From assembly GCA_029570205.1 (NCBI GenBank), contig JAKQSI010000032.1, forward strand, positions 1 to 52,584: a stretch of DNA of 52,584 nucleotides, read 5' to 3'. Below the pieces are notes generated by a model. The model was not told where the DNA came from, ran no database searches, and worked only from the letters and a program-made list of their open reading frames with translations. A program made the position numbers and the translations under genes. Within the stretch, counting starts at the first letter, position 1, and each line of letters begins with the position of its first letter. The DNA is from Candidatus Omnitrophota bacterium (lineage in GTDB: Bacteria; Hinthialibacterota; Hinthialibacteria; Hinthialibacterales; JAKPRU01). Positions 1 to 52,584 of this stretch are shown here, piece after piece.

Positions 1-232
1 TGACAGGCAGGGACGCCTGTCCTACTGGGGTGACAGGCAGGGACGCCTGTCCTACTGGGGTGACAGGCAGGGACGCCTGTCCTACTGGGGTGACAGGCAG
101 AGACGCCTGTCCTACTGGGGTGACAGGCAGGGACGCCTGTCCTACTGGGATGACAGGCAGGGACGCCTGTCCTACTGGGGTGACAGGCAGGGACGCCTGG
201 GGTGACAGGCAGAGACGCCTGTCCTACTGGGA
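1..232. repeat. 30-bp tandem repeat array, each unit a hairpin
   Basis: Eight head-to-tail units: six full 30-bp copies, one shortened to 22 bp by loss of 8 bp (181-202), and a final copy at 203-232. Each unit carries the inverted repeat GACAGGC-6nt-GCCTGTC followed by TACTGGGG. Variation between units is limited to single bases (for example AGAGACG for AGGGACG). Because 30 is divisible by 3 the array reads as an open frame of a 10-residue peptide repeat, but there is no ribosome-binding site. The left end is cut by the window edge, so the copy number is a minimum. Related single modules occur near 18957, 28655-28745 and 38765. Confidence 0.95.
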
Positions 233-526
233 AGGGTGAGCTTTCTCAGGAGCGAAGCGTGGCAATGTCATTGTTCGAACAAGCAAGCCTGAGATCGCCA
301 CGTCGCAGCCCTTCGCAGACTCCGGGCTGCTCCTCGCGATGACGGGTCAAGCACGGTCTCGGTGGGCCATGCTTTCTTGACGCAATCACCGGCCCCGCCG
401 GTCTCATGCTCGCTATATAAGGGTAATGTCCTGACGGAGCCTGTACCGTTCCTCGCGCGAGGGTTTGTCGAATGATACCCTGCGGATACAATCATGTCCG
501 ATCCGCTGCATTGTAAGGACCTTCGA
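233..526. repeat. Dispersed repeat (GCGAAGCG ... CTGAGATCGCCAC type), copy 1
   Basis: The stretch 247-412 matches 28538-28810 in order: GGAGCGAAGCG, then CCTGAGATCGCCAC, then CAGACTCCGGG-GCTCCTC, then a CAATCACCGG block. The second copy is interrupted by modules of the 30-bp repeat seen here at 1-232. No gene is seen between 1 and the oxidoreductase start at 527. The remaining 110 bases hold the upstream region of that gene. Confidence 0.8.
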
Positions 527-1528
527 ATGAATCAGAATGTTGTCAAAGTTGCGGTGATAGGCGCGGGATCCCTGGGGCAGCATCACGCAAGAGTGTATGC
601 CGAGCATCCCGATGCTCAACTGGCAGGGATTGTGGATGTGGACAGGGCACGCGCGGAGGAGATTGCCTCGAAATACCGGACCCGCTTCTGTGCCTCCATT
701 GATGAGTTGGACTCGGTGGATGCCGCCAGTGTTGTTGTTCCGACAGAGCAGCACTTTTCTGTCGCTTCCCGGCTGCTGGAACGAGGGGTCCATTGCCTGG
801 TTGAGAAGCCGATGACTCTCTCGACGGAAGATGGCGAGGCGCTCTGCCGCCTGGCCGAGGAGAAGAACCTTATCCTCCAGGTGGGTCATATCGAGCGGTT
901 CAATCCGGCGGTGATGGCACTTAACGAGGTTTTGGAGAATCCGCTGTTTATCGAGGCGCATCGTCTCGGCCCCCCGGCGCCGCGTGTGAAAGATATCGGT
1001 GTGGTAATGGACCTGATGATTCACGACCTGGACCTGATTCTGGCCCTGGTGAAATCGGAAGTCGTAACTCTGGATGCCATCGGAGTGCCCGTTCTGACAC
1101 CCAAAGAAGACATTGCCAACGCCCGGTTGCGATTCGCTTCCGGGTGTATTGCAAATGTCACAGCCAGCCGGATCACAGTCGGACGGCAGAGGAAAATCCG
1201 TATTTTTCAGCCCAACGCCTATCTCTCGCTGGATTACCTGGCCCCCAGCCTGGAGGTTTATCGCAAGGCAGAGGATGGAGACGGAAAGCCGCGAATCGAG
1301 TATGAACAGGTCCATATCGAGTCGCGCGAACCGCTTGAAACAGAACTGTCCTCGTTCCTGGAGGCTGTGCGCGGCGAGCATCCGCCGGTGGTGAATGGGC
1401 GGGATGGCTTACGCGCGCTGCACCTTGCGGAATCCATTACCCGATCCATTAACGAGCAATTTGCGCGATGGCCCATTGAGGCACAAACACCCCCGCTCCC
1501 GTCGGGACAGGGCTGGGGGGGCCAATGA
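527..1528 (+). CDS. Gfo/Idh/MocA family NAD(P)-dependent oxidoreductase
   Basis: 333-residue sugar-type oxidoreductase. An N-terminal Rossmann motif GAGSLGQHH (residues 12-20), the EKP motif (93-95) with the lysine typical of the family, H121-x2-RFNP and the DLMIHDLD segment (about 162-169) are all visible. The wording of VGHIERFNPAV and of the C-terminal half resembles the subgroup often encoded in lipid A (lpx) clusters, as in GnnA-like UDP-GlcNAc 3-oxidation; this is from memory and not proven here. Start chosen at 527 because AAGGA lies 7 bases upstream; an in-frame ATG at 494 would add 11 unlikely residues. It is the first gene of an overlapping operon with a glycosyltransferase and a UDP-GlcNAc epimerase, so a nucleotide-sugar substrate is likely. 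Confidence 0.9.
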   Translation: MNQNVVKVAVIGAGSLGQHHARVYAEHPDAQLAGIVDVDRARAEEIASKYRTRFCASIDELDSVDAASVVVPTEQHFSVASRLLERGVHCLVEKPMTLSTEDGEALCRLAEEKNLILQVGHIERFNPAVMALNEVLENPLFIEAHRLGPPAPRVKDIGVVMDLMIHDLDLILALVKSEVVTLDAIGVPVLTPKEDIANARLRFASGCIANVTASRITVGRQRKIRIFQPNAYLSLDYLAPSLEVYRKAEDGDGKPRIEYEQVHIESREPLETELSSFLEAVRGEHPPVVNGRDGLRALHLAESITRSINEQFARWPIEAQTPPLPSGQGWGGQ

Positions 1529-2685
1529 ATCCGCAAACCCTGTTGGTAATCATTCCCGATCGCCTGAGTGAACTCGTCTCCAAAGGCGAAATAACGCCAC
1601 GGTACTACAATCCCGGAAACCTGTTTCAGAATGTGCATATTCTGATGGTAAACGACGACCGGGTGAATCCGGCGGATTTGCAGGAGACAGCAGGCGATGC
1701 GAATCTGACAATTCACAATTACCCGGCCGATCTGCATCTTTTCTACCGCAGCCTTGGATGGAGACCGTTCTTCTTAAGGGGTTGGGCAGAACCTGCCGTC
1801 CGGTTAGCCGAAGAAATCCGACCCGCATTGATTCGATGCCACGGCAATAAGCTGAACGGCTACCTGGCGAGTCGGATCAAGAAGGCGCTTGGTATTCCGT
1901 ACGTAGTCTCGATACACATCAACCCCGATGAAGATATCAAGGGACGAGCGACTACCCGTCAACAGAGATTCTACCTCCGTGCCATGGAGGCCGTCGGGAG
2001 AGTGACCCTTCGGAACGCAGACCTGGTCATGCCGGTCTACCAGCCGATTGTTCCGTACCTGAAGCGAATGGGCGCGGAACGCTTTGAAGTAGTCTATAAC
2101 ATATTGAACGAGAACCACCTCCAAAAGAAAGATGACTACCGCCTTCATCATCCGGTTCGGATTGTCTCGGTCGGACGACAGATCAGGGAGAAGAATCCCG
2201 ACAATATCATCCGTGCCGTTCAAGCGCTGCCCGATACGCATTTGACCCTGGTCGGGCATGGTTCCTATCATGAGTACCTTCGGAACCTGGTACAGGAACT
2301 CGGATTGCAGGACCGCGTCGATTTCCGCCCGGCGGTCCCGAACAGCGAATTGTGCAGCCTATTGCCCGAATTTGATATTTTTGCCGTTCACACGGAGTAC
2401 TGGGAGATCAGCAAATCCGTTCTCGAGGCCTTACTGACCGGGCTGCCGGTCGTTATCAATCGCCGAGTCGGAGAACCGGTTCCGGAACTGGAAGGCGATT
2501 TTGTCCTGAAGGTCAACAATACTGTGGAAGAATACACCGCTGCACTGAAACGCTTAATTGAAGATGATATATATCGCGAACAACTTGGCCGCCGCGCCTA
2601 TGAACATGCCCAGGAACACTGGTCCCCAAAGAAAATGGAGGCGCGTGTCGTGGAAATCTACCGGAAGTTGATGAAACCGGCATGA
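1525..2685 (+). CDS. Glycosyltransferase, GT-B fold (family 4-like)
   Basis: 386 residues. The C-terminal half has the nucleotide-sugar-binding half of GT-B enzymes: VSVGRQIREKNPDNIIRA (about 215-232), LVGHGSYHEYL, and the acceptor/donor segment FAVHTEYWEISKSVLEAL (about 292-310), whose two glutamates occupy the E-x7-E position. The N-terminal half is a probable acceptor domain. It probably acts at the cytoplasmic face of the inner membrane to extend a surface glycan or lipid-linked glycan; donor and acceptor are not predictable. Its ATG overlaps the previous stop (ATGA at 1525-1528) and its own stop overlaps the epimerase start, indicating translational coupling. Confidence 0.9.
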   Translation: MNPQTLLVIIPDRLSELVSKGEITPRYYNPGNLFQNVHILMVNDDRVNPADLQETAGDANLTIHNYPADLHLFYRSLGWRPFFLRGWAEPAVRLAEEIRPALIRCHGNKLNGYLASRIKKALGIPYVVSIHINPDEDIKGRATTRQQRFYLRAMEAVGRVTLRNADLVMPVYQPIVPYLKRMGAERFEVVYNILNENHLQKKDDYRLHHPVRIVSVGRQIREKNPDNIIRAVQALPDTHLTLVGHGSYHEYLRNLVQELGLQDRVDFRPAVPNSELCSLLPEFDIFAVHTEYWEISKSVLEALLTGLPVVINRRVGEPVPELEGDFVLKVNNTVEEYTAALKRLIEDDIYREQLGRRAYEHAQEHWSPKKMEARVVEIYRKLMKPA

Positions 2686-3803
2686 TCCTGTCTCCTCCCG
2701 TTCTTATTCATCTTGTCGCGGGTGCGCGCCCGAACTTTATGAAGATCGCGCCGCTGTATAAGGCGTTGTGCGCGGAGCCGGAATATTTCCGCCCGCAGAT
2801 CGTCCACACCGGCCAGCATTACGATGCGAATATGTCGGAGACTTTCTTTCGGGAGTTTCAACTACCGGAACCTGATCTGTACCTGGGAGTCGGTTCCGGA
2901 AGCCATGGGCAACAAACCGCAAAAGTTATGACGGCGTACGAAGAAATCTGTCTGCGACAGCCTCCACAGCTGACAGTTGTAGTCGGCGATGTCAACTCCA
3001 CGATGGCGTGCGCGATTACCGCGAAGAAGCTGAATTTGCCCGTGGCCCACCTCGAAGCCGGACTGCGCAGCCGTGACCGCACAATGCCCGAGGAAATCAA
3101 TCGTGTAATTACCGATACCATCGCCGATATTCTGTGGACCCCTTCACCCGATGCGGACGACAATCTGAAACGCGAAGGAGTTTCGGAGAACCGCATCCGA
3201 CGGGTCGGGAATATCATGATCGACACGTTGCGGATGAATGAAACCGCTGTTCAATCCCGAAAGAAGTACCTGGAATTCGGACTGAAGCCGAAGCGTTATG
3301 GAGTAATGACTCTCCATCGTCCTTCCAATGTGGATCGGAGAGAACCGCTGGAAACTATTGTTCACGCTGTACGGACCTGCTCCGAACAACTGCCGATTGT
3401 CTTCTTGATTCATCCAAGAACGAAACATCGGCTGGAAGAATTCGGCCTCTGGCAGGATTTGGAAAGATGCCCCAATGTTCATCGGGCGGAGCCGCAGGGA
3501 TATGCGGATTTCCTGAGCCTGGTGTTAAACTCCGCCTTTGTAGTTACAGATTCCGGTGGCATACAGGAAGAGACAACTGTCCTCAACATCCCATGTCTTA
3601 CGCTACGGGAGAACACGGAGCGGCCGATCACCATTCTGCAAGGCACAAACGAGCTGGTGCGTGCGGACACGCTTTTGAACTGTCTTTCCGGAATTCTTAG
3701 CGGCAAATGGAAACAGGGGACTGTGCCGGATCTGTGGGATGGAAACACATCCGCGCGGATTGTACGGCATCTCAAAGAGATTATTGCGGCGTCTGTCTCA
3801 TGA
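2682..3803 (+). CDS. wecB: UDP-N-acetylglucosamine 2-epimerase (non-hydrolysing)
   Basis: 373 residues, normal length for the WecB/MnaA family, which interconverts UDP-GlcNAc and UDP-ManNAc in the cytoplasm. Visible landmarks are GARPNFMK (14-21), HTGQHYD (about 47), GDVNST, HLEAGLRS, PEEINR (carrying the catalytic Asp/Glu/Glu equivalents), LHRPSNVD (catalytic His position) and the UDP-binding DSGGIQEE. The LHRPSNVD wording places it in the subgroup that differs from enterobacterial WecB, so a WbpI-like substrate (a diacetamido-uronate) is possible. Start and stop both overlap neighbours by 4 bases (ATGA). A UDP-sugar dehydrogenase that could use its product lies at 39891. Confidence 0.92.
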   Translation: MILSPPVLIHLVAGARPNFMKIAPLYKALCAEPEYFRPQIVHTGQHYDANMSETFFREFQLPEPDLYLGVGSGSHGQQTAKVMTAYEEICLRQPPQLTVVVGDVNSTMACAITAKKLNLPVAHLEAGLRSRDRTMPEEINRVITDTIADILWTPSPDADDNLKREGVSENRIRRVGNIMIDTLRMNETAVQSRKKYLEFGLKPKRYGVMTLHRPSNVDRREPLETIVHAVRTCSEQLPIVFLIHPRTKHRLEEFGLWQDLERCPNVHRAEPQGYADFLSLVLNSAFVVTDSGGIQEETTVLNIPCLTLRENTERPITILQGTNELVRADTLLNCLSGILSGKWKQGTVPDLWDGNTSARIVRHLKEIIAASVS

Positions 3804-4702
3804 ACTTGCAGATTCTAAAGAACGCTATTCGGTCTCCGCGTCAAACCGCGCTGCAAGTCATTGCGCGGAGACAACCGACGTGGCTATTTCGAAACTACGT
3901 TTGCCTGGCGCGAAAACAGGGACTTACTCGACCGACACTGATACTATCTTTTGACTGTGACAGAGACCGCGATGCCGAGGCCGCTCTCGATGTAACCGGG
4001 CAGTTAATGGAGATCGGTATTTGTCCTGTGTTTGCAGTTCCGGGGACTAATCTTGAGCAGAACGGAGATATTTATCGGGAAATCGCATTGAGGGGTTGTG
4101 AGTTTATCAACCACGGGTATCTCCCTCATGCATACTGGGACGACGAGAATGCCCGATTTGAAAGTTGCACCTTTTATCATGAAATGCGTCCGGAGGACAT
4201 CGCGGAGGATATCCGTAAGGGGCATGAAACGCTGGTAAAGATATTGGGCAAGGCTCCAGACGGATTTCGAGGTCCCCATTTTGGCACGTTTCAAAAGAAA
4301 TCCCAACTGCGATTTCTTCATAGAACTTTGCGCGACCTGGGTTACCGCTATTCCTCCTCGACAACCCCATGGTATGGATTTCTTCATGGCCCGCTGTATC
4401 GCACACAGTCGGGGATTGTGGAAATCCCCGTATCGGGATGTTTCGATGCGCCGTTGAATATTCTCGACTCCTGGTCCTTCTTCTCCGGAAGAAAGGAGCG
4501 ACTCACCCCGCAAGACTACCGTGATCAACTGGTAAAAATGGTAGACTATTTTGCCGCCGGCGATTCTCCGGCATTGCTGAATTTTTATGCCGATCCATCG
4601 CATGTCGCGGGACGGAGTGAGTTCTTCGACGCGATGTGTTATGCTTCGGAACGGATTCACATTTGGCGGAGTTTCCAGGAGATGCTGGATTCGAATGGCT
4701 GA
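3800..4702 (+). CDS. Polysaccharide deacetylase (NodB-like) family protein
   Basis: 300 residues. It has the elements of a carbohydrate-esterase-4 fold: SFDCD (about 50-54, metal/catalytic Asp region), FINHGYLPH (two histidines, about 105 and 110) and FRGPHFG (about 157-163). The first motif is SFDCD rather than the usual TFDD, so it is a divergent member. Such enzymes remove N- or O-acetyl groups from glycans. It lacks a signal peptide, which suggests a cytoplasmic or membrane-face precursor substrate. Start chosen at 3800, where ATGA overlaps the epimerase stop, although the frame is open further upstream. Confidence 0.82.
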   Translation: MNLQILKNAIRSPRQTALQVIARRQPTWLFRNYVCLARKQGLTRPTLILSFDCDRDRDAEAALDVTGQLMEIGICPVFAVPGTNLEQNGDIYREIALRGCEFINHGYLPHAYWDDENARFESCTFYHEMRPEDIAEDIRKGHETLVKILGKAPDGFRGPHFGTFQKKSQLRFLHRTLRDLGYRYSSSTTPWYGFLHGPLYRTQSGIVEIPVSGCFDAPLNILDSWSFFSGRKERLTPQDYRDQLVKMVDYFAAGDSPALLNFYADPSHVAGRSEFFDAMCYASERIHIWRSFQEMLDSNG

Positions 4703-4952
4703 GACGGTGTACCTGTTTCATACCTGGCCGGTCACGCAGAAAGAAATGCGGGATCTTTTTTCGCCTTTCAGCCGGGAATTGCGGATCAAGGTATTGGGGA
4801 CGGATTTGGAGGGATGTTTTCAGTTCCTGATGCCGGGTTTGCGCGATTACATTCCGACCATTGTAAAGAAGTCCTGGGCGCGACGCTGGGGCTGGAGTCT
4901 GTGGATTTATGGGAAATCCCGTGCGCCAGACCCAAGCCGGTCTGCGGGGTAG
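4695..4952 (+). CDS. Hypothetical small protein at the end of the polysaccharide operon
   Basis: 85-residue reading frame beginning with AETVYLFHTWP and overlapping the deacetylase stop by 8 bases. I recognise no family. It is rich in aromatic and basic residues and ends in a low-information tail just before the convergent prepilin gene. A second frame (4814-5008) runs past it, so this could be the 5' part of a longer gene broken by a frameshift and truncated by the prepilin locus. Confidence 0.4.
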   Translation: MAETVYLFHTWPVTQKEMRDLFSPFSRELRIKVLGTDLEGCFQFLMPGLRDYIPTIVKKSWARRWGWSLWIYGKSRAPDPSRSAG

Positions 4953-4971
4953 GCCACGAGAACATATTTAT

Positions 4972-5607
4972 TTATTCCCAAAAATCGCCGCCGATATCGT
5001 GCTCATAAGTTCCATCGACATCGCGGAGTTTCCGGGATTTCCAGATATCCCCGCTGGAGGCCAGCCCGTTGCTGGAACTATAAGGGATGGCATTCCGGTT
5101 CGGACGCCAGTCTCCGTAATCGCCATCCGGTCCGGCAGCAAAAATCAGGTAGTGACTGCCGATCGTATTTGAACAATTAAAATCCTCGTAACCATAAAAA
5201 ACGCCTCGCCCGAAAGGATCATACGGGATGGAGCTGATGTAGTTGACCGGTGTGGTCAACAACTGCCAGATCCGCCCGTCGAAGTGAAGTGAATCAATTT
5301 CCACCATGGTCTGACCCACGGCGTTCGGGGTCAAGCCGAAAGGTCGCCAACCCGTGGGGAAACAGCATTTGTCGGTGTTGTCGCAGTCGTTGCCGTCGAT
5401 CGGCCAAAGACCGCTGTCCATCTGGCGTGTGACCGCCTGTTGATCCAACATGCGGACATCCGCCTTGGTCCGCGCGAGTTTCGCCCGGATTTGTGCGTTG
5501 AGGAAATTGGGAACGGCGATGGCCGCAAGGATACCGATGATCGCAACGACGATCAGCAGCTCGATCAGGGTAAAACCGACTTGATGGCGATTCCCAGCCG
5601 GACACAT
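4972..5607 (-). CDS. Type II secretion/type IV pilus-type prepilin (GspG-like pseudopilin)
   Basis: 211 residues with a class III signal peptide: a short basic leader, then G|FTLIELLIVVAIIGILAA with the +5 glutamate and one hydrophobic helix used for pilin assembly. Processing would be by a PilD-type peptidase that also N-methylates the Phe. The C-terminal domain contains FAAGPDGDYGDW, the calcium-loop-like end common to GspG-type pseudopilins in Planctomycetota-like bacteria. Start at 5607 is fixed by AGGAGG 9 bases upstream; an open frame continues to 5769 but would place 54 residues before the leader. No other pilus or secretion gene is in the window, so it is one of the usual stand-alone prepilin copies. 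A TATAAT hexamer on this strand (5681-5686) may be its -10. Confidence 0.9.
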   Translation of the reverse strand: MCPAGNRHQVGFTLIELLIVVAIIGILAAIAVPNFLNAQIRAKLARTKADVRMLDQQAVTRQMDSGLWPIDGNDCDNTDKCCFPTGWRPFGLTPNAVGQTMVEIDSLHFDGRIWQLLTTPVNYISSIPYDPFGRGVFYGYEDFNCSNTIGSHYLIFAAGPDGDYGDWRPNRNAIPYSSSNGLASSGDIWKSRKLRDVDGTYEHDIGGDFWE

Positions 5608-5952
5608 TGTGCGATACCTCCTGAAGCGTCGCAGACTTTCGATGCAATGGAAACCCAATCGTAATACGAAATGGTTTTTCATTATAGTACACCACCTGTT
5701 CGCCGGCGATCCCGCAACGTGGCCCGGAAAGTGTGCGGAGGCGCTTGGCGGGAAAGGGAACAGCTCCACAGTCGAACTAATGATACAGATAGATATTGTT
5801 TTCTAAAGAAATGACTTGAAAGAAATCAAAATAACAGGTAAAACATGACAGGGGTACGTCAAAAACCAAACGGACAAACGGGGCAGTTTTCGAGCGGATC
5901 CAACAACAGGAAGAACCGATAACCATAATATCTAATGGAAGGATAAACCGTT
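5608..5952. other. Divergent intergenic region between prepilin and cysK
   Basis: 345 bases without a gene. It should hold promoters for both flanking genes: a minus-strand TATAAT at 5681-5686 lacking a clear -35, and a plus-strand candidate (separate entry). The 5760-5950 part is AT-rich compared with the rest. No stem-loop with a T-run and no known riboswitch pattern seen. Confidence 0.6.
5816..5844 (+). promoter_or_regulatory. Candidate sigma-70 promoter for cysK
   Basis: TTGAAA (5816-5821), 17-base spacer, TAAAAC (5839-5844). It would give a leader of about 100 bases before cysK. Based on hexamer match only. Confidence 0.35.
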
Positions 5953-6909
5953 ATGGCAAAGATATTCGATGATAACAGCCGCAGTATCGGGAACACCCCG
6001 CTGGTTCGACTCAACCGAATCACCAGGGGATTTCCGGCGACAGTGATCGCCAAAATTGAGGGGCGGAATCCGGCCTATTCGGTGAAGTGTCGTGTCGGCG
6101 CAGCAATGATCTGGGCAGCGGAACGAGAAGGCCGTCTCAAACCGGGTTCGCGGGATGTCATAGTGGTGGAACCTACCAGCGGCAATACCGGTATTGCCCT
6201 GGCCTCTGTCTGCGCGCTGCGCGGTTATCCGCTGTTGCTGACCATGCCGGAGACGATGTCGATTGAGCGCCGCAAAATGCTTGCCGTATTCGGGGCGCGG
6301 TTGGCGCTGACCGATGGGGCGAAGGGTATGGACGGTGCGGTGGCCAGGGCCGAGGAGATTCTTGCCTCGGATCCATCCAGGCATTTCATGCCGCAACAGT
6401 TCAAAAATCCGGCCAATCCGGAGGTCCATTACAAGACCACCGGCCCGGAGATCTGGAACGACACGGACGGCAAGATCGATATTTTCGTATGCGGTGTCGG
6501 CACGGGGGGAACCATCACGGGTGTCACTCGCTATATCAAAGAGAAACAGCACAAGCCGATCCGGTCGGTTGCAGTGGAGCCGGCCCGTTCGGCTGTTCTC
6601 ACGGCCATCCGCTACGGTGAGGAGCCGAAACCGGGTCCGCACAAGATTGAGGGGATTGGCGCAGGGTTCAAACCGGATGTTCTTGACCTGAGCCTGATCG
6701 ATGACATCGCGACCGTATCCGATGAAGAATCGTTTGAATATGCGCGCCGTCTTCATCTTGAAGAGGGAATTACCTGCGGCATTTCCAGCGGTGCGGCAGT
6801 GGCCGTGGCCTGCCGATATGCGACTCTGCCGGAGAACAGGGGGAAGTTAATCGCGACCATTCTGCCCGATGCCGGCGAGCGCTACCTGAGCACGGCGCTG
6901 TTCGAGTAA
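5953..6909 (+). CDS. cysK: Cysteine synthase A (O-acetylserine sulfhydrylase)
   Basis: 318-residue fold-type II PLP enzyme making L-cysteine from O-acetylserine and sulfide. The PLP lysine is K45 in [10 protein letters not shown]. The substrate loop SGNTG is at 76-80, the phosphate-binding GTGGTITG loop is near residue 180, and GISSGAAVA lies near the C-terminus. Length and order of motifs are typical of CysK/CysM; the NPAYSVKCR wording fits CysK. The start is supported by AAGGA 9 bases upstream. It is monocistronic or followed only by a tiny ORF. Confidence 0.95.
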
Positions 6910-6945
6910 AAGAGTCGGCAACACTACGAAAAGAACAACAGGAAA

Positions 6946-7047
6946 ATGAGTACAACAGACCGGCAGGCCTCGCTCTTCATCGAATTGGAAGATAGTGAAG
7001 ATATCCGGGCCGACATTGACCGGGGGTTCCGGAAATCGGTCTTATGA
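6946..7047 (+). CDS. Possible 33-residue small protein downstream of cysK
   Basis: ATG at 6946 preceded by CAGGA; the frame encodes an acidic peptide beginning MSTTDRQASLFIELED and ending at TGA 7047. It lies 36 bases after the cysK stop and could be co-transcribed. There is no family match I recognise and it could be chance. Confidence 0.2.
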   Translation: MSTTDRQASLFIELEDSEDIRADIDRGFRKSVL

Positions 7048-7100
7048 GTTGACCGGCAAGATAACAGAGAAATGAGGGTGGGGGTAAGTCTATGAATTCG

Positions 7101-7136
7101 CCCCTGTGTGTCTTCTCCAATCGTTGGGGGAGAAGG
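7101..7136. repeat. Dispersed hairpin repeat, copy 1 (GTTGGGGGAGAAG type)
   Basis: CCCCTGTGTG ... CAATCGTTGGGGGAGAAG matches the reverse complement of 39831-39865 with few differences. The second copy adds the complementary CCCCC, so the element can form a stem ATCCCCC/GGGGG around AT-GTT. Located in the gap between cysK and the convergent btuF operon, where it may act as a 3' end. Confidence 0.6.
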
Positions 7137-7160
7137 TTCTGGGCCGGTTTGTGGGTAGGA

Positions 7161-8027
7161 TTACCGCCCGTCCGTGCAGGATTGAGATTTCTGTTCGTTT
7201 AAGTCCGGATGCAGGCGCTTGCAAATCATATCGACCGATTTCACAAAGGAAGAGAAACAGGGAAGTGTTACCTGGGGGGACTTAATCAGAATGAACTCGC
7301 ATCGGCTAAGCGGGGGAAACTGGGAATAGACGGGTTTGCGCTCCTCCAATGAGGCTACTTCTGAGAGAATGAGAATCACCTCCGGTTTGCGGGCAATTAC
7401 GGATTCCATGGATACAATGGGATAGGCAACAGGGGAATCCGCGAAAATATTTTCCCCGCCTGCCCTTTCGACAATGGCATGAGCGAATCCCCTGGAGGAC
7501 ACCGTCATCAACGGCCTGTGCCAGATCTCGATAAACACGCGCCTTTTCGGATGATTTTCAAGACGCTTGGCAACGGTTTGGAGTTGTTCCTGCCATTCCC
7601 GGAGTTTTTGTTCGGCGCGCGGTTGAACATGGAGACGGTCGCCCAGTGTCAGGAACGCTTTCTCCAAATCCTTTTCGGTTCGAGAAGGTCCCAGAGCGAG
7701 AATCGGGATTCCCAATTTTTTGATTCGATCTATCGTCGTGGGTTTGTTGGACTCCACATCCGCGATGACCAATGTGGGCTGAAGGCGCGCAATACGCTCC
7801 AGGTTGGGAGCCATCTGAGAACCGATGATTTCCGCATTGGCGGCATCCGCCGGCCGCTTGCAGAACTCGGTCATGCCGACCAGAGATGAGCCGAGTTCCA
7901 GGTCTGCGATCATTTGTGTCCCGGATGGAACCAGGGAGACAATGCGGTGTGCCGGACTGTCCGGCTCGCAGAAGAGCATGTCCGCTACTGGGAGAAGAAA
8001 AAGAAAGAACCATATAGTTCTATGCAT
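7161..8027 (-). CDS. btuF: Periplasmic cobalamin-binding protein (BtuF-like)
   Basis: 288 residues: Sec signal peptide MHRTIWFFLFLLPVADMLFC, then the class III solute-binding fold with one helical backbone. IVSLVPSGTQMIADLELGSSLVGMTEFC is the classic BtuF/cobalamin-binding opening (SL-P--T-----LG---VG-T--C). IWHRPLMTVSSRGF and the AGGENIF segment follow, the latter typical of B12/haem/siderophore binders. Start chosen at 8027, where TGATG overlaps the stop of the propeller gene by one base; an in-frame ATG at 8042 is also possible. It is the third gene behind a cobalamin riboswitch, which supports B12 as ligand. No btuC or btuD follows, so the permease must be elsewhere. Confidence 0.85.
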   Translation of the reverse strand: MHRTIWFFLFLLPVADMLFCEPDSPAHRIVSLVPSGTQMIADLELGSSLVGMTEFCKRPADAANAEIIGSQMAPNLERIARLQPTLVIADVESNKPTTIDRIKKLGIPILALGPSRTEKDLEKAFLTLGDRLHVQPRAEQKLREWQEQLQTVAKRLENHPKRRVFIEIWHRPLMTVSSRGFAHAIVERAGGENIFADSPVAYPIVSMESVIARKPEVILILSEVASLEERKPVYSQFPPLSRCEFILIKSPQVTLPCFSSFVKSVDMICKRLHPDLNEQKSQSCTDGR

Positions 8028-9436
8028 CAATGTATCCACCACAAGTCCACGCCGACATTGGAAGGTACTCCCTCACGATACACGATAGACCTTTCCCCCT
8101 CGACGCTCCAATCCAGCCAAAGAACAAACATCCCATTTGTCTGCGGATTTACCGCGATTGCCGGAGTCCGAGCATCCGACTCCACGCGGCTGAGCGGTAC
8201 CTGGGATTCTATCGATAGATCGCCCGGACGGAGAACTGTGTACATCACCCGGTATGCTCCGCCGATGTCCTCCTGCCAGACAATATGCGCCCGGCCGGTT
8301 GAATCGAAGGCAAGATTCGGCTGTGTAGCATCTGCACGGCCTTGACTGACGCGAACCGGGCCGGACCAATTCCCGTCGAATGGTCGATATTGGAAATAAA
8401 TCTGTTTCTGTGTGTCCGCTCGTTTTGAATAGACCAGGCCCAGATTCCCCTGTCGGTCTGCAGCCAGACGGTGCGGATCGAGGAACGAGCCTCCATCTTC
8501 CGCCACCTGCTCCGAAGGCCCCGCTATTCCATCCGCTGAGACCGTGCATCCCCGCAACTCGAAACTCCCCTGCCATCCTTCGACAAATCCCCAGAGAAGG
8601 TAGACATCACCGCTCGGAAGACCGGCCGGAGAGGGCATCCAGTTTGCGGTGTAGGTCGAACCGGACTCAATGGAGGTGATTCGAAACGGTTCAATCCCGA
8701 CTTGCGGGGGAAATTCGCCGGAAAGGGCGCTGGAACGGAGATAGACATCCGCCGCGTTGCCGTCCAGGGTAAAATCATACCAGGCGATATGGACCCGACC
8801 GTCCGGCCCGACTGCCAACTGGGGGGTATACCCGTTGTCAGCCAGGTTCCCCGCTCGCGTATCGGTAATCCGAATATCCGAAACGGAGAATGCGCCATTC
8901 GCCGGTTTACAGTCATAATAGATCTCCGTGTTATCCATCCAATGCCCGGCAAGTGTGGTGTGTCGGTAATCGTGCCAGACCACATGCACAGTGTCCTCGG
9001 AATCTACGGCCAGGCAGGGATGCCTGCCGCCGCCGATGTCAGCATTGTCCACACGGACCGGGGGAGAGACGTCCCCGCCGGGATCGACCATGCAATACCA
9101 GACTTGGTTCTGAGGTGGAGACCCGGTTTGATCGCGAACCCCGTACACCAGGTGAAGCCGCCCCATGGAATCGACTGCTGCGGTTCCATGCGTGTTGACC
9201 GGGAATTCAATCGAAGCCTCATCGCGCAGGATTGTGATTTCCTGGCCGAAATCGACAGCCCAAGCGGGGGAAACAAGCAGGGGAATGAGGACGACTAGCC
9301 AATTGCGGATTGCGGATTGGGGATTGCGGATTGGGGATTGCGGATTACGACCATCCGCCGCAGGGGCGGGTCTGTGACCCGCCCTTGCGTGATCTGCGTC
9401 AAGAGCCACCAACAGGTTGATCGATAGAAAATTCAT
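8027..9436 (-). CDS. Secreted beta-propeller protein in the B12 riboswitch operon
   Basis: 469 residues. Six repeats of the pattern [LAI]A-[VFAD]-D-x2-G-x-[VLA]-H-[VIL]-[VA]-[WY] are visible near residues 86, 142, 207, 324, 375 and 426, as in six-bladed Asp-box/BNR-type propellers. The hydrophobic signal core is WLVVLIPLLVSPAWA (46-60), oddly far from the start: residues 13-45 are translated from a dispersed repeat (see findings). The start at 9436 has AAGGGG upstream. The C-terminus VDLWWIH resembles a tail shared with other secreted proteins here. Function is unknown; its place between a transcobalamin-like protein and BtuF suggests a surface role linked to cobalamin capture. Confidence 0.85.
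   Translation of the reverse strand: MNFLSINLLVALDADHARAGHRPAPAADGRNPQSPIRNPQSAIRNWLVVLIPLLVSPAWAVDFGQEITILRDEASIEFPVNTHGTAAVDSMGRLHLVYGVRDQTGSPPQNQVWYCMVDPGGDVSPPVRVDNADIGGGRHPCLAVDSEDTVHVVWHDYRHTTLAGHWMDNTEIYYDCKPANGAFSVSDIRITDTRAGNLADNGYTPQLAVGPDGRVHIAWYDFTLDGNAADVYLRSSALSGEFPPQVGIEPFRITSIESGSTYTANWMPSPAGLPSGDVYLLWGFVEGWQGSFELRGCTVSADGIAGPSEQVAEDGGSFLDPHRLAADRQGNLGLVYSKRADTQKQIYFQYRPFDGNWSGPVRVSQGRADATQPNLAFDSTGRAHIVWQEDIGGAYRVMYTVLRPGDLSIESQVPLSRVESDARTPAIAVNPQTNGMFVLWLDWSVEGERSIVYREGVPSNVGVDLWWIH
9301..9386. repeat. Dispersed repeat inside the signal-peptide coding region
   Basis: Three or four iterations of GCGGATTGGGGATT at 9306-9350, followed by the hairpin GGGCGGGT-ctgtg-ACCCGCCC (about 9365-9385). 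Both parts are low-complexity/palindromic and look like the intergenic repeats elsewhere in the window, yet here they are translated as an N-P-Q-S-A-I-R-N-type repeat within residues 18-45 of the propeller protein. Confidence 0.8.
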
Positions 9437-9448
9437 CTTCGGTCCCCT

Positions 9449-10300
9449 TTACCGGATGTATGCGTTGAAGAATGAGACGTCCGATGTCGGCTGAAAGATT
9501 TCCGCGCGGGAAATCGGGGGCTGAGTCACACCATAAATGCCAAAGAAGTATCCGTGAACGTCCTGGTCACGTGCGATAGAATCCGGACCGATATATATGG
9601 ACCATTCAAAGAAGTCTTCCGAATTGAGGATACTGAACTGCCAGAACGGCTCATCCCAATCGCCGAAACAAGTTTCAGCGGGATACCCTTCGCCGTCAAT
9701 GGCGCAAAAGGCAATTCCCCACCCGAAATCCCGCCAGACTACATCCACACCAGTGCGGAATAGCAGCTGTATTCCGGTTATGGTTTCACCATGAAATGGA
9801 ACGACCCGGACAACCCGTTGCCCATCGCTGTGGTCGATTACCACGGCGGCTTGGCTGACAACCTCGCACACATCGGCAAAGGTTCGGTCGGGCGGGAGAG
9901 TTCCTGAGGATGGTGGTCCATAGACAAATCCGAAGACATCCCCATGAACGGCGATCACCGCAGAAATCGGCGTGTCCAGGAGTTCCCAGCCGTCGTCGAT
10001 CCGGCGGTACAGGTTCCAGGTCGGCCCGTCCGGATCGCCGGGGCACAGGGTTGGATTCGTTTGTCCATCATTGTGCAGGTAACAGATAAAAGTACCTTGC
10101 TCGGTTTCCGACAAGACTTTGGGAAATCCCGACCGTTGCAGGATTTCCGTCAAAGGCAGGCTTTCTTCCTCGAATTCGACACAGCGCGTGATTATTTCGC
10201 CGGTTGAGTTCCGGATTACGAGTCCGGCCATGTTGATTGCCCAGGCCGGTCCGACAATGATTGTGAAGAACAGGAATAGAAATGAGGTACACCGCTTCAT
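9449..10300 (-). CDS. Secreted protein with two tandem transcobalamin-like (DUF4430-like) domains
   Basis: 283 residues with a Sec signal peptide (1-21, cut after AWA). The rest is an internal duplication. Repeat 1 (about 24-129) has LPLTEILQRSG, C73-YLHNDG-x5-C86-PGDPDGPTW and HGDVFGFVYG. Repeat 2 (about 153-259) has GIQLLFRTG, C199-AIDG-x7-C211-FGDWDEPFW and DVHGYFFGIYG. The order of an early L-x2-L-x3-G segment, a central W and a final GD-x3-[FW]-x-Y strand is the pattern I associate with the transcobalamin beta-domain family. This is pattern-level similarity and has not been tested by a profile search. Start at 10300 is set by GAGGAG upstream. First gene after the cobalamin riboswitch, which supports a role in extracytoplasmic B12 binding. 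Confidence 0.8.
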   Translation of the reverse strand: MKRCTSFLFLFFTIIVGPAWAINMAGLVIRNSTGEIITRCVEFEEESLPLTEILQRSGFPKVLSETEQGTFICYLHNDGQTNPTLCPGDPDGPTWNLYRRIDDGWELLDTPISAVIAVHGDVFGFVYGPPSSGTLPPDRTFADVCEVVSQAAVVIDHSDGQRVVRVVPFHGETITGIQLLFRTGVDVVWRDFGWGIAFCAIDGEGYPAETCFGDWDEPFWQFSILNSEDFFEWSIYIGPDSIARDQDVHGYFFGIYGVTQPPISRAEIFQPTSDVSFFNAYIR

Positions 10301-10378
10301 CTTTCCGAAACGCTCCTCTCGGTAAGTTTGTGGGGAACGTGGAGGGACAGACCGGCGAGATTGGTTTGCAAGGGCAAC

Positions 10379-10408
10379 AAAAAACCCCGGTGACCTCTGT
10401 AGCCGGGG
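10379..10408 (-). terminator. Intrinsic terminator acting as riboswitch expression platform
   Basis: On the minus strand CCCCGG (10408-10403), a 12-base loop, CCGGGG (10390-10385) and then a run of six T (10384-10379). It lies between the aptamer and the first gene, about 80 bases before the start codon. The loop contains AGAGGT, complementary to ACCTCT just after the aptamer, a possible anti-terminator pairing (inference). Confidence 0.8.
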
Positions 10409-10449
10409 CATCCGATGGGTACTTTTCCATCCGGTATGCCACACTCTCA

Positions 10450-10640
10450 GTCCCCGAAGAGGTGACATCGTTCCGAGGGGCAGGTTTCCTGGCTTCCGGG
10501 CCTGGACCTAATTCCTCGCCTTCTCATCCGAATCGGACAATGGCGCGTGAGGTTTCGTTCCCGGTTACAGTGGCGGGACCGCACCGGCTTCTCACCGGCT
10601 TCCCTTTTATTTGCCTCGCGGCAAACACCACTCGAAATAT
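10450..10640 (-). promoter_or_regulatory. Cobalamin (B12) riboswitch aptamer
   Basis: Read on the minus strand: P2-type hairpin TTTGCC-gcga-GGCAAA, then AAAAGGGAAGCCGGTG, the core GGTCCCGCCACTGTAACCGG, and near the 3' end the B12 box AAGCCAGGAAACCTGCC. These blocks are the conserved parts of cobalamin riboswitches, in the right order and spacing. A terminator follows, so binding of adenosyl- or another cobalamin should switch off the downstream operon 10300-7161. Confidence 0.95.
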
Positions 10641-10651
10641 GTCGAAGTGGG

Positions 10652-10679
10652 ATAGTACCGCACACATGGTGGAAAGCAA
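10652..10679 (-). promoter_or_regulatory. Candidate promoter of the B12 riboswitch operon
   Basis: Minus-strand TTGCTT (10679-10674), 16-base spacer, TACTAT (10657-10652). Transcription would begin about 10645, just before the leader hairpin of the aptamer. Confidence 0.45.
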
Positions 10680-10726
10680 GGGAAGGGGGAAATCCGGAAA
10701 TTCCAAATCCACCATCCGCCATTCCT

Positions 10727-12547
10727 TTATCCCGTAATCTCTTCCATCTGCCTCATCCCCGCGCGTGCCGGATACACAGTCGCCGCTACCTGAAGCAGCA
10801 GGAAAAACGTCAACAAGAATGTGGAGTTTACATCGAGAACATCCCACACCCCGGTCACCGGGAGGCGCTGAACAAGCCAGTCCTCCGCCGATCCCGGCAG
10901 CGCCATCCGCACCCATGAGCAGCCGAATCCCGCCGCGATAATCAGCACGCCTTCCCAGCCGTGCCCGTCCAGGAATGAGGCCCCTTCCATCGGCAGGATA
11001 TTCATCATCAACCGAGCCAGAATCGCCGCGCTGAACGCCAGGTACGACAGGGTCAGCGTCATTGACACCAGCGCCCCCGCGCTGGAGGAAACATCCGCCG
11101 CGCCCGCCGCATCAAAACGCGGATACACCGCACCCAGCCCCACTGTGCAACTCGTAAACCCCAGCGAAAGAATCGCCACAATCACCATCGCAATCCCGGA
11201 AAACGGCTGGCCCAGGTGAAGTACCCGGTTCAAAATCACCGTCATGATCTCCCCAATCGCCAGAATCCACAGAAAATGACAGGCGTACTTCCCCAGAAAA
11301 TACCGCGAAATCCCCACCGGACTCTTGCGCACCGCCCAGAAGGCTGTCCCCTCCAGGCTCATGGCGGGAAAGGCATACCGCAGCGCCAGGGTCGCCTGCA
11401 CAAATCCCAAAAGAAGAATGTTGAAAAATGAAATGATCGACCGGAGCCGGTACGCCTGGTCCGGAAACGAAATGTCCCGCACTTGCACCACGTATAAGGC
11501 CACCAGGGCCATCAGAAGCAGAAACTGCCCCCACTGGCTGAAATCACGCCGAAAAATAAACCATTCTTTAATGAGCAACGAGCGGAACCAGTGCGGCAGC
11601 ACGGTAAACGGAAATCTCAATCCAAACCGCTGGATATAGGACCGTCCACGTTTCACCGATCCGCGTTCCATGCAGGAAAGCCAGGCCGACCGGTACGTCC
11701 GGTCTCCCAGGAACCACAGGAACGTCAGCAGAAGCCAGGCGGTGGAAACCAGCAGAAGGATCGGAAGAATCACATCCGGTTCCCGCCCCTCAATTGCAGA
11801 CTCCACCAGATCCGACATCCAATAGCTCGGAAGATACAGGTTGGAGGAAATCCGCAGATTTGCCAGCGCCTCTCCCAGGTGTTCCTGAAGAGATTCCGCT
11901 GTCCTGGCCTCGGAAATCCATGCTGCTGCGATCCGCCCCCACCAGATAAAGAGTATCGCTCCCCCCAGGGCAAACACCGCGAAAAACCGCTCGCGTCTTC
12001 TTCGCCCCACAACCTGCCAGGCCAGCAGCAACATCGCCAGCATCCCCAACCCGGTCGCAATCAACAGGTACGGAATCACTCCCACAACCGCCAGCGGATA
12101 AAACGACCAGGGCGCCTGACGGCCTCGCCCGTAAGCAAACAGAATCGTCAGCACAAAAATGGCCGCCATCCAGCACCCCTTAATCAACCCCTCGGCCGCC
12201 TGCGGCCCGAACACCTGCCCCGATGACAACGGCGAGTGGTGCAGCAAAGTCAACTCCCGCGATTGGAACAGGTGAGAGTATGTGTTCACCAACTGGGTCA
12301 GCACAATCATCACAAACAGTGTCATCAGGCCGAACGCAAAGGACCGCTTCACAATCAACGGCCCCACAATATCAATCGCCATCAGGTTGACACACAACTG
12401 CTTGATCCCCACAAAACAAATCACCGCAAAAATCCCCAACAACGCCAGAAAACTCACCGCTCGGATAAACGAATCCAGGTTGAAGCGCCTTAAAGTCCGC
12501 CGCGCCAACAACCACTTTATCCTCAACACCCGATTTTCAAGCATCAT
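10727..12547 (-). CDS. Putative ABC exporter membrane subunit
   Basis: 606-residue polytopic membrane protein with roughly a dozen hydrophobic segments, two soluble loops and an arginine-rich start (RIKWLLARRTLRR). The wording (LARRTLRR, FQSRELTLLHHSPLSSGQVF, MSLEGTAFWAVRKSPV) matches the family of putative ABC exporter permeases that are usually encoded next to an ATPase. No ATP-binding partner is present on either side, so it is an orphan here. Start: two adjacent ATGs after GAGGGATTGA. The substrate is unknown. Confidence 0.8.
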   Translation of the reverse strand: MMLENRVLRIKWLLARRTLRRFNLDSFIRAVSFLALLGIFAVICFVGIKQLCVNLMAIDIVGPLIVKRSFAFGLMTLFVMIVLTQLVNTYSHLFQSRELTLLHHSPLSSGQVFGPQAAEGLIKGCWMAAIFVLTILFAYGRGRQAPWSFYPLAVVGVIPYLLIATGLGMLAMLLLAWQVVGRRRRERFFAVFALGGAILFIWWGRIAAAWISEARTAESLQEHLGEALANLRISSNLYLPSYWMSDLVESAIEGREPDVILPILLLVSTAWLLLTFLWFLGDRTYRSAWLSCMERGSVKRGRSYIQRFGLRFPFTVLPHWFRSLLIKEWFIFRRDFSQWGQFLLLMALVALYVVQVRDISFPDQAYRLRSIISFFNILLLGFVQATLALRYAFPAMSLEGTAFWAVRKSPVGISRYFLGKYACHFLWILAIGEIMTVILNRVLHLGQPFSGIAMVIVAILSLGFTSCTVGLGAVYPRFDAAGAADVSSSAGALVSMTLTLSYLAFSAAILARLMMNILPMEGASFLDGHGWEGVLIIAAGFGCSWVRMALPGSAEDWLVQRLPVTGVWDVLDVNSTFLLTFFLLLQVAATVYPARAGMRQMEEITG

Positions 12548-12627
12548 TCAATCCCTCAGCGTCCATGTCCCTTCCGTCCCTACTATCCTCTCCATCCTAT
12601 CTTTTTCTTCAATTCGTAATTCATAAT

Positions 12628-13044
12628 TCATTCTTTCCTCTTCTTCCTCCTCCACCGCCCCTTCACGTAGTTCCGAAACTTTTCAAAGTCCTCAAACTCC
12701 CTGTACGCTTTGGGAACCCCTTCGCTCACCGTCCGATAATCGCAATTCTCCGTCTCGTATTGACGGCAGGCTTCCGGGCGATGCTCGTATATCCCGCACG
12801 TGGAATCTTTCCGAAGATACCGGCAGCGCGCGTTCATTCGCACCATCCAGCATTTTTTCTCCACCAGGATCCCCACACCTTCGTGAATCATATACCACCG
12901 GATATTGTCGAGGTCCTCATCGTCCTTCGGCTCTTCAATCTCCACCGTGATATATTTGCAACACAAGGCTTTGCATTTCGAGCATAGTGTTTCCTTCCAT
13001 CCGGCGCTCCCGCTTCCACTCGTCTTCCCCGGCAACTTCTTCAT
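12628..13044 (-). CDS. YkgJ-type cysteine-cluster (metal-chelating) protein
   Basis: 138 residues. Cysteines are arranged as C-x2-C-x3-CC near the N-terminus and C-x8-C, C-x5-C, C-x6-C further on, ending with STCGIYEHRPEACRQYE. That is the zinc/iron-chelating UPF0153 pattern (CxxC...CC...C-x-IY--RP--CR). It probably binds an Fe-S cluster or zinc in the cytoplasm; the reaction is unknown. Start at 13044 follows AGGAAAGG; an upstream ATG at 13086 is less likely. The basic KGRWRRKKRK tail is unusual. Confidence 0.85.
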   Translation of the reverse strand: MKKLPGKTSGSGSAGWKETLCSKCKALCCKYITVEIEEPKDDEDLDNIRWYMIHEGVGILVEKKCWMVRMNARCRYLRKDSTCGIYEHRPEACRQYETENCDYRTVSEGVPKAYREFEDFEKFRNYVKGRWRRKKRKE

Positions 13045-13192
13045 TCCTTTCCTTTCTGTCTCTCCTCCGCCATGGAAAAGTGACATCGCATTCTGCGGGT
13101 TGCACGGACGGGATGCAAGGGACGAGAATCAGCTTCCGTCTTCCTCGCCGAGAAGTCTTACAAAATCCTCCAAAAAAACAGGCGAAATCCGG

Positions 13193-13221
13193 TTGACAAC
13201 GGTCTACAGGCAATCTATAAT
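13193..13221 (+). promoter_or_regulatory. Perfect consensus sigma-70 promoter
   Basis: TTGACA (13193-13198), 17-base spacer, TATAAT (13216-13221): both hexamers identical to consensus. It drives the secreted-protein gene at 13475 and predicts a leader of about 245 bases. The leader contains ATTCCC-7nt-GGGAAT near 13367 and a direct repeat GAAGTCTCTTT near 13425, but no known riboswitch pattern. There is no gene between 13045 and 13474. Confidence 0.85.
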
Positions 13222-13474
13222 ACTGTTATTCAATACCACATTTGAGATTTTGGTTCAACAGGCGCTTGATTTGTAAGAACTTGCACTGTGGTGCGCGTCG
13301 ATAGAGACATGGGGAAGAAAGGAGGTGTTTTCAACTCTCTGGAAATTCGATAAAGACCGACTTAATTCCCTTATTATGGGAATCAAACGAGGCTTTCCAA
13401 CAGCATTTAACAGAAGGTCGAAGAAGTCTCTTTGAAGTCTCTTTGTGAGACGATAGAGAACAGGAGAAACAAAT

Positions 13475-14944
13475 ATGAGACACCTCGGAATTCTCGTTTT
13501 GTCGGTGGTATTACTCACCGGATTGGCGACTCAATCCTTCGCACAGGTAATGGAAACCCCGGAAGAAGCCGGCATTACCCCCATCACAGGCGATATTCCG
13601 CTGCTCCGTGGCTATGGCGGTTCACACCATTTCGCGGCAGCCTGGCTCGCCATGCTTGGCGATGGAACTCCCCTCGTAGTCATGCCGAACCCAACCCTGG
13701 AAGAACAGCTGCAACACGTCGCAATCCTGAATGTGTTGGACCGTAAGGGCAACGTGGTCGCAGAACGCGCCGGATTCCAGGACGACAACGGCGTTCCCAT
13801 TATGGCCTACTTGGGCGGGGATCCGCGTGGTGTAGCCATTGACGCTCGCGGGAATCAATATGCCGTCGTCATGACAGCACAACCTTACCCCCCTGTCTAC
13901 ACAGGGGGCGGTGTGATCTCCGCTTTTGCCGGCGTAGGCACCGGCGGTGGCGACTCCGGCGTTCCCATCATCCAGGTCTTCAATGCCGATGGAACCAAGT
14001 CCTCCAATATCGTCAACATTATGGGAAAAGGTACTCTTTTTTCCGACAGCGGACAGGTTCAGGGACGTGCCTGCGTCTTCTTGAGCAATGGCAATGTCGC
14101 ATTGAACTTCTGGGATAAGAAAACTCCCACCGGCGGTGTGACCGGTGATCGTTGGCCGGGATATGAGGGAACCGGGCAGGTCGTCGGAGTCTCCGTGATT
14201 TCTCCCAACGGCAGCATTGTGGTTCCCCCGACACCGATCAGCACCCCTGTTGCGGGGGCCAATGCCCAAACCATGCGCGGCGTGGCGGCTGGCGAAGGTT
14301 GGTTCTGCTGCCGATTTCAGGATGCGGACGGGGTTGTGAAATACTCTATCTTCAATAACGCCGGTTCGAGAGTCCGCGATATCATCCCGGCGGACGTGAT
14401 CGACGCCGCGATGGAAGGCGGGTTGGGTACAGCCATCGCCGGTGGACGGGGTGACAGCGAGCTGATCTACGGGCAAGGTGAATTCTTATATGCAATCGGT
14501 AAAGCCAATGGGGCCACTTTTGTGATGAAATTCAACGCCTTGGCCGGAACCCTGGTCAAAATCACGGAGGCCTCGCCTGCTGGAAACCAGGGCGAGCGCA
14601 TGGACATCTGCGCCGATGCCAACGGAAATGTTTTCGCCATGTGGGGCGATGTTTCCGGCGGCGGGCTGGTTGCCCTCGGACGGCTCTTCGATGCCAATCT
14701 CGATCCTGTAACTCCGGAGTTCTCTGTCTTTGAGCATCAGGTCCTTTCCGGCAACACCGACACCTGGAAAGATGTCAGCTGCCGTATGGACACCGGGATT
14801 ATTGTCGCCTCTTGCCACACAACCGGTCTGCCGGACAACGAAGCGACACCCGGTCTCGGCAATCTCCCGCTCGAACACTGCGTGCGAATCCTGGCCAACC
14901 CGCTTGGTCCTTCTGCAGTGCAAGGCAACTGGGAACTGTACTGA
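13475..14944 (+). CDS. Secreted protein of unknown function with WELY C-terminus
   Basis: 489 residues. Sec signal peptide MRHLGILVLSVVLLTGLATQ-SFA-Q, then a beta-rich, glycine-rich body with repeats such as DPRGVAIDARGNQYAVV and MDICADANGNVFAMWGD, which suggest a propeller-like fold. It has few charged residues overall and no recognised catalytic motif. It ends in VQGNWELY at the stop codon, a tail shared in form with three other secreted proteins here. A perfect promoter and a very strong terminator bracket it, so it is probably a highly expressed single-gene unit. Confidence 0.85.
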   Translation: MRHLGILVLSVVLLTGLATQSFAQVMETPEEAGITPITGDIPLLRGYGGSHHFAAAWLAMLGDGTPLVVMPNPTLEEQLQHVAILNVLDRKGNVVAERAGFQDDNGVPIMAYLGGDPRGVAIDARGNQYAVVMTAQPYPPVYTGGGVISAFAGVGTGGGDSGVPIIQVFNADGTKSSNIVNIMGKGTLFSDSGQVQGRACVFLSNGNVALNFWDKKTPTGGVTGDRWPGYEGTGQVVGVSVISPNGSIVVPPTPISTPVAGANAQTMRGVAAGEGWFCCRFQDADGVVKYSIFNNAGSRVRDIIPADVIDAAMEGGLGTAIAGGRGDSELIYGQGEFLYAIGKANGATFVMKFNALAGTLVKITEASPAGNQGERMDICADANGNVFAMWGDVSGGGLVALGRLFDANLDPVTPEFSVFEHQVLSGNTDTWKDVSCRMDTGIIVASCHTTGLPDNEATPGLGNLPLEHCVRILANPLGPSAVQGNWELY

Positions 14945-15002
14945 GCAACACCGCTCTGCAGCGCTGAATAACACGGCGCAGTTTCGCTTTTCGTAATCCC
15001 CG

Positions 15003-15037
15003 GGGGAGGATGCCCACCCGGCATCCTCCCCTTTTTT
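15003..15037 (+). terminator. Strong intrinsic terminator
   Basis: GGGGAGGATGCC (15003-15014), loop CACCC, GGCATCCTCCCC (15020-15031), then six T. A perfect 12-bp stem 58 bases after the stop of the preceding gene. Confidence 0.95.
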
Positions 15038-15192
15038 CTTCTCTTCCTTCTTTCCCTCTTCTTTTTCGTGTCTTCTTCGTACTTTCATGATTCTCTCTAC
15101 CGCGTCTCTTTCTCTAAATCTAATTCTCCCCGGCGATTCCCCAAGTCGCGTATTTTTGCAGATAATAACCCCTGAAATCGAACGATATGGGA

Positions 15193-15222
15193 TTGACATG
15201 TCAACGGTACTTTCTCTAAAAT
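15193..15222 (+). promoter_or_regulatory. Sigma-70 promoter for the jelly-roll secreted protein
   Basis: TTGACA (15193-15198), 18-base spacer, TAAAAT (15217-15222). The -10 region CTCTAAAATCG is identical over 11 bases to that of the beta-helix gene at 48451-48461 on the other strand. Confidence 0.75.
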
Positions 15223-15286
15223 CGCCTGCGCCGTGGATTGTCACTCCCGCCCGGATCCGACAGGATTGAAGGAGGGAACTTTATCA

Positions 15287-15370
15287 ATGGCAATACCGGC
15301 ATATAGAAAGAACGCATATTTGTCACACGGAAAACAACCGTTCCAAGCAACGGTAAAGATTCAATCATGA
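15287..15370 (+). CDS. Possible 27-residue leader peptide
   Basis: ATG 15287 with AAGGAGG upstream (spacing 10), a better ribosome-binding site than that of the following gene. It encodes MAIPAYRKNAYLSHGKQPFQ and a few more residues, stopping at 15370, 13 bases before the next start. Basic and short, with no family recognised. It may couple translation to the downstream gene. Confidence 0.35.
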   Translation: MAIPAYRKNAYLSHGKQPFQATVKIQS

Positions 15371-15383
15371 AAGGTTATCCGCT

Positions 15384-17168
15384 ATGTTACAAACTTTTGC
15401 CTGGACAATTCTGATGCTTCTCATGGCCGTATCGGTGCAGTCTCAGGTGCTGTTGGACGAAAACTTCGATGCTGCCGCAGGAAATGATTTTGAGGATGTC
15501 ATCGACTTCAGCGGCAATCCGGTTCGGCCCGGTGAGATATTCACCATTGCGCCGACCGGCTGGACGGTTCGAACGGAATTACGCCCGGAGGAGGATACAT
15601 TCAGCGCCGCTTTCCCGTATCCCGGTTGGGTTTCACTTTATGACTATGAATGGGATACCCAGGGCGGCGAACGGGAGAATAGTCCGGAAGGCTTTTCGGG
15701 CGGGTTGATGATTGTTGATTCCGACCTGTTCGGCAGCTTGGGCGCGAAAAGTTGGCTTTACAGCCCGATTCTCAATCTGCCCAGCGGGAAAAATATGGTC
15801 GTCGTCCAATTTGACAACCATTACAGGCACAATGATAACCAAGTGGCCTCCCTTCAGGTATCCTGGGATGGCGGCCATGTGTTCCAGCCCGTGTTTCAAT
15901 GGGATGACAGCAACCGCAACGACAACCAGAGTTATATCGGTCGCGAGATTTTTGCCATACCCGTTCCGACAGGCGCAGAGACAGTGCAATGGGCTTTCGT
16001 TTTTGCGGGCGATAGCGATCAGGATGGGTATTACGATTTCGACTGGTATTGGGCCTTCGACAACGTTCTCATATCGGCCCAGGATATTTCCTCGCCGAAT
16101 ACCCCGACGCTGAAAGTCTCGTTGGTCAATCCGGGTCAATTCGATTCGGGCATTTTTCTGGAAGGCCCTGCTTTTGTGAGCGGCGCGGGCGCCACGCACG
16201 AAAAGACCCATTGGGAATTGGCGCTGGATTCTCTGTTTACGCAGATCATCTATTCTTCTGAAACCACGGAACACTTGACCGAGCTGGCGCTTAACGCAAA
16301 CGTGGCGCCGATCGGCAGAGTCATCTATGCCCGGGTGCGATATATCGACAACAACGGCGCAGCTTCCGAGTTTTCGAGCGCACAAACGTTCAATGTCTCC
16401 CCTCCCGCCGGAATGAGACCTCTCTTTGTGGAGGACTTCGAATCCACGAACGAGGGATCTCTGCCCAGCAACTGGCGACAGATCAGCTTCAACGGCGACA
16501 TGACCGGCGACCCCGTTATGGACATGGCGGCTTCCTGGGTTGTCGTAGAAGCGTCAACCCTGGCAACCTTTGGCAGTGAGCGCGTCAATCGCCCGGTGTT
16601 CGAGGGAAAGAGCGTCTATGCCAACTCCGATGGTTTCTCACCGTTCCAGGAAAGCCATCTCTTTACACCGCCCATCAACCTGAGCGGTGTAACAAATGTC
16701 TGGCTTACATTCTGGAGCAACTATGTTCAAAACCAGGACAACATCGGGGTATTGGAATACTCCATCAACGGCGGAAACCTCGATGAAAACCACATTGTCA
16801 CCGGAACTTGGCTGCCCATCGCGTACATGATGGATCACTTCGATATCGTGTTTGACACCGGCGGGAATCCTCTGGCCGAGCAGACTTTCACGGACACGAA
16901 TCTGGCGGATGGAACCGGCCACCCATACGCTTACTTTGTTTTCGCGCAGCCGTTCTCATCTCTGGATGCCTATCTCTCCCCGCGCATTGATGACGACAAG
17001 ACGGAGGGCAAGCGGTATGAACGCTGTCGCCTGAGCGCAGCGGACAACCAATCCAATGTGGTCATTCGCTGGATGAATATGGGAACCAACAGCTGGTTCT
17101 GGGGCGTGGATAATGTCATCATCTGGGGCGATGATGGAACCTCGGTCGCCGACTGGTCGCTTTACTGA
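15384..17168 (+). CDS. Large secreted protein with two jelly-roll (MAM/LamG-like) domains
   Basis: 594 residues. Signal peptide MLQTFAWTILMLLMAVSVQS-Q. Domain 1 (about 22-225) starts LLDENFD and ends YWAFDNVLISAQ. A fibronectin-III-like linker follows (about 235-335, TPTLKVSLVNPG ... YARVRYIDNNGAASEFS). Domain 2 (about 347-580) starts LFVEDFES and ends FWGVDNVIIWG. The opening -x-E-[DN]-F- and closing DN-[VI] strand are hallmarks of MAM/concanavalin-like beta-sandwiches that bind carbohydrate or mediate adhesion. It ends VADWSLY directly before the stop. No catalytic residues are evident; probably surface-attached or released. Confidence 0.85.
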   Translation: MLQTFAWTILMLLMAVSVQSQVLLDENFDAAAGNDFEDVIDFSGNPVRPGEIFTIAPTGWTVRTELRPEEDTFSAAFPYPGWVSLYDYEWDTQGGERENSPEGFSGGLMIVDSDLFGSLGAKSWLYSPILNLPSGKNMVVVQFDNHYRHNDNQVASLQVSWDGGHVFQPVFQWDDSNRNDNQSYIGREIFAIPVPTGAETVQWAFVFAGDSDQDGYYDFDWYWAFDNVLISAQDISSPNTPTLKVSLVNPGQFDSGIFLEGPAFVSGAGATHEKTHWELALDSLFTQIIYSSETTEHLTELALNANVAPIGRVIYARVRYIDNNGAASEFSSAQTFNVSPPAGMRPLFVEDFESTNEGSLPSNWRQISFNGDMTGDPVMDMAASWVVVEASTLATFGSERVNRPVFEGKSVYANSDGFSPFQESHLFTPPINLSGVTNVWLTFWSNYVQNQDNIGVLEYSINGGNLDENHIVTGTWLPIAYMMDHFDIVFDTGGNPLAEQTFTDTNLADGTGHPYAYFVFAQPFSSLDAYLSPRIDDDKTEGKRYERCRLSAADNQSNVVIRWMNMGTNSWFWGVDNVIIWGDDGTSVADWSLY

Positions 17169-17199
17169 ATCGTTCAACAATCGGAATCCATTTCGGTAG

Positions 17200-17238
17200 A
17201 TAAAAAGGGGGGTGGCTGTGCCCACCCTCCTTTTTCTT
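17200..17238 (+). terminator. Intrinsic terminator
   Basis: AAAAAGGGGGGTGG, a short loop, CCACCCTCCTTTTT, followed by CTTTTTG. Strong stem with T-run 32 bases after the stop of the jelly-roll protein. Confidence 0.85.
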
Positions 17239-17575
17239 TTTGTCGGCAGGCGCCGCAAATCTTTTCCGGTTGACCCCGTTTCTGCAGCATCGTCTTTTGT
17301 CCTTCTACTATGGGGGCACATGCTGCTATGTTTTTCACGCCGAACATGAAAGAACCCGACTTCCGGCTTTGGAAAGGAACTCATCGACCGGGCCGGTGAG
17401 GATAGCGACGACGGTATCGCGACACCTCCGTGCCGTATCTCCCGAGCATTGTGAGTATTCCCTTTGCCGTGTTGAGTTCCCAAGTCTATCATTCGTGGGA
17501 TTAAAGGATTGTCATGATAAAGAAAGAGAAGTATCATTGGGGGCGAGCGGCAAGTCGGAAGAGAAAGGCAGATCA
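17239..17575. other. Gap before the ceramidase-like gene
   Basis: About 340 bases with no convincing gene. An open frame continues upstream from 17576 through this stretch but has no signal peptide or start context until 17576. No clear promoter hexamer pair or repeat seen. Confidence 0.5.
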
Positions 17576-18949
17576 ATGGGACACAGGCAGCAAATACTTT
17601 CTGTTATGGTTTCAGTGATGATTATCTTCTGTACAACCCAGGTTGTCCACGCGCAATTTCGCGCGGGTGTTGCGTCGGCTGTAATCACACCGCAGACGAG
17701 TATCTGGATGTCCGGGTATGGCTCGAGAGACAAGCCATCCCAGAGTGTCGTTCAGGGTCTCTATACCAAGGCGCTGGCCATTGAGGACACGGGCGGAAAA
17801 CAGGTCGTGTTTCTGACCACGGACATCATAGGCTTGACGGCGGAACTGAGCGACAACGTTGCCGCACGAGTCTCGGAGAAAACCGGTTTGCCGCGTTCGG
17901 CGATCCTGTTGACCGCGTCCCACACACATACCGGGCCGGTTGTCGGTGAAAACCTCAGAAGCATGTACGATCTTCCGGCCGAAGAATGGGAGAAAATCCG
18001 TGGCTACACGCGGGACCTGGAAGACAAAATGGTAAACGTGATTCTGAGCGCGTTGGAACAGCTTGAACCGGCGAAGATGGAGCGCGGCAACGGCAGGGCC
18101 GGATTTGCCATGAATCGCCGACTCTTTGTGCCCGGCCAGGTGGTCATGCGCGACAATCCGATCGGGACGGTGGACCACGACGTCCCGGTTCTGAAGGTTA
18201 CAGACGCGCAGGGCGATGTGAAGGCGATTCTCTTCGGTTACGCCTGTCATAACACAACATTGAGCGATTACGGGATCTGCGGCGATTACGCCGGGTATGC
18301 ACAGGAATACCTGGAAAAACGACATCACGGCGCTGCGGCCCTTTTCTTCGCGGGCTGCGGCGCGGATGCCAATCCATCTCCCCGAACAGGACTGGAATAT
18401 GCCCGGCAACATGGAGAGGAACTCAGCCAGGCTGTCGAAACAGTACTGAATGAGCCGATGACGCCGGTAGACGGAACAATTTGCACGGCGTTTTCCAGTG
18501 TCTATCTTCCGCTTACCGCCGCTCCCACACGGGAAGAGCTACAGAAGCAGCTCGAAGATAAAAACCGTTTCATACGAAACCGCGCAAAGTATCTTCTGGA
18601 AACGCTGGAGCAGAACGGGAGCATTCCGGACCAGCATCCCTGCCCCGTGCAAGTGTGGGGAATTGGAAAGGATTTCCTGATCATCGCGCTCGGCGGTGAA
18701 GTGGTGTCGGATTATTCCCTGCTGTTCAAGTATCAGTTCGGCAAAGACCGCACATGGGTAGCCGCTTATGCCAATGACACGCCGGCCTACATTCCGACGA
18801 TTCGGCTAATTCGGGAAGGAGGCTATGAGGTTGAGGAATCCATGATCTACTATGGCTTGCACGGTCCCTGGAAACAGGAAATCGAGCCGATTCTCACAGA
18901 AGAAGTAAATCGGTTAGTGAAAGAGGTCCGGCAGGCGGGGCAGAAATAG
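17576..18949 (+). CDS. Neutral/alkaline ceramidase-like secreted hydrolase
   Basis: 457 residues. Signal peptide (about 1-29, cut near VHA-Q), then the N-terminal domain of neutral/alkaline non-lysosomal ceramidases: AGVASAVITPQ, ASHTHTGP (zinc-binding histidines) and ACHNTTL. The family hydrolyses N-acyl bonds of ceramide, but many bacterial members with only this domain have unknown substrates. The protein lacks the C-terminal Ig-like domain of true ceramidases (usually about 650-750 residues in total), so amidase action on another lipid or acyl-sugar is possible. Start at 17576 is supported by AAAGG and by the signal peptide. Confidence 0.85.
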   Translation: MGHRQQILSVMVSVMIIFCTTQVVHAQFRAGVASAVITPQTSIWMSGYGSRDKPSQSVVQGLYTKALAIEDTGGKQVVFLTTDIIGLTAELSDNVAARVSEKTGLPRSAILLTASHTHTGPVVGENLRSMYDLPAEEWEKIRGYTRDLEDKMVNVILSALEQLEPAKMERGNGRAGFAMNRRLFVPGQVVMRDNPIGTVDHDVPVLKVTDAQGDVKAILFGYACHNTTLSDYGICGDYAGYAQEYLEKRHHGAAALFFAGCGADANPSPRTGLEYARQHGEELSQAVETVLNEPMTPVDGTICTAFSSVYLPLTAAPTREELQKQLEDKNRFIRNRAKYLLETLEQNGSIPDQHPCPVQVWGIGKDFLIIALGGEVVSDYSLLFKYQFGKDRTWVAAYANDTPAYIPTIRLIREGGYEVEESMIYYGLHGPWKQEIEPILTEEVNRLVKEVRQAGQK

Positions 18950-19084
18950 ATAAATGGCAGGCAGGGACGCCCGGCCTGCCGGATGTTGAGTTTTTCCCTC
19001 ATTGGATATGGAGGTCTGCTCTGCATTTTCCGTCGCCCTGAACTCTCTCCCGGAGGCGAAAGGGTAAAAGCGGACTGGGCAAGA

Positions 19085-19306
19085 TCAGCTATTGTTCGCA
19101 CTCTGTTCCGCTCCTGCCTCAGAAAGAGTCCTTACACGCAGATCGACTTCATCAAGATACGCCGAGCATTTCTTAATCAGTTCCATGCCTTCCACAAACG
19201 AAGCCTCCATCTCGCGCAAAGTCATTTCGCCGGAATCGAAAGCGGCGACGATGCGCTCCAGCCGTTCCATTGCTTTTTCGAACTCGAAGGTCGTTTCCTC
19301 AGTCAT
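19085..19306 (-). CDS. xseB: Exodeoxyribonuclease VII small subunit
   Basis: 73 residues, all-helical: FEKAMERLERIVAAFDSGEMTLREMEASFVEGMELIKKC is the conserved XseB core. Several small subunits bind one XseA to form the single-strand exonuclease. The start follows GAGGATC and overlaps the xseA stop by 8 bases, so the two are translationally coupled. The acidic tail is normal. Confidence 0.93.
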   Translation of the reverse strand: MTEETTFEFEKAMERLERIVAAFDSGEMTLREMEASFVEGMELIKKCSAYLDEVDLRVRTLSEAGAEQSANNS

Positions 19307-20666
19307 TCTGATCCTCACAACATGATTTTTGCATCGGGTCCGACAGGATAGCCTGGGCGCCGAATTTCCCATCGCGCACGTGAATGCCAAGCCGGTCTCC
19401 GGGCCGTACCTGCCGTGGACTGAAAATGATTTCCCGAGTATCGGTTCGCTCACAGACCGCAAATCCGCGTCTCAGCGTGGCCTGCGGATGGAGGACCTCC
19501 AGACGTGCGGCGATGGTTTGCGTTCGGTGACGCATGTCCTGAAGCCGTCGCCGCGTTCCGTTCAACAGGCGATGCGTCCATCCCTGCACCGCCATTCGAT
19601 CCGTCTCCAGCCGGTTCCGCAACTCCCGGTTGATCCGGTCGGCGAAACCATCCAGACGCTGCCGGTATTGTTCCACCAATGCACGCGGATGATATCGCTG
19701 AAGCGAACGGTGGAGATTCTCCATTTGCACGGCAAGGCGATCCAGTTCCGTGCGGATATGCTTTCTCAGGTCGGACCGAAACTGCAAGAGGACCGCCCGG
19801 TGCCCTTTGAACAGATCGACCAGCAGCAGGGCCGCCGCGGAGGGAGTCGGCGCACGCATGTCCGCCACAAAGTCGGCAATGGTAAAATCCACTTCGTGCC
19901 CCACCGCACTGACCACCGGCGTCCTGCAGGACGCAATGGCCCTGGCCACAACTTCCTCGTTGAACGCCCAGAGATCTTCCAGTGATCCGCCGCCCCGCAT
20001 GGTAATCAACCAATCCAGCCCCATGCGATCGAGGTCCCGCAATGCCTGGGCAATCTCAGACGGGGCCTCCACCCCCTGAACCCGGCAAGATGCAATAACG
20101 ATTTCCAGCGGCAGATGATGTTCTCGTGCAATTTTTAAAAAATCCTGGATGGCTGCGCCAGTGGAAGACGTTGCGATTCCGATCCGCCTGGGGAAAGGGG
20201 GTAAGGGTTTCTTTCGGGCCTCGTCAAAAAGCCCTTCCTGTTGGAGACGTTGCTTCAGCTCCTCGAATCGTCGTTGCAGCAGCCCCAGACCGGCCAACTG
20301 AATCTCTTCCACAACCATTTGGTATTGACCGCGTGGAGGGTAAATCGTCAGACGCCCGGTACAGCGAACCGCCTGACCGTCCCCCAGGCTCAGGCGACCG
20401 AGACGACGCATGTCGCTCTTCCAGATCACACTTTCCAGAACGGCGTTTTCATCTTTCAGGCGGAAGTAAACATGACCGGCGCTGGAGACTTTCCAGCCGG
20501 AGATTTCCCCCTCCACGATCACGTGGGCATAGTCCTCTTCCAGCAGGAGTCGCAGTTCCTCTGTAAGTTGGGAAACCGTATATACGTGCGGGGTCCGATC
20601 GATCATCTCAAAGAGATCATGCGCTTCGCCGGAATCTTGTCGGGAGTTTTTTCTCATCAAATTCAC
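19299..20666 (-). CDS. xseA: Exodeoxyribonuclease VII large subunit
   Basis: 455 residues. N-terminal OB-fold (about 27-125: VSQLTEELRLLLEEDYAHVIVEGEISGWK ... GHVYFRLKDENAVLESVIWKSD), then the catalytic domain with RIGIATSSTGAAIQDFL, MRGGGSLEDLWAFNEE and PVVSAVGHEVDFTIADFVAD, then a long helical arm and a short C-terminal strand. Cleaves single-stranded DNA from either end in mismatch repair and damage processing. Operon with xseB; the ymdB-type gene lies 12 bases upstream. Confidence 0.95.
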   Translation of the reverse strand: MNLMRKNSRQDSGEAHDLFEMIDRTPHVYTVSQLTEELRLLLEEDYAHVIVEGEISGWKVSSAGHVYFRLKDENAVLESVIWKSDMRRLGRLSLGDGQAVRCTGRLTIYPPRGQYQMVVEEIQLAGLGLLQRRFEELKQRLQQEGLFDEARKKPLPPFPRRIGIATSSTGAAIQDFLKIAREHHLPLEIVIASCRVQGVEAPSEIAQALRDLDRMGLDWLITMRGGGSLEDLWAFNEEVVARAIASCRTPVVSAVGHEVDFTIADFVADMRAPTPSAAALLLVDLFKGHRAVLLQFRSDLRKHIRTELDRLAVQMENLHRSLQRYHPRALVEQYRQRLDGFADRINRELRNRLETDRMAVQGWTHRLLNGTRRRLQDMRHRTQTIAARLEVLHPQATLRRGFAVCERTDTREIIFSPRQVRPGDRLGIHVRDGKFGAQAILSDPMQKSCCEDQND

Positions 20667-20678
20667 CGCCCTGCCCGT

Positions 20679-21458
20679 CTACAACGGAATCTGCATTCGC
20701 CGGATGCTTCGCGACGCACCGGTTTCCGGGTCGATGTCTACAAGCACTGCCGAGAACCGCACATCACCGCGCGCCACATCTGCTTCGTACGGATGGATCT
20801 GCATCAGTCGCCGCAGACCGGATTCCAGTTCGATCCCGATCACCGAGTGGTGCGGCCCTGTCATCCCCACATCGGTAAGATATGCGGTACCCTTTGGAAG
20901 GATGCGCTCATCGGCGGTCTGAACATGCGTATGCGTGCCGATCACCGCAGACACCCTGCCGTCCACATAATAGCCGAAGCCGATCTTCTCCGAAGTGGCT
21001 TCCGCGTGAAAATCAATAATAAACCGAACATCCGTTCGGGCTTCATACTGCCGGATCAGTTCGTCGATCTTCCTGAACGGACAGTCGCAGGGCGGCAGAA
21101 AGATCCTCCCGCAGAGCTGCGTGACAACGCAGGTGGTTCCGAGGTGCGAAAACTCCGCTGAACCTATCCCCGGATTTCCGGGGGGGAGGTTGAGCGGTCG
21201 GATCAACCTCTTTTCGCTGTTGATGATTTGATGGATTTCCTTGTTAGAGAAGGTGTGATTGCCCAGTGTGATCACATCCGCACCGGCGCCGAAGAGTTCG
21301 TCGGCGCATTTCTTGTTGATGCCAAGACCCGCTGCCGCGTTCTCTCCATTGACAACGCAGAGATCGACATTCTCTGCCTGGCGAAGGTCGGGCAGAATCT
21401 GTTTGACTGCTCGGCGGCCCGGGCGTCCGAAGACATCGCCAACAAATAGAAGACGCAT
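20679..21458 (-). CDS. ymdB: YmdB-family metallophosphoesterase (2',3'-cyclic-nucleotide phosphodiesterase)
   Basis: 259 residues, the length of this family. Metal ligands are visible in LFVGDVFGRPGRR (D8), VNGENAAAGLGI (N and E), TLGNHTFSNKEI, DFHAEATSEK and GTHTHVQTAD. It resembles Bacillus YmdB, a dinuclear-metal phosphodiesterase. The next gene upstream is rny, the same neighbourhood as in Bacillus and many other bacteria (rny-ymdB), which supports the assignment and a link to RNA turnover. Confidence 0.93.
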   Translation of the reverse strand: MRLLFVGDVFGRPGRRAVKQILPDLRQAENVDLCVVNGENAAAGLGINKKCADELFGAGADVITLGNHTFSNKEIHQIINSEKRLIRPLNLPPGNPGIGSAEFSHLGTTCVVTQLCGRIFLPPCDCPFRKIDELIRQYEARTDVRFIIDFHAEATSEKIGFGYYVDGRVSAVIGTHTHVQTADERILPKGTAYLTDVGMTGPHHSVIGIELESGLRRLMQIHPYEADVARGDVRFSAVLVDIDPETGASRSIRRMQIPL

Positions 21459-21489
21459 AAGACGATTTGGCGTAACGAGTTTGAGATTT

Positions 21490-21710
21490 TCTCACCCCAA
21501 CCCTCTCCCAGAGGGAGAGAGAGAAGAGGGCGCTCTCCCAGACGAAGTGCAGGGGCAATTCATGAATTGCCCCACGTCCGTCATTCCGGCGAAGGCCGGG
21601 ATCCAACGGCCATGGGCGAGACGCCCATGCTACAGGTGTACCGGCGTAGGGGCGGACGGCTGTCCGCCCACAAATCACCGGCAAGATGCCGGCGCCACCC
21701 AAAGCCTGAT
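21490..21710. repeat. Array of six different short hairpin modules
   Basis: In order: CCCTCTCCCAGAGGGAGAG (about 21498); the perfect 22-bp palindrome GGGGCAATTCATGAATTGCCCC (21552-21573, written here complete at its axis); CATTCCGGCGAAGGCCGGGAT (21582-21602); CATGGGCGAGACGCCCATG (about 21612-21630); GGGCGGACGGCTGTCCGCCC (about 21651-21670); CCGGCAAGATGCCGG (21678-21692). Several of these modules recur alone elsewhere in the window. They fill the whole gap between rny and the ymdB-type gene. Confidence 0.85.
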
Positions 21711-21713
21711 GGC

Positions 21714-23279
21714 TCAGTGAGCATAGGCCACTGCGCGCGTTTCCCGGACAACGGTCACCTTGATCTGCCCCGGATACTCCATTTCCTCTTCGATTTTTTT
21801 GGAAATATCGTAGGCAAGTTTGACGGATTTCTGGTCGTCGATCTCATCCGGCTCGACCATAATGCGCACTTCCCGTCCGGCCTGGATGGCAAACGCGCGT
21901 TCCACACCGGGGAACGAGTCGGCGATGGTTTCCAGCTGTTCCAGGCGCTTGACGTAGGTATCGAGAACCTCCCGTCGGGCGCCCGGCCGCGCCGCCGAGA
22001 CGGCATCCGCTACCTGAACCAGAACGGCTTCCACGGTTTCCGCCGGGACATCCTCGTGGTGGCTGGCGATGCAGTTCACCACCTGCGGTTTTTCGCCGTA
22101 TCGCTTGGCGATTTCCGCCCCGACCACCGCGTGGCTGCCGTCTCGCTCGGAGGACACGGCTTTACCCAGATCGTGCAACAAAGCCCCCCGTTTTGCCAAC
22201 TCCACATTTGCGCCCAATTCCGCTGCCATACTGCTCGCCAGAAGCGTGACCTCACGAAGATGCGGGATCATGTTCTGACCGTACGAGTATCGGAACTTCA
22301 TTCGTCCGAGCAACTTAATCAACTCCGGATGCAAATCCATCACTCCGGCCTCGAAGGCCAGGTTCTCGCCGGTTTTCTGGATCAGCTCTTCAATCTCTTT
22401 GGTTACTTTGATGTGCAACTCTTCAATCCGCCCCGGATGGATACGCCCATCGGCAACCAGGCGTTCCAGTGTAATTCGCGCTATCTCCCGTCGAACCGGA
22501 TCGAAGGCGGAGAGTACTACGGCTTCCGGGGTGTCATCGATAATAAGATTTACTCCGGTCAGCGATTCGAAAGCACGGATGTTTCGCCCCTCCCGCCCGA
22601 TGATCCGACCTTTCAGGTCATCGGATGGAAGCGAGACGGTGGAAATACTCATTTCGGAGACATGCTCCGTCGTGCTTCGCTGGATGGCCGTGGCCAGAAT
22701 CCAGCGTGCCTCACTGTTGGCCTTTTCGCGCGCTTCTTCCGTGATCGTCTTAATCACCTTCGCGGCCTCACGAGTCACATCCGCCTCCAGAGATCGGAGG
22801 AGCAACTCCTTGGCCTCGTCGGTTGTCAGACCGGAAATCTTCACCAACCTCGAGCGTTCCTCTTCAATGAGTTGCGCCAATTCGGTTGCGCGGGATTCGA
22901 TCTCTTTGTTTTTCTTTTCGTTGTTTCGCAGCAGCTGTTCCGCCTCCCGTTCACGGGCGTCAACCTGTTCCGTCCGCTTATCGAGATGCTCTTCGCGCCG
23001 ATCCAGTTTGCGCTCCTGTTCCTGCAGTTCACGCCGCCATTCCTTGGATTCGGCCTCCAACTTGGACTTTTCCCGAAACAACTCGTCTTTGACAGCTATT
23101 TCGGCTTCCTTCTTGATTGTGGCGGCCTCCTTGGTTGCTTCGTCCCGGATCCGTTCGGCGAGAATGTTTGCATCGGCGATCTTGCCCCGCCACACGGATT
23201 TCACGATTAATAAAGCCAGGACAATGCCCAGCACGAGGCCTCCGGCCACGCAGGCCGCCAGTATTATGAATTCCTGCAT
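21714..23279 (-). CDS. rny: Ribonuclease Y
   Basis: 521 residues. N-terminal membrane helix (about 3-27), long charged coiled coil (about 30-190), KH domain with DLKGRIIGREGRNIRAFE (about 205-222), and HD phosphohydrolase domain with GALLHDLGKA and ASHHEDVPAETVEA. The endonuclease initiates mRNA decay at the inner membrane. Start at 23279 has AGGGAGA 8 bases upstream, making the four-base-longer frames unnecessary. Stop lies next to the hairpin-module array. Confidence 0.95.
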   Translation of the reverse strand: MQEFIILAACVAGGLVLGIVLALLIVKSVWRGKIADANILAERIRDEATKEAATIKKEAEIAVKDELFREKSKLEAESKEWRRELQEQERKLDRREEHLDKRTEQVDAREREAEQLLRNNEKKNKEIESRATELAQLIEEERSRLVKISGLTTDEAKELLLRSLEADVTREAAKVIKTITEEAREKANSEARWILATAIQRSTTEHVSEMSISTVSLPSDDLKGRIIGREGRNIRAFESLTGVNLIIDDTPEAVVLSAFDPVRREIARITLERLVADGRIHPGRIEELHIKVTKEIEELIQKTGENLAFEAGVMDLHPELIKLLGRMKFRYSYGQNMIPHLREVTLLASSMAAELGANVELAKRGALLHDLGKAVSSERDGSHAVVGAEIAKRYGEKPQVVNCIASHHEDVPAETVEAVLVQVADAVSAARPGARREVLDTYVKRLEQLETIADSFPGVERAFAIQAGREVRIMVEPDEIDDQKSVKLAYDISKKIEEEMEYPGQIKVTVVRETRAVAYAH

Positions 23280-23299
23280 CGGTATATCTCCCTTCAAAT

Positions 23300-24907
23300 C
23301 TATCTTGAACGCGGACGGTCGTACTCGACACGCCGCGATGGTGTTCCTTCGGCTGGCCCCGATACCTGGGCAACCGCCGCCTGAATCATCCCGCTGACAT
23401 CCCCCGCTGTCAGGGTTCTATATCCTTCTCTTCCAGCCAACAAGTCGGCAGCCAATCCATGCAGATAAACTCCTGCATAAAGCGCGTCTTCCGGACCGCA
23501 GCCTTGTGCCAACAACGCCCCCACAATCCCTGAAAGAACATCCCCCATGCCCCCGGATGCCATCTCCGGCCCCCCCGTCGGGTTCACCACCAGCAGTTTG
23601 CCGGAAGCGGCCACCACGGTAGCGGCTCCTTTCAAGGCGACCGGTCCACGCAACGCCATATAAGCGCGACGTGCCCATCCCCAGCGATCCATCTGGATTT
23701 CACTGGCGGATGCGGCATCGAGAAGACGCGCCAGTTCACCCGGATGCGGAGTCGCGGCCCATGGGTAAGGTCGTGAACTCAGTAATTCCGGTGTCAGGGC
23801 GTTCAATCCGTCTGCATCAATCAGAATTGGAATCGGCAATTCCGCGACCAGACGCCTTACAACGGATTTCGTTTCTTCCTGTTGAGACAAACCCGGGCCG
23901 ATCACAGCCGCGGTGAATCGGTGAGACGATTCCAGGACACGCGCAGCGGCATCCTCGGCCAGGGTTCCGTCAATTGTCTCCGGCAGGGGAAACAGCAAAG
24001 CCTCCCAGAGAGAGGCTGCCGCGATCGGGATCAGCGAGACCGGCATGGCCAGAGTGACCAGACCTGCCCCGGCCCGGCAGGCGGCACGCGCACACAACAG
24101 CGCCGCGCCCGACATGTTTCGCGATCCCGCAATGACACAAAGATGGCCTGCTGTTCCCTTATGGCAAGAAGTTGTTCGCTTTGGAAGGATTGCGGCGATA
24201 TCCGCTTCTTCCGGGATCGCCGCATCATGCGGCGCTTCATCCAAAAGTGAAACAGGGAATCCGATATCACGGATCGCCAAATCTCCACGGAAGTTGATTC
24301 CAGGCGGCAAGAAATGACCCACTTTCGGTAATCCGAATGTCACGGTAAGCGTTGCGGAAACCGCCCCGCCGTCCACTGCACCGGTATCCGCATTCACCCC
24401 GGATGCGATATCCACCGAAACAACGGGCGCATGGGCCGCGTTCATTTCCGTAATCGCGATGGCCGCAAGTCCTTTTGGCGCCCCGCTGATTCCGGTCCCC
24501 AGGACGGCATCCACAACAACAGTTGCCTGCCGGATACTTCGACGCAAAACGTCGGCCCCGGTTCTTTCGTCCAAGGCAATGGGTCCGAGGCCCTGTTCGA
24601 GGAGTCGTTGATAGCTCGTTTTCGCATCTCCCCGCAGGCGATCCGGTTCTGTCGTCATCAGAATCACGGGCTTGAATTCCGCAGATGCCAGACGGCGCGC
24701 AATGACAAAGCCATCCCCACCGTTATTGCCCGCGCCGCATACTACGGCAGGACAGGTACAGTCAAAACCTCGCGATGGGTCCCAAAGGACTTGTGTAAAC
24801 GCTTCTCCGGCCCGTTCCATTAAATACAGCCCCGCGACACCCCAGCACTCCTGCGCTGCTCGGTCGATGGAAGCCATCACGGAGCCGGTCACAATCGGTA
24901 TGGACAT
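23300..24907 (-). CDS. nnr: Bifunctional NAD(P)HX epimerase / ADP-dependent NAD(P)HX dehydratase
   Basis: 535 residues, a fusion of two repair enzymes. The N-terminal YjeF_N epimerase domain (about 1-225) has VVCGAGNNGGDGFVIAR and VDIASGVNADTG. The C-terminal ribokinase-like dehydratase domain (about 240-515) has KGTAGHLCVIAGS, GPGLSQQEE, DADGLNAL, TPHPGELARLL, KGAATVV and the catalytic GGMGDVLSG. It repairs hydrated NADH/NADPH in the cytoplasm. Weak ribosome-binding site. Lies 20 bases upstream of rny. Confidence 0.95.
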   Translation of the reverse strand: MSIPIVTGSVMASIDRAAQECWGVAGLYLMERAGEAFTQVLWDPSRGFDCTCPAVVCGAGNNGGDGFVIARRLASAEFKPVILMTTEPDRLRGDAKTSYQRLLEQGLGPIALDERTGADVLRRSIRQATVVVDAVLGTGISGAPKGLAAIAITEMNAAHAPVVSVDIASGVNADTGAVDGGAVSATLTVTFGLPKVGHFLPPGINFRGDLAIRDIGFPVSLLDEAPHDAAIPEEADIAAILPKRTTSCHKGTAGHLCVIAGSRNMSGAALLCARAACRAGAGLVTLAMPVSLIPIAAASLWEALLFPLPETIDGTLAEDAAARVLESSHRFTAAVIGPGLSQQEETKSVVRRLVAELPIPILIDADGLNALTPELLSSRPYPWAATPHPGELARLLDAASASEIQMDRWGWARRAYMALRGPVALKGAATVVAASGKLLVVNPTGGPEMASGGMGDVLSGIVGALLAQGCGPEDALYAGVYLHGLAADLLAGREGYRTLTAGDVSGMIQAAVAQVSGPAEGTPSRRVEYDRPRSR

Positions 24908-25001
24908 TCAGAGACGTCCGGACCGTTCCCAAATGAGGAGAAAAGGTCTAGAGACTGATGGCGATGTCACGAAAAAAAGGCGCAGAGACCCGCAAAACGC
25001 C

Positions 25002-25310
25002 TTAGAGCTCGGTTTCCTGAACGATATCTCCCGATAGAAGATCGTGAATAAACGCCACAATGCTGACTATCGTGAACCCTAAGGCCATTGTGTAAAAGAA
25101 GAAACTCAGTCCCATATCATCGCCGTTCAAATACGCGGCGACGGTACGCTGAAGCCAACAGAAAACCCAGAAAAACAGATTGGCAAAGAGATAATCCCAA
25201 GCCGTAAATCGCTGATGACTTACGGGGCCGGCCTTCTCCCGGGCTTTGGGGACCGCTTCTCGACTTTCAATAGGCTGTTCTGCGCGTTTCTTGCGTTTTT
25301 GTTTTGACAT
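25002..25310 (-). CDS. Small two-helix membrane protein, unknown function
   Basis: 102 residues: a basic, hydrophilic N-terminus (KQKRKKR ... about 35 residues), then two hydrophobic segments (about 42-60 DYLFANLFFWVFCWLQRTV and 70-90 FFFYTMALGFTIVSIVAFI) and a short acidic tail. No family recognised. The ribosome-binding site is weak (GAG 8 bases upstream). It lies between nnr and ppdK on the same strand. Confidence 0.65.
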   Translation of the reverse strand: MSKQKRKKRAEQPIESREAVPKAREKAGPVSHQRFTAWDYLFANLFFWVFCWLQRTVAAYLNGDDMGLSFFFYTMALGFTIVSIVAFIHDLLSGDIVQETEL

Positions 25311-25410
25311 TGTCCGGCTCGATCAAATGTTATCAGTCTTCAAACCTGAGACCTTCCATCCCCCGCGAGGTTGGTGAACGTGTCGTTTCCTTTCTGGATT
25401 CTATGTAAGA

Positions 25411-25493
25411 CCCCGATCGGATAAACGGTCGGGGGGTATTCCAAAACACCGGTTGGCCAGGCAATTTCTTCCTCCCGCCGAGGCGGGAGGAAG
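25411..25493 (-). terminator. Paired hairpins after ppdK, possible 3' end
   Basis: First a perfect 11-bp stem CTTCCTCCCGC/GCGGGAGGAAG with a 4-base loop (25468-25493), then CCCCGA-CCG ... CGATCGGGG (25411-25434). Neither has a clear T-run on the minus strand, so they may serve factor-dependent termination or mRNA protection instead. Confidence 0.4.
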
Positions 25494-25559
25494 ATCGTTG
25501 CATGTCCAACTTATTTTCACATGTCCGCCTGTGGGTTTCAACCCCCGGAGAGCGGATTC

Positions 25560-28331
25560 TCAATGTTTCTTTTTCGCAGCCGCTTTCTTCCCGGCTTTGC
25601 TCTTTTCGGTGTCGGCCTGTTCCTCAACCACCGCCTGGGCTAATGCCAAACGGGCGATGGGAATTCGGAACGGCGAGCAGGAAACATAGTTCATGCCCAC
25701 CCTGTGGCAGAACTTGACCGATTCCGCCTCGCCTCCGTGCTCACCGCAAATCCCGACCTTGAGGTTCGGACGAGCGCTTCGACCCCGTTCAATCCCTATC
25801 TTAATTAACTCCCCAACCGCCTCCACATCCACTGTCTGGAACGGATCGGCAGGCAGAAGGTTATGCGCTAAATAATGCGGGAGAAATCCACCGATGTCAT
25901 CCCGCGAAAACCCGAAGGTCATCTGGGTCAGGTCATTGGTGCCGAAGGAGAAGAACTCGGCCACCGTGGCGATCTTGTCGGCGGTCAAGGCGGCACGGGG
26001 AATCTCGATCATCGTCCCGAACATGTGCGGAATGCTCCGCATCCCGAACTTCTTCCGGGTTTCATCATAGACCTTCTGGGCGATCTTGAACTGATCCTCC
26101 AGTTCGCTCACCATGCTGACGACCGGAATCATGATTTCCGGGAAAGCCTTTTTCTTGTTTTTCAGCAGTTCTGCAGTCGATTCGAGAATCGCGCGAATCT
26201 GCATTTCGCTTACTTCGGGGTATGTAACGCCGAGACGGACTCCACGATGCCCCATCATGGGGTTGTTCTCGTGCAATCCTTCCGCGCGTTTCTGCAACTC
26301 CTCCAAATCCACCTTGAGGCTCTTGGCCAGACGTTCCTGGGCCTCCGGCGCATTGGGCACAAACTCATGCAGCGGCGGGTCCAGCAGGCGGATGGTGACC
26401 GGATTGCCCCCCATCACTTCGAGGGTACTCTTAATGTCATGTTTGACAAACGGAAACAGTTCGGCCAGCGCCTCGCGACGTTCCTCCTCTGTGGTGGACA
26501 TAATCATTTTGCGAAGGAGGAAAAGCGGCTCGTCGGACCCCTCACCGTAAAACATGTGTTCGATACGGAAGAGACCGATCCCCTCCGCGCCGAACTGCAT
26601 TGCTTTCGACGCATCGGCAGGCGTGTCGGCATTTGCACGAACTTTCAGTTGGCGAACCTTGTCGCAAATCTTCATAAACGCCGTAAACGCCGGATTGTCT
26701 TCTCCCGGATCCACCAGAGGAAGCTGACCTTCGTAAACCACACCTTTTGTACCGTTCAGAGTTACCCAGTCTCCTTCGCGATAAACTGAATCATCTGCTC
26801 GGAACAATCGATGTTCCTCGTCCACCTCTATATCCCCGGCGCCCACAATGCAGCATTTCCCCCAACCTCGCGCCACAAGCGCCGCATGACTGGTCATCCC
26901 GCCGCGTGAGGTCAGAATTGCTTGGGCTGCGCGCATCCCCTCTACATCTTCCGGATTCGTTTCGCCGCGCACCAGAATAACTTTCTTGCCCGCCTTCGCC
27001 CACTCAACCGCGTCATTCGCGTTGAAAACGATCTGTCCGCGCGCACCGCCCGGTCCCGCCGGAAGGCCCTTCGCAATTTTCTTTGCCCCGGCTTCCGCTT
27101 TCGGGTCTACAATGGGGTGCAGCATTTCATCGACCTGCGCGGGGGTCACACGCATAACCGCCTCCTCTGCACTGATGAGGCGTTCCTTGCACATATCGAC
27201 AGCCATCCTGATCGCCGCCGGACCGTTCCGCTTCCCTACACGGCATTGAAGCATCCAGAGCTTGCCTTCCTGGATCGTGAACTCAATGTCCTGCATATCC
27301 CGATAATGCTTCTCGAGCAGTTTCTGGATCCTGTCCAGCTCCTTGTAAATCTTCGGCATTTTGACTTCCAGCGAATCGAGATGCCGGTTGTGATCCGTTT
27401 TCCCGACCTCATTGATGGGATTGGGAGTCCGAATTCCCGCCACCACATCTTCCCCCTGGGCGTTCGGAAGCCATTCGCCATAAAAGACTTTTTCTCCCGT
27501 TGCCGGATTTCGTGTAAATGCCACACCGGTCGCCGAGGTTTCACCCATGTTTCCAAACACCATGGCCTGAACATTCACTGCCGTTCCCCACTCATCGGGG
27601 ATGTTCTCGATGCGACGATACGCGACAGCGCGCTTTCCGTTCCAGGAGGCAAACACGGCGCCGATTCCGCCCCAGAGTTGATCCATCGGATCCTCCGGAA
27701 ACGGTTTTCCCAGAGCTTCGAGGACCTTCGCTTTGAAAAGTTCCACCAACTCCTTCAGATCGTCGGCGGACAACTCGGTATCCAGGGTCACCCCGCGATC
27801 CTTTTTCATCTTGTCCATGACTCGTTCCAGCTGAGCGCGAATCCCCTGTCCTTCGGCGGGCTCGATTCCGGCGGCTTTCTCCATCACCACATCGGAATAC
27901 ATCTGGATCAGTCGACGTTGCGCATCGTAAACAAAACGGGGATTCCCGGTTTTCCGAATCAACCCCTCTCGTGTCTTGTCATTGAGACCGATATTCAGCA
28001 CGGTTTCCATCATACCCGGCATGGATTTTCGTGCGCCGGAACGGACTGAAAGCAGAAGGGGATTCACGGGATCTCCGAACTTGGCGCCCATGATTTTTTC
28101 AACCTGCGCAAGCGCTTTGTCAACGGTTTCTTTCAATCCCGGTGGGTATTTCCCCTTATTTTTGTAAAAAAAGGTGCAGACTTCCGTGGTAATAGTGAAT
28201 CCTGCGGGAACAGGGAGACCCAAACCGGCCATTTCAGCCAGGTTTGCGCCCTTTCCACCGAGCAGGTTCTTCATCTCCGCCGAGCCTTCCGCCCGGCCTC
28301 CGCCGAAAGAATATACATATTTGGTGGCCAT
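25560..28331 (-). CDS. ppdK: Pyruvate, phosphate dikinase
   Basis: 923 residues. ATP-grasp N-terminal domain (YSFGGGRAEGSAEMKNLLGGKGANLAEM; LLLSVRSGARKSMPGMMETVLNIGLND), swivelling domain with catalytic His482 in SRGGMTSHAALVARGWGKCC, and PEP/pyruvate barrel with the C-terminal LKVGICGEHGGE containing the catalytic Cys. Interconverts pyruvate, ATP and Pi with PEP, AMP and PPi. It is about 45 residues longer than the classical enzyme; the extra includes a lysine/alanine tail (KAGKKAAAKKKH). No regulatory PPDK kinase/phosphatase (PDRP) gene nearby. Confidence 0.96.
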   Translation of the reverse strand: MATKYVYSFGGGRAEGSAEMKNLLGGKGANLAEMAGLGLPVPAGFTITTEVCTFFYKNKGKYPPGLKETVDKALAQVEKIMGAKFGDPVNPLLLSVRSGARKSMPGMMETVLNIGLNDKTREGLIRKTGNPRFVYDAQRRLIQMYSDVVMEKAAGIEPAEGQGIRAQLERVMDKMKKDRGVTLDTELSADDLKELVELFKAKVLEALGKPFPEDPMDQLWGGIGAVFASWNGKRAVAYRRIENIPDEWGTAVNVQAMVFGNMGETSATGVAFTRNPATGEKVFYGEWLPNAQGEDVVAGIRTPNPINEVGKTDHNRHLDSLEVKMPKIYKELDRIQKLLEKHYRDMQDIEFTIQEGKLWMLQCRVGKRNGPAAIRMAVDMCKERLISAEEAVMRVTPAQVDEMLHPIVDPKAEAGAKKIAKGLPAGPGGARGQIVFNANDAVEWAKAGKKVILVRGETNPEDVEGMRAAQAILTSRGGMTSHAALVARGWGKCCIVGAGDIEVDEEHRLFRADDSVYREGDWVTLNGTKGVVYEGQLPLVDPGEDNPAFTAFMKICDKVRQLKVRANADTPADASKAMQFGAEGIGLFRIEHMFYGEGSDEPLFLLRKMIMSTTEEERREALAELFPFVKHDIKSTLEVMGGNPVTIRLLDPPLHEFVPNAPEAQERLAKSLKVDLEELQKRAEGLHENNPMMGHRGVRLGVTYPEVSEMQIRAILESTAELLKNKKKAFPEIMIPVVSMVSELEDQFKIAQKVYDETRKKFGMRSIPHMFGTMIEIPRAALTADKIATVAEFFSFGTNDLTQMTFGFSRDDIGGFLPHYLAHNLLPADPFQTVDVEAVGELIKIGIERGRSARPNLKVGICGEHGGEAESVKFCHRVGMNYVSCSPFRIPIARLALAQAVVEEQADTEKSKAGKKAAAKKKH

Positions 28332-28857
28332 TGGATACTAGCCGCTCCCTTCGTTAATTTTGTGGGATTGTTGCTTCTATCTCGGATAACAACAAACCAT
28401 TATGATATACCATATTGCGTCCGCCAGAGAAGATTGCCTTGGTCCGGGGTTTTTCTGACGCTGGACTCTATTGACAACGGAGACCGCGTTTCAATCATCG
28501 AAACCTTCTCACTGCCTCACCCCTCAGTCGCTTACAGGCGTCATTGCGAGGAGCGAAGCGAGGTGGGAATCTCATCGTTGAAGCGCGGAAGCCTGAGATC
28601 GCCACATCCCGGTTCTTTGCAGACTCCGGGCGGCTCCTCCTAAGAAAGTTCGCCCTTCGACAGGCACGGAGGCCTGTCCCACTGGGCAGCTGCCCAGTAG
28701 GCCAGGCGTCCGGCAGCTGCCCAGTAGGCCAGGCGTCCCTGCCTGGCAAAGAAGGGCGGGGAGTATGCTTTTTTCACCCAATCACCGGCTCCGCTGGAGT
28801 TGCGCTCGGGACTTGAAAAGGCTCTTTCTTTTTCGCAAGTATTTGTGAGCATTTTTC
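28332..28857. repeat. Repeat-filled gap: dispersed repeat copy 2 with inserted 30-bp-type modules
   Basis: 28538-28640 and about 28755-28810 correspond to 247-412 at the start of the window (CATTGCGAGGAGCGAAGCG, CTGAGATCGCCAC, CAGACTCCGGG, CAATCACCGG). Between them 28655-28750 contains degenerate modules AGGCACGGAGGCCTGTCCCACTGGG and two direct copies of CAGCTGCCCAGTAGGCCAGGCGTCC. The first 200 bases downstream of ppdK's start hold its upstream region. Confidence 0.8.
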
Positions 28858-28923
28858 ATTGGACATCTATTGACTTCTGATCCCTTTCCGGTTATTCTGT
28901 CCATAGATGTCCAATGGATGTCC
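28858..28923 (+). promoter_or_regulatory. Promoter framed by a perfect 13-bp inverted repeat (operator)
   Basis: ATTGGACATCTAT (28858-28870) and its exact reverse complement ATAGATGTCCAAT (28903-28915) lie on either side of a promoter: TTGACT (28870-28875), 17-base spacer, TATTCT (28893-28898). A further half-site GGATGTCC (28916-28923) repeats AGATGTCC (28905-28912) exactly 11 bases, one helical turn, further on. The gene behind it encodes an HTH protein, so autoregulation is the simplest reading. Confidence 0.8.
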
Positions 28924-28953
28924 CTTATCGAGAAACTTCGCGGAGAAAGTCCA

Positions 28954-29643
28954 ATGAATCTCACCGTTAAGGACGCTGCTACCCTGCTCCAGGTTTCGGA
29001 GAAGACCATTTATCGATGGATCCAGAAGGGAATCCTTCCCGCCTATCGCCTTCAGGACCAATACCGCTTCGTCCGTGGTGAATTACTTCAATGGGCCGGC
29101 GCGCACCGGGTGAATGCCTCCGAGGCCATATTCACCGATCCCCATGTCGACGAATCTCCCTCTCTCCGCCTTTCGGATTCCCTCGAACGCGGAGGCATTT
29201 ATTACCGCATTGAGGGCGAAGATAAGGAAACAGTCATCAAAATCGCTGTCCACATGCTCCGTCTACCGGAAGATGTGGATCGCGATGTCCTTTATCGAGC
29301 GGTTCTCATCCGCGAGAACCTGGCATCTACCGCTATCGGAAACGGAATTGCGGTTCCCCATGCCCGATACCCCGTGATTCAACAATTCGAATCCCCCGCG
29401 GTCGGACTGTTTTTTATCGAGCAACCCGTTGATTTTGGAGCCTTGGATGGCCTGCCGGTTTCGGCCATGTTTCTGGTCGTAAGCCCGACAGTAAAAGGCC
29501 ATTTGCAGCTGCTCTCAAGAGTTTTCCATCTCTTACGAAAACCCGAATTCGTGAAACTGTTGCAGGATCAATCTTCACGGGAACAAATCTTGCGGATGAT
29601 CCGCGAGTTGGAGGGACAAATGGAAAGAGTGGGCCATGCTTCC
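28954..29643 (+). CDS. HTH (excisionase/MerR-type) - PTS EIIA type-2 fusion regulator
   Basis: About 230 residues. Residues 3-47 form an excisionase-type winged helix (LTVKDAATLLQVSEKTIYRWIQKGILPAYRL ... RFVRGELLQW). Residues about 75-225 are a fructose/nitrogen-type EIIA domain with the phosphorylatable His136 in GNGIAVPHARYP. A phosphorylatable DNA-binding protein would read the PTS phosphorylation state. No EI, HPr or sugar permease is in the window. The ATG at 28954 has GGAGAAA upstream; an ATG at 28918 would overlap the operator. The stop is followed by a short gap and a 75-residue gene. Confidence 0.85.
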
Positions 29644-29703
29644 TGAAAAGAATTTGTGAGCGCATCGGTTTCATGCTTATATCGTTTTTGGAGGTTTTAC
29701 TCA

Positions 29704-29931
29704 ATGAGCGCAAAAAACGCCACGAATAATCACATGGTCAGTGTCCGCCGGGGGCAGACAGTTCGATACCCGGATCACAGAGGGATCATCCGAGCGACCG
29801 TCGAGCAGATTCGCGAAATTCGGACTGCCCGCAGTGTCGAGCAGTTCACCGGTCTCGATAAGGAGATTGTCCTCACCCTCCAGATGGATGACGGGATGGT
29901 ATCCGCTCGTCCCTGGCAGGTGATTTTCTGA
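29704..29931 (+). CDS. Small conserved-looking protein of 75 residues
   Basis: Start at 29704 with GGAGG 9 bases upstream. The sequence (VSVRRGQTVRYPDHRGIIRATVEQIREIRTA ... EIVLTLQMDDGMVSARPWQVIF) alternates hydrophobic and charged residues like a small SH3-like beta-barrel. No family recognised. It sits 60 bases after the HTH-EIIA gene and before a terminator, so the two probably form one unit. Confidence 0.65.
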   Translation: MSAKNATNNHMVSVRRGQTVRYPDHRGIIRATVEQIREIRTARSVEQFTGLDKEIVLTLQMDDGMVSARPWQVIF

Positions 29932-29968
29932 CACGGACGGTTGAATCAAGTATCTGCCGGGGGATCAC

Positions 29969-29995
29969 GGCCGGGTTCCCCGGCCGGACCTTTTT
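29969..29995 (+). terminator. Intrinsic terminator
   Basis: GGCCGGG (29969-29975), loop TTC(C), CCCGGCC (29979-29985), then GGACC and five T. Closes the HTH-EIIA/75-residue unit. Confidence 0.65.
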
Positions 29996-30083
29996 CTGTT
30001 CGGGATGAGTCGGCCTGTCGGCACTCGATTCACACCACAAATTCGGTATAATCCGCAGGCGATTCCAAGACAGGGAAAGGCCG

Positions 30084-30896
30084 ATGTCACGTTTTCGTAT
30101 TCTGGGTGTCCTGCTCTGCCTTCCGGTTCTGTCGTGGGCGCATAACTTGGACCCACGATCGATCGACCGGTATTCCGAAATCCTTCTCTCCCCCGAAAGC
30201 GGACGGCTTTATTATGTTCTGGTTTACGGGCAAAACGGCACGGATTACGCCATCCGTATTCTAAAACCGGATGCCACAGGCCATGCCGCCCCCGAACTCC
30301 AGCGGATTTATCTGGAACAGCGCAACAAGGAATACCTTCCCAATCAACGGCTTCAAATCCACTCACAGGATGTTCCGCTCCGGTATATCGGCGGGGTTTC
30401 GGGAATGTCGATCGGACACGGTGGGATGCTTGTCAACCGCTCGGTGCTGATTTACGAATTCAATTATCCGGACGGAATGCCGCGTGATCAGAAAGTCCCT
30501 TTTCATTATGAGGATAACAATTTCGCTCGGCTGTTTTCCTGGAAACAGATCCGTGTTGTGGGGTTGCAGGGCGTGCAGGTGTATGGTCTTCGCCCGTATG
30601 AGAACCTGACGCCTTATGATTACACGATGCTCGATACCGGCGGACTGTTGCCCGCAACTCGCTCGGTTTCGCTGGAGATCACTGTTCCGTCATCACCGGT
30701 GGCCGATGCCACTCCCGAGGTCTCCTTTGCCGAAGCCTTAATGGAGGTTGGAGTTCCCACGTCGCCGGACAGAGAAATGACTTTGCTCAAGAAGTTCTTT
30801 TTGGTTCTTGTCCCGACAGCCGTTCTGGCGGCAATCATCCTGATTGTTTTCAACCGTCGGAAAGCCCACCGAGAGCAAATCGCGTTCAAACCGTAA
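30084..30896 (+). CDS. Exported membrane-anchored protein with AH-type (HupE N-terminal-like) domain
   Basis: 270 residues. Signal peptide about 1-19 cut before His: mature start HNLDPRSIDRYSEILLSPESGRLYYVLVYG. This resembles the periplasmic domain at the start of HupE/NicO-type metal transporters (AHPLGN-----Y--L-------V-Y--D), but here the channel part is missing. After about 200 residues of beta-rich sequence comes a single C-terminal membrane helix (about 233-253) and a basic end, so the domain is displayed outside and anchored in the inner membrane. Function is unknown; a link to metal handling would be inference. Confidence 0.75.
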   Translation: MSRFRILGVLLCLPVLSWAHNLDPRSIDRYSEILLSPESGRLYYVLVYGQNGTDYAIRILKPDATGHAAPELQRIYLEQRNKEYLPNQRLQIHSQDVPLRYIGGVSGMSIGHGGMLVNRSVLIYEFNYPDGMPRDQKVPFHYEDNNFARLFSWKQIRVVGLQGVQVYGLRPYENLTPYDYTMLDTGGLLPATRSVSLEITVPSSPVADATPEVSFAEALMEVGVPTSPDREMTLLKKFFLVLVPTAVLAAIILIVFNRRKAHREQIAFKP

Positions 30897-31048
30897 CAGT
30901 CGCTCCCCGCTCACTCCGGTTTCCTTGATCCTCTCCCGTTCTTCGCGTATTGTTTTCGATTCGGTTCATTGGAGTATCCTATTCTTCAAATCTGCGTACC
31001 GACCGAACTCGGAAATCCATTCCCACAGTATGATTTGAATTGAAATCG

Positions 31049-32806
31049 ATGATTGAATCCGTTCGAAAAAACGAGGCTCTCTTGTCCGGGAATGAGGCGA
31101 TTGCACGGGGCGCGTATGAAGCCGGAGTGCGTGTCGGCACGGCCTATCCCGGTACTCCCAGCACCGAGATCCTGGAGAACCTGCGAACCTATCCGGGGGT
31201 GAACGTGGAATGGTCGGTGAACGAGAAGGTTGCGGTGGAAGTCGCTTCCGGGGCCTCATTTTCCGGGGCACGGGCCATTGTTGCCATGAAACATGTCGGC
31301 CTGAATGTGGCCGCCGATCCCCTCATGACATTGGCCTATACCGGAGTGGGCGGGGGCATGGTGGTTGTCACGGCGGACGATCCGGGGATGCATAGCTCCC
31401 AGAACGAGCAGGACAACCGCTTCTTTGCCCGTTTTGCCGGAATCCCCATGTTTGAACCCGGCGACAGTGATGAGGCCCGTCGCCTCACACGCGCAGCATT
31501 CGATCTGAGCGAACGATTCGACACCCCCGTGCTGTTGCGGGTAACCACGCGCATTTCACATTCCAAGGGCATTGTGAATCTGGAGGAACCGGAAACACGC
31601 CCCGGCGCCCAGCGGATTCCGCTCTCTCCGCCGAAATATGTCATGCTGCCCTCGTTTGCGCGGCAACGGGCCGTCGTCAAATTGGAGCGTCTATCCGGCC
31701 TTCGTCGGGAAACAGAGAAATGGGTTTTTTCCGAGAAAGGAACCGGAGATGGGAAAACGGGAGTCATCACATCCGGCGTCTGTTACCACTATGTGCGTGA
31801 GGTCGCGCCGGACCTTGATATCCTTCGTCCGGTGATGACTTATCCTTTCCCGGACGAGTCTGTAAAACAATTTGCCAAAACTCACGAGAAAATCTTAGTT
31901 ATCGAGGAACTCGATACATATCTCACAGACCAGGTACGCGCGCTGGGGATGGAGGTACAGGATCTGGGGTCCTGGTGGAAATTGGGGGAGCTGGACCCGG
32001 ACCGGGTCGCCAAAATGCTCGGGAAGCCGGTTTGCGAGATTCCGGTAACGGAAGGGTGGCCCGCTGCCGCGCCAGTGATGTGTCCGGGGTGTCCGCACCG
32101 ATCCACCTTTGCCGTCCTGAAAGAACTCGGAGTCGAGGCGACCGGCGATATCGGCTGCTATACCCTGGGAGCCTTGCCGCCTCTAAACGCCATGCACACC
32201 TGCGTAAACATGGGTGGAGGGGTCTCACATGCCTTTGGGATCGAAAAAGCGCACGGGCCATCCGCCTCAGAGACCACTGTCGCCGTGATCGGCGATTCCA
32301 CATTCCTGCATTCCGGGATCACCTCGTTATTGGATATCGTTTACAACGGAGGAACGACGACAACAATCATCCTGGACAATTCCACCACCGCTATGACCGG
32401 CCGACAGCACCATCCCGGAACCGGGTTTCGCCTGGATGGAACCCCTGCGCCCGCGGTCGATCTGGAGACGCTGTGCCGGGCGCTCGGCGTAAACGACATC
32501 CACACAATCGGCGCCTATAACCTCGACCTTCTGCGCAGAACAATTAAAGAAGCACTGGCCCGACGGGAACCGTCCGTCATTATCGTGAAAACTCCGTGTG
32601 TCCTTCTCAAGCGCGAACACAAAATGCCCTATCGGATCGACCGGGATATCTGCTCCGACTGCGGGAGCTGTACAGACTTGGGATGCCCCGCAATCTGTGA
32701 AGGGGATGATGGCAAGTATATCGACCCGGTTTTGTGTGTCGGCTGTGACTTATGTCGGCAGGTGTGCGAATTGGAAGCAATTCAGGTAATCGAAAAAGCA
32801 TTATGA
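31049..32806 (+). CDS. iorA: Indolepyruvate ferredoxin oxidoreductase, alpha subunit
   Basis: 585 residues. N-terminal pyrimidine-binding domain (ARGAYEAGVRVGTAYPGTPSTEILE), central domain, TPP domain with MCPGCPHRSTF, GDIGCYTLG and GDSTFLHSGI, and a C-terminal two-[4Fe-4S] ferredoxin module (CSDCGSCTDLGC-x3-C; CVGCDLCRQVC). Oxidatively decarboxylates aryl-pyruvates to aryl-acetyl-CoA and passes electrons to ferredoxin. ATG 31049 chosen; a TTG at 31040 is in frame and no strong ribosome-binding site decides. Overlaps iorB by 4 bases. Confidence 0.95.
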   Translation: MIESVRKNEALLSGNEAIARGAYEAGVRVGTAYPGTPSTEILENLRTYPGVNVEWSVNEKVAVEVASGASFSGARAIVAMKHVGLNVAADPLMTLAYTGVGGGMVVVTADDPGMHSSQNEQDNRFFARFAGIPMFEPGDSDEARRLTRAAFDLSERFDTPVLLRVTTRISHSKGIVNLEEPETRPGAQRIPLSPPKYVMLPSFARQRAVVKLERLSGLRRETEKWVFSEKGTGDGKTGVITSGVCYHYVREVAPDLDILRPVMTYPFPDESVKQFAKTHEKILVIEELDTYLTDQVRALGMEVQDLGSWWKLGELDPDRVAKMLGKPVCEIPVTEGWPAAAPVMCPGCPHRSTFAVLKELGVEATGDIGCYTLGALPPLNAMHTCVNMGGGVSHAFGIEKAHGPSASETTVAVIGDSTFLHSGITSLLDIVYNGGTTTTIILDNSTTAMTGRQHHPGTGFRLDGTPAPAVDLETLCRALGVNDIHTIGAYNLDLLRRTIKEALARREPSVIIVKTPCVLLKREHKMPYRIDRDICSDCGSCTDLGCPAICEGDDGKYIDPVLCVGCDLCRQVCELEAIQVIEKAL

Positions 32807-33285
32807 ATATCGAGAAAACGCAAAGTATTCTGTTTGCCGGTCTCGGCGGCCAGGGGATTCTTGTAGCGAGCGGGATCACCGCCCTGGCGGCGTTCCACGC
32901 CGGATATGATGTCAAACAGAGCGAGGTCCACGGCATGGCACAGCGGGGGGGAAGCGTCTCAAGCCAAATCCGTTTCGGCAAGAAAGTACACAGCCCGCTC
33001 ATTCCACAGGGAACCGTGGATATCCTGGTGGCTGTTCACCCGCGTGAAAGCGCCCGAAACCGGTCTCAGGTCCGCCCGGGGGGAGTAATTATCGATCCGT
33101 CCATCCCAAATGCCGAGGAAGAATTGAAAAATAAGTGGGGCAACCTGTATCTGCTCGGAGTTCTGTCTCATTATCTCCCGTTTTCTCCCGAAGCATGGCA
33201 TTCAGCCATCCGCTCCGTGGTTCCGCAGAAGTATTTGGAAGTCAACATGATGGCCTTTGCTCGTGGAACCGACCGTATTCTATAA
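32803..33285 (+). CDS. iorB: Indolepyruvate ferredoxin oxidoreductase, beta subunit
   Basis: 160 residues, a gamma-domain protein of the 2-oxoacid:ferredoxin oxidoreductase family: ILFAGLGGQGILVASGITA, VKQSEVHGMAQRGGSVSSQIRFG. It is somewhat short (190-200 is usual), lacking part of the C-terminus. Start at ATGA 32803-32806 overlapping iorA. Forms the IorAB heterodimer with the preceding product. Confidence 0.95.
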   Translation: MNIEKTQSILFAGLGGQGILVASGITALAAFHAGYDVKQSEVHGMAQRGGSVSSQIRFGKKVHSPLIPQGTVDILVAVHPRESARNRSQVRPGGVIIDPSIPNAEEELKNKWGNLYLLGVLSHYLPFSPEAWHSAIRSVVPQKYLEVNMMAFARGTDRIL

Positions 33286-33303
33286 CAGGACTGGGGTTGC
33301 ATT

Positions 33304-34635
33304 ATGATCTGGAACAAAGAGATGGAATGTCTGCCTCGTGAGGAGCGCAGGGCTTTGCAGCTCTATCGCCTTCGCCGGACACTCCGCCGCGTGTACGAGA
33401 CCATTCCGGCATACCGTCGAAGGTTCGATGAGACAGGCGTGACACCCGATGATCTCCATCATCTTGAAGATCTCCAAAAGTTTCCGTTCACCTCAAAGAA
33501 CGATCTTCGAGATAACTATCCGTTTGGCCTGTTCGGCTCACCCCTCAAAGATGTCGTCCGCATCCATTCCTCCTCCGGAACCACCGGCAAACCGGTGGTT
33601 GTGGGGTACACAAGGGAGGATGTGGATATCTGGGCGGAAAGCGTCGCCCGCGCAATTTTCTGCTCGGGTGGCGGTCCCGATGACATCATCCAGGTCGCGT
33701 ACGGATATGGACTGTTCACAGGCGGGCTGGGTCTCCATTATGGGGGAGAGAAAGTGGGAGCCACGGTGGTTCCTATCTCCGGGGGCAACACGAAACGCCA
33801 GGTGATGCTGTTTGAAGACTTTGGTGTCACCATACTTGCCTGCACCCCCTCGTATGCCCTTTGCATCGCGGAGATGATGGAGGAAATGAAGGTGGATCAC
33901 AGCAAGTTGAAACTGGGCGCCGCGATATTGGGCGCCGAACCGTGGTCCAACTCCATGCGCAACGAGATCGAACAGCGGATGGGCGTGAAAGCATACGATA
34001 TCTATGGCCTCTCCGAAATCATCGGGCCGGGAGTCGGTTGCGAGTGTGAGTGTCAGGACGGCCTGCATATTTGTGATGACCATTTTATCCCGGAAATTGT
34101 AGACCCCGACACCGGCGAGGTCTTGCCCGAAGGCGAAAAAGGGGAACTCGTATTCACCTGCGTCACCAAACAGGCATTCCCCACCATCCGGTTCCGCACC
34201 CATGACATCAGCCGCCTTACCTCCGAACCCTGCCGGTGCGGACGAACGACTATGCGAATGGAACGAATAAGCGGACGAACCGATGACATGCTGATTATTC
34301 GCGGCGTAAACGTCTTTCCGTCGCAAATCGAAAGCGTTCTCATGCAAATCGAGGAAACCGAACCTTATTATCTGATTGTCGTCGACAAGCGGGGAACTTT
34401 GGATGAGTTGGAAATCCGCGTGGAGGTAAGAGAACAAATCTTCTCCGATGAGGTCCGGAAACTGGAGGAATTGCAACGCAAAATCCGCAGGGAAATTGAA
34501 AGCGTCTTGGGCATCAGCGCGGTGATTCGTCTGGTCGAACCGAAAACGATTGAACGAAGCATCGGCAAGGCAACACGGGTTGTGGATCGAAGGACGCTTG
34601 AAAACGGACCGGAAACAGGAGGTAAGGCGTCATGA
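33304..34635 (+). CDS. paaK: Phenylacetate-CoA ligase
   Basis: 443 residues of the AMP-forming adenylate superfamily, PaaK group. P-loop-like [15 protein letters not shown] (about 88-102), [31 protein letters not shown] and [20 protein letters not shown] are present. A CECECQDG insertion and PCRCGR suggest the structural cysteine region typical of this group. It could form aryl-acetyl-CoA or, run in reverse with IorAB, recover ATP from it. ACT-domain gene overlaps by 4 bases. Confidence 0.95.
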
Positions 34636-35063
34636 AGTTACGACAGATTTCTATTTTCCTGGAAAATCGGGCGGGACGGTCGGCGGAAATAATCGGGATT
34701 CTGGGCCGCGCCGGCGTCAATATCCGGGCAATCGCCCTGGCGGATACCGCCGACTTCGGCATTATCCGCCTGATTGTGGACAAGACCGACAAGGCCCTGG
34801 AAGCGCTGAAAAATGAAGGGATTACAGTTAAAGAAACCCAGGTGATCGCCGTTGAAATCCCGGATCGACCGGGCGCGCTGGCGGCGATTCTCAACATTCT
34901 CGGCAAGGCAGGAATCAACGTGGAGTATCTGTACGGATTTCTCGACCGCGTCGAGGACAAAGCCATTATCGTTTTTCGTTTCGAGGATATCGACCAAGCG
35001 CTCAGGATTCTCACGAAGGAAGGATATCAGGTCCTGAACGGGAGTCGCGTTCATGACATGTAG
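34632..35063 (+). CDS. Tandem ACT-domain protein
   Basis: 143 residues with two ACT modules (about 3-66 [29 protein letters not shown] and 72-138 [28 protein letters not shown]). Such stand-alone ACT proteins commonly follow paaK in ior operons and are thought to sense aromatic or branched amino acids; the ligand is not shown by the sequence. Start at ATGA overlap with paaK. Confidence 0.9.
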
Positions 35064-35195
35064 GTCAACCGGGAACCAGGTGAAATGAAAGAGATGCGTA
35101 CTCTTGAGGAAAAATTGAACCCACAAGGGGTTGAACTTTCTCAGGTTTTGAGTAATGATTCCGCCGATTCTATCGTCAGAAACAGGGGGAACACC

Positions 35196-36764
35196 GTGAG
35201 ACTGCGAAAATCGTGGCTGTACAAAGCAGGACTGATCGCGATAGCAGCGTGTCTGCTATCTCCCGGCGGAGTGTGGGCGGATCGAATAGAAGATCTCGAG
35301 TCTCGAATCAAGGCTTTAGAGGCACAGCTGCAGGAACTGAAAGCCGCGCTGGAACAGCAAAAACAAGCCGCACCCCCCGCACCTCCCGTGCCACCGGCGC
35401 CTCCCGAAGGAGGAATGCAGCTGGGCGGTATCTCCAAGACCCTGAAAATCGGTGGCGACCTCCGCTTCCGTCCTACCTATGCCGAAAACCTCTGGGACTT
35501 CGATGATAACGGCTGGGACATTCCCGGATTGCCGGACGACACACGGGAGTATTATCGGTTCCGGCCGAGAATCTTTTTTGACTGGCAGATGAATGATGAT
35601 ATGCATGCCTTTGTCCGACTCCTTAAAGAGTGGTACTACGGCCAGGACAACGAGATGCCGGGCTACGATGTCGAGGCAAAAGATGTTGCCTTCGACATCG
35701 CTTTTGTGGACTGGGATAACGTTTTCAATATGGGAATCAACACCCGAATCGGTCGACAGGAGCTCATCTACGGCGAGGGATTCGTGATTATGGAGGGGAC
35801 TCCGTTCGATGGTTCGCAGACATTCAGCTTTGATGCGATCAAGTTGTCCTATCCGTTCGAAAACGGAAATATCGATGTGTTCGCCGCAAAAACACATGAA
35901 AACGATATCCAATATGCGGATGACGAAGATTTGTACGGGGTCTATACCAAATACAATGTCAACGATAACTGGGGAATCGAGCCGTATATCCTCTATCGGA
36001 ATAAGAACGATGAACCCGACTATACATCAAACCGAATTGATCTTTCGCCAAAAGAGCAGACATTGTTGTTGGGCGCCCGGACCACCTTCCAGGCGGACCT
36101 TTTCGGAGGAACAACCTTCAGTATGGCTGCGGAAGGTGGAAAAGAGTGGGGCGAAATCGATTGGACGAACTATGATGCCCGAATCGCAAACTTGCCCGCA
36201 AATCCCAATGTGACAGCGCACCCGTTCCAGCATGGCGACAGCCAGGGGGAGGAAGATCGGGATGCGTGGGGTGGCTTGATCTGGGGCCAACTCAAGCAGA
36301 ATAACTGGATGTGGACCCCGTCGCTTAAGGCCGGCATTTCCTACATGAGCGGCGATGACCCCGACACCAGCGACTATGAAGGCTGGGATGATTTCTATTC
36401 CGAATCCGCGAAATACAGTGAACTGCTTCTGTACACAATGTATGATGGCTTTAAATTTCGTACAGGAGAGAATGACCCCACTCTGGGAACCTGGACAAAT
36501 ATGATTCTCCCCGAATTGGCGATCAACTTCAGCCCGACCGAACGCCTGGGGCAAATGCTGCGGTATACCTATTTCATGGCGGACCAGAAAAATGGTCCCA
36601 ATGACGGCGATGAAATGGGACAGAGCCTCCAGTGGTTGACCACATACAAGTTCAATGAATTCCTAGATGGTCACTTCCTGGTGGAATACTTTACTCCGGG
36701 CGATTACTTTGTCAATGACGATGATGCCTGGTTCATCCGCTTGCAGCTGATGTATAAGTTCTAA
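35196..36764 (+). CDS. Outer-membrane porin with coiled-coil neck
   Basis: About 522 residues from a GTG at 35196, chosen because AGGGGGA lies just upstream and a good signal peptide follows (RLRKSWLYKAGLIAIAACLL ... VWA). An in-frame ATG at 35085 would place 37 hydrophilic residues before it. Order: coiled coil RIEDLESRIKALEAQLQELKAALEQQKQ, Pro/Ala linker PPAPPVPPAPP, then an acidic, aromatic-rich beta-barrel of about 420 residues ending LQLMYKF, the terminal Phe expected for BAM insertion. The coiled coil suggests a trimer. It probably takes up solutes; it follows the ior-paaK operon by 132 bases. Confidence 0.82.
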   Translation: MRLRKSWLYKAGLIAIAACLLSPGGVWADRIEDLESRIKALEAQLQELKAALEQQKQAAPPAPPVPPAPPEGGMQLGGISKTLKIGGDLRFRPTYAENLWDFDDNGWDIPGLPDDTREYYRFRPRIFFDWQMNDDMHAFVRLLKEWYYGQDNEMPGYDVEAKDVAFDIAFVDWDNVFNMGINTRIGRQELIYGEGFVIMEGTPFDGSQTFSFDAIKLSYPFENGNIDVFAAKTHENDIQYADDEDLYGVYTKYNVNDNWGIEPYILYRNKNDEPDYTSNRIDLSPKEQTLLLGARTTFQADLFGGTTFSMAAEGGKEWGEIDWTNYDARIANLPANPNVTAHPFQHGDSQGEEDRDAWGGLIWGQLKQNNWMWTPSLKAGISYMSGDDPDTSDYEGWDDFYSESAKYSELLLYTMYDGFKFRTGENDPTLGTWTNMILPELAINFSPTERLGQMLRYTYFMADQKNGPNDGDEMGQSLQWLTTYKFNEFLDGHFLVEYFTPGDYFVNDDDAWFIRLQLMYKF

Positions 36765-36887
36765 GCCCAAAAGGATTTCGAAACAGGTGGGGGTTGATCG
36801 TTCCCCCCCCAACATCGGCGGAGCCCACGTGCCAATGTCATTCAGTTAAACATTCCTGTAATTCACCAGGGAAACGCCCGGAACCGT

Positions 36888-37010
36888 CATTCCGGCGAAA
36901 GCCGGAATCCAGGCCATAGCCTGGTGTCCCATCATTCCAGCGAAAACCGGAATGACGTACCTTAAGTTAATGCGTAGGGGGGGTAGGGCGGGGTTGAGTC
37001 CTGCCCCCAC
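36888..37010. repeat. Composite dispersed repeat (CATTCCGGCGAAAGCCGGAAT + CTTAAGTTAATGCG)
   Basis: Two hairpin copies at 36888-36915 and 36930-36955, the second in reverse orientation at its end (CCGGAATGACG), followed by CTTAAGTTAATGCGTAGGGGGGG and a C-rich end. The same combination in the same order stands at 48543-48806. A G-rich/C-rich stem without T-run (36786-36811) lies between this repeat and the porin stop. Confidence 0.85.
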
Positions 37011-37042
37011 CCCCCAGCAGGTGAAAGTTTGACGTGATCGAC

Positions 37043-38392
37043 TTATAGATGCCAGCCTTTCCGATATTTCATCCGAACATACTGATTGGCCTCCGAGTTA
37101 TTCGTAACCCGCATATTCGGGCCGTCCCACAACAGCTTGCCTTCGCAGCGCAGGCACAGATTGCCGAGAAGAACCCACTCTGTAAAAGGTCCGCTGTAGT
37201 CAAAATTGGAGCACGCCGGAGGTCCGCCCATGCAGGCCTGGAGCCAATCGCGTGCGTGGTCTTCGCCGGGCGCTCTGGGAATCAGCGGTTCGGGTTCTTT
37301 GTATTCCTTTGCCAGTGATTCCGGGAAGATCTGCGGATTGCCGCCATACGTGCCGATGGCGATCACTCCCTTCTCGCCGATGAAGAGTGAACCGTTATCC
37401 CCATCGGCCAGCTTAATCCCTTCCGGGATCTCTTTTGGACGTTTCGGCAGGTTGCCGCCGTCATACCAGTATACTGTCACCGGGGCCATGCTCTCGCGCG
37501 CGGGGAATTCATACCGAATAATCGATTTATTGGGCGCAGTCTGCTTGTTCTTCCCCTCTTGCGAAACACATTCCACGCTGATCGGATATTCCAACAGCAA
37601 TGCCCAGTTCGCCGGGTCGAGAATGTGGCATCCCATGTCCCCCAGCGCACCGGTCCCGAAATCCCACCAGCCACGCCAATTGAACGGTGCATATTTCGAA
37701 TTATAGGGCCGATACGGGGCCGGTCCTATCCAGAGATCCCAGTTGATATCCTTGTCATCCGGGATGGGTTCCTCCGGCAGGGGTTCCGGAATCCCCTGGG
37801 GCCAGATCGGGCGGTCAGTCCAGGCGTGGACTTCCCGAACATTTCCAATAATCCCCGACCAGATCAGCTCGCAGAACTTCCGAACATCATCACCGGAATG
37901 CCCCTGATTGCCCATTTGAGTTGCCACCCCGTACTTCCGGGCCGCCTCTCTCAACATCCGGGCTTCATAAATCGTATGGGTCAGGGGTTTTTGTACATAC
38001 ACATGCTTGCCCATCTTCATGGCCATCATCGCGGCCACAGCATGGACATGGTCAGTTGTGGAAATGGTGCATGCATCGATATTCCGTTCCTCTTTTTCCA
38101 GCATATCCCGAAAATCCCGGTACCGTTTCGCTTTCGGATACCGTTCGAACGTAGGCCCTCCCTGGACCCAGTCCACATCGCAAAGCGCCACGATATTTTC
38201 GGAACGGCAATTGTCGATATCGCTGCTGCCTTTGCCGCCGACTCCGATTCCCGCAATGTTCAGTTTTTCATTGGGGGATCGATAGCCCGTTTTGGATAGT
38301 TTCGGCCTGCGCGCCGGTGTGGCGCAGCCCGCCAGGGCCGTCGCCGCTGTCCCGGTCAAGAACAACCGACGTGTGATCTTGGTGTGTCCCAT
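37043..38392 (-). CDS. Tat-exported Gfo/Idh/MocA family oxidoreductase
   Basis: 449 residues. Twin-arginine signal ITRRLFLTGTAATALAGC (about 5-22) with a lipobox-like LAGC, so a lipoprotein on the outer face of the membrane is possible. Rossmann motif AGIGVGGKGSSDI, then VYVQKPLTHTIYEARML (EKP equivalent is QKP) and the C-terminal domain GWWDFGTGALGDMGCHILDPANWAL typical of planctomycete-type members. These act on sugars or inositols; the cofactor would be loaded before Tat export. Start at 38392 has GAGGAG upstream; the frame is open to 38506. Confidence 0.9.
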   Translation of the reverse strand: MGHTKITRRLFLTGTAATALAGCATPARRPKLSKTGYRSPNEKLNIAGIGVGGKGSSDIDNCRSENIVALCDVDWVQGGPTFERYPKAKRYRDFRDMLEKEERNIDACTISTTDHVHAVAAMMAMKMGKHVYVQKPLTHTIYEARMLREAARKYGVATQMGNQGHSGDDVRKFCELIWSGIIGNVREVHAWTDRPIWPQGIPEPLPEEPIPDDKDINWDLWIGPAPYRPYNSKYAPFNWRGWWDFGTGALGDMGCHILDPANWALLLEYPISVECVSQEGKNKQTAPNKSIIRYEFPARESMAPVTVYWYDGGNLPKRPKEIPEGIKLADGDNGSLFIGEKGVIAIGTYGGNPQIFPESLAKEYKEPEPLIPRAPGEDHARDWLQACMGGPPACSNFDYSGPFTEWVLLGNLCLRCEGKLLWDGPNMRVTNNSEANQYVRMKYRKGWHL

Positions 38393-38812
38393 GCTGCTCT
38401 CCTCTCGTTTTCGCCTGATATCGGCACATCGGGGTATCTGCCCGGCTCTGTGCCTCAACGATGTTTGAAGATAACGCGGAAATCCGACGGGGAAAGATGA
38501 TACCACACTCTTCGGCGCGGATACACCGGCGCTGGGGATTTTTCAACCGTTCGCACATCCGCCTTCGCCAAGGCGTTTTCCGGTTCAATACCTGCCTTGA
38601 GATCGATATTGAATCCCCTATCGCTGTGCCCGATCATCCCGAATGTTCAAGACGGGAGATATTCGGCCGCGCCCGGATTTCCGGCGCAAGATCGCGCTTG
38701 GTCGATTGGGCATGAGAGGCAGCCCCACCTTGCCGATTCCGACTCCCGCCCTGATAGTAGTAAGTTAGGCGTCCCTGCCTGGCGATTACCTTTCTCCATG
38801 GAGGACAAACAC
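38393..38812. other. Divergent intergenic region between two Tat oxidoreductase genes
   Basis: 420 bases with no gene. Contains one copy of the AGGCGTCCCTGCCTGGC module (about 38767-38783) preceded by TAGTAGTAAGTT, related to the 1-232 array. No clear promoter pair seen. Confidence 0.6.
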
Positions 38813-39808
38813 ATGAACAACCCAGAATCAACCCGGATTTCCAGGCGTGATATTCTGCGCACCACAGGCGCATCCATCTCCTATGCCCTTCTGTGTGGAG
38901 CCGTCCCCGATGAAATCCTTGCACAGTCCGGCCCGAAAAAAGTCCCGACACGGATACTCGGGCGCACCGGTGTGCCGATCTCCTGTATCACATTGGGCAC
39001 AGGGCATTTCCGGGCAAATCTGGGCATCACGGCCGATGATGTCCGCAACATGGTAGACCACTGCCTCGAATTGGGCGTCACCTCCATCGACACAGCCTTG
39101 AACTATGAGGAATCCCCGGAATACCTGGGCCAGGCAATCAAACCCCACCGCGATCACATTTTCCTCGCCACAAAAGCCGAAAACCCGACTTATGACGGAT
39201 GCTGGGGACAGCTGCGGGAAAGCATGAAAAAATTACAGACCGACCATTTCGAACTGGTCTATATCCACGATCTCGGTTTGGAGGGATTCAAATCGGAAGT
39301 AGAGGATGTTCTCGGCCCGAAAGGAATGCTCGCCGCTCTGGTGGAGGCGAAAAAACAGGGAATCGTCGCCCATATCGGCTGTTCCGCGCACTTTTTCCCG
39401 TCGCGATTTCAGCCGTTTCTGAAGTGCGATGAAATCGATGTCGCCATGCCCGCCGTCAATTTTGTCGCCAAACACATCTACAACTTCGAGGAGCGCGTCT
39501 GGGCGCCCGCACAAAAGAAAAACCTCGGCCTCATCGCCATGAAAATCCTCGGCGGCCCCGCCGACTGGACCAAAGGAACCGCCCGCCTGTCCGGTCAAGA
39601 CTACGAATCCGCCATTCGGTACGCCATGGAACTCCCCGGCATTTCCTCGCTGAATATCGGAGTTCGTAATTTAGCCGAACTCGATCGGGCCGCCGAAACG
39701 GTAATGAACTATAAACCCTTTACCGATGAGGAACGGAAACAACTCGAAACAAGGGGAAAAGAACTCGGCAAAGCGTGGGGCGCAGTTTACGGAGAACCCA
39801 CAACTTGA
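38813..39808 (+). CDS. Tat-exported aldo/keto reductase
   Basis: 331 residues. Tat signal ISRRDILRTTGASISYALL (about 9-27). Then the TIM-barrel aldo/keto reductase: RILGRTGVPISCITLGTG, GVTSIDTALNYE (catalytic Asp/Tyr), FLATKAE (Lys), FELVYIHDLGLEG (His) and GISSLNIGVRN. The tetrad D-Y-K-H is complete. Start fixed by GGAGG 8 bases upstream of 38813. Divergent from another Tat oxidoreductase; a joint sugar-oxidation role is inference. Confidence 0.9.
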   Translation: MNNPESTRISRRDILRTTGASISYALLCGAVPDEILAQSGPKKVPTRILGRTGVPISCITLGTGHFRANLGITADDVRNMVDHCLELGVTSIDTALNYEESPEYLGQAIKPHRDHIFLATKAENPTYDGCWGQLRESMKKLQTDHFELVYIHDLGLEGFKSEVEDVLGPKGMLAALVEAKKQGIVAHIGCSAHFFPSRFQPFLKCDEIDVAMPAVNFVAKHIYNFEERVWAPAQKKNLGLIAMKILGGPADWTKGTARLSGQDYESAIRYAMELPGISSLNIGVRNLAELDRAAETVMNYKPFTDEERKQLETRGKELGKAWGAVYGEPTT

Positions 39809-39830
39809 GATGGCCGAATCCCCCCCCATA

Positions 39831-39865
39831 CTTCTCCCCCAACAATCGGGGGATACACAGAGGGG
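39831..39865. repeat. Dispersed hairpin repeat, copy 2 (GTTGGGGGAGAAG type, inverted)
   Basis: CTTCTCCCCCAACAATCGGGGG then ATACACAGAGGGG: reverse complement of the element at 7101-7136. It lies in the 80-base gap between convergent genes and could act as a bidirectional 3' end. Confidence 0.65.
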
Positions 39866-39890
39866 CTTGAACTTGCGAACCGTATCCCCC

Positions 39891-41228
39891 TCACGCCCTG
39901 ATAATTCTCTCCCGTGCTTCGGTAACGGATCGCGTCGCGTTTCGGGTATCAATAACCAACTTCGCGTGACGAACGACCTCCTGGTAGTCGATACAGGAAT
40001 GATCGGTTAGAATCAATACCGCATCCGCCTCGGCCAGGCGCTCCGGTGTCAGCGGAACCGAGGACAAACCCAGATCTCCGTGTCGGCCCGTCGGGAAATG
40101 CGGAATATACGGGTCATGGTACGAAACATCGATGTGCCATTCCCGTAACAGTTCGACTACTTTAATCGCCGGGGACTCGCGCGGATCATCCACATCACGT
40201 TTGTACGCCATCCCCAGGACGAGAATTTGCGCCCCCGCAATGGAAATCCCCCGCAATGCCAGCGCCTTGACGATTTTCCCGACTACAAAACGCGGCATTC
40301 CCGTGTTGACCTCCCCGGCAAGTTCGATAAACCGCGTGGCGAATCCGAACTGCCGCGCTTTCCAGGTGAGATAAAACGGGTCGATGGGAATACAATGCCC
40401 TCCCCAGCCCGGCCCCGGATAAAAGGCATGGTAGCCGAATGGTTTGCTGGAGGCCGCCTCAATCACCTCCCAAATATCCAGTCCCATCCGGTCCGCCAGG
40501 ATTTTCAATTCATTCACCAGCGCGATATTCACCGCCCGATAGATATTCTCCAGCAGCTTGGTCATCTCGGCCGCCGCGGTACTGGACACGGGTACAATCT
40601 TCTCAAACACCCGCCCGTAAAAGGCTTCCCCCACCGCGAGACATTGCCGGGTAATTCCGCCGAGAACCTTCGGAATCGTGCGCGTATTGTAATGCGCATT
40701 CCCCGGATCCTCACGCTCCGGCGAGTAGACCAGAAAGAAATCCTGCCCCACCCGCAGCCCGCTTTCCGAAAGACGCGCCAGCAGCAATTCCTCCGTCGTC
40801 CCCGGATACGTTGTACTTTCCAGGATGACAATCTGCCCGCGCCGAAGATGCTCGCCGACCGATTGCCCGGTCGCCTCCACATAGCTCAAGTCCGGCTCAC
40901 GATACTCGTTGAGCGGTGTAGGTACGCAAATAATAATTGCATCTACCTCTTTAAGACGCGCATAATCCGTCGTTGCCTGGAACTTCCCGTCTTTCCGCGC
41001 TTCCTGAATTCGTTCTGCCGGAAAATGATGAATATAGGATTCCCCGCGATTGAGACGATCCACTTTCTCCCAGTCCACATCGAATCCCAGGGTCCGATAC
41101 CCCGCCTTCACCATCAGCATGGCCAGCGGAAGTCCTACATACCCCATGCCGATAACCCCGACCCCGGCCGTGCCGTTCTCAAACCGTTCAATCAACTCTT
41201 TCGCGTTGGGGGTGACCGATTGCGTCAT
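39891..41228 (-). CDS. Nucleotide-sugar dehydrogenase, UDP-N-acetyl-D-glucosamine/mannosamine 6-dehydrogenase type
   Basis: 445 residues. NAD-binding VGVIGMGYVGLPLAMLMVKAGY, CVPTPLNEYREPDLSYVEA, ESTTYPGTTEELL, LENIYRAVNIALVNEL and the catalytic cysteine in GPGWGGHCIPIDPFYL; C-terminal MAYKRDVDDPRESPA. The ESTTYPGTT wording fits the WbpA/TviB group (UDP-GlcNAc to UDP-GlcNAcA) better than WecC. Start at 41228 has GAGG 8 bases upstream; the ATG at 41237 is also in frame. With the WecB at 2682 it could make UDP-ManNAcA-type sugars. Confidence 0.92.
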   Translation of the reverse strand: MTQSVTPNAKELIERFENGTAGVGVIGMGYVGLPLAMLMVKAGYRTLGFDVDWEKVDRLNRGESYIHHFPAERIQEARKDGKFQATTDYARLKEVDAIIICVPTPLNEYREPDLSYVEATGQSVGEHLRRGQIVILESTTYPGTTEELLLARLSESGLRVGQDFFLVYSPEREDPGNAHYNTRTIPKVLGGITRQCLAVGEAFYGRVFEKIVPVSSTAAAEMTKLLENIYRAVNIALVNELKILADRMGLDIWEVIEAASSKPFGYHAFYPGPGWGGHCIPIDPFYLTWKARQFGFATRFIELAGEVNTGMPRFVVGKIVKALALRGISIAGAQILVLGMAYKRDVDDPRESPAIKVVELLREWHIDVSYHDPYIPHFPTGRHGDLGLSSVPLTPERLAEADAVLILTDHSCIDYQEVVRHAKLVIDTRNATRSVTEARERIIRA

Positions 41229-41287
41229 TGCATACACCTCACAATAATAGAATACGATTCGTTCTCGGACCGTAACGAGGCAAGAAT

Positions 41288-41614
41288 ATGGCCGATCCGT
41301 TGACCGTGGAAGACCTGGAGGACCTTCGGAATCGCGGGTGCGTTCTTGTCATCCGCCGGGAATTGGCGCAAACTCCGGAAATCTTTGAAAGAAATCTTCT
41401 TCTGCGTGGCCTGGCCATTTTGGGCGCTCTGTACACCCCGGAAAGCGAACAACTTTCGCAACAACTGTTCCGTGCCCGCATCTATAACAAACGGATCCCA
41501 TCCCAGGTAACGTTGTCGGAGGAAGATGAGGAAATGATTTTGTTCCCCATCGAGGATCTTGGCGAGCAGCGTTATGTGATCGCTCTGGCCCCCGTTGAGG
41601 AAGGGGCGGAATAA
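41288..41614 (+). CDS. Hypothetical 108-residue protein
   Basis: Divergent from the UDP-sugar dehydrogenase with only 59 bases between starts; GAGG about 12 bases upstream of the ATG. The sequence is acidic, mixed alpha/beta (RNRGCVLVIRRELAQTPEIFERNLLLRGLAILGALYTPES), without signal peptide or membrane segment. No family recognised. The next gene starts 13 bases later, so they are likely co-transcribed. Confidence 0.6.
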   Translation: MADPLTVEDLEDLRNRGCVLVIRRELAQTPEIFERNLLLRGLAILGALYTPESEQLSQQLFRARIYNKRIPSQVTLSEEDEEMILFPIEDLGEQRYVIALAPVEEGAE

Positions 41615-41627
41615 ACAAGGATTCTTA

Positions 41628-42884
41628 ATGGACCAACTTTTTGACATGGAAATTGCGGCCAACCGCCCGATCCGAAGAATGGGGATCGGGTTCCTCTTAT
41701 TTGCCTGCCTGCTCGGGTATGTTCTTCGCTTCGCATTTCTGGTTGAAGGTTCACAACAGTTCAGCGCGGAGCTGGGGGATCAGCAGCGGTATCTCGCAGA
41801 GGCCCGGAATCTCCTGGAACACGGAACCTTCGCCATTTCCATCGACCAGGGTCCCACGGCGTTTGATGGTCCGGGCTACGCGGTCTTTCTGGTTCCGTTT
41901 CTCCGGTTGTTTCCAGAGGTATATGTCGGTCCGGCAATGGCGGGGCAGGCCGTGGTTTCCCTGCTGACTGCCTGGCTGCTCGCTCAACTCACCTGGCGGA
42001 TTACGCAAAGTATCTTGGCGGCACGCATCGCGCTTCTCTGGTGGTGTATCTATCCGTTCTCTATTTTTTACAGCGCGTTTCTGCTTTCCGAGACTCTATA
42101 CACGGCTGTCCTGTGCGCCTCCGTATTCTGCGCGTATGGATTTATGCAGAACCTGACATCCCGGTCTGCCATCGTATTCGGGATCGTGCTGGGCCTGACA
42201 TCCCTGGTTCGTCCTACCGTGAATTTCTGTATTCTGTTTCTATTCCTGGCGGTACTTATTTCGTGCTGGGATCGTCGAAAAGAGGCCATCCGGGGGCTGG
42301 TCATGGCCGGAATCGCGCTGGCCGTTGTTCTGATTCCCTGGACCGCAAGAAATTACGCGGTTTTCGGGCGGATTTTGCCGGGCAGCACACAAGCCGGACG
42401 AATGCTGTTCCTGGCAAACAATCCCGACAATAAGACCGGATATGTGGTGATCCCGCGCGATGCCGTTCCTCCCTCACCGGAATTCGGCGAAACCGAACTG
42501 CAATACAATGAGCGCCTGGGCGCGCTGGCAAAAGAATTCATCCGTGAAAATCCGGGACAGTTTGTAAAGCTGTGCCTCCTACGGCTTATCGTTTTCTGGT
42601 GGCCGATGCCCGTGTATGAAAAGTTTTCCTCCTTCCCGCTGGTTCTGTTGAGCCTGCTCACTCTTCTTCCCCTTTTCGGAGCCGCTTTGGGAGGGGTTGT
42701 GATGTTAAAAAAGAAATGGAAATTATTGTTGCCGATTCTCTCGGTAGTTCTCTCTACCTGGCTGCTCCATCTTGTGTTCGGAGTGTCGATGCGGTATCGT
42801 TTCCCCATCGAATCCCTCCTGATTCCCCCCGCCGCCTATTGCCTGTCGGATTGCATCCACAGATATCGTTCCGGCAGAATGTAG
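41628..42884 (+). CDS. Membrane glycosyltransferase, GT39/ArnT-like (GT-C fold)
   Basis: 418 residues with about ten hydrophobic helices. The first luminal loop carries GDQQRYLAEARNLLEHGTF ... FDGPGYAVFLVPFL, the D-x-x-x-Y / GPGY pattern of dolichyl/undecaprenyl-phosphate-mannose-type transferases, and SMRYRFPIESLLIP closes the last helices as in this family. It would transfer a sugar from a lipid-phosphate donor on the periplasmic side to lipid A, protein or another acceptor. ATG 41628 follows CAAGG. Confidence 0.85.
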   Translation: MDQLFDMEIAANRPIRRMGIGFLLFACLLGYVLRFAFLVEGSQQFSAELGDQQRYLAEARNLLEHGTFAISIDQGPTAFDGPGYAVFLVPFLRLFPEVYVGPAMAGQAVVSLLTAWLLAQLTWRITQSILAARIALLWWCIYPFSIFYSAFLLSETLYTAVLCASVFCAYGFMQNLTSRSAIVFGIVLGLTSLVRPTVNFCILFLFLAVLISCWDRRKEAIRGLVMAGIALAVVLIPWTARNYAVFGRILPGSTQAGRMLFLANNPDNKTGYVVIPRDAVPPSPEFGETELQYNERLGALAKEFIRENPGQFVKLCLLRLIVFWWPMPVYEKFSSFPLVLLSLLTLLPLFGAALGGVVMLKKKWKLLLPILSVVLSTWLLHLVFGVSMRYRFPIESLLIPPAAYCLSDCIHRYRSGRM

Positions 42885-43013
42885 CCGCCCCCCCCCGGAA
42901 ATCCCCCACCCTTTCCCAGATTGGGACATTTCGAGTCACAGATTGCGCAACACGCTCGACAAAGAGCGGGGCATCTTTGAGTCAATCTCTATTGCTCGAC
43001 CGGGCTTCCGTCC

Positions 43014-43031
43014 AAAAAGGCGCATCGCGCC
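43014..43031 (-). terminator. Candidate terminator of the DUF2442 gene
   Basis: On the minus strand AGGCGC-GAT-GCGCCT followed by TTTT. Six-base-pair stem about 65 bases after the stop. Confidence 0.5.
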
Positions 43032-43093
43032 TGCCTTCATCGGCCCAAAAATGTACTGCATGTCTAAATGGAGGTGTCCGGTGTAACGGCGCG

Positions 43094-43324
43094 TTATGTC
43101 AATATCCGTGCTTTTTCGTACAGGAACTTCGGGGCGATATCGGCCCCGTTGGGCCAGGTCAGCGTGCGAAATTCGGGATGTACCGTGAACCGCTGGAAAA
43201 ATGCCTGATTTTTCAGCGGTTCGAAAATCTCCCCGTGCAACTCGTCTTGAAAATCCACATCGCCCTCGGTTCCGTCGGTAAAACGAACGTGAATGATAAA
43301 ATCCTGCAAGTAATGCGCTTCCAA
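43094..43324 (-). CDS. DUF2442 family protein
   Basis: 76 residues: VRFTDGTEGDVDFQDELHGEIFEPLKNQAFFQRFTVHPEFRTLTWPNGADIAPKFLYEKA is the DUF2442 pattern (DG--G-VD----L-G--FEPL ... WPNGAD-AP-FLY). Members often follow a DUF4160 gene in what looks like a toxin-antitoxin-like pair. None is recognisable upstream here, and the start would be a TTG at 43324 with a poor ribosome-binding site, so the 5' context may be degenerate. Flanked by empty DNA on both sides (42885-43093 and 43325-43578). Confidence 0.7.
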   Translation of the reverse strand: MEAHYLQDFIIHVRFTDGTEGDVDFQDELHGEIFEPLKNQAFFQRFTVHPEFRTLTWPNGADIAPKFLYEKARILT

Positions 43325-43578
43325 GTTCGCCGGAACTTATCATCAAATAGGCGCCTGGCACTATCATCGACCGCAACCCGGAAGGGCCGGCACAAATCTT
43401 TTCACCTTTCGAATCGGAATATACACCTTCATCCACCCATTCGTCAATCAGGTTTCACGGGCTTTGCCGTGCCTGAGAAACCGAGGCAACCGCCGGGCAG
43501 CCCGATTGTCGGCTTCCAGCTGACATCCCGTATGCGGGAAGGTAGGATAAGAAAGATTGATCTGTTCAGGCTGAGCCG

Positions 43579-44820
43579 ATGTATTCCAAGACCTTGTATT
43601 TCCTGACATTCGTTCTCCTTGTGGTGATCGGCCTGTTGCTTCTGTGGGCAGTCCGCGTGCACGAGGAAGCTATTCGGCAGATTCCACGGATCCTGGCGCG
43701 TGAGTTCCCCGCGCTGGTCGCTCGTGAAATCCCACCTGTGCTGGATGGGCCGGGGAACACACTCGATTCCCTGGCCATCGAGATTCAGCAGGATTATCCG
43801 TTTGTCCAGGAAATTGTCGTATTCAAGTTCCGCGAGGGGCATGGTCCCATCGCCGTCTATCCGCCGTTCTTCTCCCAAACTCACCCGGATTTTCTTGAAA
43901 AACACCTGGAAGAGTATGAGGCCGTACCGCTTCGCTTCATGTCGATGCCCGTCGGAACCGTCTACTTTCGCCTGGACCAGACACGTCGACGCCTGTTCAA
44001 TACCGCCCTCATCGGTGTCCTCGCGCTGCTCGTGGTCTATTCCGCCGTCGGAGTAAGAATACTCCAGAAAACCTCTGCGCAAGTAATCAGTAAAACCGTC
44101 GCCCTGGAGGAAAAACAGCGACAGCTGCTCCACTTGGAACGATTATCCCTCGTGGGCCAGGTCACAGCCGGTCTCCTGCATGATCTCAAAAAGCCTCTCC
44201 TGAACATCCGCGATGAAGCGGCCGGTCTCCAGGACACCCAGGCCCGAAATGCCATTCTGGCCGAGGTGGACCTCTTTCTCCACATGCTGCGTGGCCTTCA
44301 GCTCGAGGGATTCCTGAATCGTTCCGAAAGCAAGGCAGAGTTTCTCGATCTCGGAGAGGTAATCGAACGATCGATTCGACTGGTCAGCTACGCCCGGAAC
44401 GCCGTGGAAGTCCAGCGGTCCATACCGGAAAGTCTCCCCTTCCTGCTCGGACAGTTCCATCAACTTGTTCAGGTCTTTTCCAACATCCTGTTGAATGCAT
44501 TCGAGGCGCTCGATGGGAAAGGAACCGTCCGAATCTCTGCCCGACAGGGGGTATTTCTGCACCAGGGAGTGCAAACTGCCATGGTTGAGATCGTGATCGC
44601 CGATAATGGCCCCGGTATTCGCCAGGAACTGCTGGACCGGATATTCGAGCCGTTTTTCTCTCCCGGCAAAGGCAGCACCGGACTGGGTTTGTACACCTCA
44701 AAGTCCATTATTGATGAAATGGGTGGAACAATTCACGCCGAGAGCGAAATCGGCAAGGGAACACTCTTTATCGTGCGCCTGCCCATCGAGGAGCAAGATC
44801 TGCAGGCGGAGGGCAAATAG
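43579..44820 (+). CDS. Membrane sensor histidine kinase
   Basis: 413 residues. Two membrane helices (about 8-25 and 141-160) bracket a roughly 115-residue periplasmic sensor. A coiled-coil stretch (EEKQRQLLHLERLSLVGQVTAGLL) leads to the phospho-acceptor His201 in HDLKKPLLNI, then N-box NILLNAFEAL, DNGPGI, FFSPGKGSTGLGLYTS (F and G2 boxes). HDLKKP is an uncommon H-box. No receiver or response-regulator gene adjoins it; the nearest is the CheY-like gene at 49903. It belongs to the NtrB/ZraS-like class by layout. Confidence 0.9.
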   Translation: MYSKTLYFLTFVLLVVIGLLLLWAVRVHEEAIRQIPRILAREFPALVAREIPPVLDGPGNTLDSLAIEIQQDYPFVQEIVVFKFREGHGPIAVYPPFFSQTHPDFLEKHLEEYEAVPLRFMSMPVGTVYFRLDQTRRRLFNTALIGVLALLVVYSAVGVRILQKTSAQVISKTVALEEKQRQLLHLERLSLVGQVTAGLLHDLKKPLLNIRDEAAGLQDTQARNAILAEVDLFLHMLRGLQLEGFLNRSESKAEFLDLGEVIERSIRLVSYARNAVEVQRSIPESLPFLLGQFHQLVQVFSNILLNAFEALDGKGTVRISARQGVFLHQGVQTAMVEIVIADNGPGIRQELLDRIFEPFFSPGKGSTGLGLYTSKSIIDEMGGTIHAESEIGKGTLFIVRLPIEEQDLQAEGK

Positions 44821-45098
44821 ATATTGTGGCATCAACTCCCTCTCCCACCGGGGCCAGGCGCGGGTTGAATTTACGTAGCTGTCCGGTAGACCCCGTGCTG
44901 ATGTGGGGGGGGTGGGGAAGGGAGAGAATGTCGGAAGGCGAGGCGGACCTGCTCCCCGAAAACTGGACCGGTGAAAATGTCAGGATCTCCTGAGAACCAC
45001 CAGCCGCCTTGCCAAGGAAGAGCAGATCGGTCGCCCATCCTCCCAGGGGGAAAGGAGAGGGTTTCGGAGAACCAACGTCTCTCCATTCGGTCGTCAGT
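44821..45098. other. Repeat-like gap
   Basis: Starts with CTCCCTCTCCCACCGGGGCCAGG, related to the CCCTCTCCC module near 21498, followed by G-rich tract TGGGGGGGGTGGGGAAGGGAG and a stretch with its own partial palindromes. No gene seen. Confidence 0.5.
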
Positions 45099-46478
45099 TC
45101 AATTGAGAAACGACTTAATGGCCACCGCACGCCGTGGATGTCGCATTTTGCGAAGGGCACGAACCTCCAGTTGTCGAACCCGTTCGCGGGTCACACCAAA
45201 ACGCTCGGCGATTTCATCCAGAGTCAGAGTTTTGGTTCCGCCGATTCCATACCGAAGTCGCAGAATAACCTCTTCACGTTCCGGCAGGGTTTTCAGCAAA
45301 TCATTCAAGCGATCATAAAGCATGGTCGACTCGACATTTTCCCAAGGCATGACCGCATTTTCATCGGGGATCATGTGGCCGACCACACTTTCACCGTCAT
45401 CTCCCAGGGGAGTTTCCAGTGACACGTGGCTTTGCATAACCTTTTTCAATGTCTGAATCTGATCCGGCCTGATTTCGATCGTTTCCGCCAATTCGTCATC
45501 AAACGGCTCACGCTGGAGTTCCTGACGCAGTTTGTCGTTGGCAACTCGCATTTTGGTCAGAATGTCGACCACATTCGCCGGAAGACGAACGGGACGAACA
45601 TGGGAGGTAATGGCTCGTCGGATGGTCTGACGAATCCACCAGACTGCATACGTGCTGAACTTGCAGCCTTTCCGGTGATCGAAACGATCGACCGCTTTCA
45701 TAAGACCAAGGTTCCCTTCCTGGATCAGATCCAACATATCCAATCCATGATTGCGGTACCGTCTTGCAACAGAAATCACCAGGCGAAGATTCCCCTGGAC
45801 CATTTTTTGTCGGGCGTCGTCCAACTCTACCCACCCATCGCGAATGGCCTTTTTCGCTTTTGGTAACAAGGGATCGCCAGTCTTTCCTCTCAAATTGAGA
45901 ATATCCCGACCGATTTCCTCAAGGCGGCAGGGATCGAAGCGCAAATCCGAGAGGAATTCCGAGACCTCGTCGGCCTTACGGTTTCGGGTGTTCTCAGAAC
46001 GAATGGAAGATTTGCCGAGCTTATCAAGGGTTCCCTGAACAAGGCGCAAACGTTTGAGAATCTCTTCATTCACCGCATTGCCCCCCTCGGGACCCGAAAA
46101 AACGATCTTGTCGGTTGAAATCTCGCCACTTAAAGCGTTCCCGATCTCATGGGCCAGAGCCTTGCTTCCCTCGCGGGTCATGGCGATACCCCGGAGGATG
46201 GCTTTTCGGCCACGCTCGATCTGCTTGGACAACTCGATTTCTTCGAACTTGCCGAGAAGCGAATGCTGTCCCATTTCGTGAAGGTATGTCTGTATCGCTG
46301 AACCGGAAGCGGGATCATTCAATGAACTATGCTGATCACCGTCCGGGCCATTGTCCAATTCGTCTTCGGTGATATCGAATACCCGGCTTTCCAACTCGAA
46401 ATGGTCGGATTCCAGATCAAAACGACCCTCCGAATGGCGGCTTTTCTTACGATGTTGTCTCTCGTCTGTGACTTTCAT
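45099..46478 (-). CDS. Sigma-70 family RNA polymerase sigma factor (RpoD/RpoS type)
   Basis: 459 residues. Hydrophilic N-terminus (no region 1.1), region 1.2 (SAIQTYLHEMGQHSLLGKFEEIELSKQIE), a non-conserved insert of about 150 residues, region 2 (QKMVQGNLRLVISVARRYRNHGLDMLDLIQEGNLGLMKAVDRFDHRKGCKFSTYAVWWIRQTIRRAI), region 3 and region 4.2 (TLDEIAERFGVTRERVRQLEVRALRKMRHP). Region 2.4 reads RQTIRR where E. coli RpoD has RQAITR: Gln437 is kept, Thr440 is Arg, and the ADQ of primary factors is replaced by TSH. It could be the housekeeping factor of a divergent phylum or a group-2 factor. TAAGGAGG ribosome-binding site. Confidence 0.9.
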   Translation of the reverse strand: MKVTDERQHRKKSRHSEGRFDLESDHFELESRVFDITEDELDNGPDGDQHSSLNDPASGSAIQTYLHEMGQHSLLGKFEEIELSKQIERGRKAILRGIAMTREGSKALAHEIGNALSGEISTDKIVFSGPEGGNAVNEEILKRLRLVQGTLDKLGKSSIRSENTRNRKADEVSEFLSDLRFDPCRLEEIGRDILNLRGKTGDPLLPKAKKAIRDGWVELDDARQKMVQGNLRLVISVARRYRNHGLDMLDLIQEGNLGLMKAVDRFDHRKGCKFSTYAVWWIRQTIRRAITSHVRPVRLPANVVDILTKMRVANDKLRQELQREPFDDELAETIEIRPDQIQTLKKVMQSHVSLETPLGDDGESVVGHMIPDENAVMPWENVESTMLYDRLNDLLKTLPEREEVILRLRYGIGGTKTLTLDEIAERFGVTRERVRQLEVRALRKMRHPRRAVAIKSFLN

Positions 46479-46520
46479 TTCTTCCTCCTTAACCCAACGT
46501 CCGTCAATACGTTCCCGGTA

Positions 46521-46549
46521 ACGATATCACAAATAGTTTACCTTGTCAA
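46521..46549 (-). promoter_or_regulatory. Candidate promoter of the sigma-factor gene
   Basis: Minus-strand TTGACA (46549-46544), 17-base spacer, TATCGT (46526-46521), about 35 bases before the start codon. Confidence 0.55.
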
Positions 46550-46625
46550 TAATATTTATCTGTTTCATCCATCTATTTTTCTTGTTTGTCAAATTGGCTC
46601 AATATTGAAACGTTGTATTCCTATT

Positions 46626-46772
46626 TTGACACAATTCCGAGCCATTTCTAAAGAAGTTTGCGAACGCGAAACTTTACTATCTTTATTGAGCGACAGCATA
46701 ACTTTATGTTTTTTTGCCGGTTGCGTGAGAACAGGGATTATTCTCATTTTTAGAATCGGCAACCTTTTATTC
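46626..46772 (+). ncRNA. Possible small RNA locus
   Basis: TTGACA (46626-46631), 17-base spacer, TAAAGA (46649-46654). Downstream a nested structure: TTGCCG (46713-46718) pairs with CGGCAA (46756-46761), enclosing TGAGAA (46725-46730) paired with TTCTCA (46740-46745), then CCTTTTATT. No open reading frame with a ribosome-binding site follows. Confidence 0.2.
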
Positions 46773-46870
46773 CATACTTACACAAGTTCTATGCCATATT
46801 GTGGGATAAGTTGGGAGGGGCGTTGAAGCAGGAAGAGATGGAACGAGCATCCCCAAAAGCGTTCAGAACG

Positions 46871-46903
46871 AAAACGGGCCTGGCAGAGGCTGCCAGGCCC
46901 GTT
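46871..46903 (-). terminator. Strong intrinsic terminator of the beta-helix gene
   Basis: AACGGGCCTGGCAG / CTGCCAGGCCCGTT, perfect 14-bp stem with a 3-base loop (46873-46903), followed on the minus strand by TT. Twenty bases after the stop codon. Confidence 0.9.
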
Positions 46904-46923
46904 GGAAAGACTGTCCGAGATTC

Positions 46924-48381
46924 TCAATAGATGGACCATTCGATAACGGGGGTCTGCGGCGATCCCTGGAAACCGATAGGGGTTCCGCCCTCCCCGGCAG
47001 TCCTGACCGGGGAATCCTCCGCCAATTTAAACCCATCCCGCGTGAATGTTTCAACATCCACACTCGGATTCACGAATTTCGGGTCTACCTGTTGATTGTT
47101 TTCACTGATTACATTTGTAAACGGTTCCGAATCGACAAAAACATTGCAGTATCTTGCAGTCAAGGCATTGGCATCAAAATTGGCCGGATCGTTGATACTG
47201 CCGTTGTACAGTCCGCGGCGGCCGACGACATTCGAATTGGTTATGGTCAAGACCATCGGTTCGCCGGTGCCGACATCAACCCGGACCTCATAAGGGGAGG
47301 CAGCTGTCAGAGCATTGTGGTAGAATTCGCAGTGATCGACGGTGACGATTGTCTCAATTCCGCTGTCGTGAAGCCACAATCCTTCTTCTTGGTTGCCGGC
47401 TACAATACATCCCGTCAGACTGACTTGCCCATTTTCAATCTCCATGCCTTGTTCCTTGCCGCCGACAAAGGATGAGTTCTCGATAATCCCGATAACGGGG
47501 CGTGTACCGAGCGTTCCATCCACAGACACGTGGAGACCGTCAGCCGTGGATGCCAGCACTGTGCAATTCCGAACGACATTGTAACCGCCACCCAGTTGAA
47601 TACCGCCGTCACAGTTGATGATCGTATTGTTCTCGATCAGGTTGCCGGGTCCCTGGGCGGCCATCGGACCGATACTCTCCGGGTAGGCTCCGTTAACGAC
47701 TTGAATGCCGGTCTCCTCGCAATTCCGAACAGTGCAACCGCGAATGGTAACCGAGGGATCCGTGGGAGCATTTGGTTGGGCTTTGGAAATGAGGGGACCA
47801 AAATTTGTTTCTTCAATCAGGCAGTCCTCAATAAGAACATTCACGGGCGCAGTCTGCATCCCGATCACTAAGATGCTTTGGTTTTGTGCCGGATAGTCGA
47901 TCCCCATGCCGCCGGCCCCACGGACTGTGCAGTTACGGACAGTGATGTTGCTGCAATCGATCAAGGCGACAATGGAACTGGCTCCCGCCATGTTTACGGA
48001 AGTTGTTTGGTTCTCGAAAGTGATTCCTTCAATGAGGACCCCCTGACAGCCGAAAAACACGGCTCCCAGATAGTCCGTCCCCGGAAGTCCCAACGGGTCA
48101 AGTCTCGCCATACCGTTTGCCGCACGAATCGTTGGGGTCTGTCCTTCGGCGGCCCGCAACGTGAACGAGGCGGCAAGGCCCGCCACTGCGCCCGCAGTGA
48201 GATCTTCCTCGTACGTGGCGCTGTCGCCGATGACAATTGTGTCGCCGTTGCGGATGGCTCCCAGCGCCATGGCCACACTGGGCACATCGCCCGTACCGTC
48301 CCTTTTCACCGTAATTGTGGCTGCCGTCGCCGTTGAAACAAACATGGACATGGCAAGAAGAACAACGACACAAGTTCTCAT
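46924..48381 (-). CDS. Secreted right-handed beta-helix protein with WSIY C-terminus
   Basis: 485 residues. Signal peptide MRTCVVVLLAMSMFVSTATA-A, then ITVKRDGTGDVPSVAMALGAIRNGDTIVI, the usual entry of pectate-lyase-like parallel beta-helices. Many rungs follow: LIDCSNITVRNCTVRGAGGMGI, VTIRGCTVRNCEETGIQVV, NLIENNTIINCDGGIQLGG, VSLTGCIVAGNQEEGLWLHDSG. Cysteine/asparagine ladders fit a stacked helix. No catalytic Asp/Lys cluster can be assigned. The last domain (DPKFVNP ... GFKLAEDSPVRTAG) is the common end of such proteins. It finishes VIEWSIY at the stop. Own promoter and strong terminator. Confidence 0.88.
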   Translation of the reverse strand: MRTCVVVLLAMSMFVSTATAATITVKRDGTGDVPSVAMALGAIRNGDTIVIGDSATYEEDLTAGAVAGLAASFTLRAAEGQTPTIRAANGMARLDPLGLPGTDYLGAVFFGCQGVLIEGITFENQTTSVNMAGASSIVALIDCSNITVRNCTVRGAGGMGIDYPAQNQSILVIGMQTAPVNVLIEDCLIEETNFGPLISKAQPNAPTDPSVTIRGCTVRNCEETGIQVVNGAYPESIGPMAAQGPGNLIENNTIINCDGGIQLGGGYNVVRNCTVLASTADGLHVSVDGTLGTRPVIGIIENSSFVGGKEQGMEIENGQVSLTGCIVAGNQEEGLWLHDSGIETIVTVDHCEFYHNALTAASPYEVRVDVGTGEPMVLTITNSNVVGRRGLYNGSINDPANFDANALTARYCNVFVDSEPFTNVISENNQQVDPKFVNPSVDVETFTRDGFKLAEDSPVRTAGEGGTPIGFQGSPQTPVIEWSIY

Positions 48382-48450
48382 GATTTCTCATTATTCCTTT
48401 CCGGTTGTTTTACGGGTCCGGTCATATTCCAGGACCGACCGACAAACCCG

Positions 48451-48479
48451 ATTTTAGAGCGGGATCAACGGTCTGACAA
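48451..48479 (-). promoter_or_regulatory. Promoter of the beta-helix gene
   Basis: Minus-strand TTGTCA (48479-48474), 17-base spacer, TAAAAT (48456-48451). The -10 context CTCTAAAATCG is identical to that of the jelly-roll gene at 15214-15224. Confidence 0.65.
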
Positions 48480-48540
48480 GATAGCAATGGGAAAGATAAA
48501 AGGACACGTGTCGCTTTCCCCGGCGGGACAGGGAGCGTAT

Positions 48541-48806
48541 GCCGTCATTCCGGCGAAAGCCGGAATCCAGGCCCATAGTCCAGCGTTGCGTCATTCCGGC
48601 GAAAGCCGGAATCCAGCGATCGAATGTAACATTGCGCAAGCGGAGTTCCGCAGCAGGTTCTTCTCGGAAAAAAACGATACGATCCCAATGCACCACCCTG
48701 TAAGGCAATGTGAACTCCCTTTTTCTGTGTTCCGGCTTTTGCCGGAATGACGACATCTTAAGTTAAAATGCGTATGGGAGGGGCTTGACCAGTCCCTGCC
48801 CCGATG
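48541..48806. repeat. Composite dispersed repeat reaching into the adenosine deaminase gene
   Basis: Hairpin copies GTCATTCCGGCGAAAGCCGGAATCC at 48543 and 48591, an inverted part copy TTTTGCCGGAATGACG (48737-48752) and then CTTAAGTTAAAATGCGTATGGG and a C-rich end. Same order as 36888-37010. The CTTAAGTT part overlaps the last codons and stop of the adenosine deaminase gene. Confidence 0.85.
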
Positions 48807-49777
48807 TTCGGGTCTTTTTCAGCCAAAAACGCCGCTCCAAGAGCGTTCCTTTGAATCTGCCGCAGGTCCTCCATACTCAAATCAAACGTCTGCGCAAAAA
48901 GAAAGCACTCCTGTGAAAGTGTCGTTTTGAAAAACGATGGATCATCGGTTCCCAGTGTGACCGGAATCCCTGCCCGGCTGTATTTCCACGCCGGATGCTC
49001 CGCCAGTGAGGAGACTACTCCCAGGGCGAGATTGCTTGTCAGGCACATGTTCAGTGGAATCCGGTGTTCGGCAAGGTATTCGACCAGTTTGGGGTCCTCT
49101 CCGGCGCGAGTCCCGTGATCGATCCGCTCGGCGTCCAGTCGTTCGAGTGCGCCCCAGATTGAGGGCGGCCCGGCTCCTTCGCCCGCATGAACTGTCCGAT
49201 GCAATCCCATCTCCTTCGCCCTTCGGTATGGAACCACAAAGAGTTCGGGCGGGTATCCCTCGCCTCCCCCCAGGCCGACCCCCACCACCCAGGGTGATGG
49301 ATACTGTTCCATCAGGTCCAGAAGTTCCATCCCGCGATCCGGGCCGAGATTCCTCACCATGTCCATGATATAGCGCGCTTCCGTTCCCCCACGTTGCTTG
49401 GACCGCTCCGCCGCGCGCTCCAATTCGCATAGCAGGGCAGGGTAGGGAATCCCCGCTCGAATAAACTTCCGTGGAGCCAGTGTGATTTCCGCATACAGCA
49501 CATTTTCTTCCGTGAGACGCCGGAGAAGGTCGTCCGCCACAGCGCCTATATCCGCCGCGGTCCGTATAAAGCCGGATACGAACATGAATTGCTGAAAAAA
49601 CTCTTTCGGGGTGGAAAATTGCATCAGGGAGCGTGCCGCGGAAACAGATGGGACCTCTCGTTCCAGGCCGTTCCGTTTGGCAATCTCATAAAGACATTCC
49701 GCCGAGATCGCTCCTTCCAGGTGAAGGTGCAGATCGACTTTCGGCATCCGTTGGCATTGATCGAGAGAAACCGTCAT
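48758..49777 (-). CDS. add: Adenosine deaminase
   Basis: 339 residues. Zinc-binding KVDLHLHLEGA (13-23), TVHAGEGAGP, ERIDHGTRAGED (catalytic His) and PVTLGTDDPSFFKTTL (zinc-binding Asp) show a complete metal-dependent deaminase of the Add/adenosine-type family; adenine deaminase or 6-aminodeoxyfutalosine deaminase are close relatives that cannot be excluded. The last 15 residues (NIGAGTGQAPPIRIL region) are encoded by a dispersed repeat, not by family sequence. Divergent from the CheY-like gene. Confidence 0.88.
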   Translation of the reverse strand: MTVSLDQCQRMPKVDLHLHLEGAISAECLYEIAKRNGLEREVPSVSAARSLMQFSTPKEFFQQFMFVSGFIRTAADIGAVADDLLRRLTEENVLYAEITLAPRKFIRAGIPYPALLCELERAAERSKQRGGTEARYIMDMVRNLGPDRGMELLDLMEQYPSPWVVGVGLGGGEGYPPELFVVPYRRAKEMGLHRTVHAGEGAGPPSIWGALERLDAERIDHGTRAGEDPKLVEYLAEHRIPLNMCLTSNLALGVVSSLAEHPAWKYSRAGIPVTLGTDDPSFFKTTLSQECFLFAQTFDLSMEDLRQIQRNALGAAFLAEKDPNIGAGTGQAPPIRILT

Positions 49778-49816
49778 GGCTCTTGTTCCGGCTCATCGGC
49801 CTGGGTGAGCGTATCA

Positions 49817-49846
49817 TTGACTCTGGGGTTTATTTTTACCTATAAT
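49817..49846 (+). promoter_or_regulatory. Sigma-70 promoter for the CheY-like gene
   Basis: TTGACT (49817-49822), 18-base spacer, consensus TATAAT (49841-49846). Leader of about 50 bases. Confidence 0.75.
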
Positions 49847-49902
49847 TATTGCGGACGTACAGATACTTGGTCGTTTCCGGCCTCAATACGGAGATCCGCG
49901 CA

Positions 49903-50265
49903 ATGGGAAAAAAGGGTTTGATTGTTGACGATGCGGCGTTCATGCGCATGATGCTCAGGGAGATTCTCACCAAAGGAGGCTATGAGGTTGCCGGAGAAGC
50001 CGTGAACGGCAAAGAGGCCATTGAGATTTATCGGAACGTGTCTCCCGACTTTGTCACCATGGATATCACTATGCCGGATATGGATGGCATCGAGGCCCTC
50101 AGAGAAATCAAAAAAATAGATGCCAATGCGGTTGTCATCATGTGCAGCGCCATCGGGCAGCAGGCTAATGTCCTTGAGGCCATTAAAACCGGGGCCAGGG
50201 ACTTTATCGTCAAACCGTTCCAGCCCGAACGGGTCCTCGAATCCATCAAAAAAACTGTCGGATAA
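49903..50265 (+). CDS. CheY-like single-domain response regulator
   Basis: 120 residues, one receiver domain: GLIVDDAAFMRMMLREIL (acidic pair), VTMDITMPDMDGIEAL (phospho-Asp in MDIT), VIMCSAIGQQANVLEAIKTGARDFIVKPF (Ser/Thr switch reads CSA, Lys in VKPF). Wording is close to CheY of chemotaxis systems with MCSA-GQ. No output domain. No che genes or kinase adjoins it. Start at 49903 with CGGAGA; the frame is open upstream to 49849. Confidence 0.92.
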   Translation: MGKKGLIVDDAAFMRMMLREILTKGGYEVAGEAVNGKEAIEIYRNVSPDFVTMDITMPDMDGIEALREIKKIDANAVVIMCSAIGQQANVLEAIKTGARDFIVKPFQPERVLESIKKTVG

Positions 50266-50382
50266 CCTCCCAACCTTCCCTATTCTTTCCTCTTTCTTTT
50301 TCTTAATTTTCAGTTTCCATCTTGACTTCCCCCACAATCTTGCCTAAAACACCCGGGTCATTTTTTTCAGGATGGATTCAAC

Positions 50383-51399
50383 ATGCGCGTTTGTCTCGTT
50401 CGAAATGAAAAGAATCTCACAGTGTGGGAGTCCCGCATCCGCTCCCATCTGTCGCAGGGCCGGGTCGGTAAATGGGGGTATTTGGCAAATCCCCGCCTGG
50501 ATGACTTCCACTGGAGTCGTCTGCTGGGTCTCTGCAAAGCGGAGGGTCAGAAAACCTGGCGCTGCATGGAGAACTCCGAGCCGATTCTTTTCTTCGGATT
50601 GGCGCCCCATTCCTCCCACTCGAACCTTTTTGGTTTCCCCGTGGGGAGAGTTGCTCCGCTTGTTCTCCTGTCTTCCAGTTTTGAATACACCTGTACCGCT
50701 CTGAAACACATTCCATCAAAAGCAAAATCCTGCGGATTCCGACTCCTCTCCCTTCGAATCTCCACCGATGAGCATGTGCTCAATTTTGCTCTCTCCACAT
50801 ACGGCTGGAACCATGTCGGGACCTCTATGAAGCTCGCCATCGAGTGTGATTCCTGGCTGGACCGCTGCCGGCAGTCCGGAAATCCCATGGTGTATGAGTC
50901 CTACCTGTCCCAGACCTTCGATTCTGTTCATATTCGAACCGCTGTGAAATCTGATATTCCCGACCTGTCGCGGATCATTGTCTCTGCGCATCGCCACAGT
51001 CATTTTTTCAATGATCCCCTCCTGCCGGATGCCGCAAGAACCGCCTTGTTCCCGGATTGGGTCGCCAAGTCGGTAAATGGCAGCATGGACCTGGTCCTGG
51101 TGGCTTGCCGGGAAAATCGTCCCATTGGTTTTGCCTCGTGTCTTGTCAGCAAAGGACTTCGTTCCTACCTCAATCACGAGGTCGGTGTCCTGGATTTTGT
51201 GGTCGTGGATCCTGACATCCAGGGGAAAGGGATCGGCAAAAGGCTCCTGAATGCCGCTTTTGCCTGGCTTTTTGAACGCTGTCCCATCGTGGAATTGCGC
51301 ACCATGGCCGACAATATCCCGGCTCTTCGCACCTACTGCCGGCTGGGTCTGATCCCGGCCGCCACGGACCATCATTACCACTACTGGCTGGGGTCCTGA
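50383..51399 (+). CDS. GNAT-family N-acetyltransferase, WecD-like
   Basis: 338 residues. The C-terminal GNAT domain (about 184-337) has VHIRTAVKSDIPDLSRIIVSAHRHSHFFNDPLLP ... LFPDWVAKSVNG, close in pattern to WecD, the dTDP-fucosamine acetyltransferase, and the acetyl-CoA loop VVVDPDIQGKGIGKRLL. The N-terminal 180 residues form a second, GNAT-like half as in WecD-type two-domain enzymes. Probably acetylates an amino sugar for surface glycans. It stands alone with no sugar operon around it. Confidence 0.8.
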   Translation: MRVCLVRNEKNLTVWESRIRSHLSQGRVGKWGYLANPRLDDFHWSRLLGLCKAEGQKTWRCMENSEPILFFGLAPHSSHSNLFGFPVGRVAPLVLLSSSFEYTCTALKHIPSKAKSCGFRLLSLRISTDEHVLNFALSTYGWNHVGTSMKLAIECDSWLDRCRQSGNPMVYESYLSQTFDSVHIRTAVKSDIPDLSRIIVSAHRHSHFFNDPLLPDAARTALFPDWVAKSVNGSMDLVLVACRENRPIGFASCLVSKGLRSYLNHEVGVLDFVVVDPDIQGKGIGKRLLNAAFAWLFERCPIVELRTMADNIPALRTYCRLGLIPAATDHHYHYWLGS

Positions 51400-51495
51400 C
51401 AACCTTCCAACACATTACCCATGGATTTGTCTGGACTTTCCGTCCGACATGCGCCATGATTCTTGACGATTTCCTTTTAAGCAGGAGACCGTGCA

Positions 51496-52044
51496 GTGAT
51501 CGATTCATGTCGTGTATTGGTTCTCAATTCAACTTACGAGGCAATTAACGTTTGCACGGCTCGTCGTGCCCTCAAGCTGCTTTTCTGCGGTATTGCCCAT
51601 GCCGTTGAGGATTCCCCGCGTGTTGTTTTTTCTCCCAGTTCTCAGTTCAGACTGCCGGAGGTGATTCGACTTCGGCGGTATGTCCGGATCCCGTATCGGC
51701 CCGTCCCGTTCTGCCGCAAGAACATCCTTCTGCGCGATTCGTTTCGTTGCCAGTATTGCGGTGTGCAGAAAAGCCCCGATCATCTGACCATCGATCACCT
51801 GGTCCCGCTTTCGCGTGGCGGCACTCATGACTGGACAAATGTCGTCACCGCGTGTAAAAGCTGTAATCATCGCAAGGCCAGTTACCTGCCGGAGGAAGTT
51901 GGCATGAGGCTTTTGGCACGGCCTCGGACTCCGAATCTGCCGACTTTTTTGCAGCTGGTCCGCATTCAGGGCGAGGGACGTGCGAGTTGGCGGAAATATC
52001 TCTTCTTTGATTATACCGAATCGACGGAAGATGTTGCAGTTTGA
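51496..52044 (+). CDS. HNH endonuclease family protein
   Basis: 182 residues from GTG 51496 with AGGAG 8 bases upstream. N-terminal LVLNSTYEAINVCTARRALKLL is the usual opening of this HNH subfamily; the nuclease motif is FRCQYCGVQKSPDHLTIDHLVPLSRGGTHDWTNVVTACKSCNHRKA with two CxxC zinc pairs and the DH of the catalytic centre. Widespread single-copy bacterial gene of unknown biological role. tRNA-Arg follows by 11 bases. Confidence 0.9.
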   Translation: MIDSCRVLVLNSTYEAINVCTARRALKLLFCGIAHAVEDSPRVVFSPSSQFRLPEVIRLRRYVRIPYRPVPFCRKNILLRDSFRCQYCGVQKSPDHLTIDHLVPLSRGGTHDWTNVVTACKSCNHRKASYLPEEVGMRLLARPRTPNLPTFLQLVRIQGEGRASWRKYLFFDYTESTEDVAV

Positions 52045-52055
52045 CACCCATTTAT

Positions 52056-52129
52056 GCGCCTGTGGCTCAGGTGGATAGAGCGTCGGTCTCCGGAACCGAA
52101 GGTCGCGCGTTCGAATCGCGCCAGGCGCG
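52056..52129 (+). tRNA. tRNA-Arg (anticodon CCG)
   Basis: Cloverleaf folds completely: acceptor GCGCCTG/CAGGCGC, D-arm GCTC/GAGC, anticodon stem TCGGT/ACCGA with loop CTCCGGA (anticodon 52090-52092), T-arm GCGCG-TTCGAAT-CGCGC, discriminator G. CCA is not encoded. 74 nucleotides. Confidence 0.95.
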
Positions 52130-52584
52130 TGTTGATTTCCCTGGACTTACGACATTTTCCCCAGTGGGAGCGCCATCCGCTCCTTCCCGTTTGTCCCATT
52201 CAAGGCCCCCCTCGGAGGCGAGGTCTGTCTGTTGCTCTCTCCCGGAAGCCCCATCCGGCCCTTTTGGGGTGCGGGTTTCCGAGAGCGAGGGAGCGCTTCC
52301 CGCATTGCCATACGCGTTGTCCGGATTCGGATTGCATATCCCTGCCGCGCACTATCTGGACTGTCTTTATGGAGGTTCTTGTCCGTTGTATTACCAAGAC
52401 ACAGGCATCTTGCCGGTGAATATTACCCATTTCTCGCCACTTCGCTGTCTTCTGCCACTGTGCATTCTGACCGCGGCCAAGGCATTCGATCCGGCTTTCT
52501 TTCTGTAAATTCTTGAGAATATCGTTCGATAATATCCTTGGAGAGCGACACATCCCACATTGAGCCGCTTCATCATATAGCGGT
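52130..52584. other. Right-end region without recognisable gene
   Basis: 455 bases. Open frames here show no family pattern or ribosome-binding site. Contains a degenerate hairpin module CAGGCATCTTGCCGG (about 52402-52416), the reverse complement type of the module at 21678. No integrase or att-like duplication of the tRNA end seen. Confidence 0.5.

Follow-up and report, generated by a model that had tools for sequence, protein, structure and literature searches.

The size of vitamin B12 keeps it from passing ordinary porins, and the diderm bacteria that have been studied take it up through the TonB-dependent receptor BtuB. The 52,584-nucleotide stretch of Candidatus Omnitrophota DNA analysed here (the window) raises the question of how an operon controlled by a B12 riboswitch, and encoding secreted proteins in place of such a receptor, might serve corrinoid uptake. 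The window genome (G000, 93% complete) was examined as part of a phylum sample of 14 genomes of Hinthialibacterota/OLB16.

The cobalamin aptamer was matched over its full length, above the RF00174 gathering score of 31.5 bits, and was followed on its 3' side by a hairpin and T run, in agreement with the complete riboswitch and terminator described in the initial annotation (Table 1). The hairpin was missed by a separate pattern scan with a loop limit of 3-8; the script placed a terminator-like hairpin in the matching position at nine of the ten riboswitches upstream of P1. The three genes behind the riboswitch were also as first described, with BNR_4 and Peripla_BP_2 matches for the second and third products.

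Table 1. Features of the riboswitch-controlled trio, in window coordinates.
Feature	Position	Strand	Evidence
Cobalamin riboswitch aptamer (RF00174)	10462-10647	minus	113.4 bits, model 1-189/189
Terminator-like hairpin and T run, 3' of aptamer	10379-10410 (approx.)	minus	-14.5 kcal/mol by script
P1, secreted, two transcobalamin-like beta-grasp domains	9449-10300	minus	283 aa; predicted model
P2, secreted beta-propeller	8027-9436	minus	BNR_4, 30.4 bits
P3, BtuF-like substrate-binding protein	7161-8042	minus	Peripla_BP_2, 84.3 bits

P1 begins with a Sec-type signal, judged by eye, and its predicted model contains two domains at residues of about 21-131 and 147-256. For each domain the top structural matches were beta domains from transcobalamin, intrinsic factor and haptocorrin, or the related structure 3u7z, which was also the closest bacterial structure to domain 1 in a Foldseek search. 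The best 15 rows obtained with VIA-align were all cobalamin carriers or 3u7z, with Z values of 12.1-12.9 compared to 5.8 for the next row, which bears out for the predicted model the initial proposal that the duplicated domain is structurally transcobalamin-like. The order of elements in the model is that of a beta-grasp resembling the transcobalamin beta domain, and the strands after the helix fit the extra hairpin. At the sequence level the identity to the matched chains was only 10-14%, no Pfam or NCBIfam family was assigned (the sole Pfam match being due to chance), and a search of PDB sequences with the P1 profile gave two chance matches and no transcobalamin. The membership of DUF4430 that had been suggested was not borne out, as that profile gave no match to P1. 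P1 is thus, by the fold of its predicted model, a protein of two transcobalamin-type domains, described as fold-like rather than as a curated member of the transcobalamin-like clade because no sequence profile matched. It would be expected to bind corrinoid.

The true start of P2 probably lies inside its open reading frame. About seven repeats were counted, six by a motif script and the seventh by eye, compared to a mean of 0.9 and a maximum of 4 in shuffled sequences; the same script found 2 to 8 repeats in the other rows of the P2 family alignment (A3). By eye, the signal sequence in the translation does not end in a cysteine, and P2 lacks a lipobox. The P2 profile gave nothing credible against PDB sequences, and P2 relatives are present elsewhere in the phylum. 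P2, like P1, may bind corrinoid.

Another feature of the secreted proteins, a W-x-x-[YHFW]-like C-terminal tail, was considered as a general secretion tail. Across the window and 20 neighbourhoods it was present in 14 of 57 open reading frames with a crude Sec signal and 1 of 129 without, in 1 of 16 pilin-like and in 0 of 11 membrane open reading frames. Fresh stretches of the same genome gave 1/66 compared to 3/215, and the claim was therefore dropped.

The Peripla_BP_2 match of P3 exceeded the cut-off of 27.5 bits, and the NCBIfam TroA_like model was matched at 102.6 bits (cut-off 30). The best named match was the BtuF equivalog at 117.8 bits, which is below its cut-off of 234. The absence of btuB and btuCD reported initially holds inside the trio and not for the genome as far as the transporter is concerned, since btuC and btuD lie behind the only other B12 riboswitch, which heads a pseudopilin gene, btuC and btuD (locus L040). 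This second half of the regulon, the pseudopilin and btuCD, had been overlooked in the earlier reading.

Homologues of P1 were found in 10 of the 14 phylum genomes, in every case behind a riboswitch, with the P1 of G001 interrupted; absence from the other four genomes indicates that P1 is not essential to the regulon. The recurrence expected for the trio was found in part: the order riboswitch-P1-P2 is present in half of the sample (G000, G002, G003, G004, G006, G007 and G008), while BtuF follows as third gene only in G000 and G008, the genus of the window. P2 was not found in G009, where the contig stops at the end of P1. In G001, and in G279 from outside the phylum, a single unit contains btuFCD, P2 (in G279 a P2-like propeller) and the pseudopilin. 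The P2 and pseudopilin genes adjoin in both of these and in G004, G005 and G006 (two loci). The second G006 pair (L077) had no riboswitch match, on a contig with 211 bases before the start of the pseudopilin open reading frame. The riboswitches of L063 (G012) and L066 (G013, partial) head no labelled gene. L062 and L063 begin, by eye, with another secreted protein, followed in L062 by a P2 relative.

The L040 pseudopilin has an N-terminal methylation and cleavage motif (N_methyl 28.6 bits, cut-off 21.2) that is conserved across the family alignment (A2), and its match to the T2SSG (GspG) domain, at 19.3 bits, falls below the cut-off of 21. Its profile is unrelated to that of P1. Strong matches to the family (at least 292 bits) were found in 13 of the 14 genomes, one in each and two in G006, while other pseudopilins scored at most 85 bits among the matches listed. 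The count excludes generic pseudopilins at 59-60 bits (window and L048 rows) and an ordinary pseudopilin of 70 bits that follows one riboswitch in G010. In each of the 13 genomes with the family, a riboswitch unit includes a copy of the gene; in G008 the gene is split over two contigs. The gene stands alone in some units and beside btuCD or cobT in others (CobT lying behind it in G002 and G003), and is kept in G011, G012 and G013, where P1 is absent. The C-terminal domain matched no family; its profile (A6) was matched in 4 of 372 genomes from outside the phylum, and all four matches lie behind RF00174 riboswitches. The structure model gave a pLDDT of 41.4 (two sequences). No literature linking a pilin or pseudopilin to B12 riboswitches was found among open-licence papers, judged from listings in which the terms seem incidental. 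The association with riboswitches points to a role for the pseudopilin in B12 capture, in which it might itself bind corrinoid.

The cells are diderm, and Omp85, a secretin and PilT were found in all 14 genomes. A TonB Plug-domain search of G000 gave no matches, so the description of the locus as lacking a TonB receptor extends, as far as this search shows, to the whole genome. Plug domains were likewise absent from six further genomes, in which, as in G000, a diverged receptor or large porin could have been missed by the search. The other seven have plug proteins, and a TonB route is possible there; all 20 plug matches lay further than 20 kb from any riboswitch. Among the genes of the riboswitch units, none was recognisable as encoding a secretin or an assembly ATPase. 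The joint B12 control of secreted proteins, pseudopilin and importer in the window genome suggests a way in which B12 might be collected without the usual outer-membrane receptor.

The locus is likely to be half of a regulon for the capture and uptake of corrinoid, repressed by B12, in a diderm phylum, a module in which the transcobalamin-like and propeller proteins, helped by the dedicated pseudopilin, feed BtuFCD. The alternative B12 scavenging system suggested by the initial annotation is supported to this extent, both the fold in the model and the riboswitch-P1-P2 recurrence (7/14) having been found. At low levels of intracellular corrinoid, expression of the two gene sets would be permitted by the riboswitches. 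P1 and P2 would be exported by Sec and, once in the periplasm or on the cell surface, would bind corrinoid. The pseudopilin, under the same type of riboswitch and served by housekeeping pseudopilus or pilus machinery, would connect these capture proteins with the outer membrane, through assistance in the export of P1 and P2 or through passage of corrinoid or loaded binders across a secretin. BtuF would then take the corrinoid for import by BtuCD, steps that are established for the homologues and assigned here by homology. Corrinoid binding by P1, P2 and the pseudopilin, and the route across the outer membrane, are the parts that we infer. Import via the secretin is possible, but a complete pilus-type vitamin import, in which the B12-induced pseudopilin, a housekeeping motor and retraction through the secretin deliver corrinoid or loaded binders to BtuFCD and replace the TonB-dependent receptor, is improbable.

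A less likely alternative is that P1 and P2 are periplasmic or surface B12 buffers like BtuG and BtuH, and that the pseudopilin is a displayed binder with a borrowed pilin N-terminus and no pilus mechanics. The Bacteroides BtuG is itself a B12-binding propeller, according to the part of PMC10404256 used here, and the genomes each contain 40-150 pseudopilin-type matches, which is above the needs of one pilus and means that the pilin N-terminus may be a general export tag. The Bacteroides systems, however, work with BtuB, and with no plug protein found in 7 of the 14 genomes this explanation leaves the crossing of the outer membrane unaccounted for. It is rather unlikely that the pseudopilin is instead the piston of a B12-induced type II secretion system that pushes out P1 and P2 as scavengers, with corrinoid entering by an unrelated porin or leak. 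Type II secretion pseudopilins are known to export folded proteins, and the adjacency of the P2 and pseudopilin genes in five genomes fits such a role, but the pseudopilin remains in three genomes without P1 (G011, G012 and G013) and in various units is found alone or beside btuCD or cobT, and released proteins would need a route for re-uptake, of which none was seen. That P1 binds a metal or other small molecule, the riboswitch reflecting a wider cobalt and corrinoid economy, is very unlikely in spite of the low identity of P1 to the matched chains and the naming of 3u7z as a 'putative metal binding protein', as all ten P1 loci lie behind cobalamin riboswitches and cobalamin carriers head the list of fold matches.

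With transcobalamin-fold proteins, a propeller and a specific pseudopilin under B12 riboswitches, and no plug domain found in half of the genomes searched, the question of a second B12 entry route becomes testable. A function would also be gained for one family among the very many uncharacterised pseudopilins of such genomes.

The module resembles the Escherichia coli BtuBFCD system, as outlined in part of PMC10404256, in its BtuF, BtuC and BtuD homologues and cobalamin riboswitch control, and differs in having no BtuB, in the extra secreted binders and pseudopilin, and, in the window genome, in the distribution of its genes across two riboswitch units. With Bacteroides BtuG and BtuH, in the same portion of that source, it shares a propeller under B12-riboswitch control, capture outside the inner membrane and an inner-membrane ABC importer. 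The seven-bladed BtuG, a lipoprotein, docks on BtuB, which is TonB-dependent (PMC10404256), whereas P2 lacks a lipobox and no plug domain was found in the window genome.

The closest description of P1 in the passages of Burroughs et al. 2007 (PMC1796856) used here is the transcobalamin-like clade of the SLBB beta-grasp superfamily, whose members are similarly secreted, have the beta-domain fold, are linked to B12 acquisition and have a second paralogous protein in their operons. Bacterial secreted transcobalamin-like proteins were thus already described and the fold is not new in bacteria; a fusion to a propeller is mentioned for Clostridium. The loci of that clade contain transport genes of CbiO/CbiQ type and were reported from low-GC Gram-positives, planctomycetes and euryarchaea, whereas the loci studied here have two domains in tandem that no sequence profile matched, together with btuFCD and a pseudopilin. 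In comparison with DNA-uptake (competence) pili and pseudopili, the ligand here would be a vitamin, its uptake is putative and the units are without assembly genes; the analogy lies in a pilin-type subunit and a beta-grasp binder beside an inner-membrane importer, and ComEA has an SLBB domain (as given in part of PMC1796856).

The complete cobalamin riboswitch (RF00174) of the window lies ahead of three co-directional genes and is followed by a terminator-like hairpin, as the initial annotation had claimed. The third product, P3, matched BtuF-like binding proteins, again in agreement with that annotation. In the propeller protein P2 a motif script located six roughly evenly spaced repeats, and a seventh was recognised by eye, which would make seven blades. 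At the 5' end of its reading frame, short units resembling GGATTGCGGATT are directly repeated and form a repetitive leader; the real start probably lies downstream. The genes btuC and btuD were missing from this trio and were found behind the second of the two cobalamin riboswitches in the genome (G000, assembly of 4.39 Mb), as the FecCD permease and ABC ATPase that accompany a pseudopilin. Several secreted proteins of the window end in a short tail (e.g. NWELY, DWSLY, EWSIY, LWWIH), which was seen again in relatives of P2 and in secreted proteins linked to riboswitches, and was not general across the genome.

Coordinates of the features in the window and at the riboswitch-linked loci
Feature	Position	Strand	Remark
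Cobalamin riboswitch	window 10462-10647	-	complete, 113.4 bits
Terminator-like hairpin	3' of riboswitch, ahead of the three genes	-	script
P1	window 9449-10300	-	without Pfam or NCBIfam family
P2	window 8027-9436	-	weak match to BNR_4 propeller family; short C-terminal tail
P2 repetitive leader	window ~9300-9350
P3	window 7161-8042	-	BtuF-like binding protein
Other secreted proteins with short C-terminal tail	window 13475-14944, 15384-17168, 46924-48381
Second G000 riboswitch	contig C120:32562-32765 (locus L040, C120:31000-40000; 1563-1766 in the locus)		leads pseudopilin, FecCD permease, ABC ATPase
Pseudopilin, btuC, btuD	L040 1789-4396		behind second G000 riboswitch
CobT-like proteins (DBI_PRT)	L052 9509-10597; L056 4098-5009		behind pseudopilin; very histidine-rich N-terminal start
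269-aa secreted protein, outside phylum	L094 6902-7711; L095 8273-9082		between riboswitch and pseudopilin; no Pfam match

An alignment of riboswitch-linked pseudopilins from ten loci was searched against all 14 genomes sampled from the phylum. Each gave 40-150 pseudopilin-type matches, far above the needs of one pilus or secretion system; among the matches listed, other pseudopilins mostly hit the common N-terminus at no more than 85 bits. Full-length family members of at least 292 bits were present in 13 of the 14 genomes, one in each but two in G006, and in all 13 a member was located inside a riboswitch unit (in G008 the gene is divided across two contigs). It is the first gene in ten genomes, follows P1-P2 in G004 and G006, and follows P2 in G001, where the order is P2, pseudopilin, btuD, btuF, btuC. 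In G002 and G003 CobT lies downstream. The phylum contained 28 cobalamin riboswitches, including one cut off at a contig end; 10 lead P1 and 13 the pseudopilin, two of these leading both.

A profile of the C-terminal part of the pseudopilin was searched in 386 genomes and matched 4 of the 372 outside the phylum (84-145 bits). Rfam scans of their neighbourhoods, which had not contributed to the profile, placed a cobalamin riboswitch ahead of the pseudopilin unit in all four. The pseudopilin is the first gene in G173 and follows one secreted 269-aa protein in G025 and G312; the G279 unit runs from btuF, btuC and btuD through a secreted protein of 267 aa to a P2-like propeller (150 bits) and the pseudopilin (168 bits). 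At L094 and L095 the genes downstream of the pseudopilin, judged by eye, resemble larB and larC. Independently of the window, these four neighbourhoods, the G001 unit and CobT in G002 and G003 connect the pseudopilin with the uptake and salvage of corrinoids.

The duplicated domain of P1 had been proposed to be transcobalamin-like, a proposal supported by fold and not by sequence profile. Pfam and NCBIfam searches of P1 gave no family match. An AlphaFold2 model built from seven sequences (mean pLDDT 80.7, pTM 0.73) contained the same order of elements twice. Foldseek matched it with probability 1.00 to 3u7z, the human transcobalamin beta domain, transcobalamin, haptocorrin and intrinsic factor, with generic ubiquitin-like matches interspersed at lower probability. 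VIA-align returned 15 rows at Z 12.1-12.9, the next being 5.8; with the sole exception of 3u7z these were mammalian cobalamin carriers, and this gap sets them and 3u7z apart from generic ubiquitin-like matches. The matched residues were 147-256 in most rows and otherwise about 16-131. In its modelled fold P1 is transcobalamin-like; the transcobalamin beta domain is described as helping to enclose B12 (PMC1796856).

Five of six named relatives, SURF_12 among these, were deposited as Omnitrophota; the OLB16/SURF_12 lineage is reported as formerly misclassified as Omnitrophica (PMC10066038), and OLB16 as Candidatus Hinthialibacterota (PMC11382960). P1 homologues occurred in 10 of the 14 genomes, nine with a riboswitch at most about 215 bases upstream and G008 with one cut off by the contig end; the G001 gene is interrupted. 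P2 relatives of at least 137 bits were found in 12; the best match in G010 reached 26 bits, and the profile search found none in G009. In G011 and G012 (L062 and L063, family f5) the first riboswitch-controlled gene encodes a different secreted protein, starting after the signal with LSFTSIPSGY or LNFTSVPEGY; in L062 a P2 relative comes next.

Omp85, secretins (4-9 matches per genome) and PilT-family ATPases above the curated cut-off were identified in all 14 genomes, indicating that the cells have an outer membrane together with machinery for a pilus or pseudopilus. A search for the TonB plug domain gave no hit in seven of them, including all three of the window's genus, which, as far as this domain shows, agrees with the noted absence of a TonB receptor; none of the 20 hits in the remaining genomes lay less than 20 kb from any riboswitch.

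P1 and P2 would bind corrinoids, the pseudopilin would link capture to outer-membrane passage, and BtuF, judged by homology, would hand the corrinoid to BtuCD for import. P1 and P2 may be exported by a type II-like piston, the pseudopilin may serve for display on an anchor, or import may be driven by retraction, the last with low probability. With the same script, terminator-like hairpins were found at nine of ten P1-type riboswitches and at few of the pseudopilin type, weakly suggesting that the P1 half may be controlled at transcription and the pseudopilin half at translation.

The literature search, within the text its sources made available, brought up no account of a pseudopilin under B12 control, and this component was not found described there. 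B12 uptake with secreted binders is an already known kind of system: a 2007 study described secreted transcobalamin-like proteins of bacteria and their link to the transport of B12 or cobalt (PMC1796856), and the BtuG proteins of Bacteroides are reported as B12-binding surface propellers that work with BtuB (PMC10404256).

Follow-up and report, generated by a model that had tools for sequence, protein, structure and literature searches.

Shared tail on four exported proteins

Does the ending shared by four otherwise dissimilar proteins of this window, i.e. the entire 52,584-nucleotide stretch of DNA that was analysed, represent a signal for the sorting of exported proteins? Such a signal had been proposed from a sequence-only reading. 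The four genes, together with an outer-membrane barrel that serves as an internal control, are as follows:

8027..9436, minus strand: exported BNR_4 propeller protein ending VGVDLWWIH, a form of the tag with His as its last residue (tag codons 8030-8056)
13475..14944, plus strand: exported protein of 489 aa, from a family specific to the class, ending SAVQGNWELY (tag codons 14912-14941)
15384..17168, plus strand: exported jelly-roll protein (reelin-type / choice-of-anchor J) ending TSVADWSLY (tag codons 17139-17165)
35085..36764, plus strand: Alginate_exp-type outer-membrane barrel without the tag, with the ordinary BAM-type ending FIRLQLMYKF
46924..48381, minus strand: exported right-handed beta-helix protein ending TPVIEWSIY (tag codons 46927-46953)

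In line with the proposal, in the translations each of the four tails ran up to the stop codon, no other gene called in the window had such an ending, and the bodies were different, comprising a beta-helix (46924-48381; Pfam Beta_helix, 5.8e-23), a jelly roll, a BNR_4 propeller and one protein (13475-14944) without a Pfam match. Sec signals had been claimed for all four and were plain in three; in 8027-9436 a signal-like stretch, NWLVVLIPLLVSPAWA, follows a repeat-rich N-terminus and, because of this order, the real start probably lies downstream of the listed ATG. The minus strand of 8027-9436 and 46924-48381 had been left unstated in the sequence-only reading.

The individual tails varied slightly. 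His-ending tags were found elsewhere in the genus of 8027-9436 (e.g. VTSWELH and VSGWMLH), and in 13475-14944 the V is placed four residues ahead of the W rather than the usual three. Five more proteins of the same genome could be aligned with 13475-14944 at weak identity (18-31%), and all five end in the tag; a homologue of 15384-17168 in another genus (37% identity) has kept it as TKVDEWSIY. The AlphaFold model of 46924-48381, built from a shallow set of three sequences, showed the beta-helix and a low-confidence C-terminal stretch (mean pLDDT 56.7), a faint hint that the tail of this protein may be unfolded.

Sequence and position of the tag

The consensus, [TVSA]-x-V-x-[DNE]-W-[STEA]-[LVI]-Y-stop, covers the last nine residues only, with an extra Glu, Gln or Arg in some tags. 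In a logo of 58 proteins collected from the class, for which W(-4), L/V/I/M/F(-2) and Y/H(-1) were fixed by the selection, V(-7) was present in 51/58, T/V/S(-9) and D/N/S/E(-5) reached 1.9 and 1.4 bits, respectively, and the last residue was Y in 55/58 and otherwise H. The stop codon followed the motif immediately in these 58 proteins, and no transmembrane helix, basic cluster, invariant Cys or Gly-rich motif was seen in their logo. Upstream of the nine residues only a weak Pro/Gly preference was visible (a short Pro/Gly-rich linker), and conservation was lost before residue -10. Among exported proteins (190,756 residues), the motif occurred 49 times at the terminus versus 11 times internally, and W was found at -4 in 67/528 exported proteins (12.7%), compared with roughly 1-2% at most other positions.

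Restriction to exported proteins and lineage distribution

In the window's genome, 135 proteins encoded in about 0.79 Mb outside the window were predicted to have a signal peptide, and seven of them carried the tag; among the 456 other proteins of this region, the sole credible case was a gene truncated by the contig end. Across all samples, with a strict heuristic signal-peptide criterion, the tag was present in 48/387 exported, 7/880 cytoplasmic, 0/152 polytopic membrane and 0/50 pilin-like proteins (Fisher p = 5e-22). The comparison of exported with cytoplasmic proteins had been named in the sequence-only reading as the test that could refute it; the proposal withstood this test, since the tag does exist, recurs strictly at the terminus and is in essence limited to exported proteins of unrelated fold. 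Like C-terminal sorting tags in general, it sits at the C-terminus of unrelated exported bodies and is essentially absent from cytoplasmic proteins.

As for the seven tagged proteins classed as cytoplasmic, three (15384-17168, G007C22 and G010C38) have signal peptides that are clear by eye and were missed by the heuristic; 8027-9436, from the window, is another of the seven.

The phenomenon is far larger than the window. When tag-shaped DNA (V at -7 and D, N or E at -5) was counted against a reversed control, 143 versus 5 occurrences were obtained in the window's class and 184 versus 9 in most Sumerlaeota; of 40 Sumerlaeota genomes, 11 from one group of families (f259-f265) were without it, and 369 other genomes were at background level. 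Because one family group of the Sumerlaeota is without the tag and most of the phylum has it, a search for the putative receptor by genome comparison could begin at once.

Tagged bodies

By BLASTP, the bodies of the 80 tagged proteins of the sampled relatives formed 53 clusters with no relation to one another, and an alignment of the 53 representatives had a mean column identity of 7%. In the window's genome, two adjacent paralogues (G000 C90) align as far as ...TFAGS, after which one ends QGPAPVNVDHWSVY and the other MGGGQ, a sign that the tag is modular. The domains found on tagged bodies were beta-helix, LamG, Golvesin_C, PPC, WD40, GH57/CBM53, GH18 and polysaccharide deacetylase; untagged exported proteins included thioredoxins, TPR proteins, an outer-membrane efflux protein and 3-keto-disaccharide hydrolases. 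Three large GH18 chitinases from three Sumerlaeota genomes end VSSWELY, VAQWELY and VRGWELY, and a fourth large Sumerlaeota GH18 chitinase has the variant ending VNLSHLELY, while shorter GH18 proteins (380-607 aa) of the same three genomes were without the tag. Chitin is an insoluble, extracellular polymer. From the extracellular-type bodies, the tagged large chitinases and the contrast with untagged exported proteins of periplasmic type, we infer sorting to the surface or the outside, and the tag probably marks proteins for delivery outside the cell. The earlier proposal of an undescribed surface-sorting or secretion signal thus stands as regards a recurrent, terminal and essentially exported-only tail unlike known tags, and its sorting role is the part drawn from this reasoning. 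The tag provides a concrete signature for predicting outward-sent proteins in two uncultured phyla, among them the large chitinases of Ca. Sumerlaea.

Comparison with known sorting systems

The tag matches no known sorting signal tested, no shared tail model was found across the tagged proteins in Pfam or NCBIfam scans, and no published description was found in the open-access literature. It resembles the signals of the PEP-CTERM/exosortase, GlyGly-CTERM/rhombosortase, MYXO-CTERM/myxosortase and LPXTG/sortase systems in that one short C-terminal signature recurs on many Sec-exported proteins that are unrelated to each other; a genome has dozens of them, encoded by scattered genes, and the lineages are restricted. 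Those signals are tripartite, consisting of a motif, a transmembrane helix and a basic cluster (PMC11980579, PMC1569441), whereas a tagged protein ends at the motif, without helix, basic cluster or invariant Cys. GlyGly-CTERM and MYXO-CTERM proteins, which combine a Gly-rich or invariant-Cys motif with a transmembrane helix and an Arg cluster and cross the outer membrane via the type II secretion system (T2SS) (PMC11980579), were rejected as a match, the logo having neither motif nor a helix. PEP-CTERM/exosortase was likewise rejected, as no helix or basic cluster follows the motif and exosortase (PF09721) was absent from the window's order; among the 14 class genomes, the enzyme was missing in G000-G008 and G011 and present in G009, G010, G012 and G013.

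The C-terminal domain (CTD) recognised by the type IX secretion system (T9SS) is a folded domain of about 70-100 residues common to the substrates. Like the tag, it is a C-terminal signal of Sec-exported proteins, there for crossing the outer membrane, but the tag is a nine-residue tail and not a folded domain. T9SS was rejected, as the SprA/Sov translocon (TIGR04189) gave only short repeat-like matches, none over cut-off, in 14 class genomes and there was no clear conservation before residue -10. With SprA absent from these genomes and no barrels among the listed body families, the view that the tail is neither a T9SS CTD nor a BAM beta-signal was upheld.

Proposed route

We favour, with a probability of about 0.68, the reading that the tail is an undescribed C-terminal sorting tag of unrelated Sec-exported proteins, read by a receptor that passes them to an outer-membrane exporter, most likely the T2SS. 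Sec would take the protein into the periplasm, where the signal peptide would be removed; a dedicated periplasmic or outer-membrane receptor would bind the extended tag, reading Val(-7), Trp(-4), an aliphatic residue at -2 and Tyr at the end, and would hand the protein to the exporter, through which it would be released or displayed outside the cell. If true, the tag would represent a new build of C-terminal sorting signal that consists of nine residues alone.

The T2SS marker GspK (PF21687) was present in 17/17 tag-bearing genomes tested, and a complete T2SS operon was found in the window's genome; this co-occurrence is weak evidence because the T2SS is widespread. Proximity of GspK loci and tagged genes was not above chance (3/27 within 15 kb, 2.8 expected), and no PDZ domain was found by Pfam in the GspC-like gene of the window's genome. 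No common linear signal is known for T2SS substrates. The tagged genes were scattered, without linkage to one machine, and their only recurrent neighbours were pilin-like (10/120 slots versus 38/662 for untagged exported genes), a rate above the cytoplasmic background and not clearly above that of other exported genes. The co-occurring transporter suggested by the sequence-only reading did not emerge, nor did a receptor: among homologues common to both phyla, the exported matches were mostly housekeeping proteins, pilins and T2SS parts.

Tentatively, the tag might mark the substrates of an undescribed system for outer-membrane secretion or surface anchoring in Hinthialibacterota-like bacteria and Sumerlaeota. 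The system's own receptor would read a free, extended nine-residue C-terminus, and the sorting signal would have neither a membrane anchor nor a lipid nor a folded domain.

Alternative explanations

A rather unlikely alternative is a docking or retention peptide that ties proteins, once exported, to a scaffold (an outer-membrane receptor, an S-layer or a polysaccharide-bound protein) and has no role in secretion. The surface-type bodies, the want of a transmembrane or lipid anchor and the short, exposed tag would suit this role, but tagged large chitinases and peptidases might equally be released, and no scaffold gene was found adjoining tagged genes.

Descent from IPTL-CTERM or PEP-CTERM, with the helix and basic cluster lost and a related machine still reading the tag, appears improbable. 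The order V/L-x-[DE]-W-x-[LI] resembles the start of IPTL-CTERM (IPTLSEWGL), with similar residues around the Trp, and the W-x-L of PEP-CTERM. However, the whole IPTL-CTERM model (TIGR04174), transmembrane helix included, was above cut-off in 0/17 tag-bearing genomes, exosortase occurs in only 4/14 class genomes and nowhere in the window's order, and the helix and Arg cluster are missing because the protein stops at the tag.

Free C-termini that are hydrophobic or aromatic are bound by PDZ proteases, and the tag might be such a site, by which exported proteins that are misfolded or stalled are reported to a periplasmic quality-control protease (DegS, DegP or Prc type). This is very unlikely, given that the tag is on particular proteins and not on exported proteins generally (7/135) and is conserved at -1, -2, -4 and -7, whereas in known DegS ligands residues -1 and -3 are read (YxF). 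Even less credible is an inherited C-terminal domain common to all these proteins, of which the tail would be the last strand: some tagged proteins are paralogous over their full length, but the 53 unrelated clusters with their 7% identity, the drop in conservation before residue -10 and the untagged G000 C90 paralogue, which stops where the tag would start, all oppose it.

The BAM beta-signal of outer-membrane barrels shares with the tag an aromatic last residue and a strand-like alternation, but it is carried by beta-barrels, of which none was among the families listed for tagged bodies; the window's own barrel (35085-36764) ends differently, and a signal with residues at -1 (Y), -2 (L), -4 (W) and -7 (V) is not spaced like one read at every second residue, leaving this reading scarcely tenable. 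Chance or composition can be dismissed almost entirely: the short DNA pattern TGGNNNNTNTAYTRR (W-x-phi-Y-stop), taken in any frame of the window's own genome, showed no excess (51 versus 58 in the reversed control), but the informative measures are the longer pattern, in clear excess in the class and in Sumerlaeota and at background elsewhere, and in-frame gene ends only, where nearly all tags were on exported proteins.

The C-terminal tag of exported proteins

The sequence-only reading had described a shared tail at the end of four secreted proteins in the window (contig C16 of a genome of 4.39 Mb in 131 contigs) and interpreted it as a surface-sorting or secretion signal. All four tails are present, and two of the genes lie on the minus strand:

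8027-9436, minus strand, tagged gene
13475-14944, plus strand, tagged gene
15384-17168, plus strand, tagged gene
46924-48381, minus strand, tagged beta-helix protein

The tag is real, lineage-restricted, strictly C-terminal and carried by exported proteins. Genes were called with a simple purpose-written codon-usage caller in the window and seven large contig stretches of its genome (about 0.79 Mb), and also in further stretches of this genome and of nine relatives. Among the 591 genes of the seven stretches (window excluded), the tail was found on 7 of 135 exported genes, and 2 of 456 non-exported genes matched the pattern, namely a polytopic membrane protein (a chance match) and a gene cut by a contig end, with its start missing. 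The predicted enrichment was borne out in a strict test over all samples of the window's class, with 48/387 exported versus 7/1082 other proteins tagged (Fisher p = 5e-22); since the stretches were partly picked for holding tail-like DNA, the share of tagged genes is inflated, the association with signal peptides is not. Three of the seven "non-exported" proteins have N-terminal signal peptides by eye that the heuristic missed, and another is encoded by the window gene 8027-9436. At the N-terminus of the latter, NPQS[PA]IRN in tandem (window 9301-9346, minus strand) precedes a signal-like stretch, so its listed start is doubtful.

In exported proteins the motif was terminal in 49 cases and internal in 11, and Trp occupied position -4 (counted back from the last residue) in 12.7%, compared with roughly 1-2% at most other positions. 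Trp at -4 was also raised in genes called non-exported (51/1281, all sampled genomes), partly owing to tags with missed signal peptides and partly, perhaps, to the ribosome-binding site of a following gene being translated as if it were codons.

A logo of 58 class proteins extended the short tail originally described to [T/V/S](-9)-x-V(-7)-x-[D/N/S/E](-5)-W(-4)-[S/T/E/A](-3)-[L/V/I](-2)-Y(-1), with Pro/Gly weakly preferred at -13 to -10 and little else upstream. Variants have F or Y in place of W (VSNFMLY, IENYMIY), a terminal His (in the window's genus), a terminal Phe, or one additional residue (WSLYQ, WDLYE, WTLYR). The beta-helix protein of the window has a relative in SURF_12, a metagenome genome that NCBI lists under Candidatus Omnitrophota (locus L145:9986-11581); this relative has a single in-frame stop, after ...IPGVD, and ends in NVARWEIYQ, the tag plus one residue.

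The tag is modular: two adjacent paralogues on contig C90 can be aligned up to ...TFAGS, after which one continues with QGPAPVNVDHWSVY and the other ends in MGGGQ. As had been proposed, the bodies are unrelated, 80 tagged proteins falling into 53 clusters (BLASTP E < 1e-5) with domains including beta-helix, LamG, Golvesin_C, PPC, WD40, GH18, GH57 and polysaccharide deacetylase. Among untagged exported proteins of the same genome are matches to the thioredoxin, TPR, outer-membrane efflux protein, 3-keto-disaccharide hydrolase and heparinase families. The Alginate_exp-type barrel at window 35085-36764 ends in FIRLQLMYKF, an ordinary beta-signal-like ending that provides an internal control for outer-membrane proteins.

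Distribution over lineages

In all, 386 genomes were scanned with a more stringent DNA pattern, V-x-[D/N/E/K]-W-x-[I/L/V/M]-Y-stop, and with its reverse as control. The pattern gave 143 matches versus 5 reversed in the 14 genomes of the class, 39 versus 0 in the three genomes of family f17, and at most 4 per genome elsewhere. One f17 genome can safely be identified as Ca. Sumerlaea chitinovorans BY40, which places f17 in the Sumerlaeota. Among 40 Sumerlaeota genomes, the 29 of f17 and f266-f272 yielded 184 matches versus 9 reversed, 27 of the 29 having one match or more, and all 11 of f259-f265 (G387-G397) had zero, a natural contrast between tag-positive and tag-negative genomes within one phylum. 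The tagged genes were again mostly those of exported proteins, with varied folds.

In three Sumerlaeota genomes including BY40, large GH18 chitinases end in VSSWELY (BY40), VAQWELY or VRGWELY, with a variant end VNLSHLELY, and shorter GH18 proteins (380-607 aa) are without the tag. As chitin is insoluble and extracellular, the tagged chitinases are expected to leave the periplasm, which is the best, albeit indirect, functional hint linking the tag to the outside.

Secretion machinery and known tags

The tag matches none of the known tags tested. It would resemble C-terminal sorting tags in the way it works but belongs to none of their families, as tests for the features that define these, a transmembrane helix with a basic cluster or else a folded domain, showed them to be absent. 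Of the sorting-signal interpretation, the tag itself, its link to exported proteins and the lack of a match among the known tags tested stand. A sorting function is the reading with the best support, to which we assign a probability of about 0.68.

T9SS SprA (in the class) and IPTL-CTERM (in 17 tag-bearing genomes) gave no match over the cut-off, and exosortase is absent from the window's order and occurs in 4 of the 14 class genomes. GspK of the type II secretion system (T2SS) was present in 17/17 tag-bearing genomes, and the window's genome has a complete operon:

C59:65865-78106 (locus L065), T2SS operon: E, F, G, H, I, J, K, L/PilM, M, a 194-aa GspC-like gene, D

Tagged genes did not cluster near GspK loci (3/27 within 15 kb versus 2.8 expected). 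The T2SS transports proteins of the MYXO-CTERM and GlyGly-CTERM kinds across the outer membrane (PMC11980579), a precedent for a tag acting upstream of this system, although their tags are tripartite, unlike the nine-residue tag described here. Within the sorting reading, the T2SS as the route is a tentative guess, of fairly low probability.

Two more GspK-like loci, on C38 and C1, indicate several T2SS-like systems in the window's genome alone. Pilin-like genes (FTLIELLIVVAIIGILAAIAVPNF) are abundant throughout it (27 among about 820 genes, e.g. window 4972-5607) and lie next to genes for exported proteins more often than next to genes for cytoplasmic proteins.
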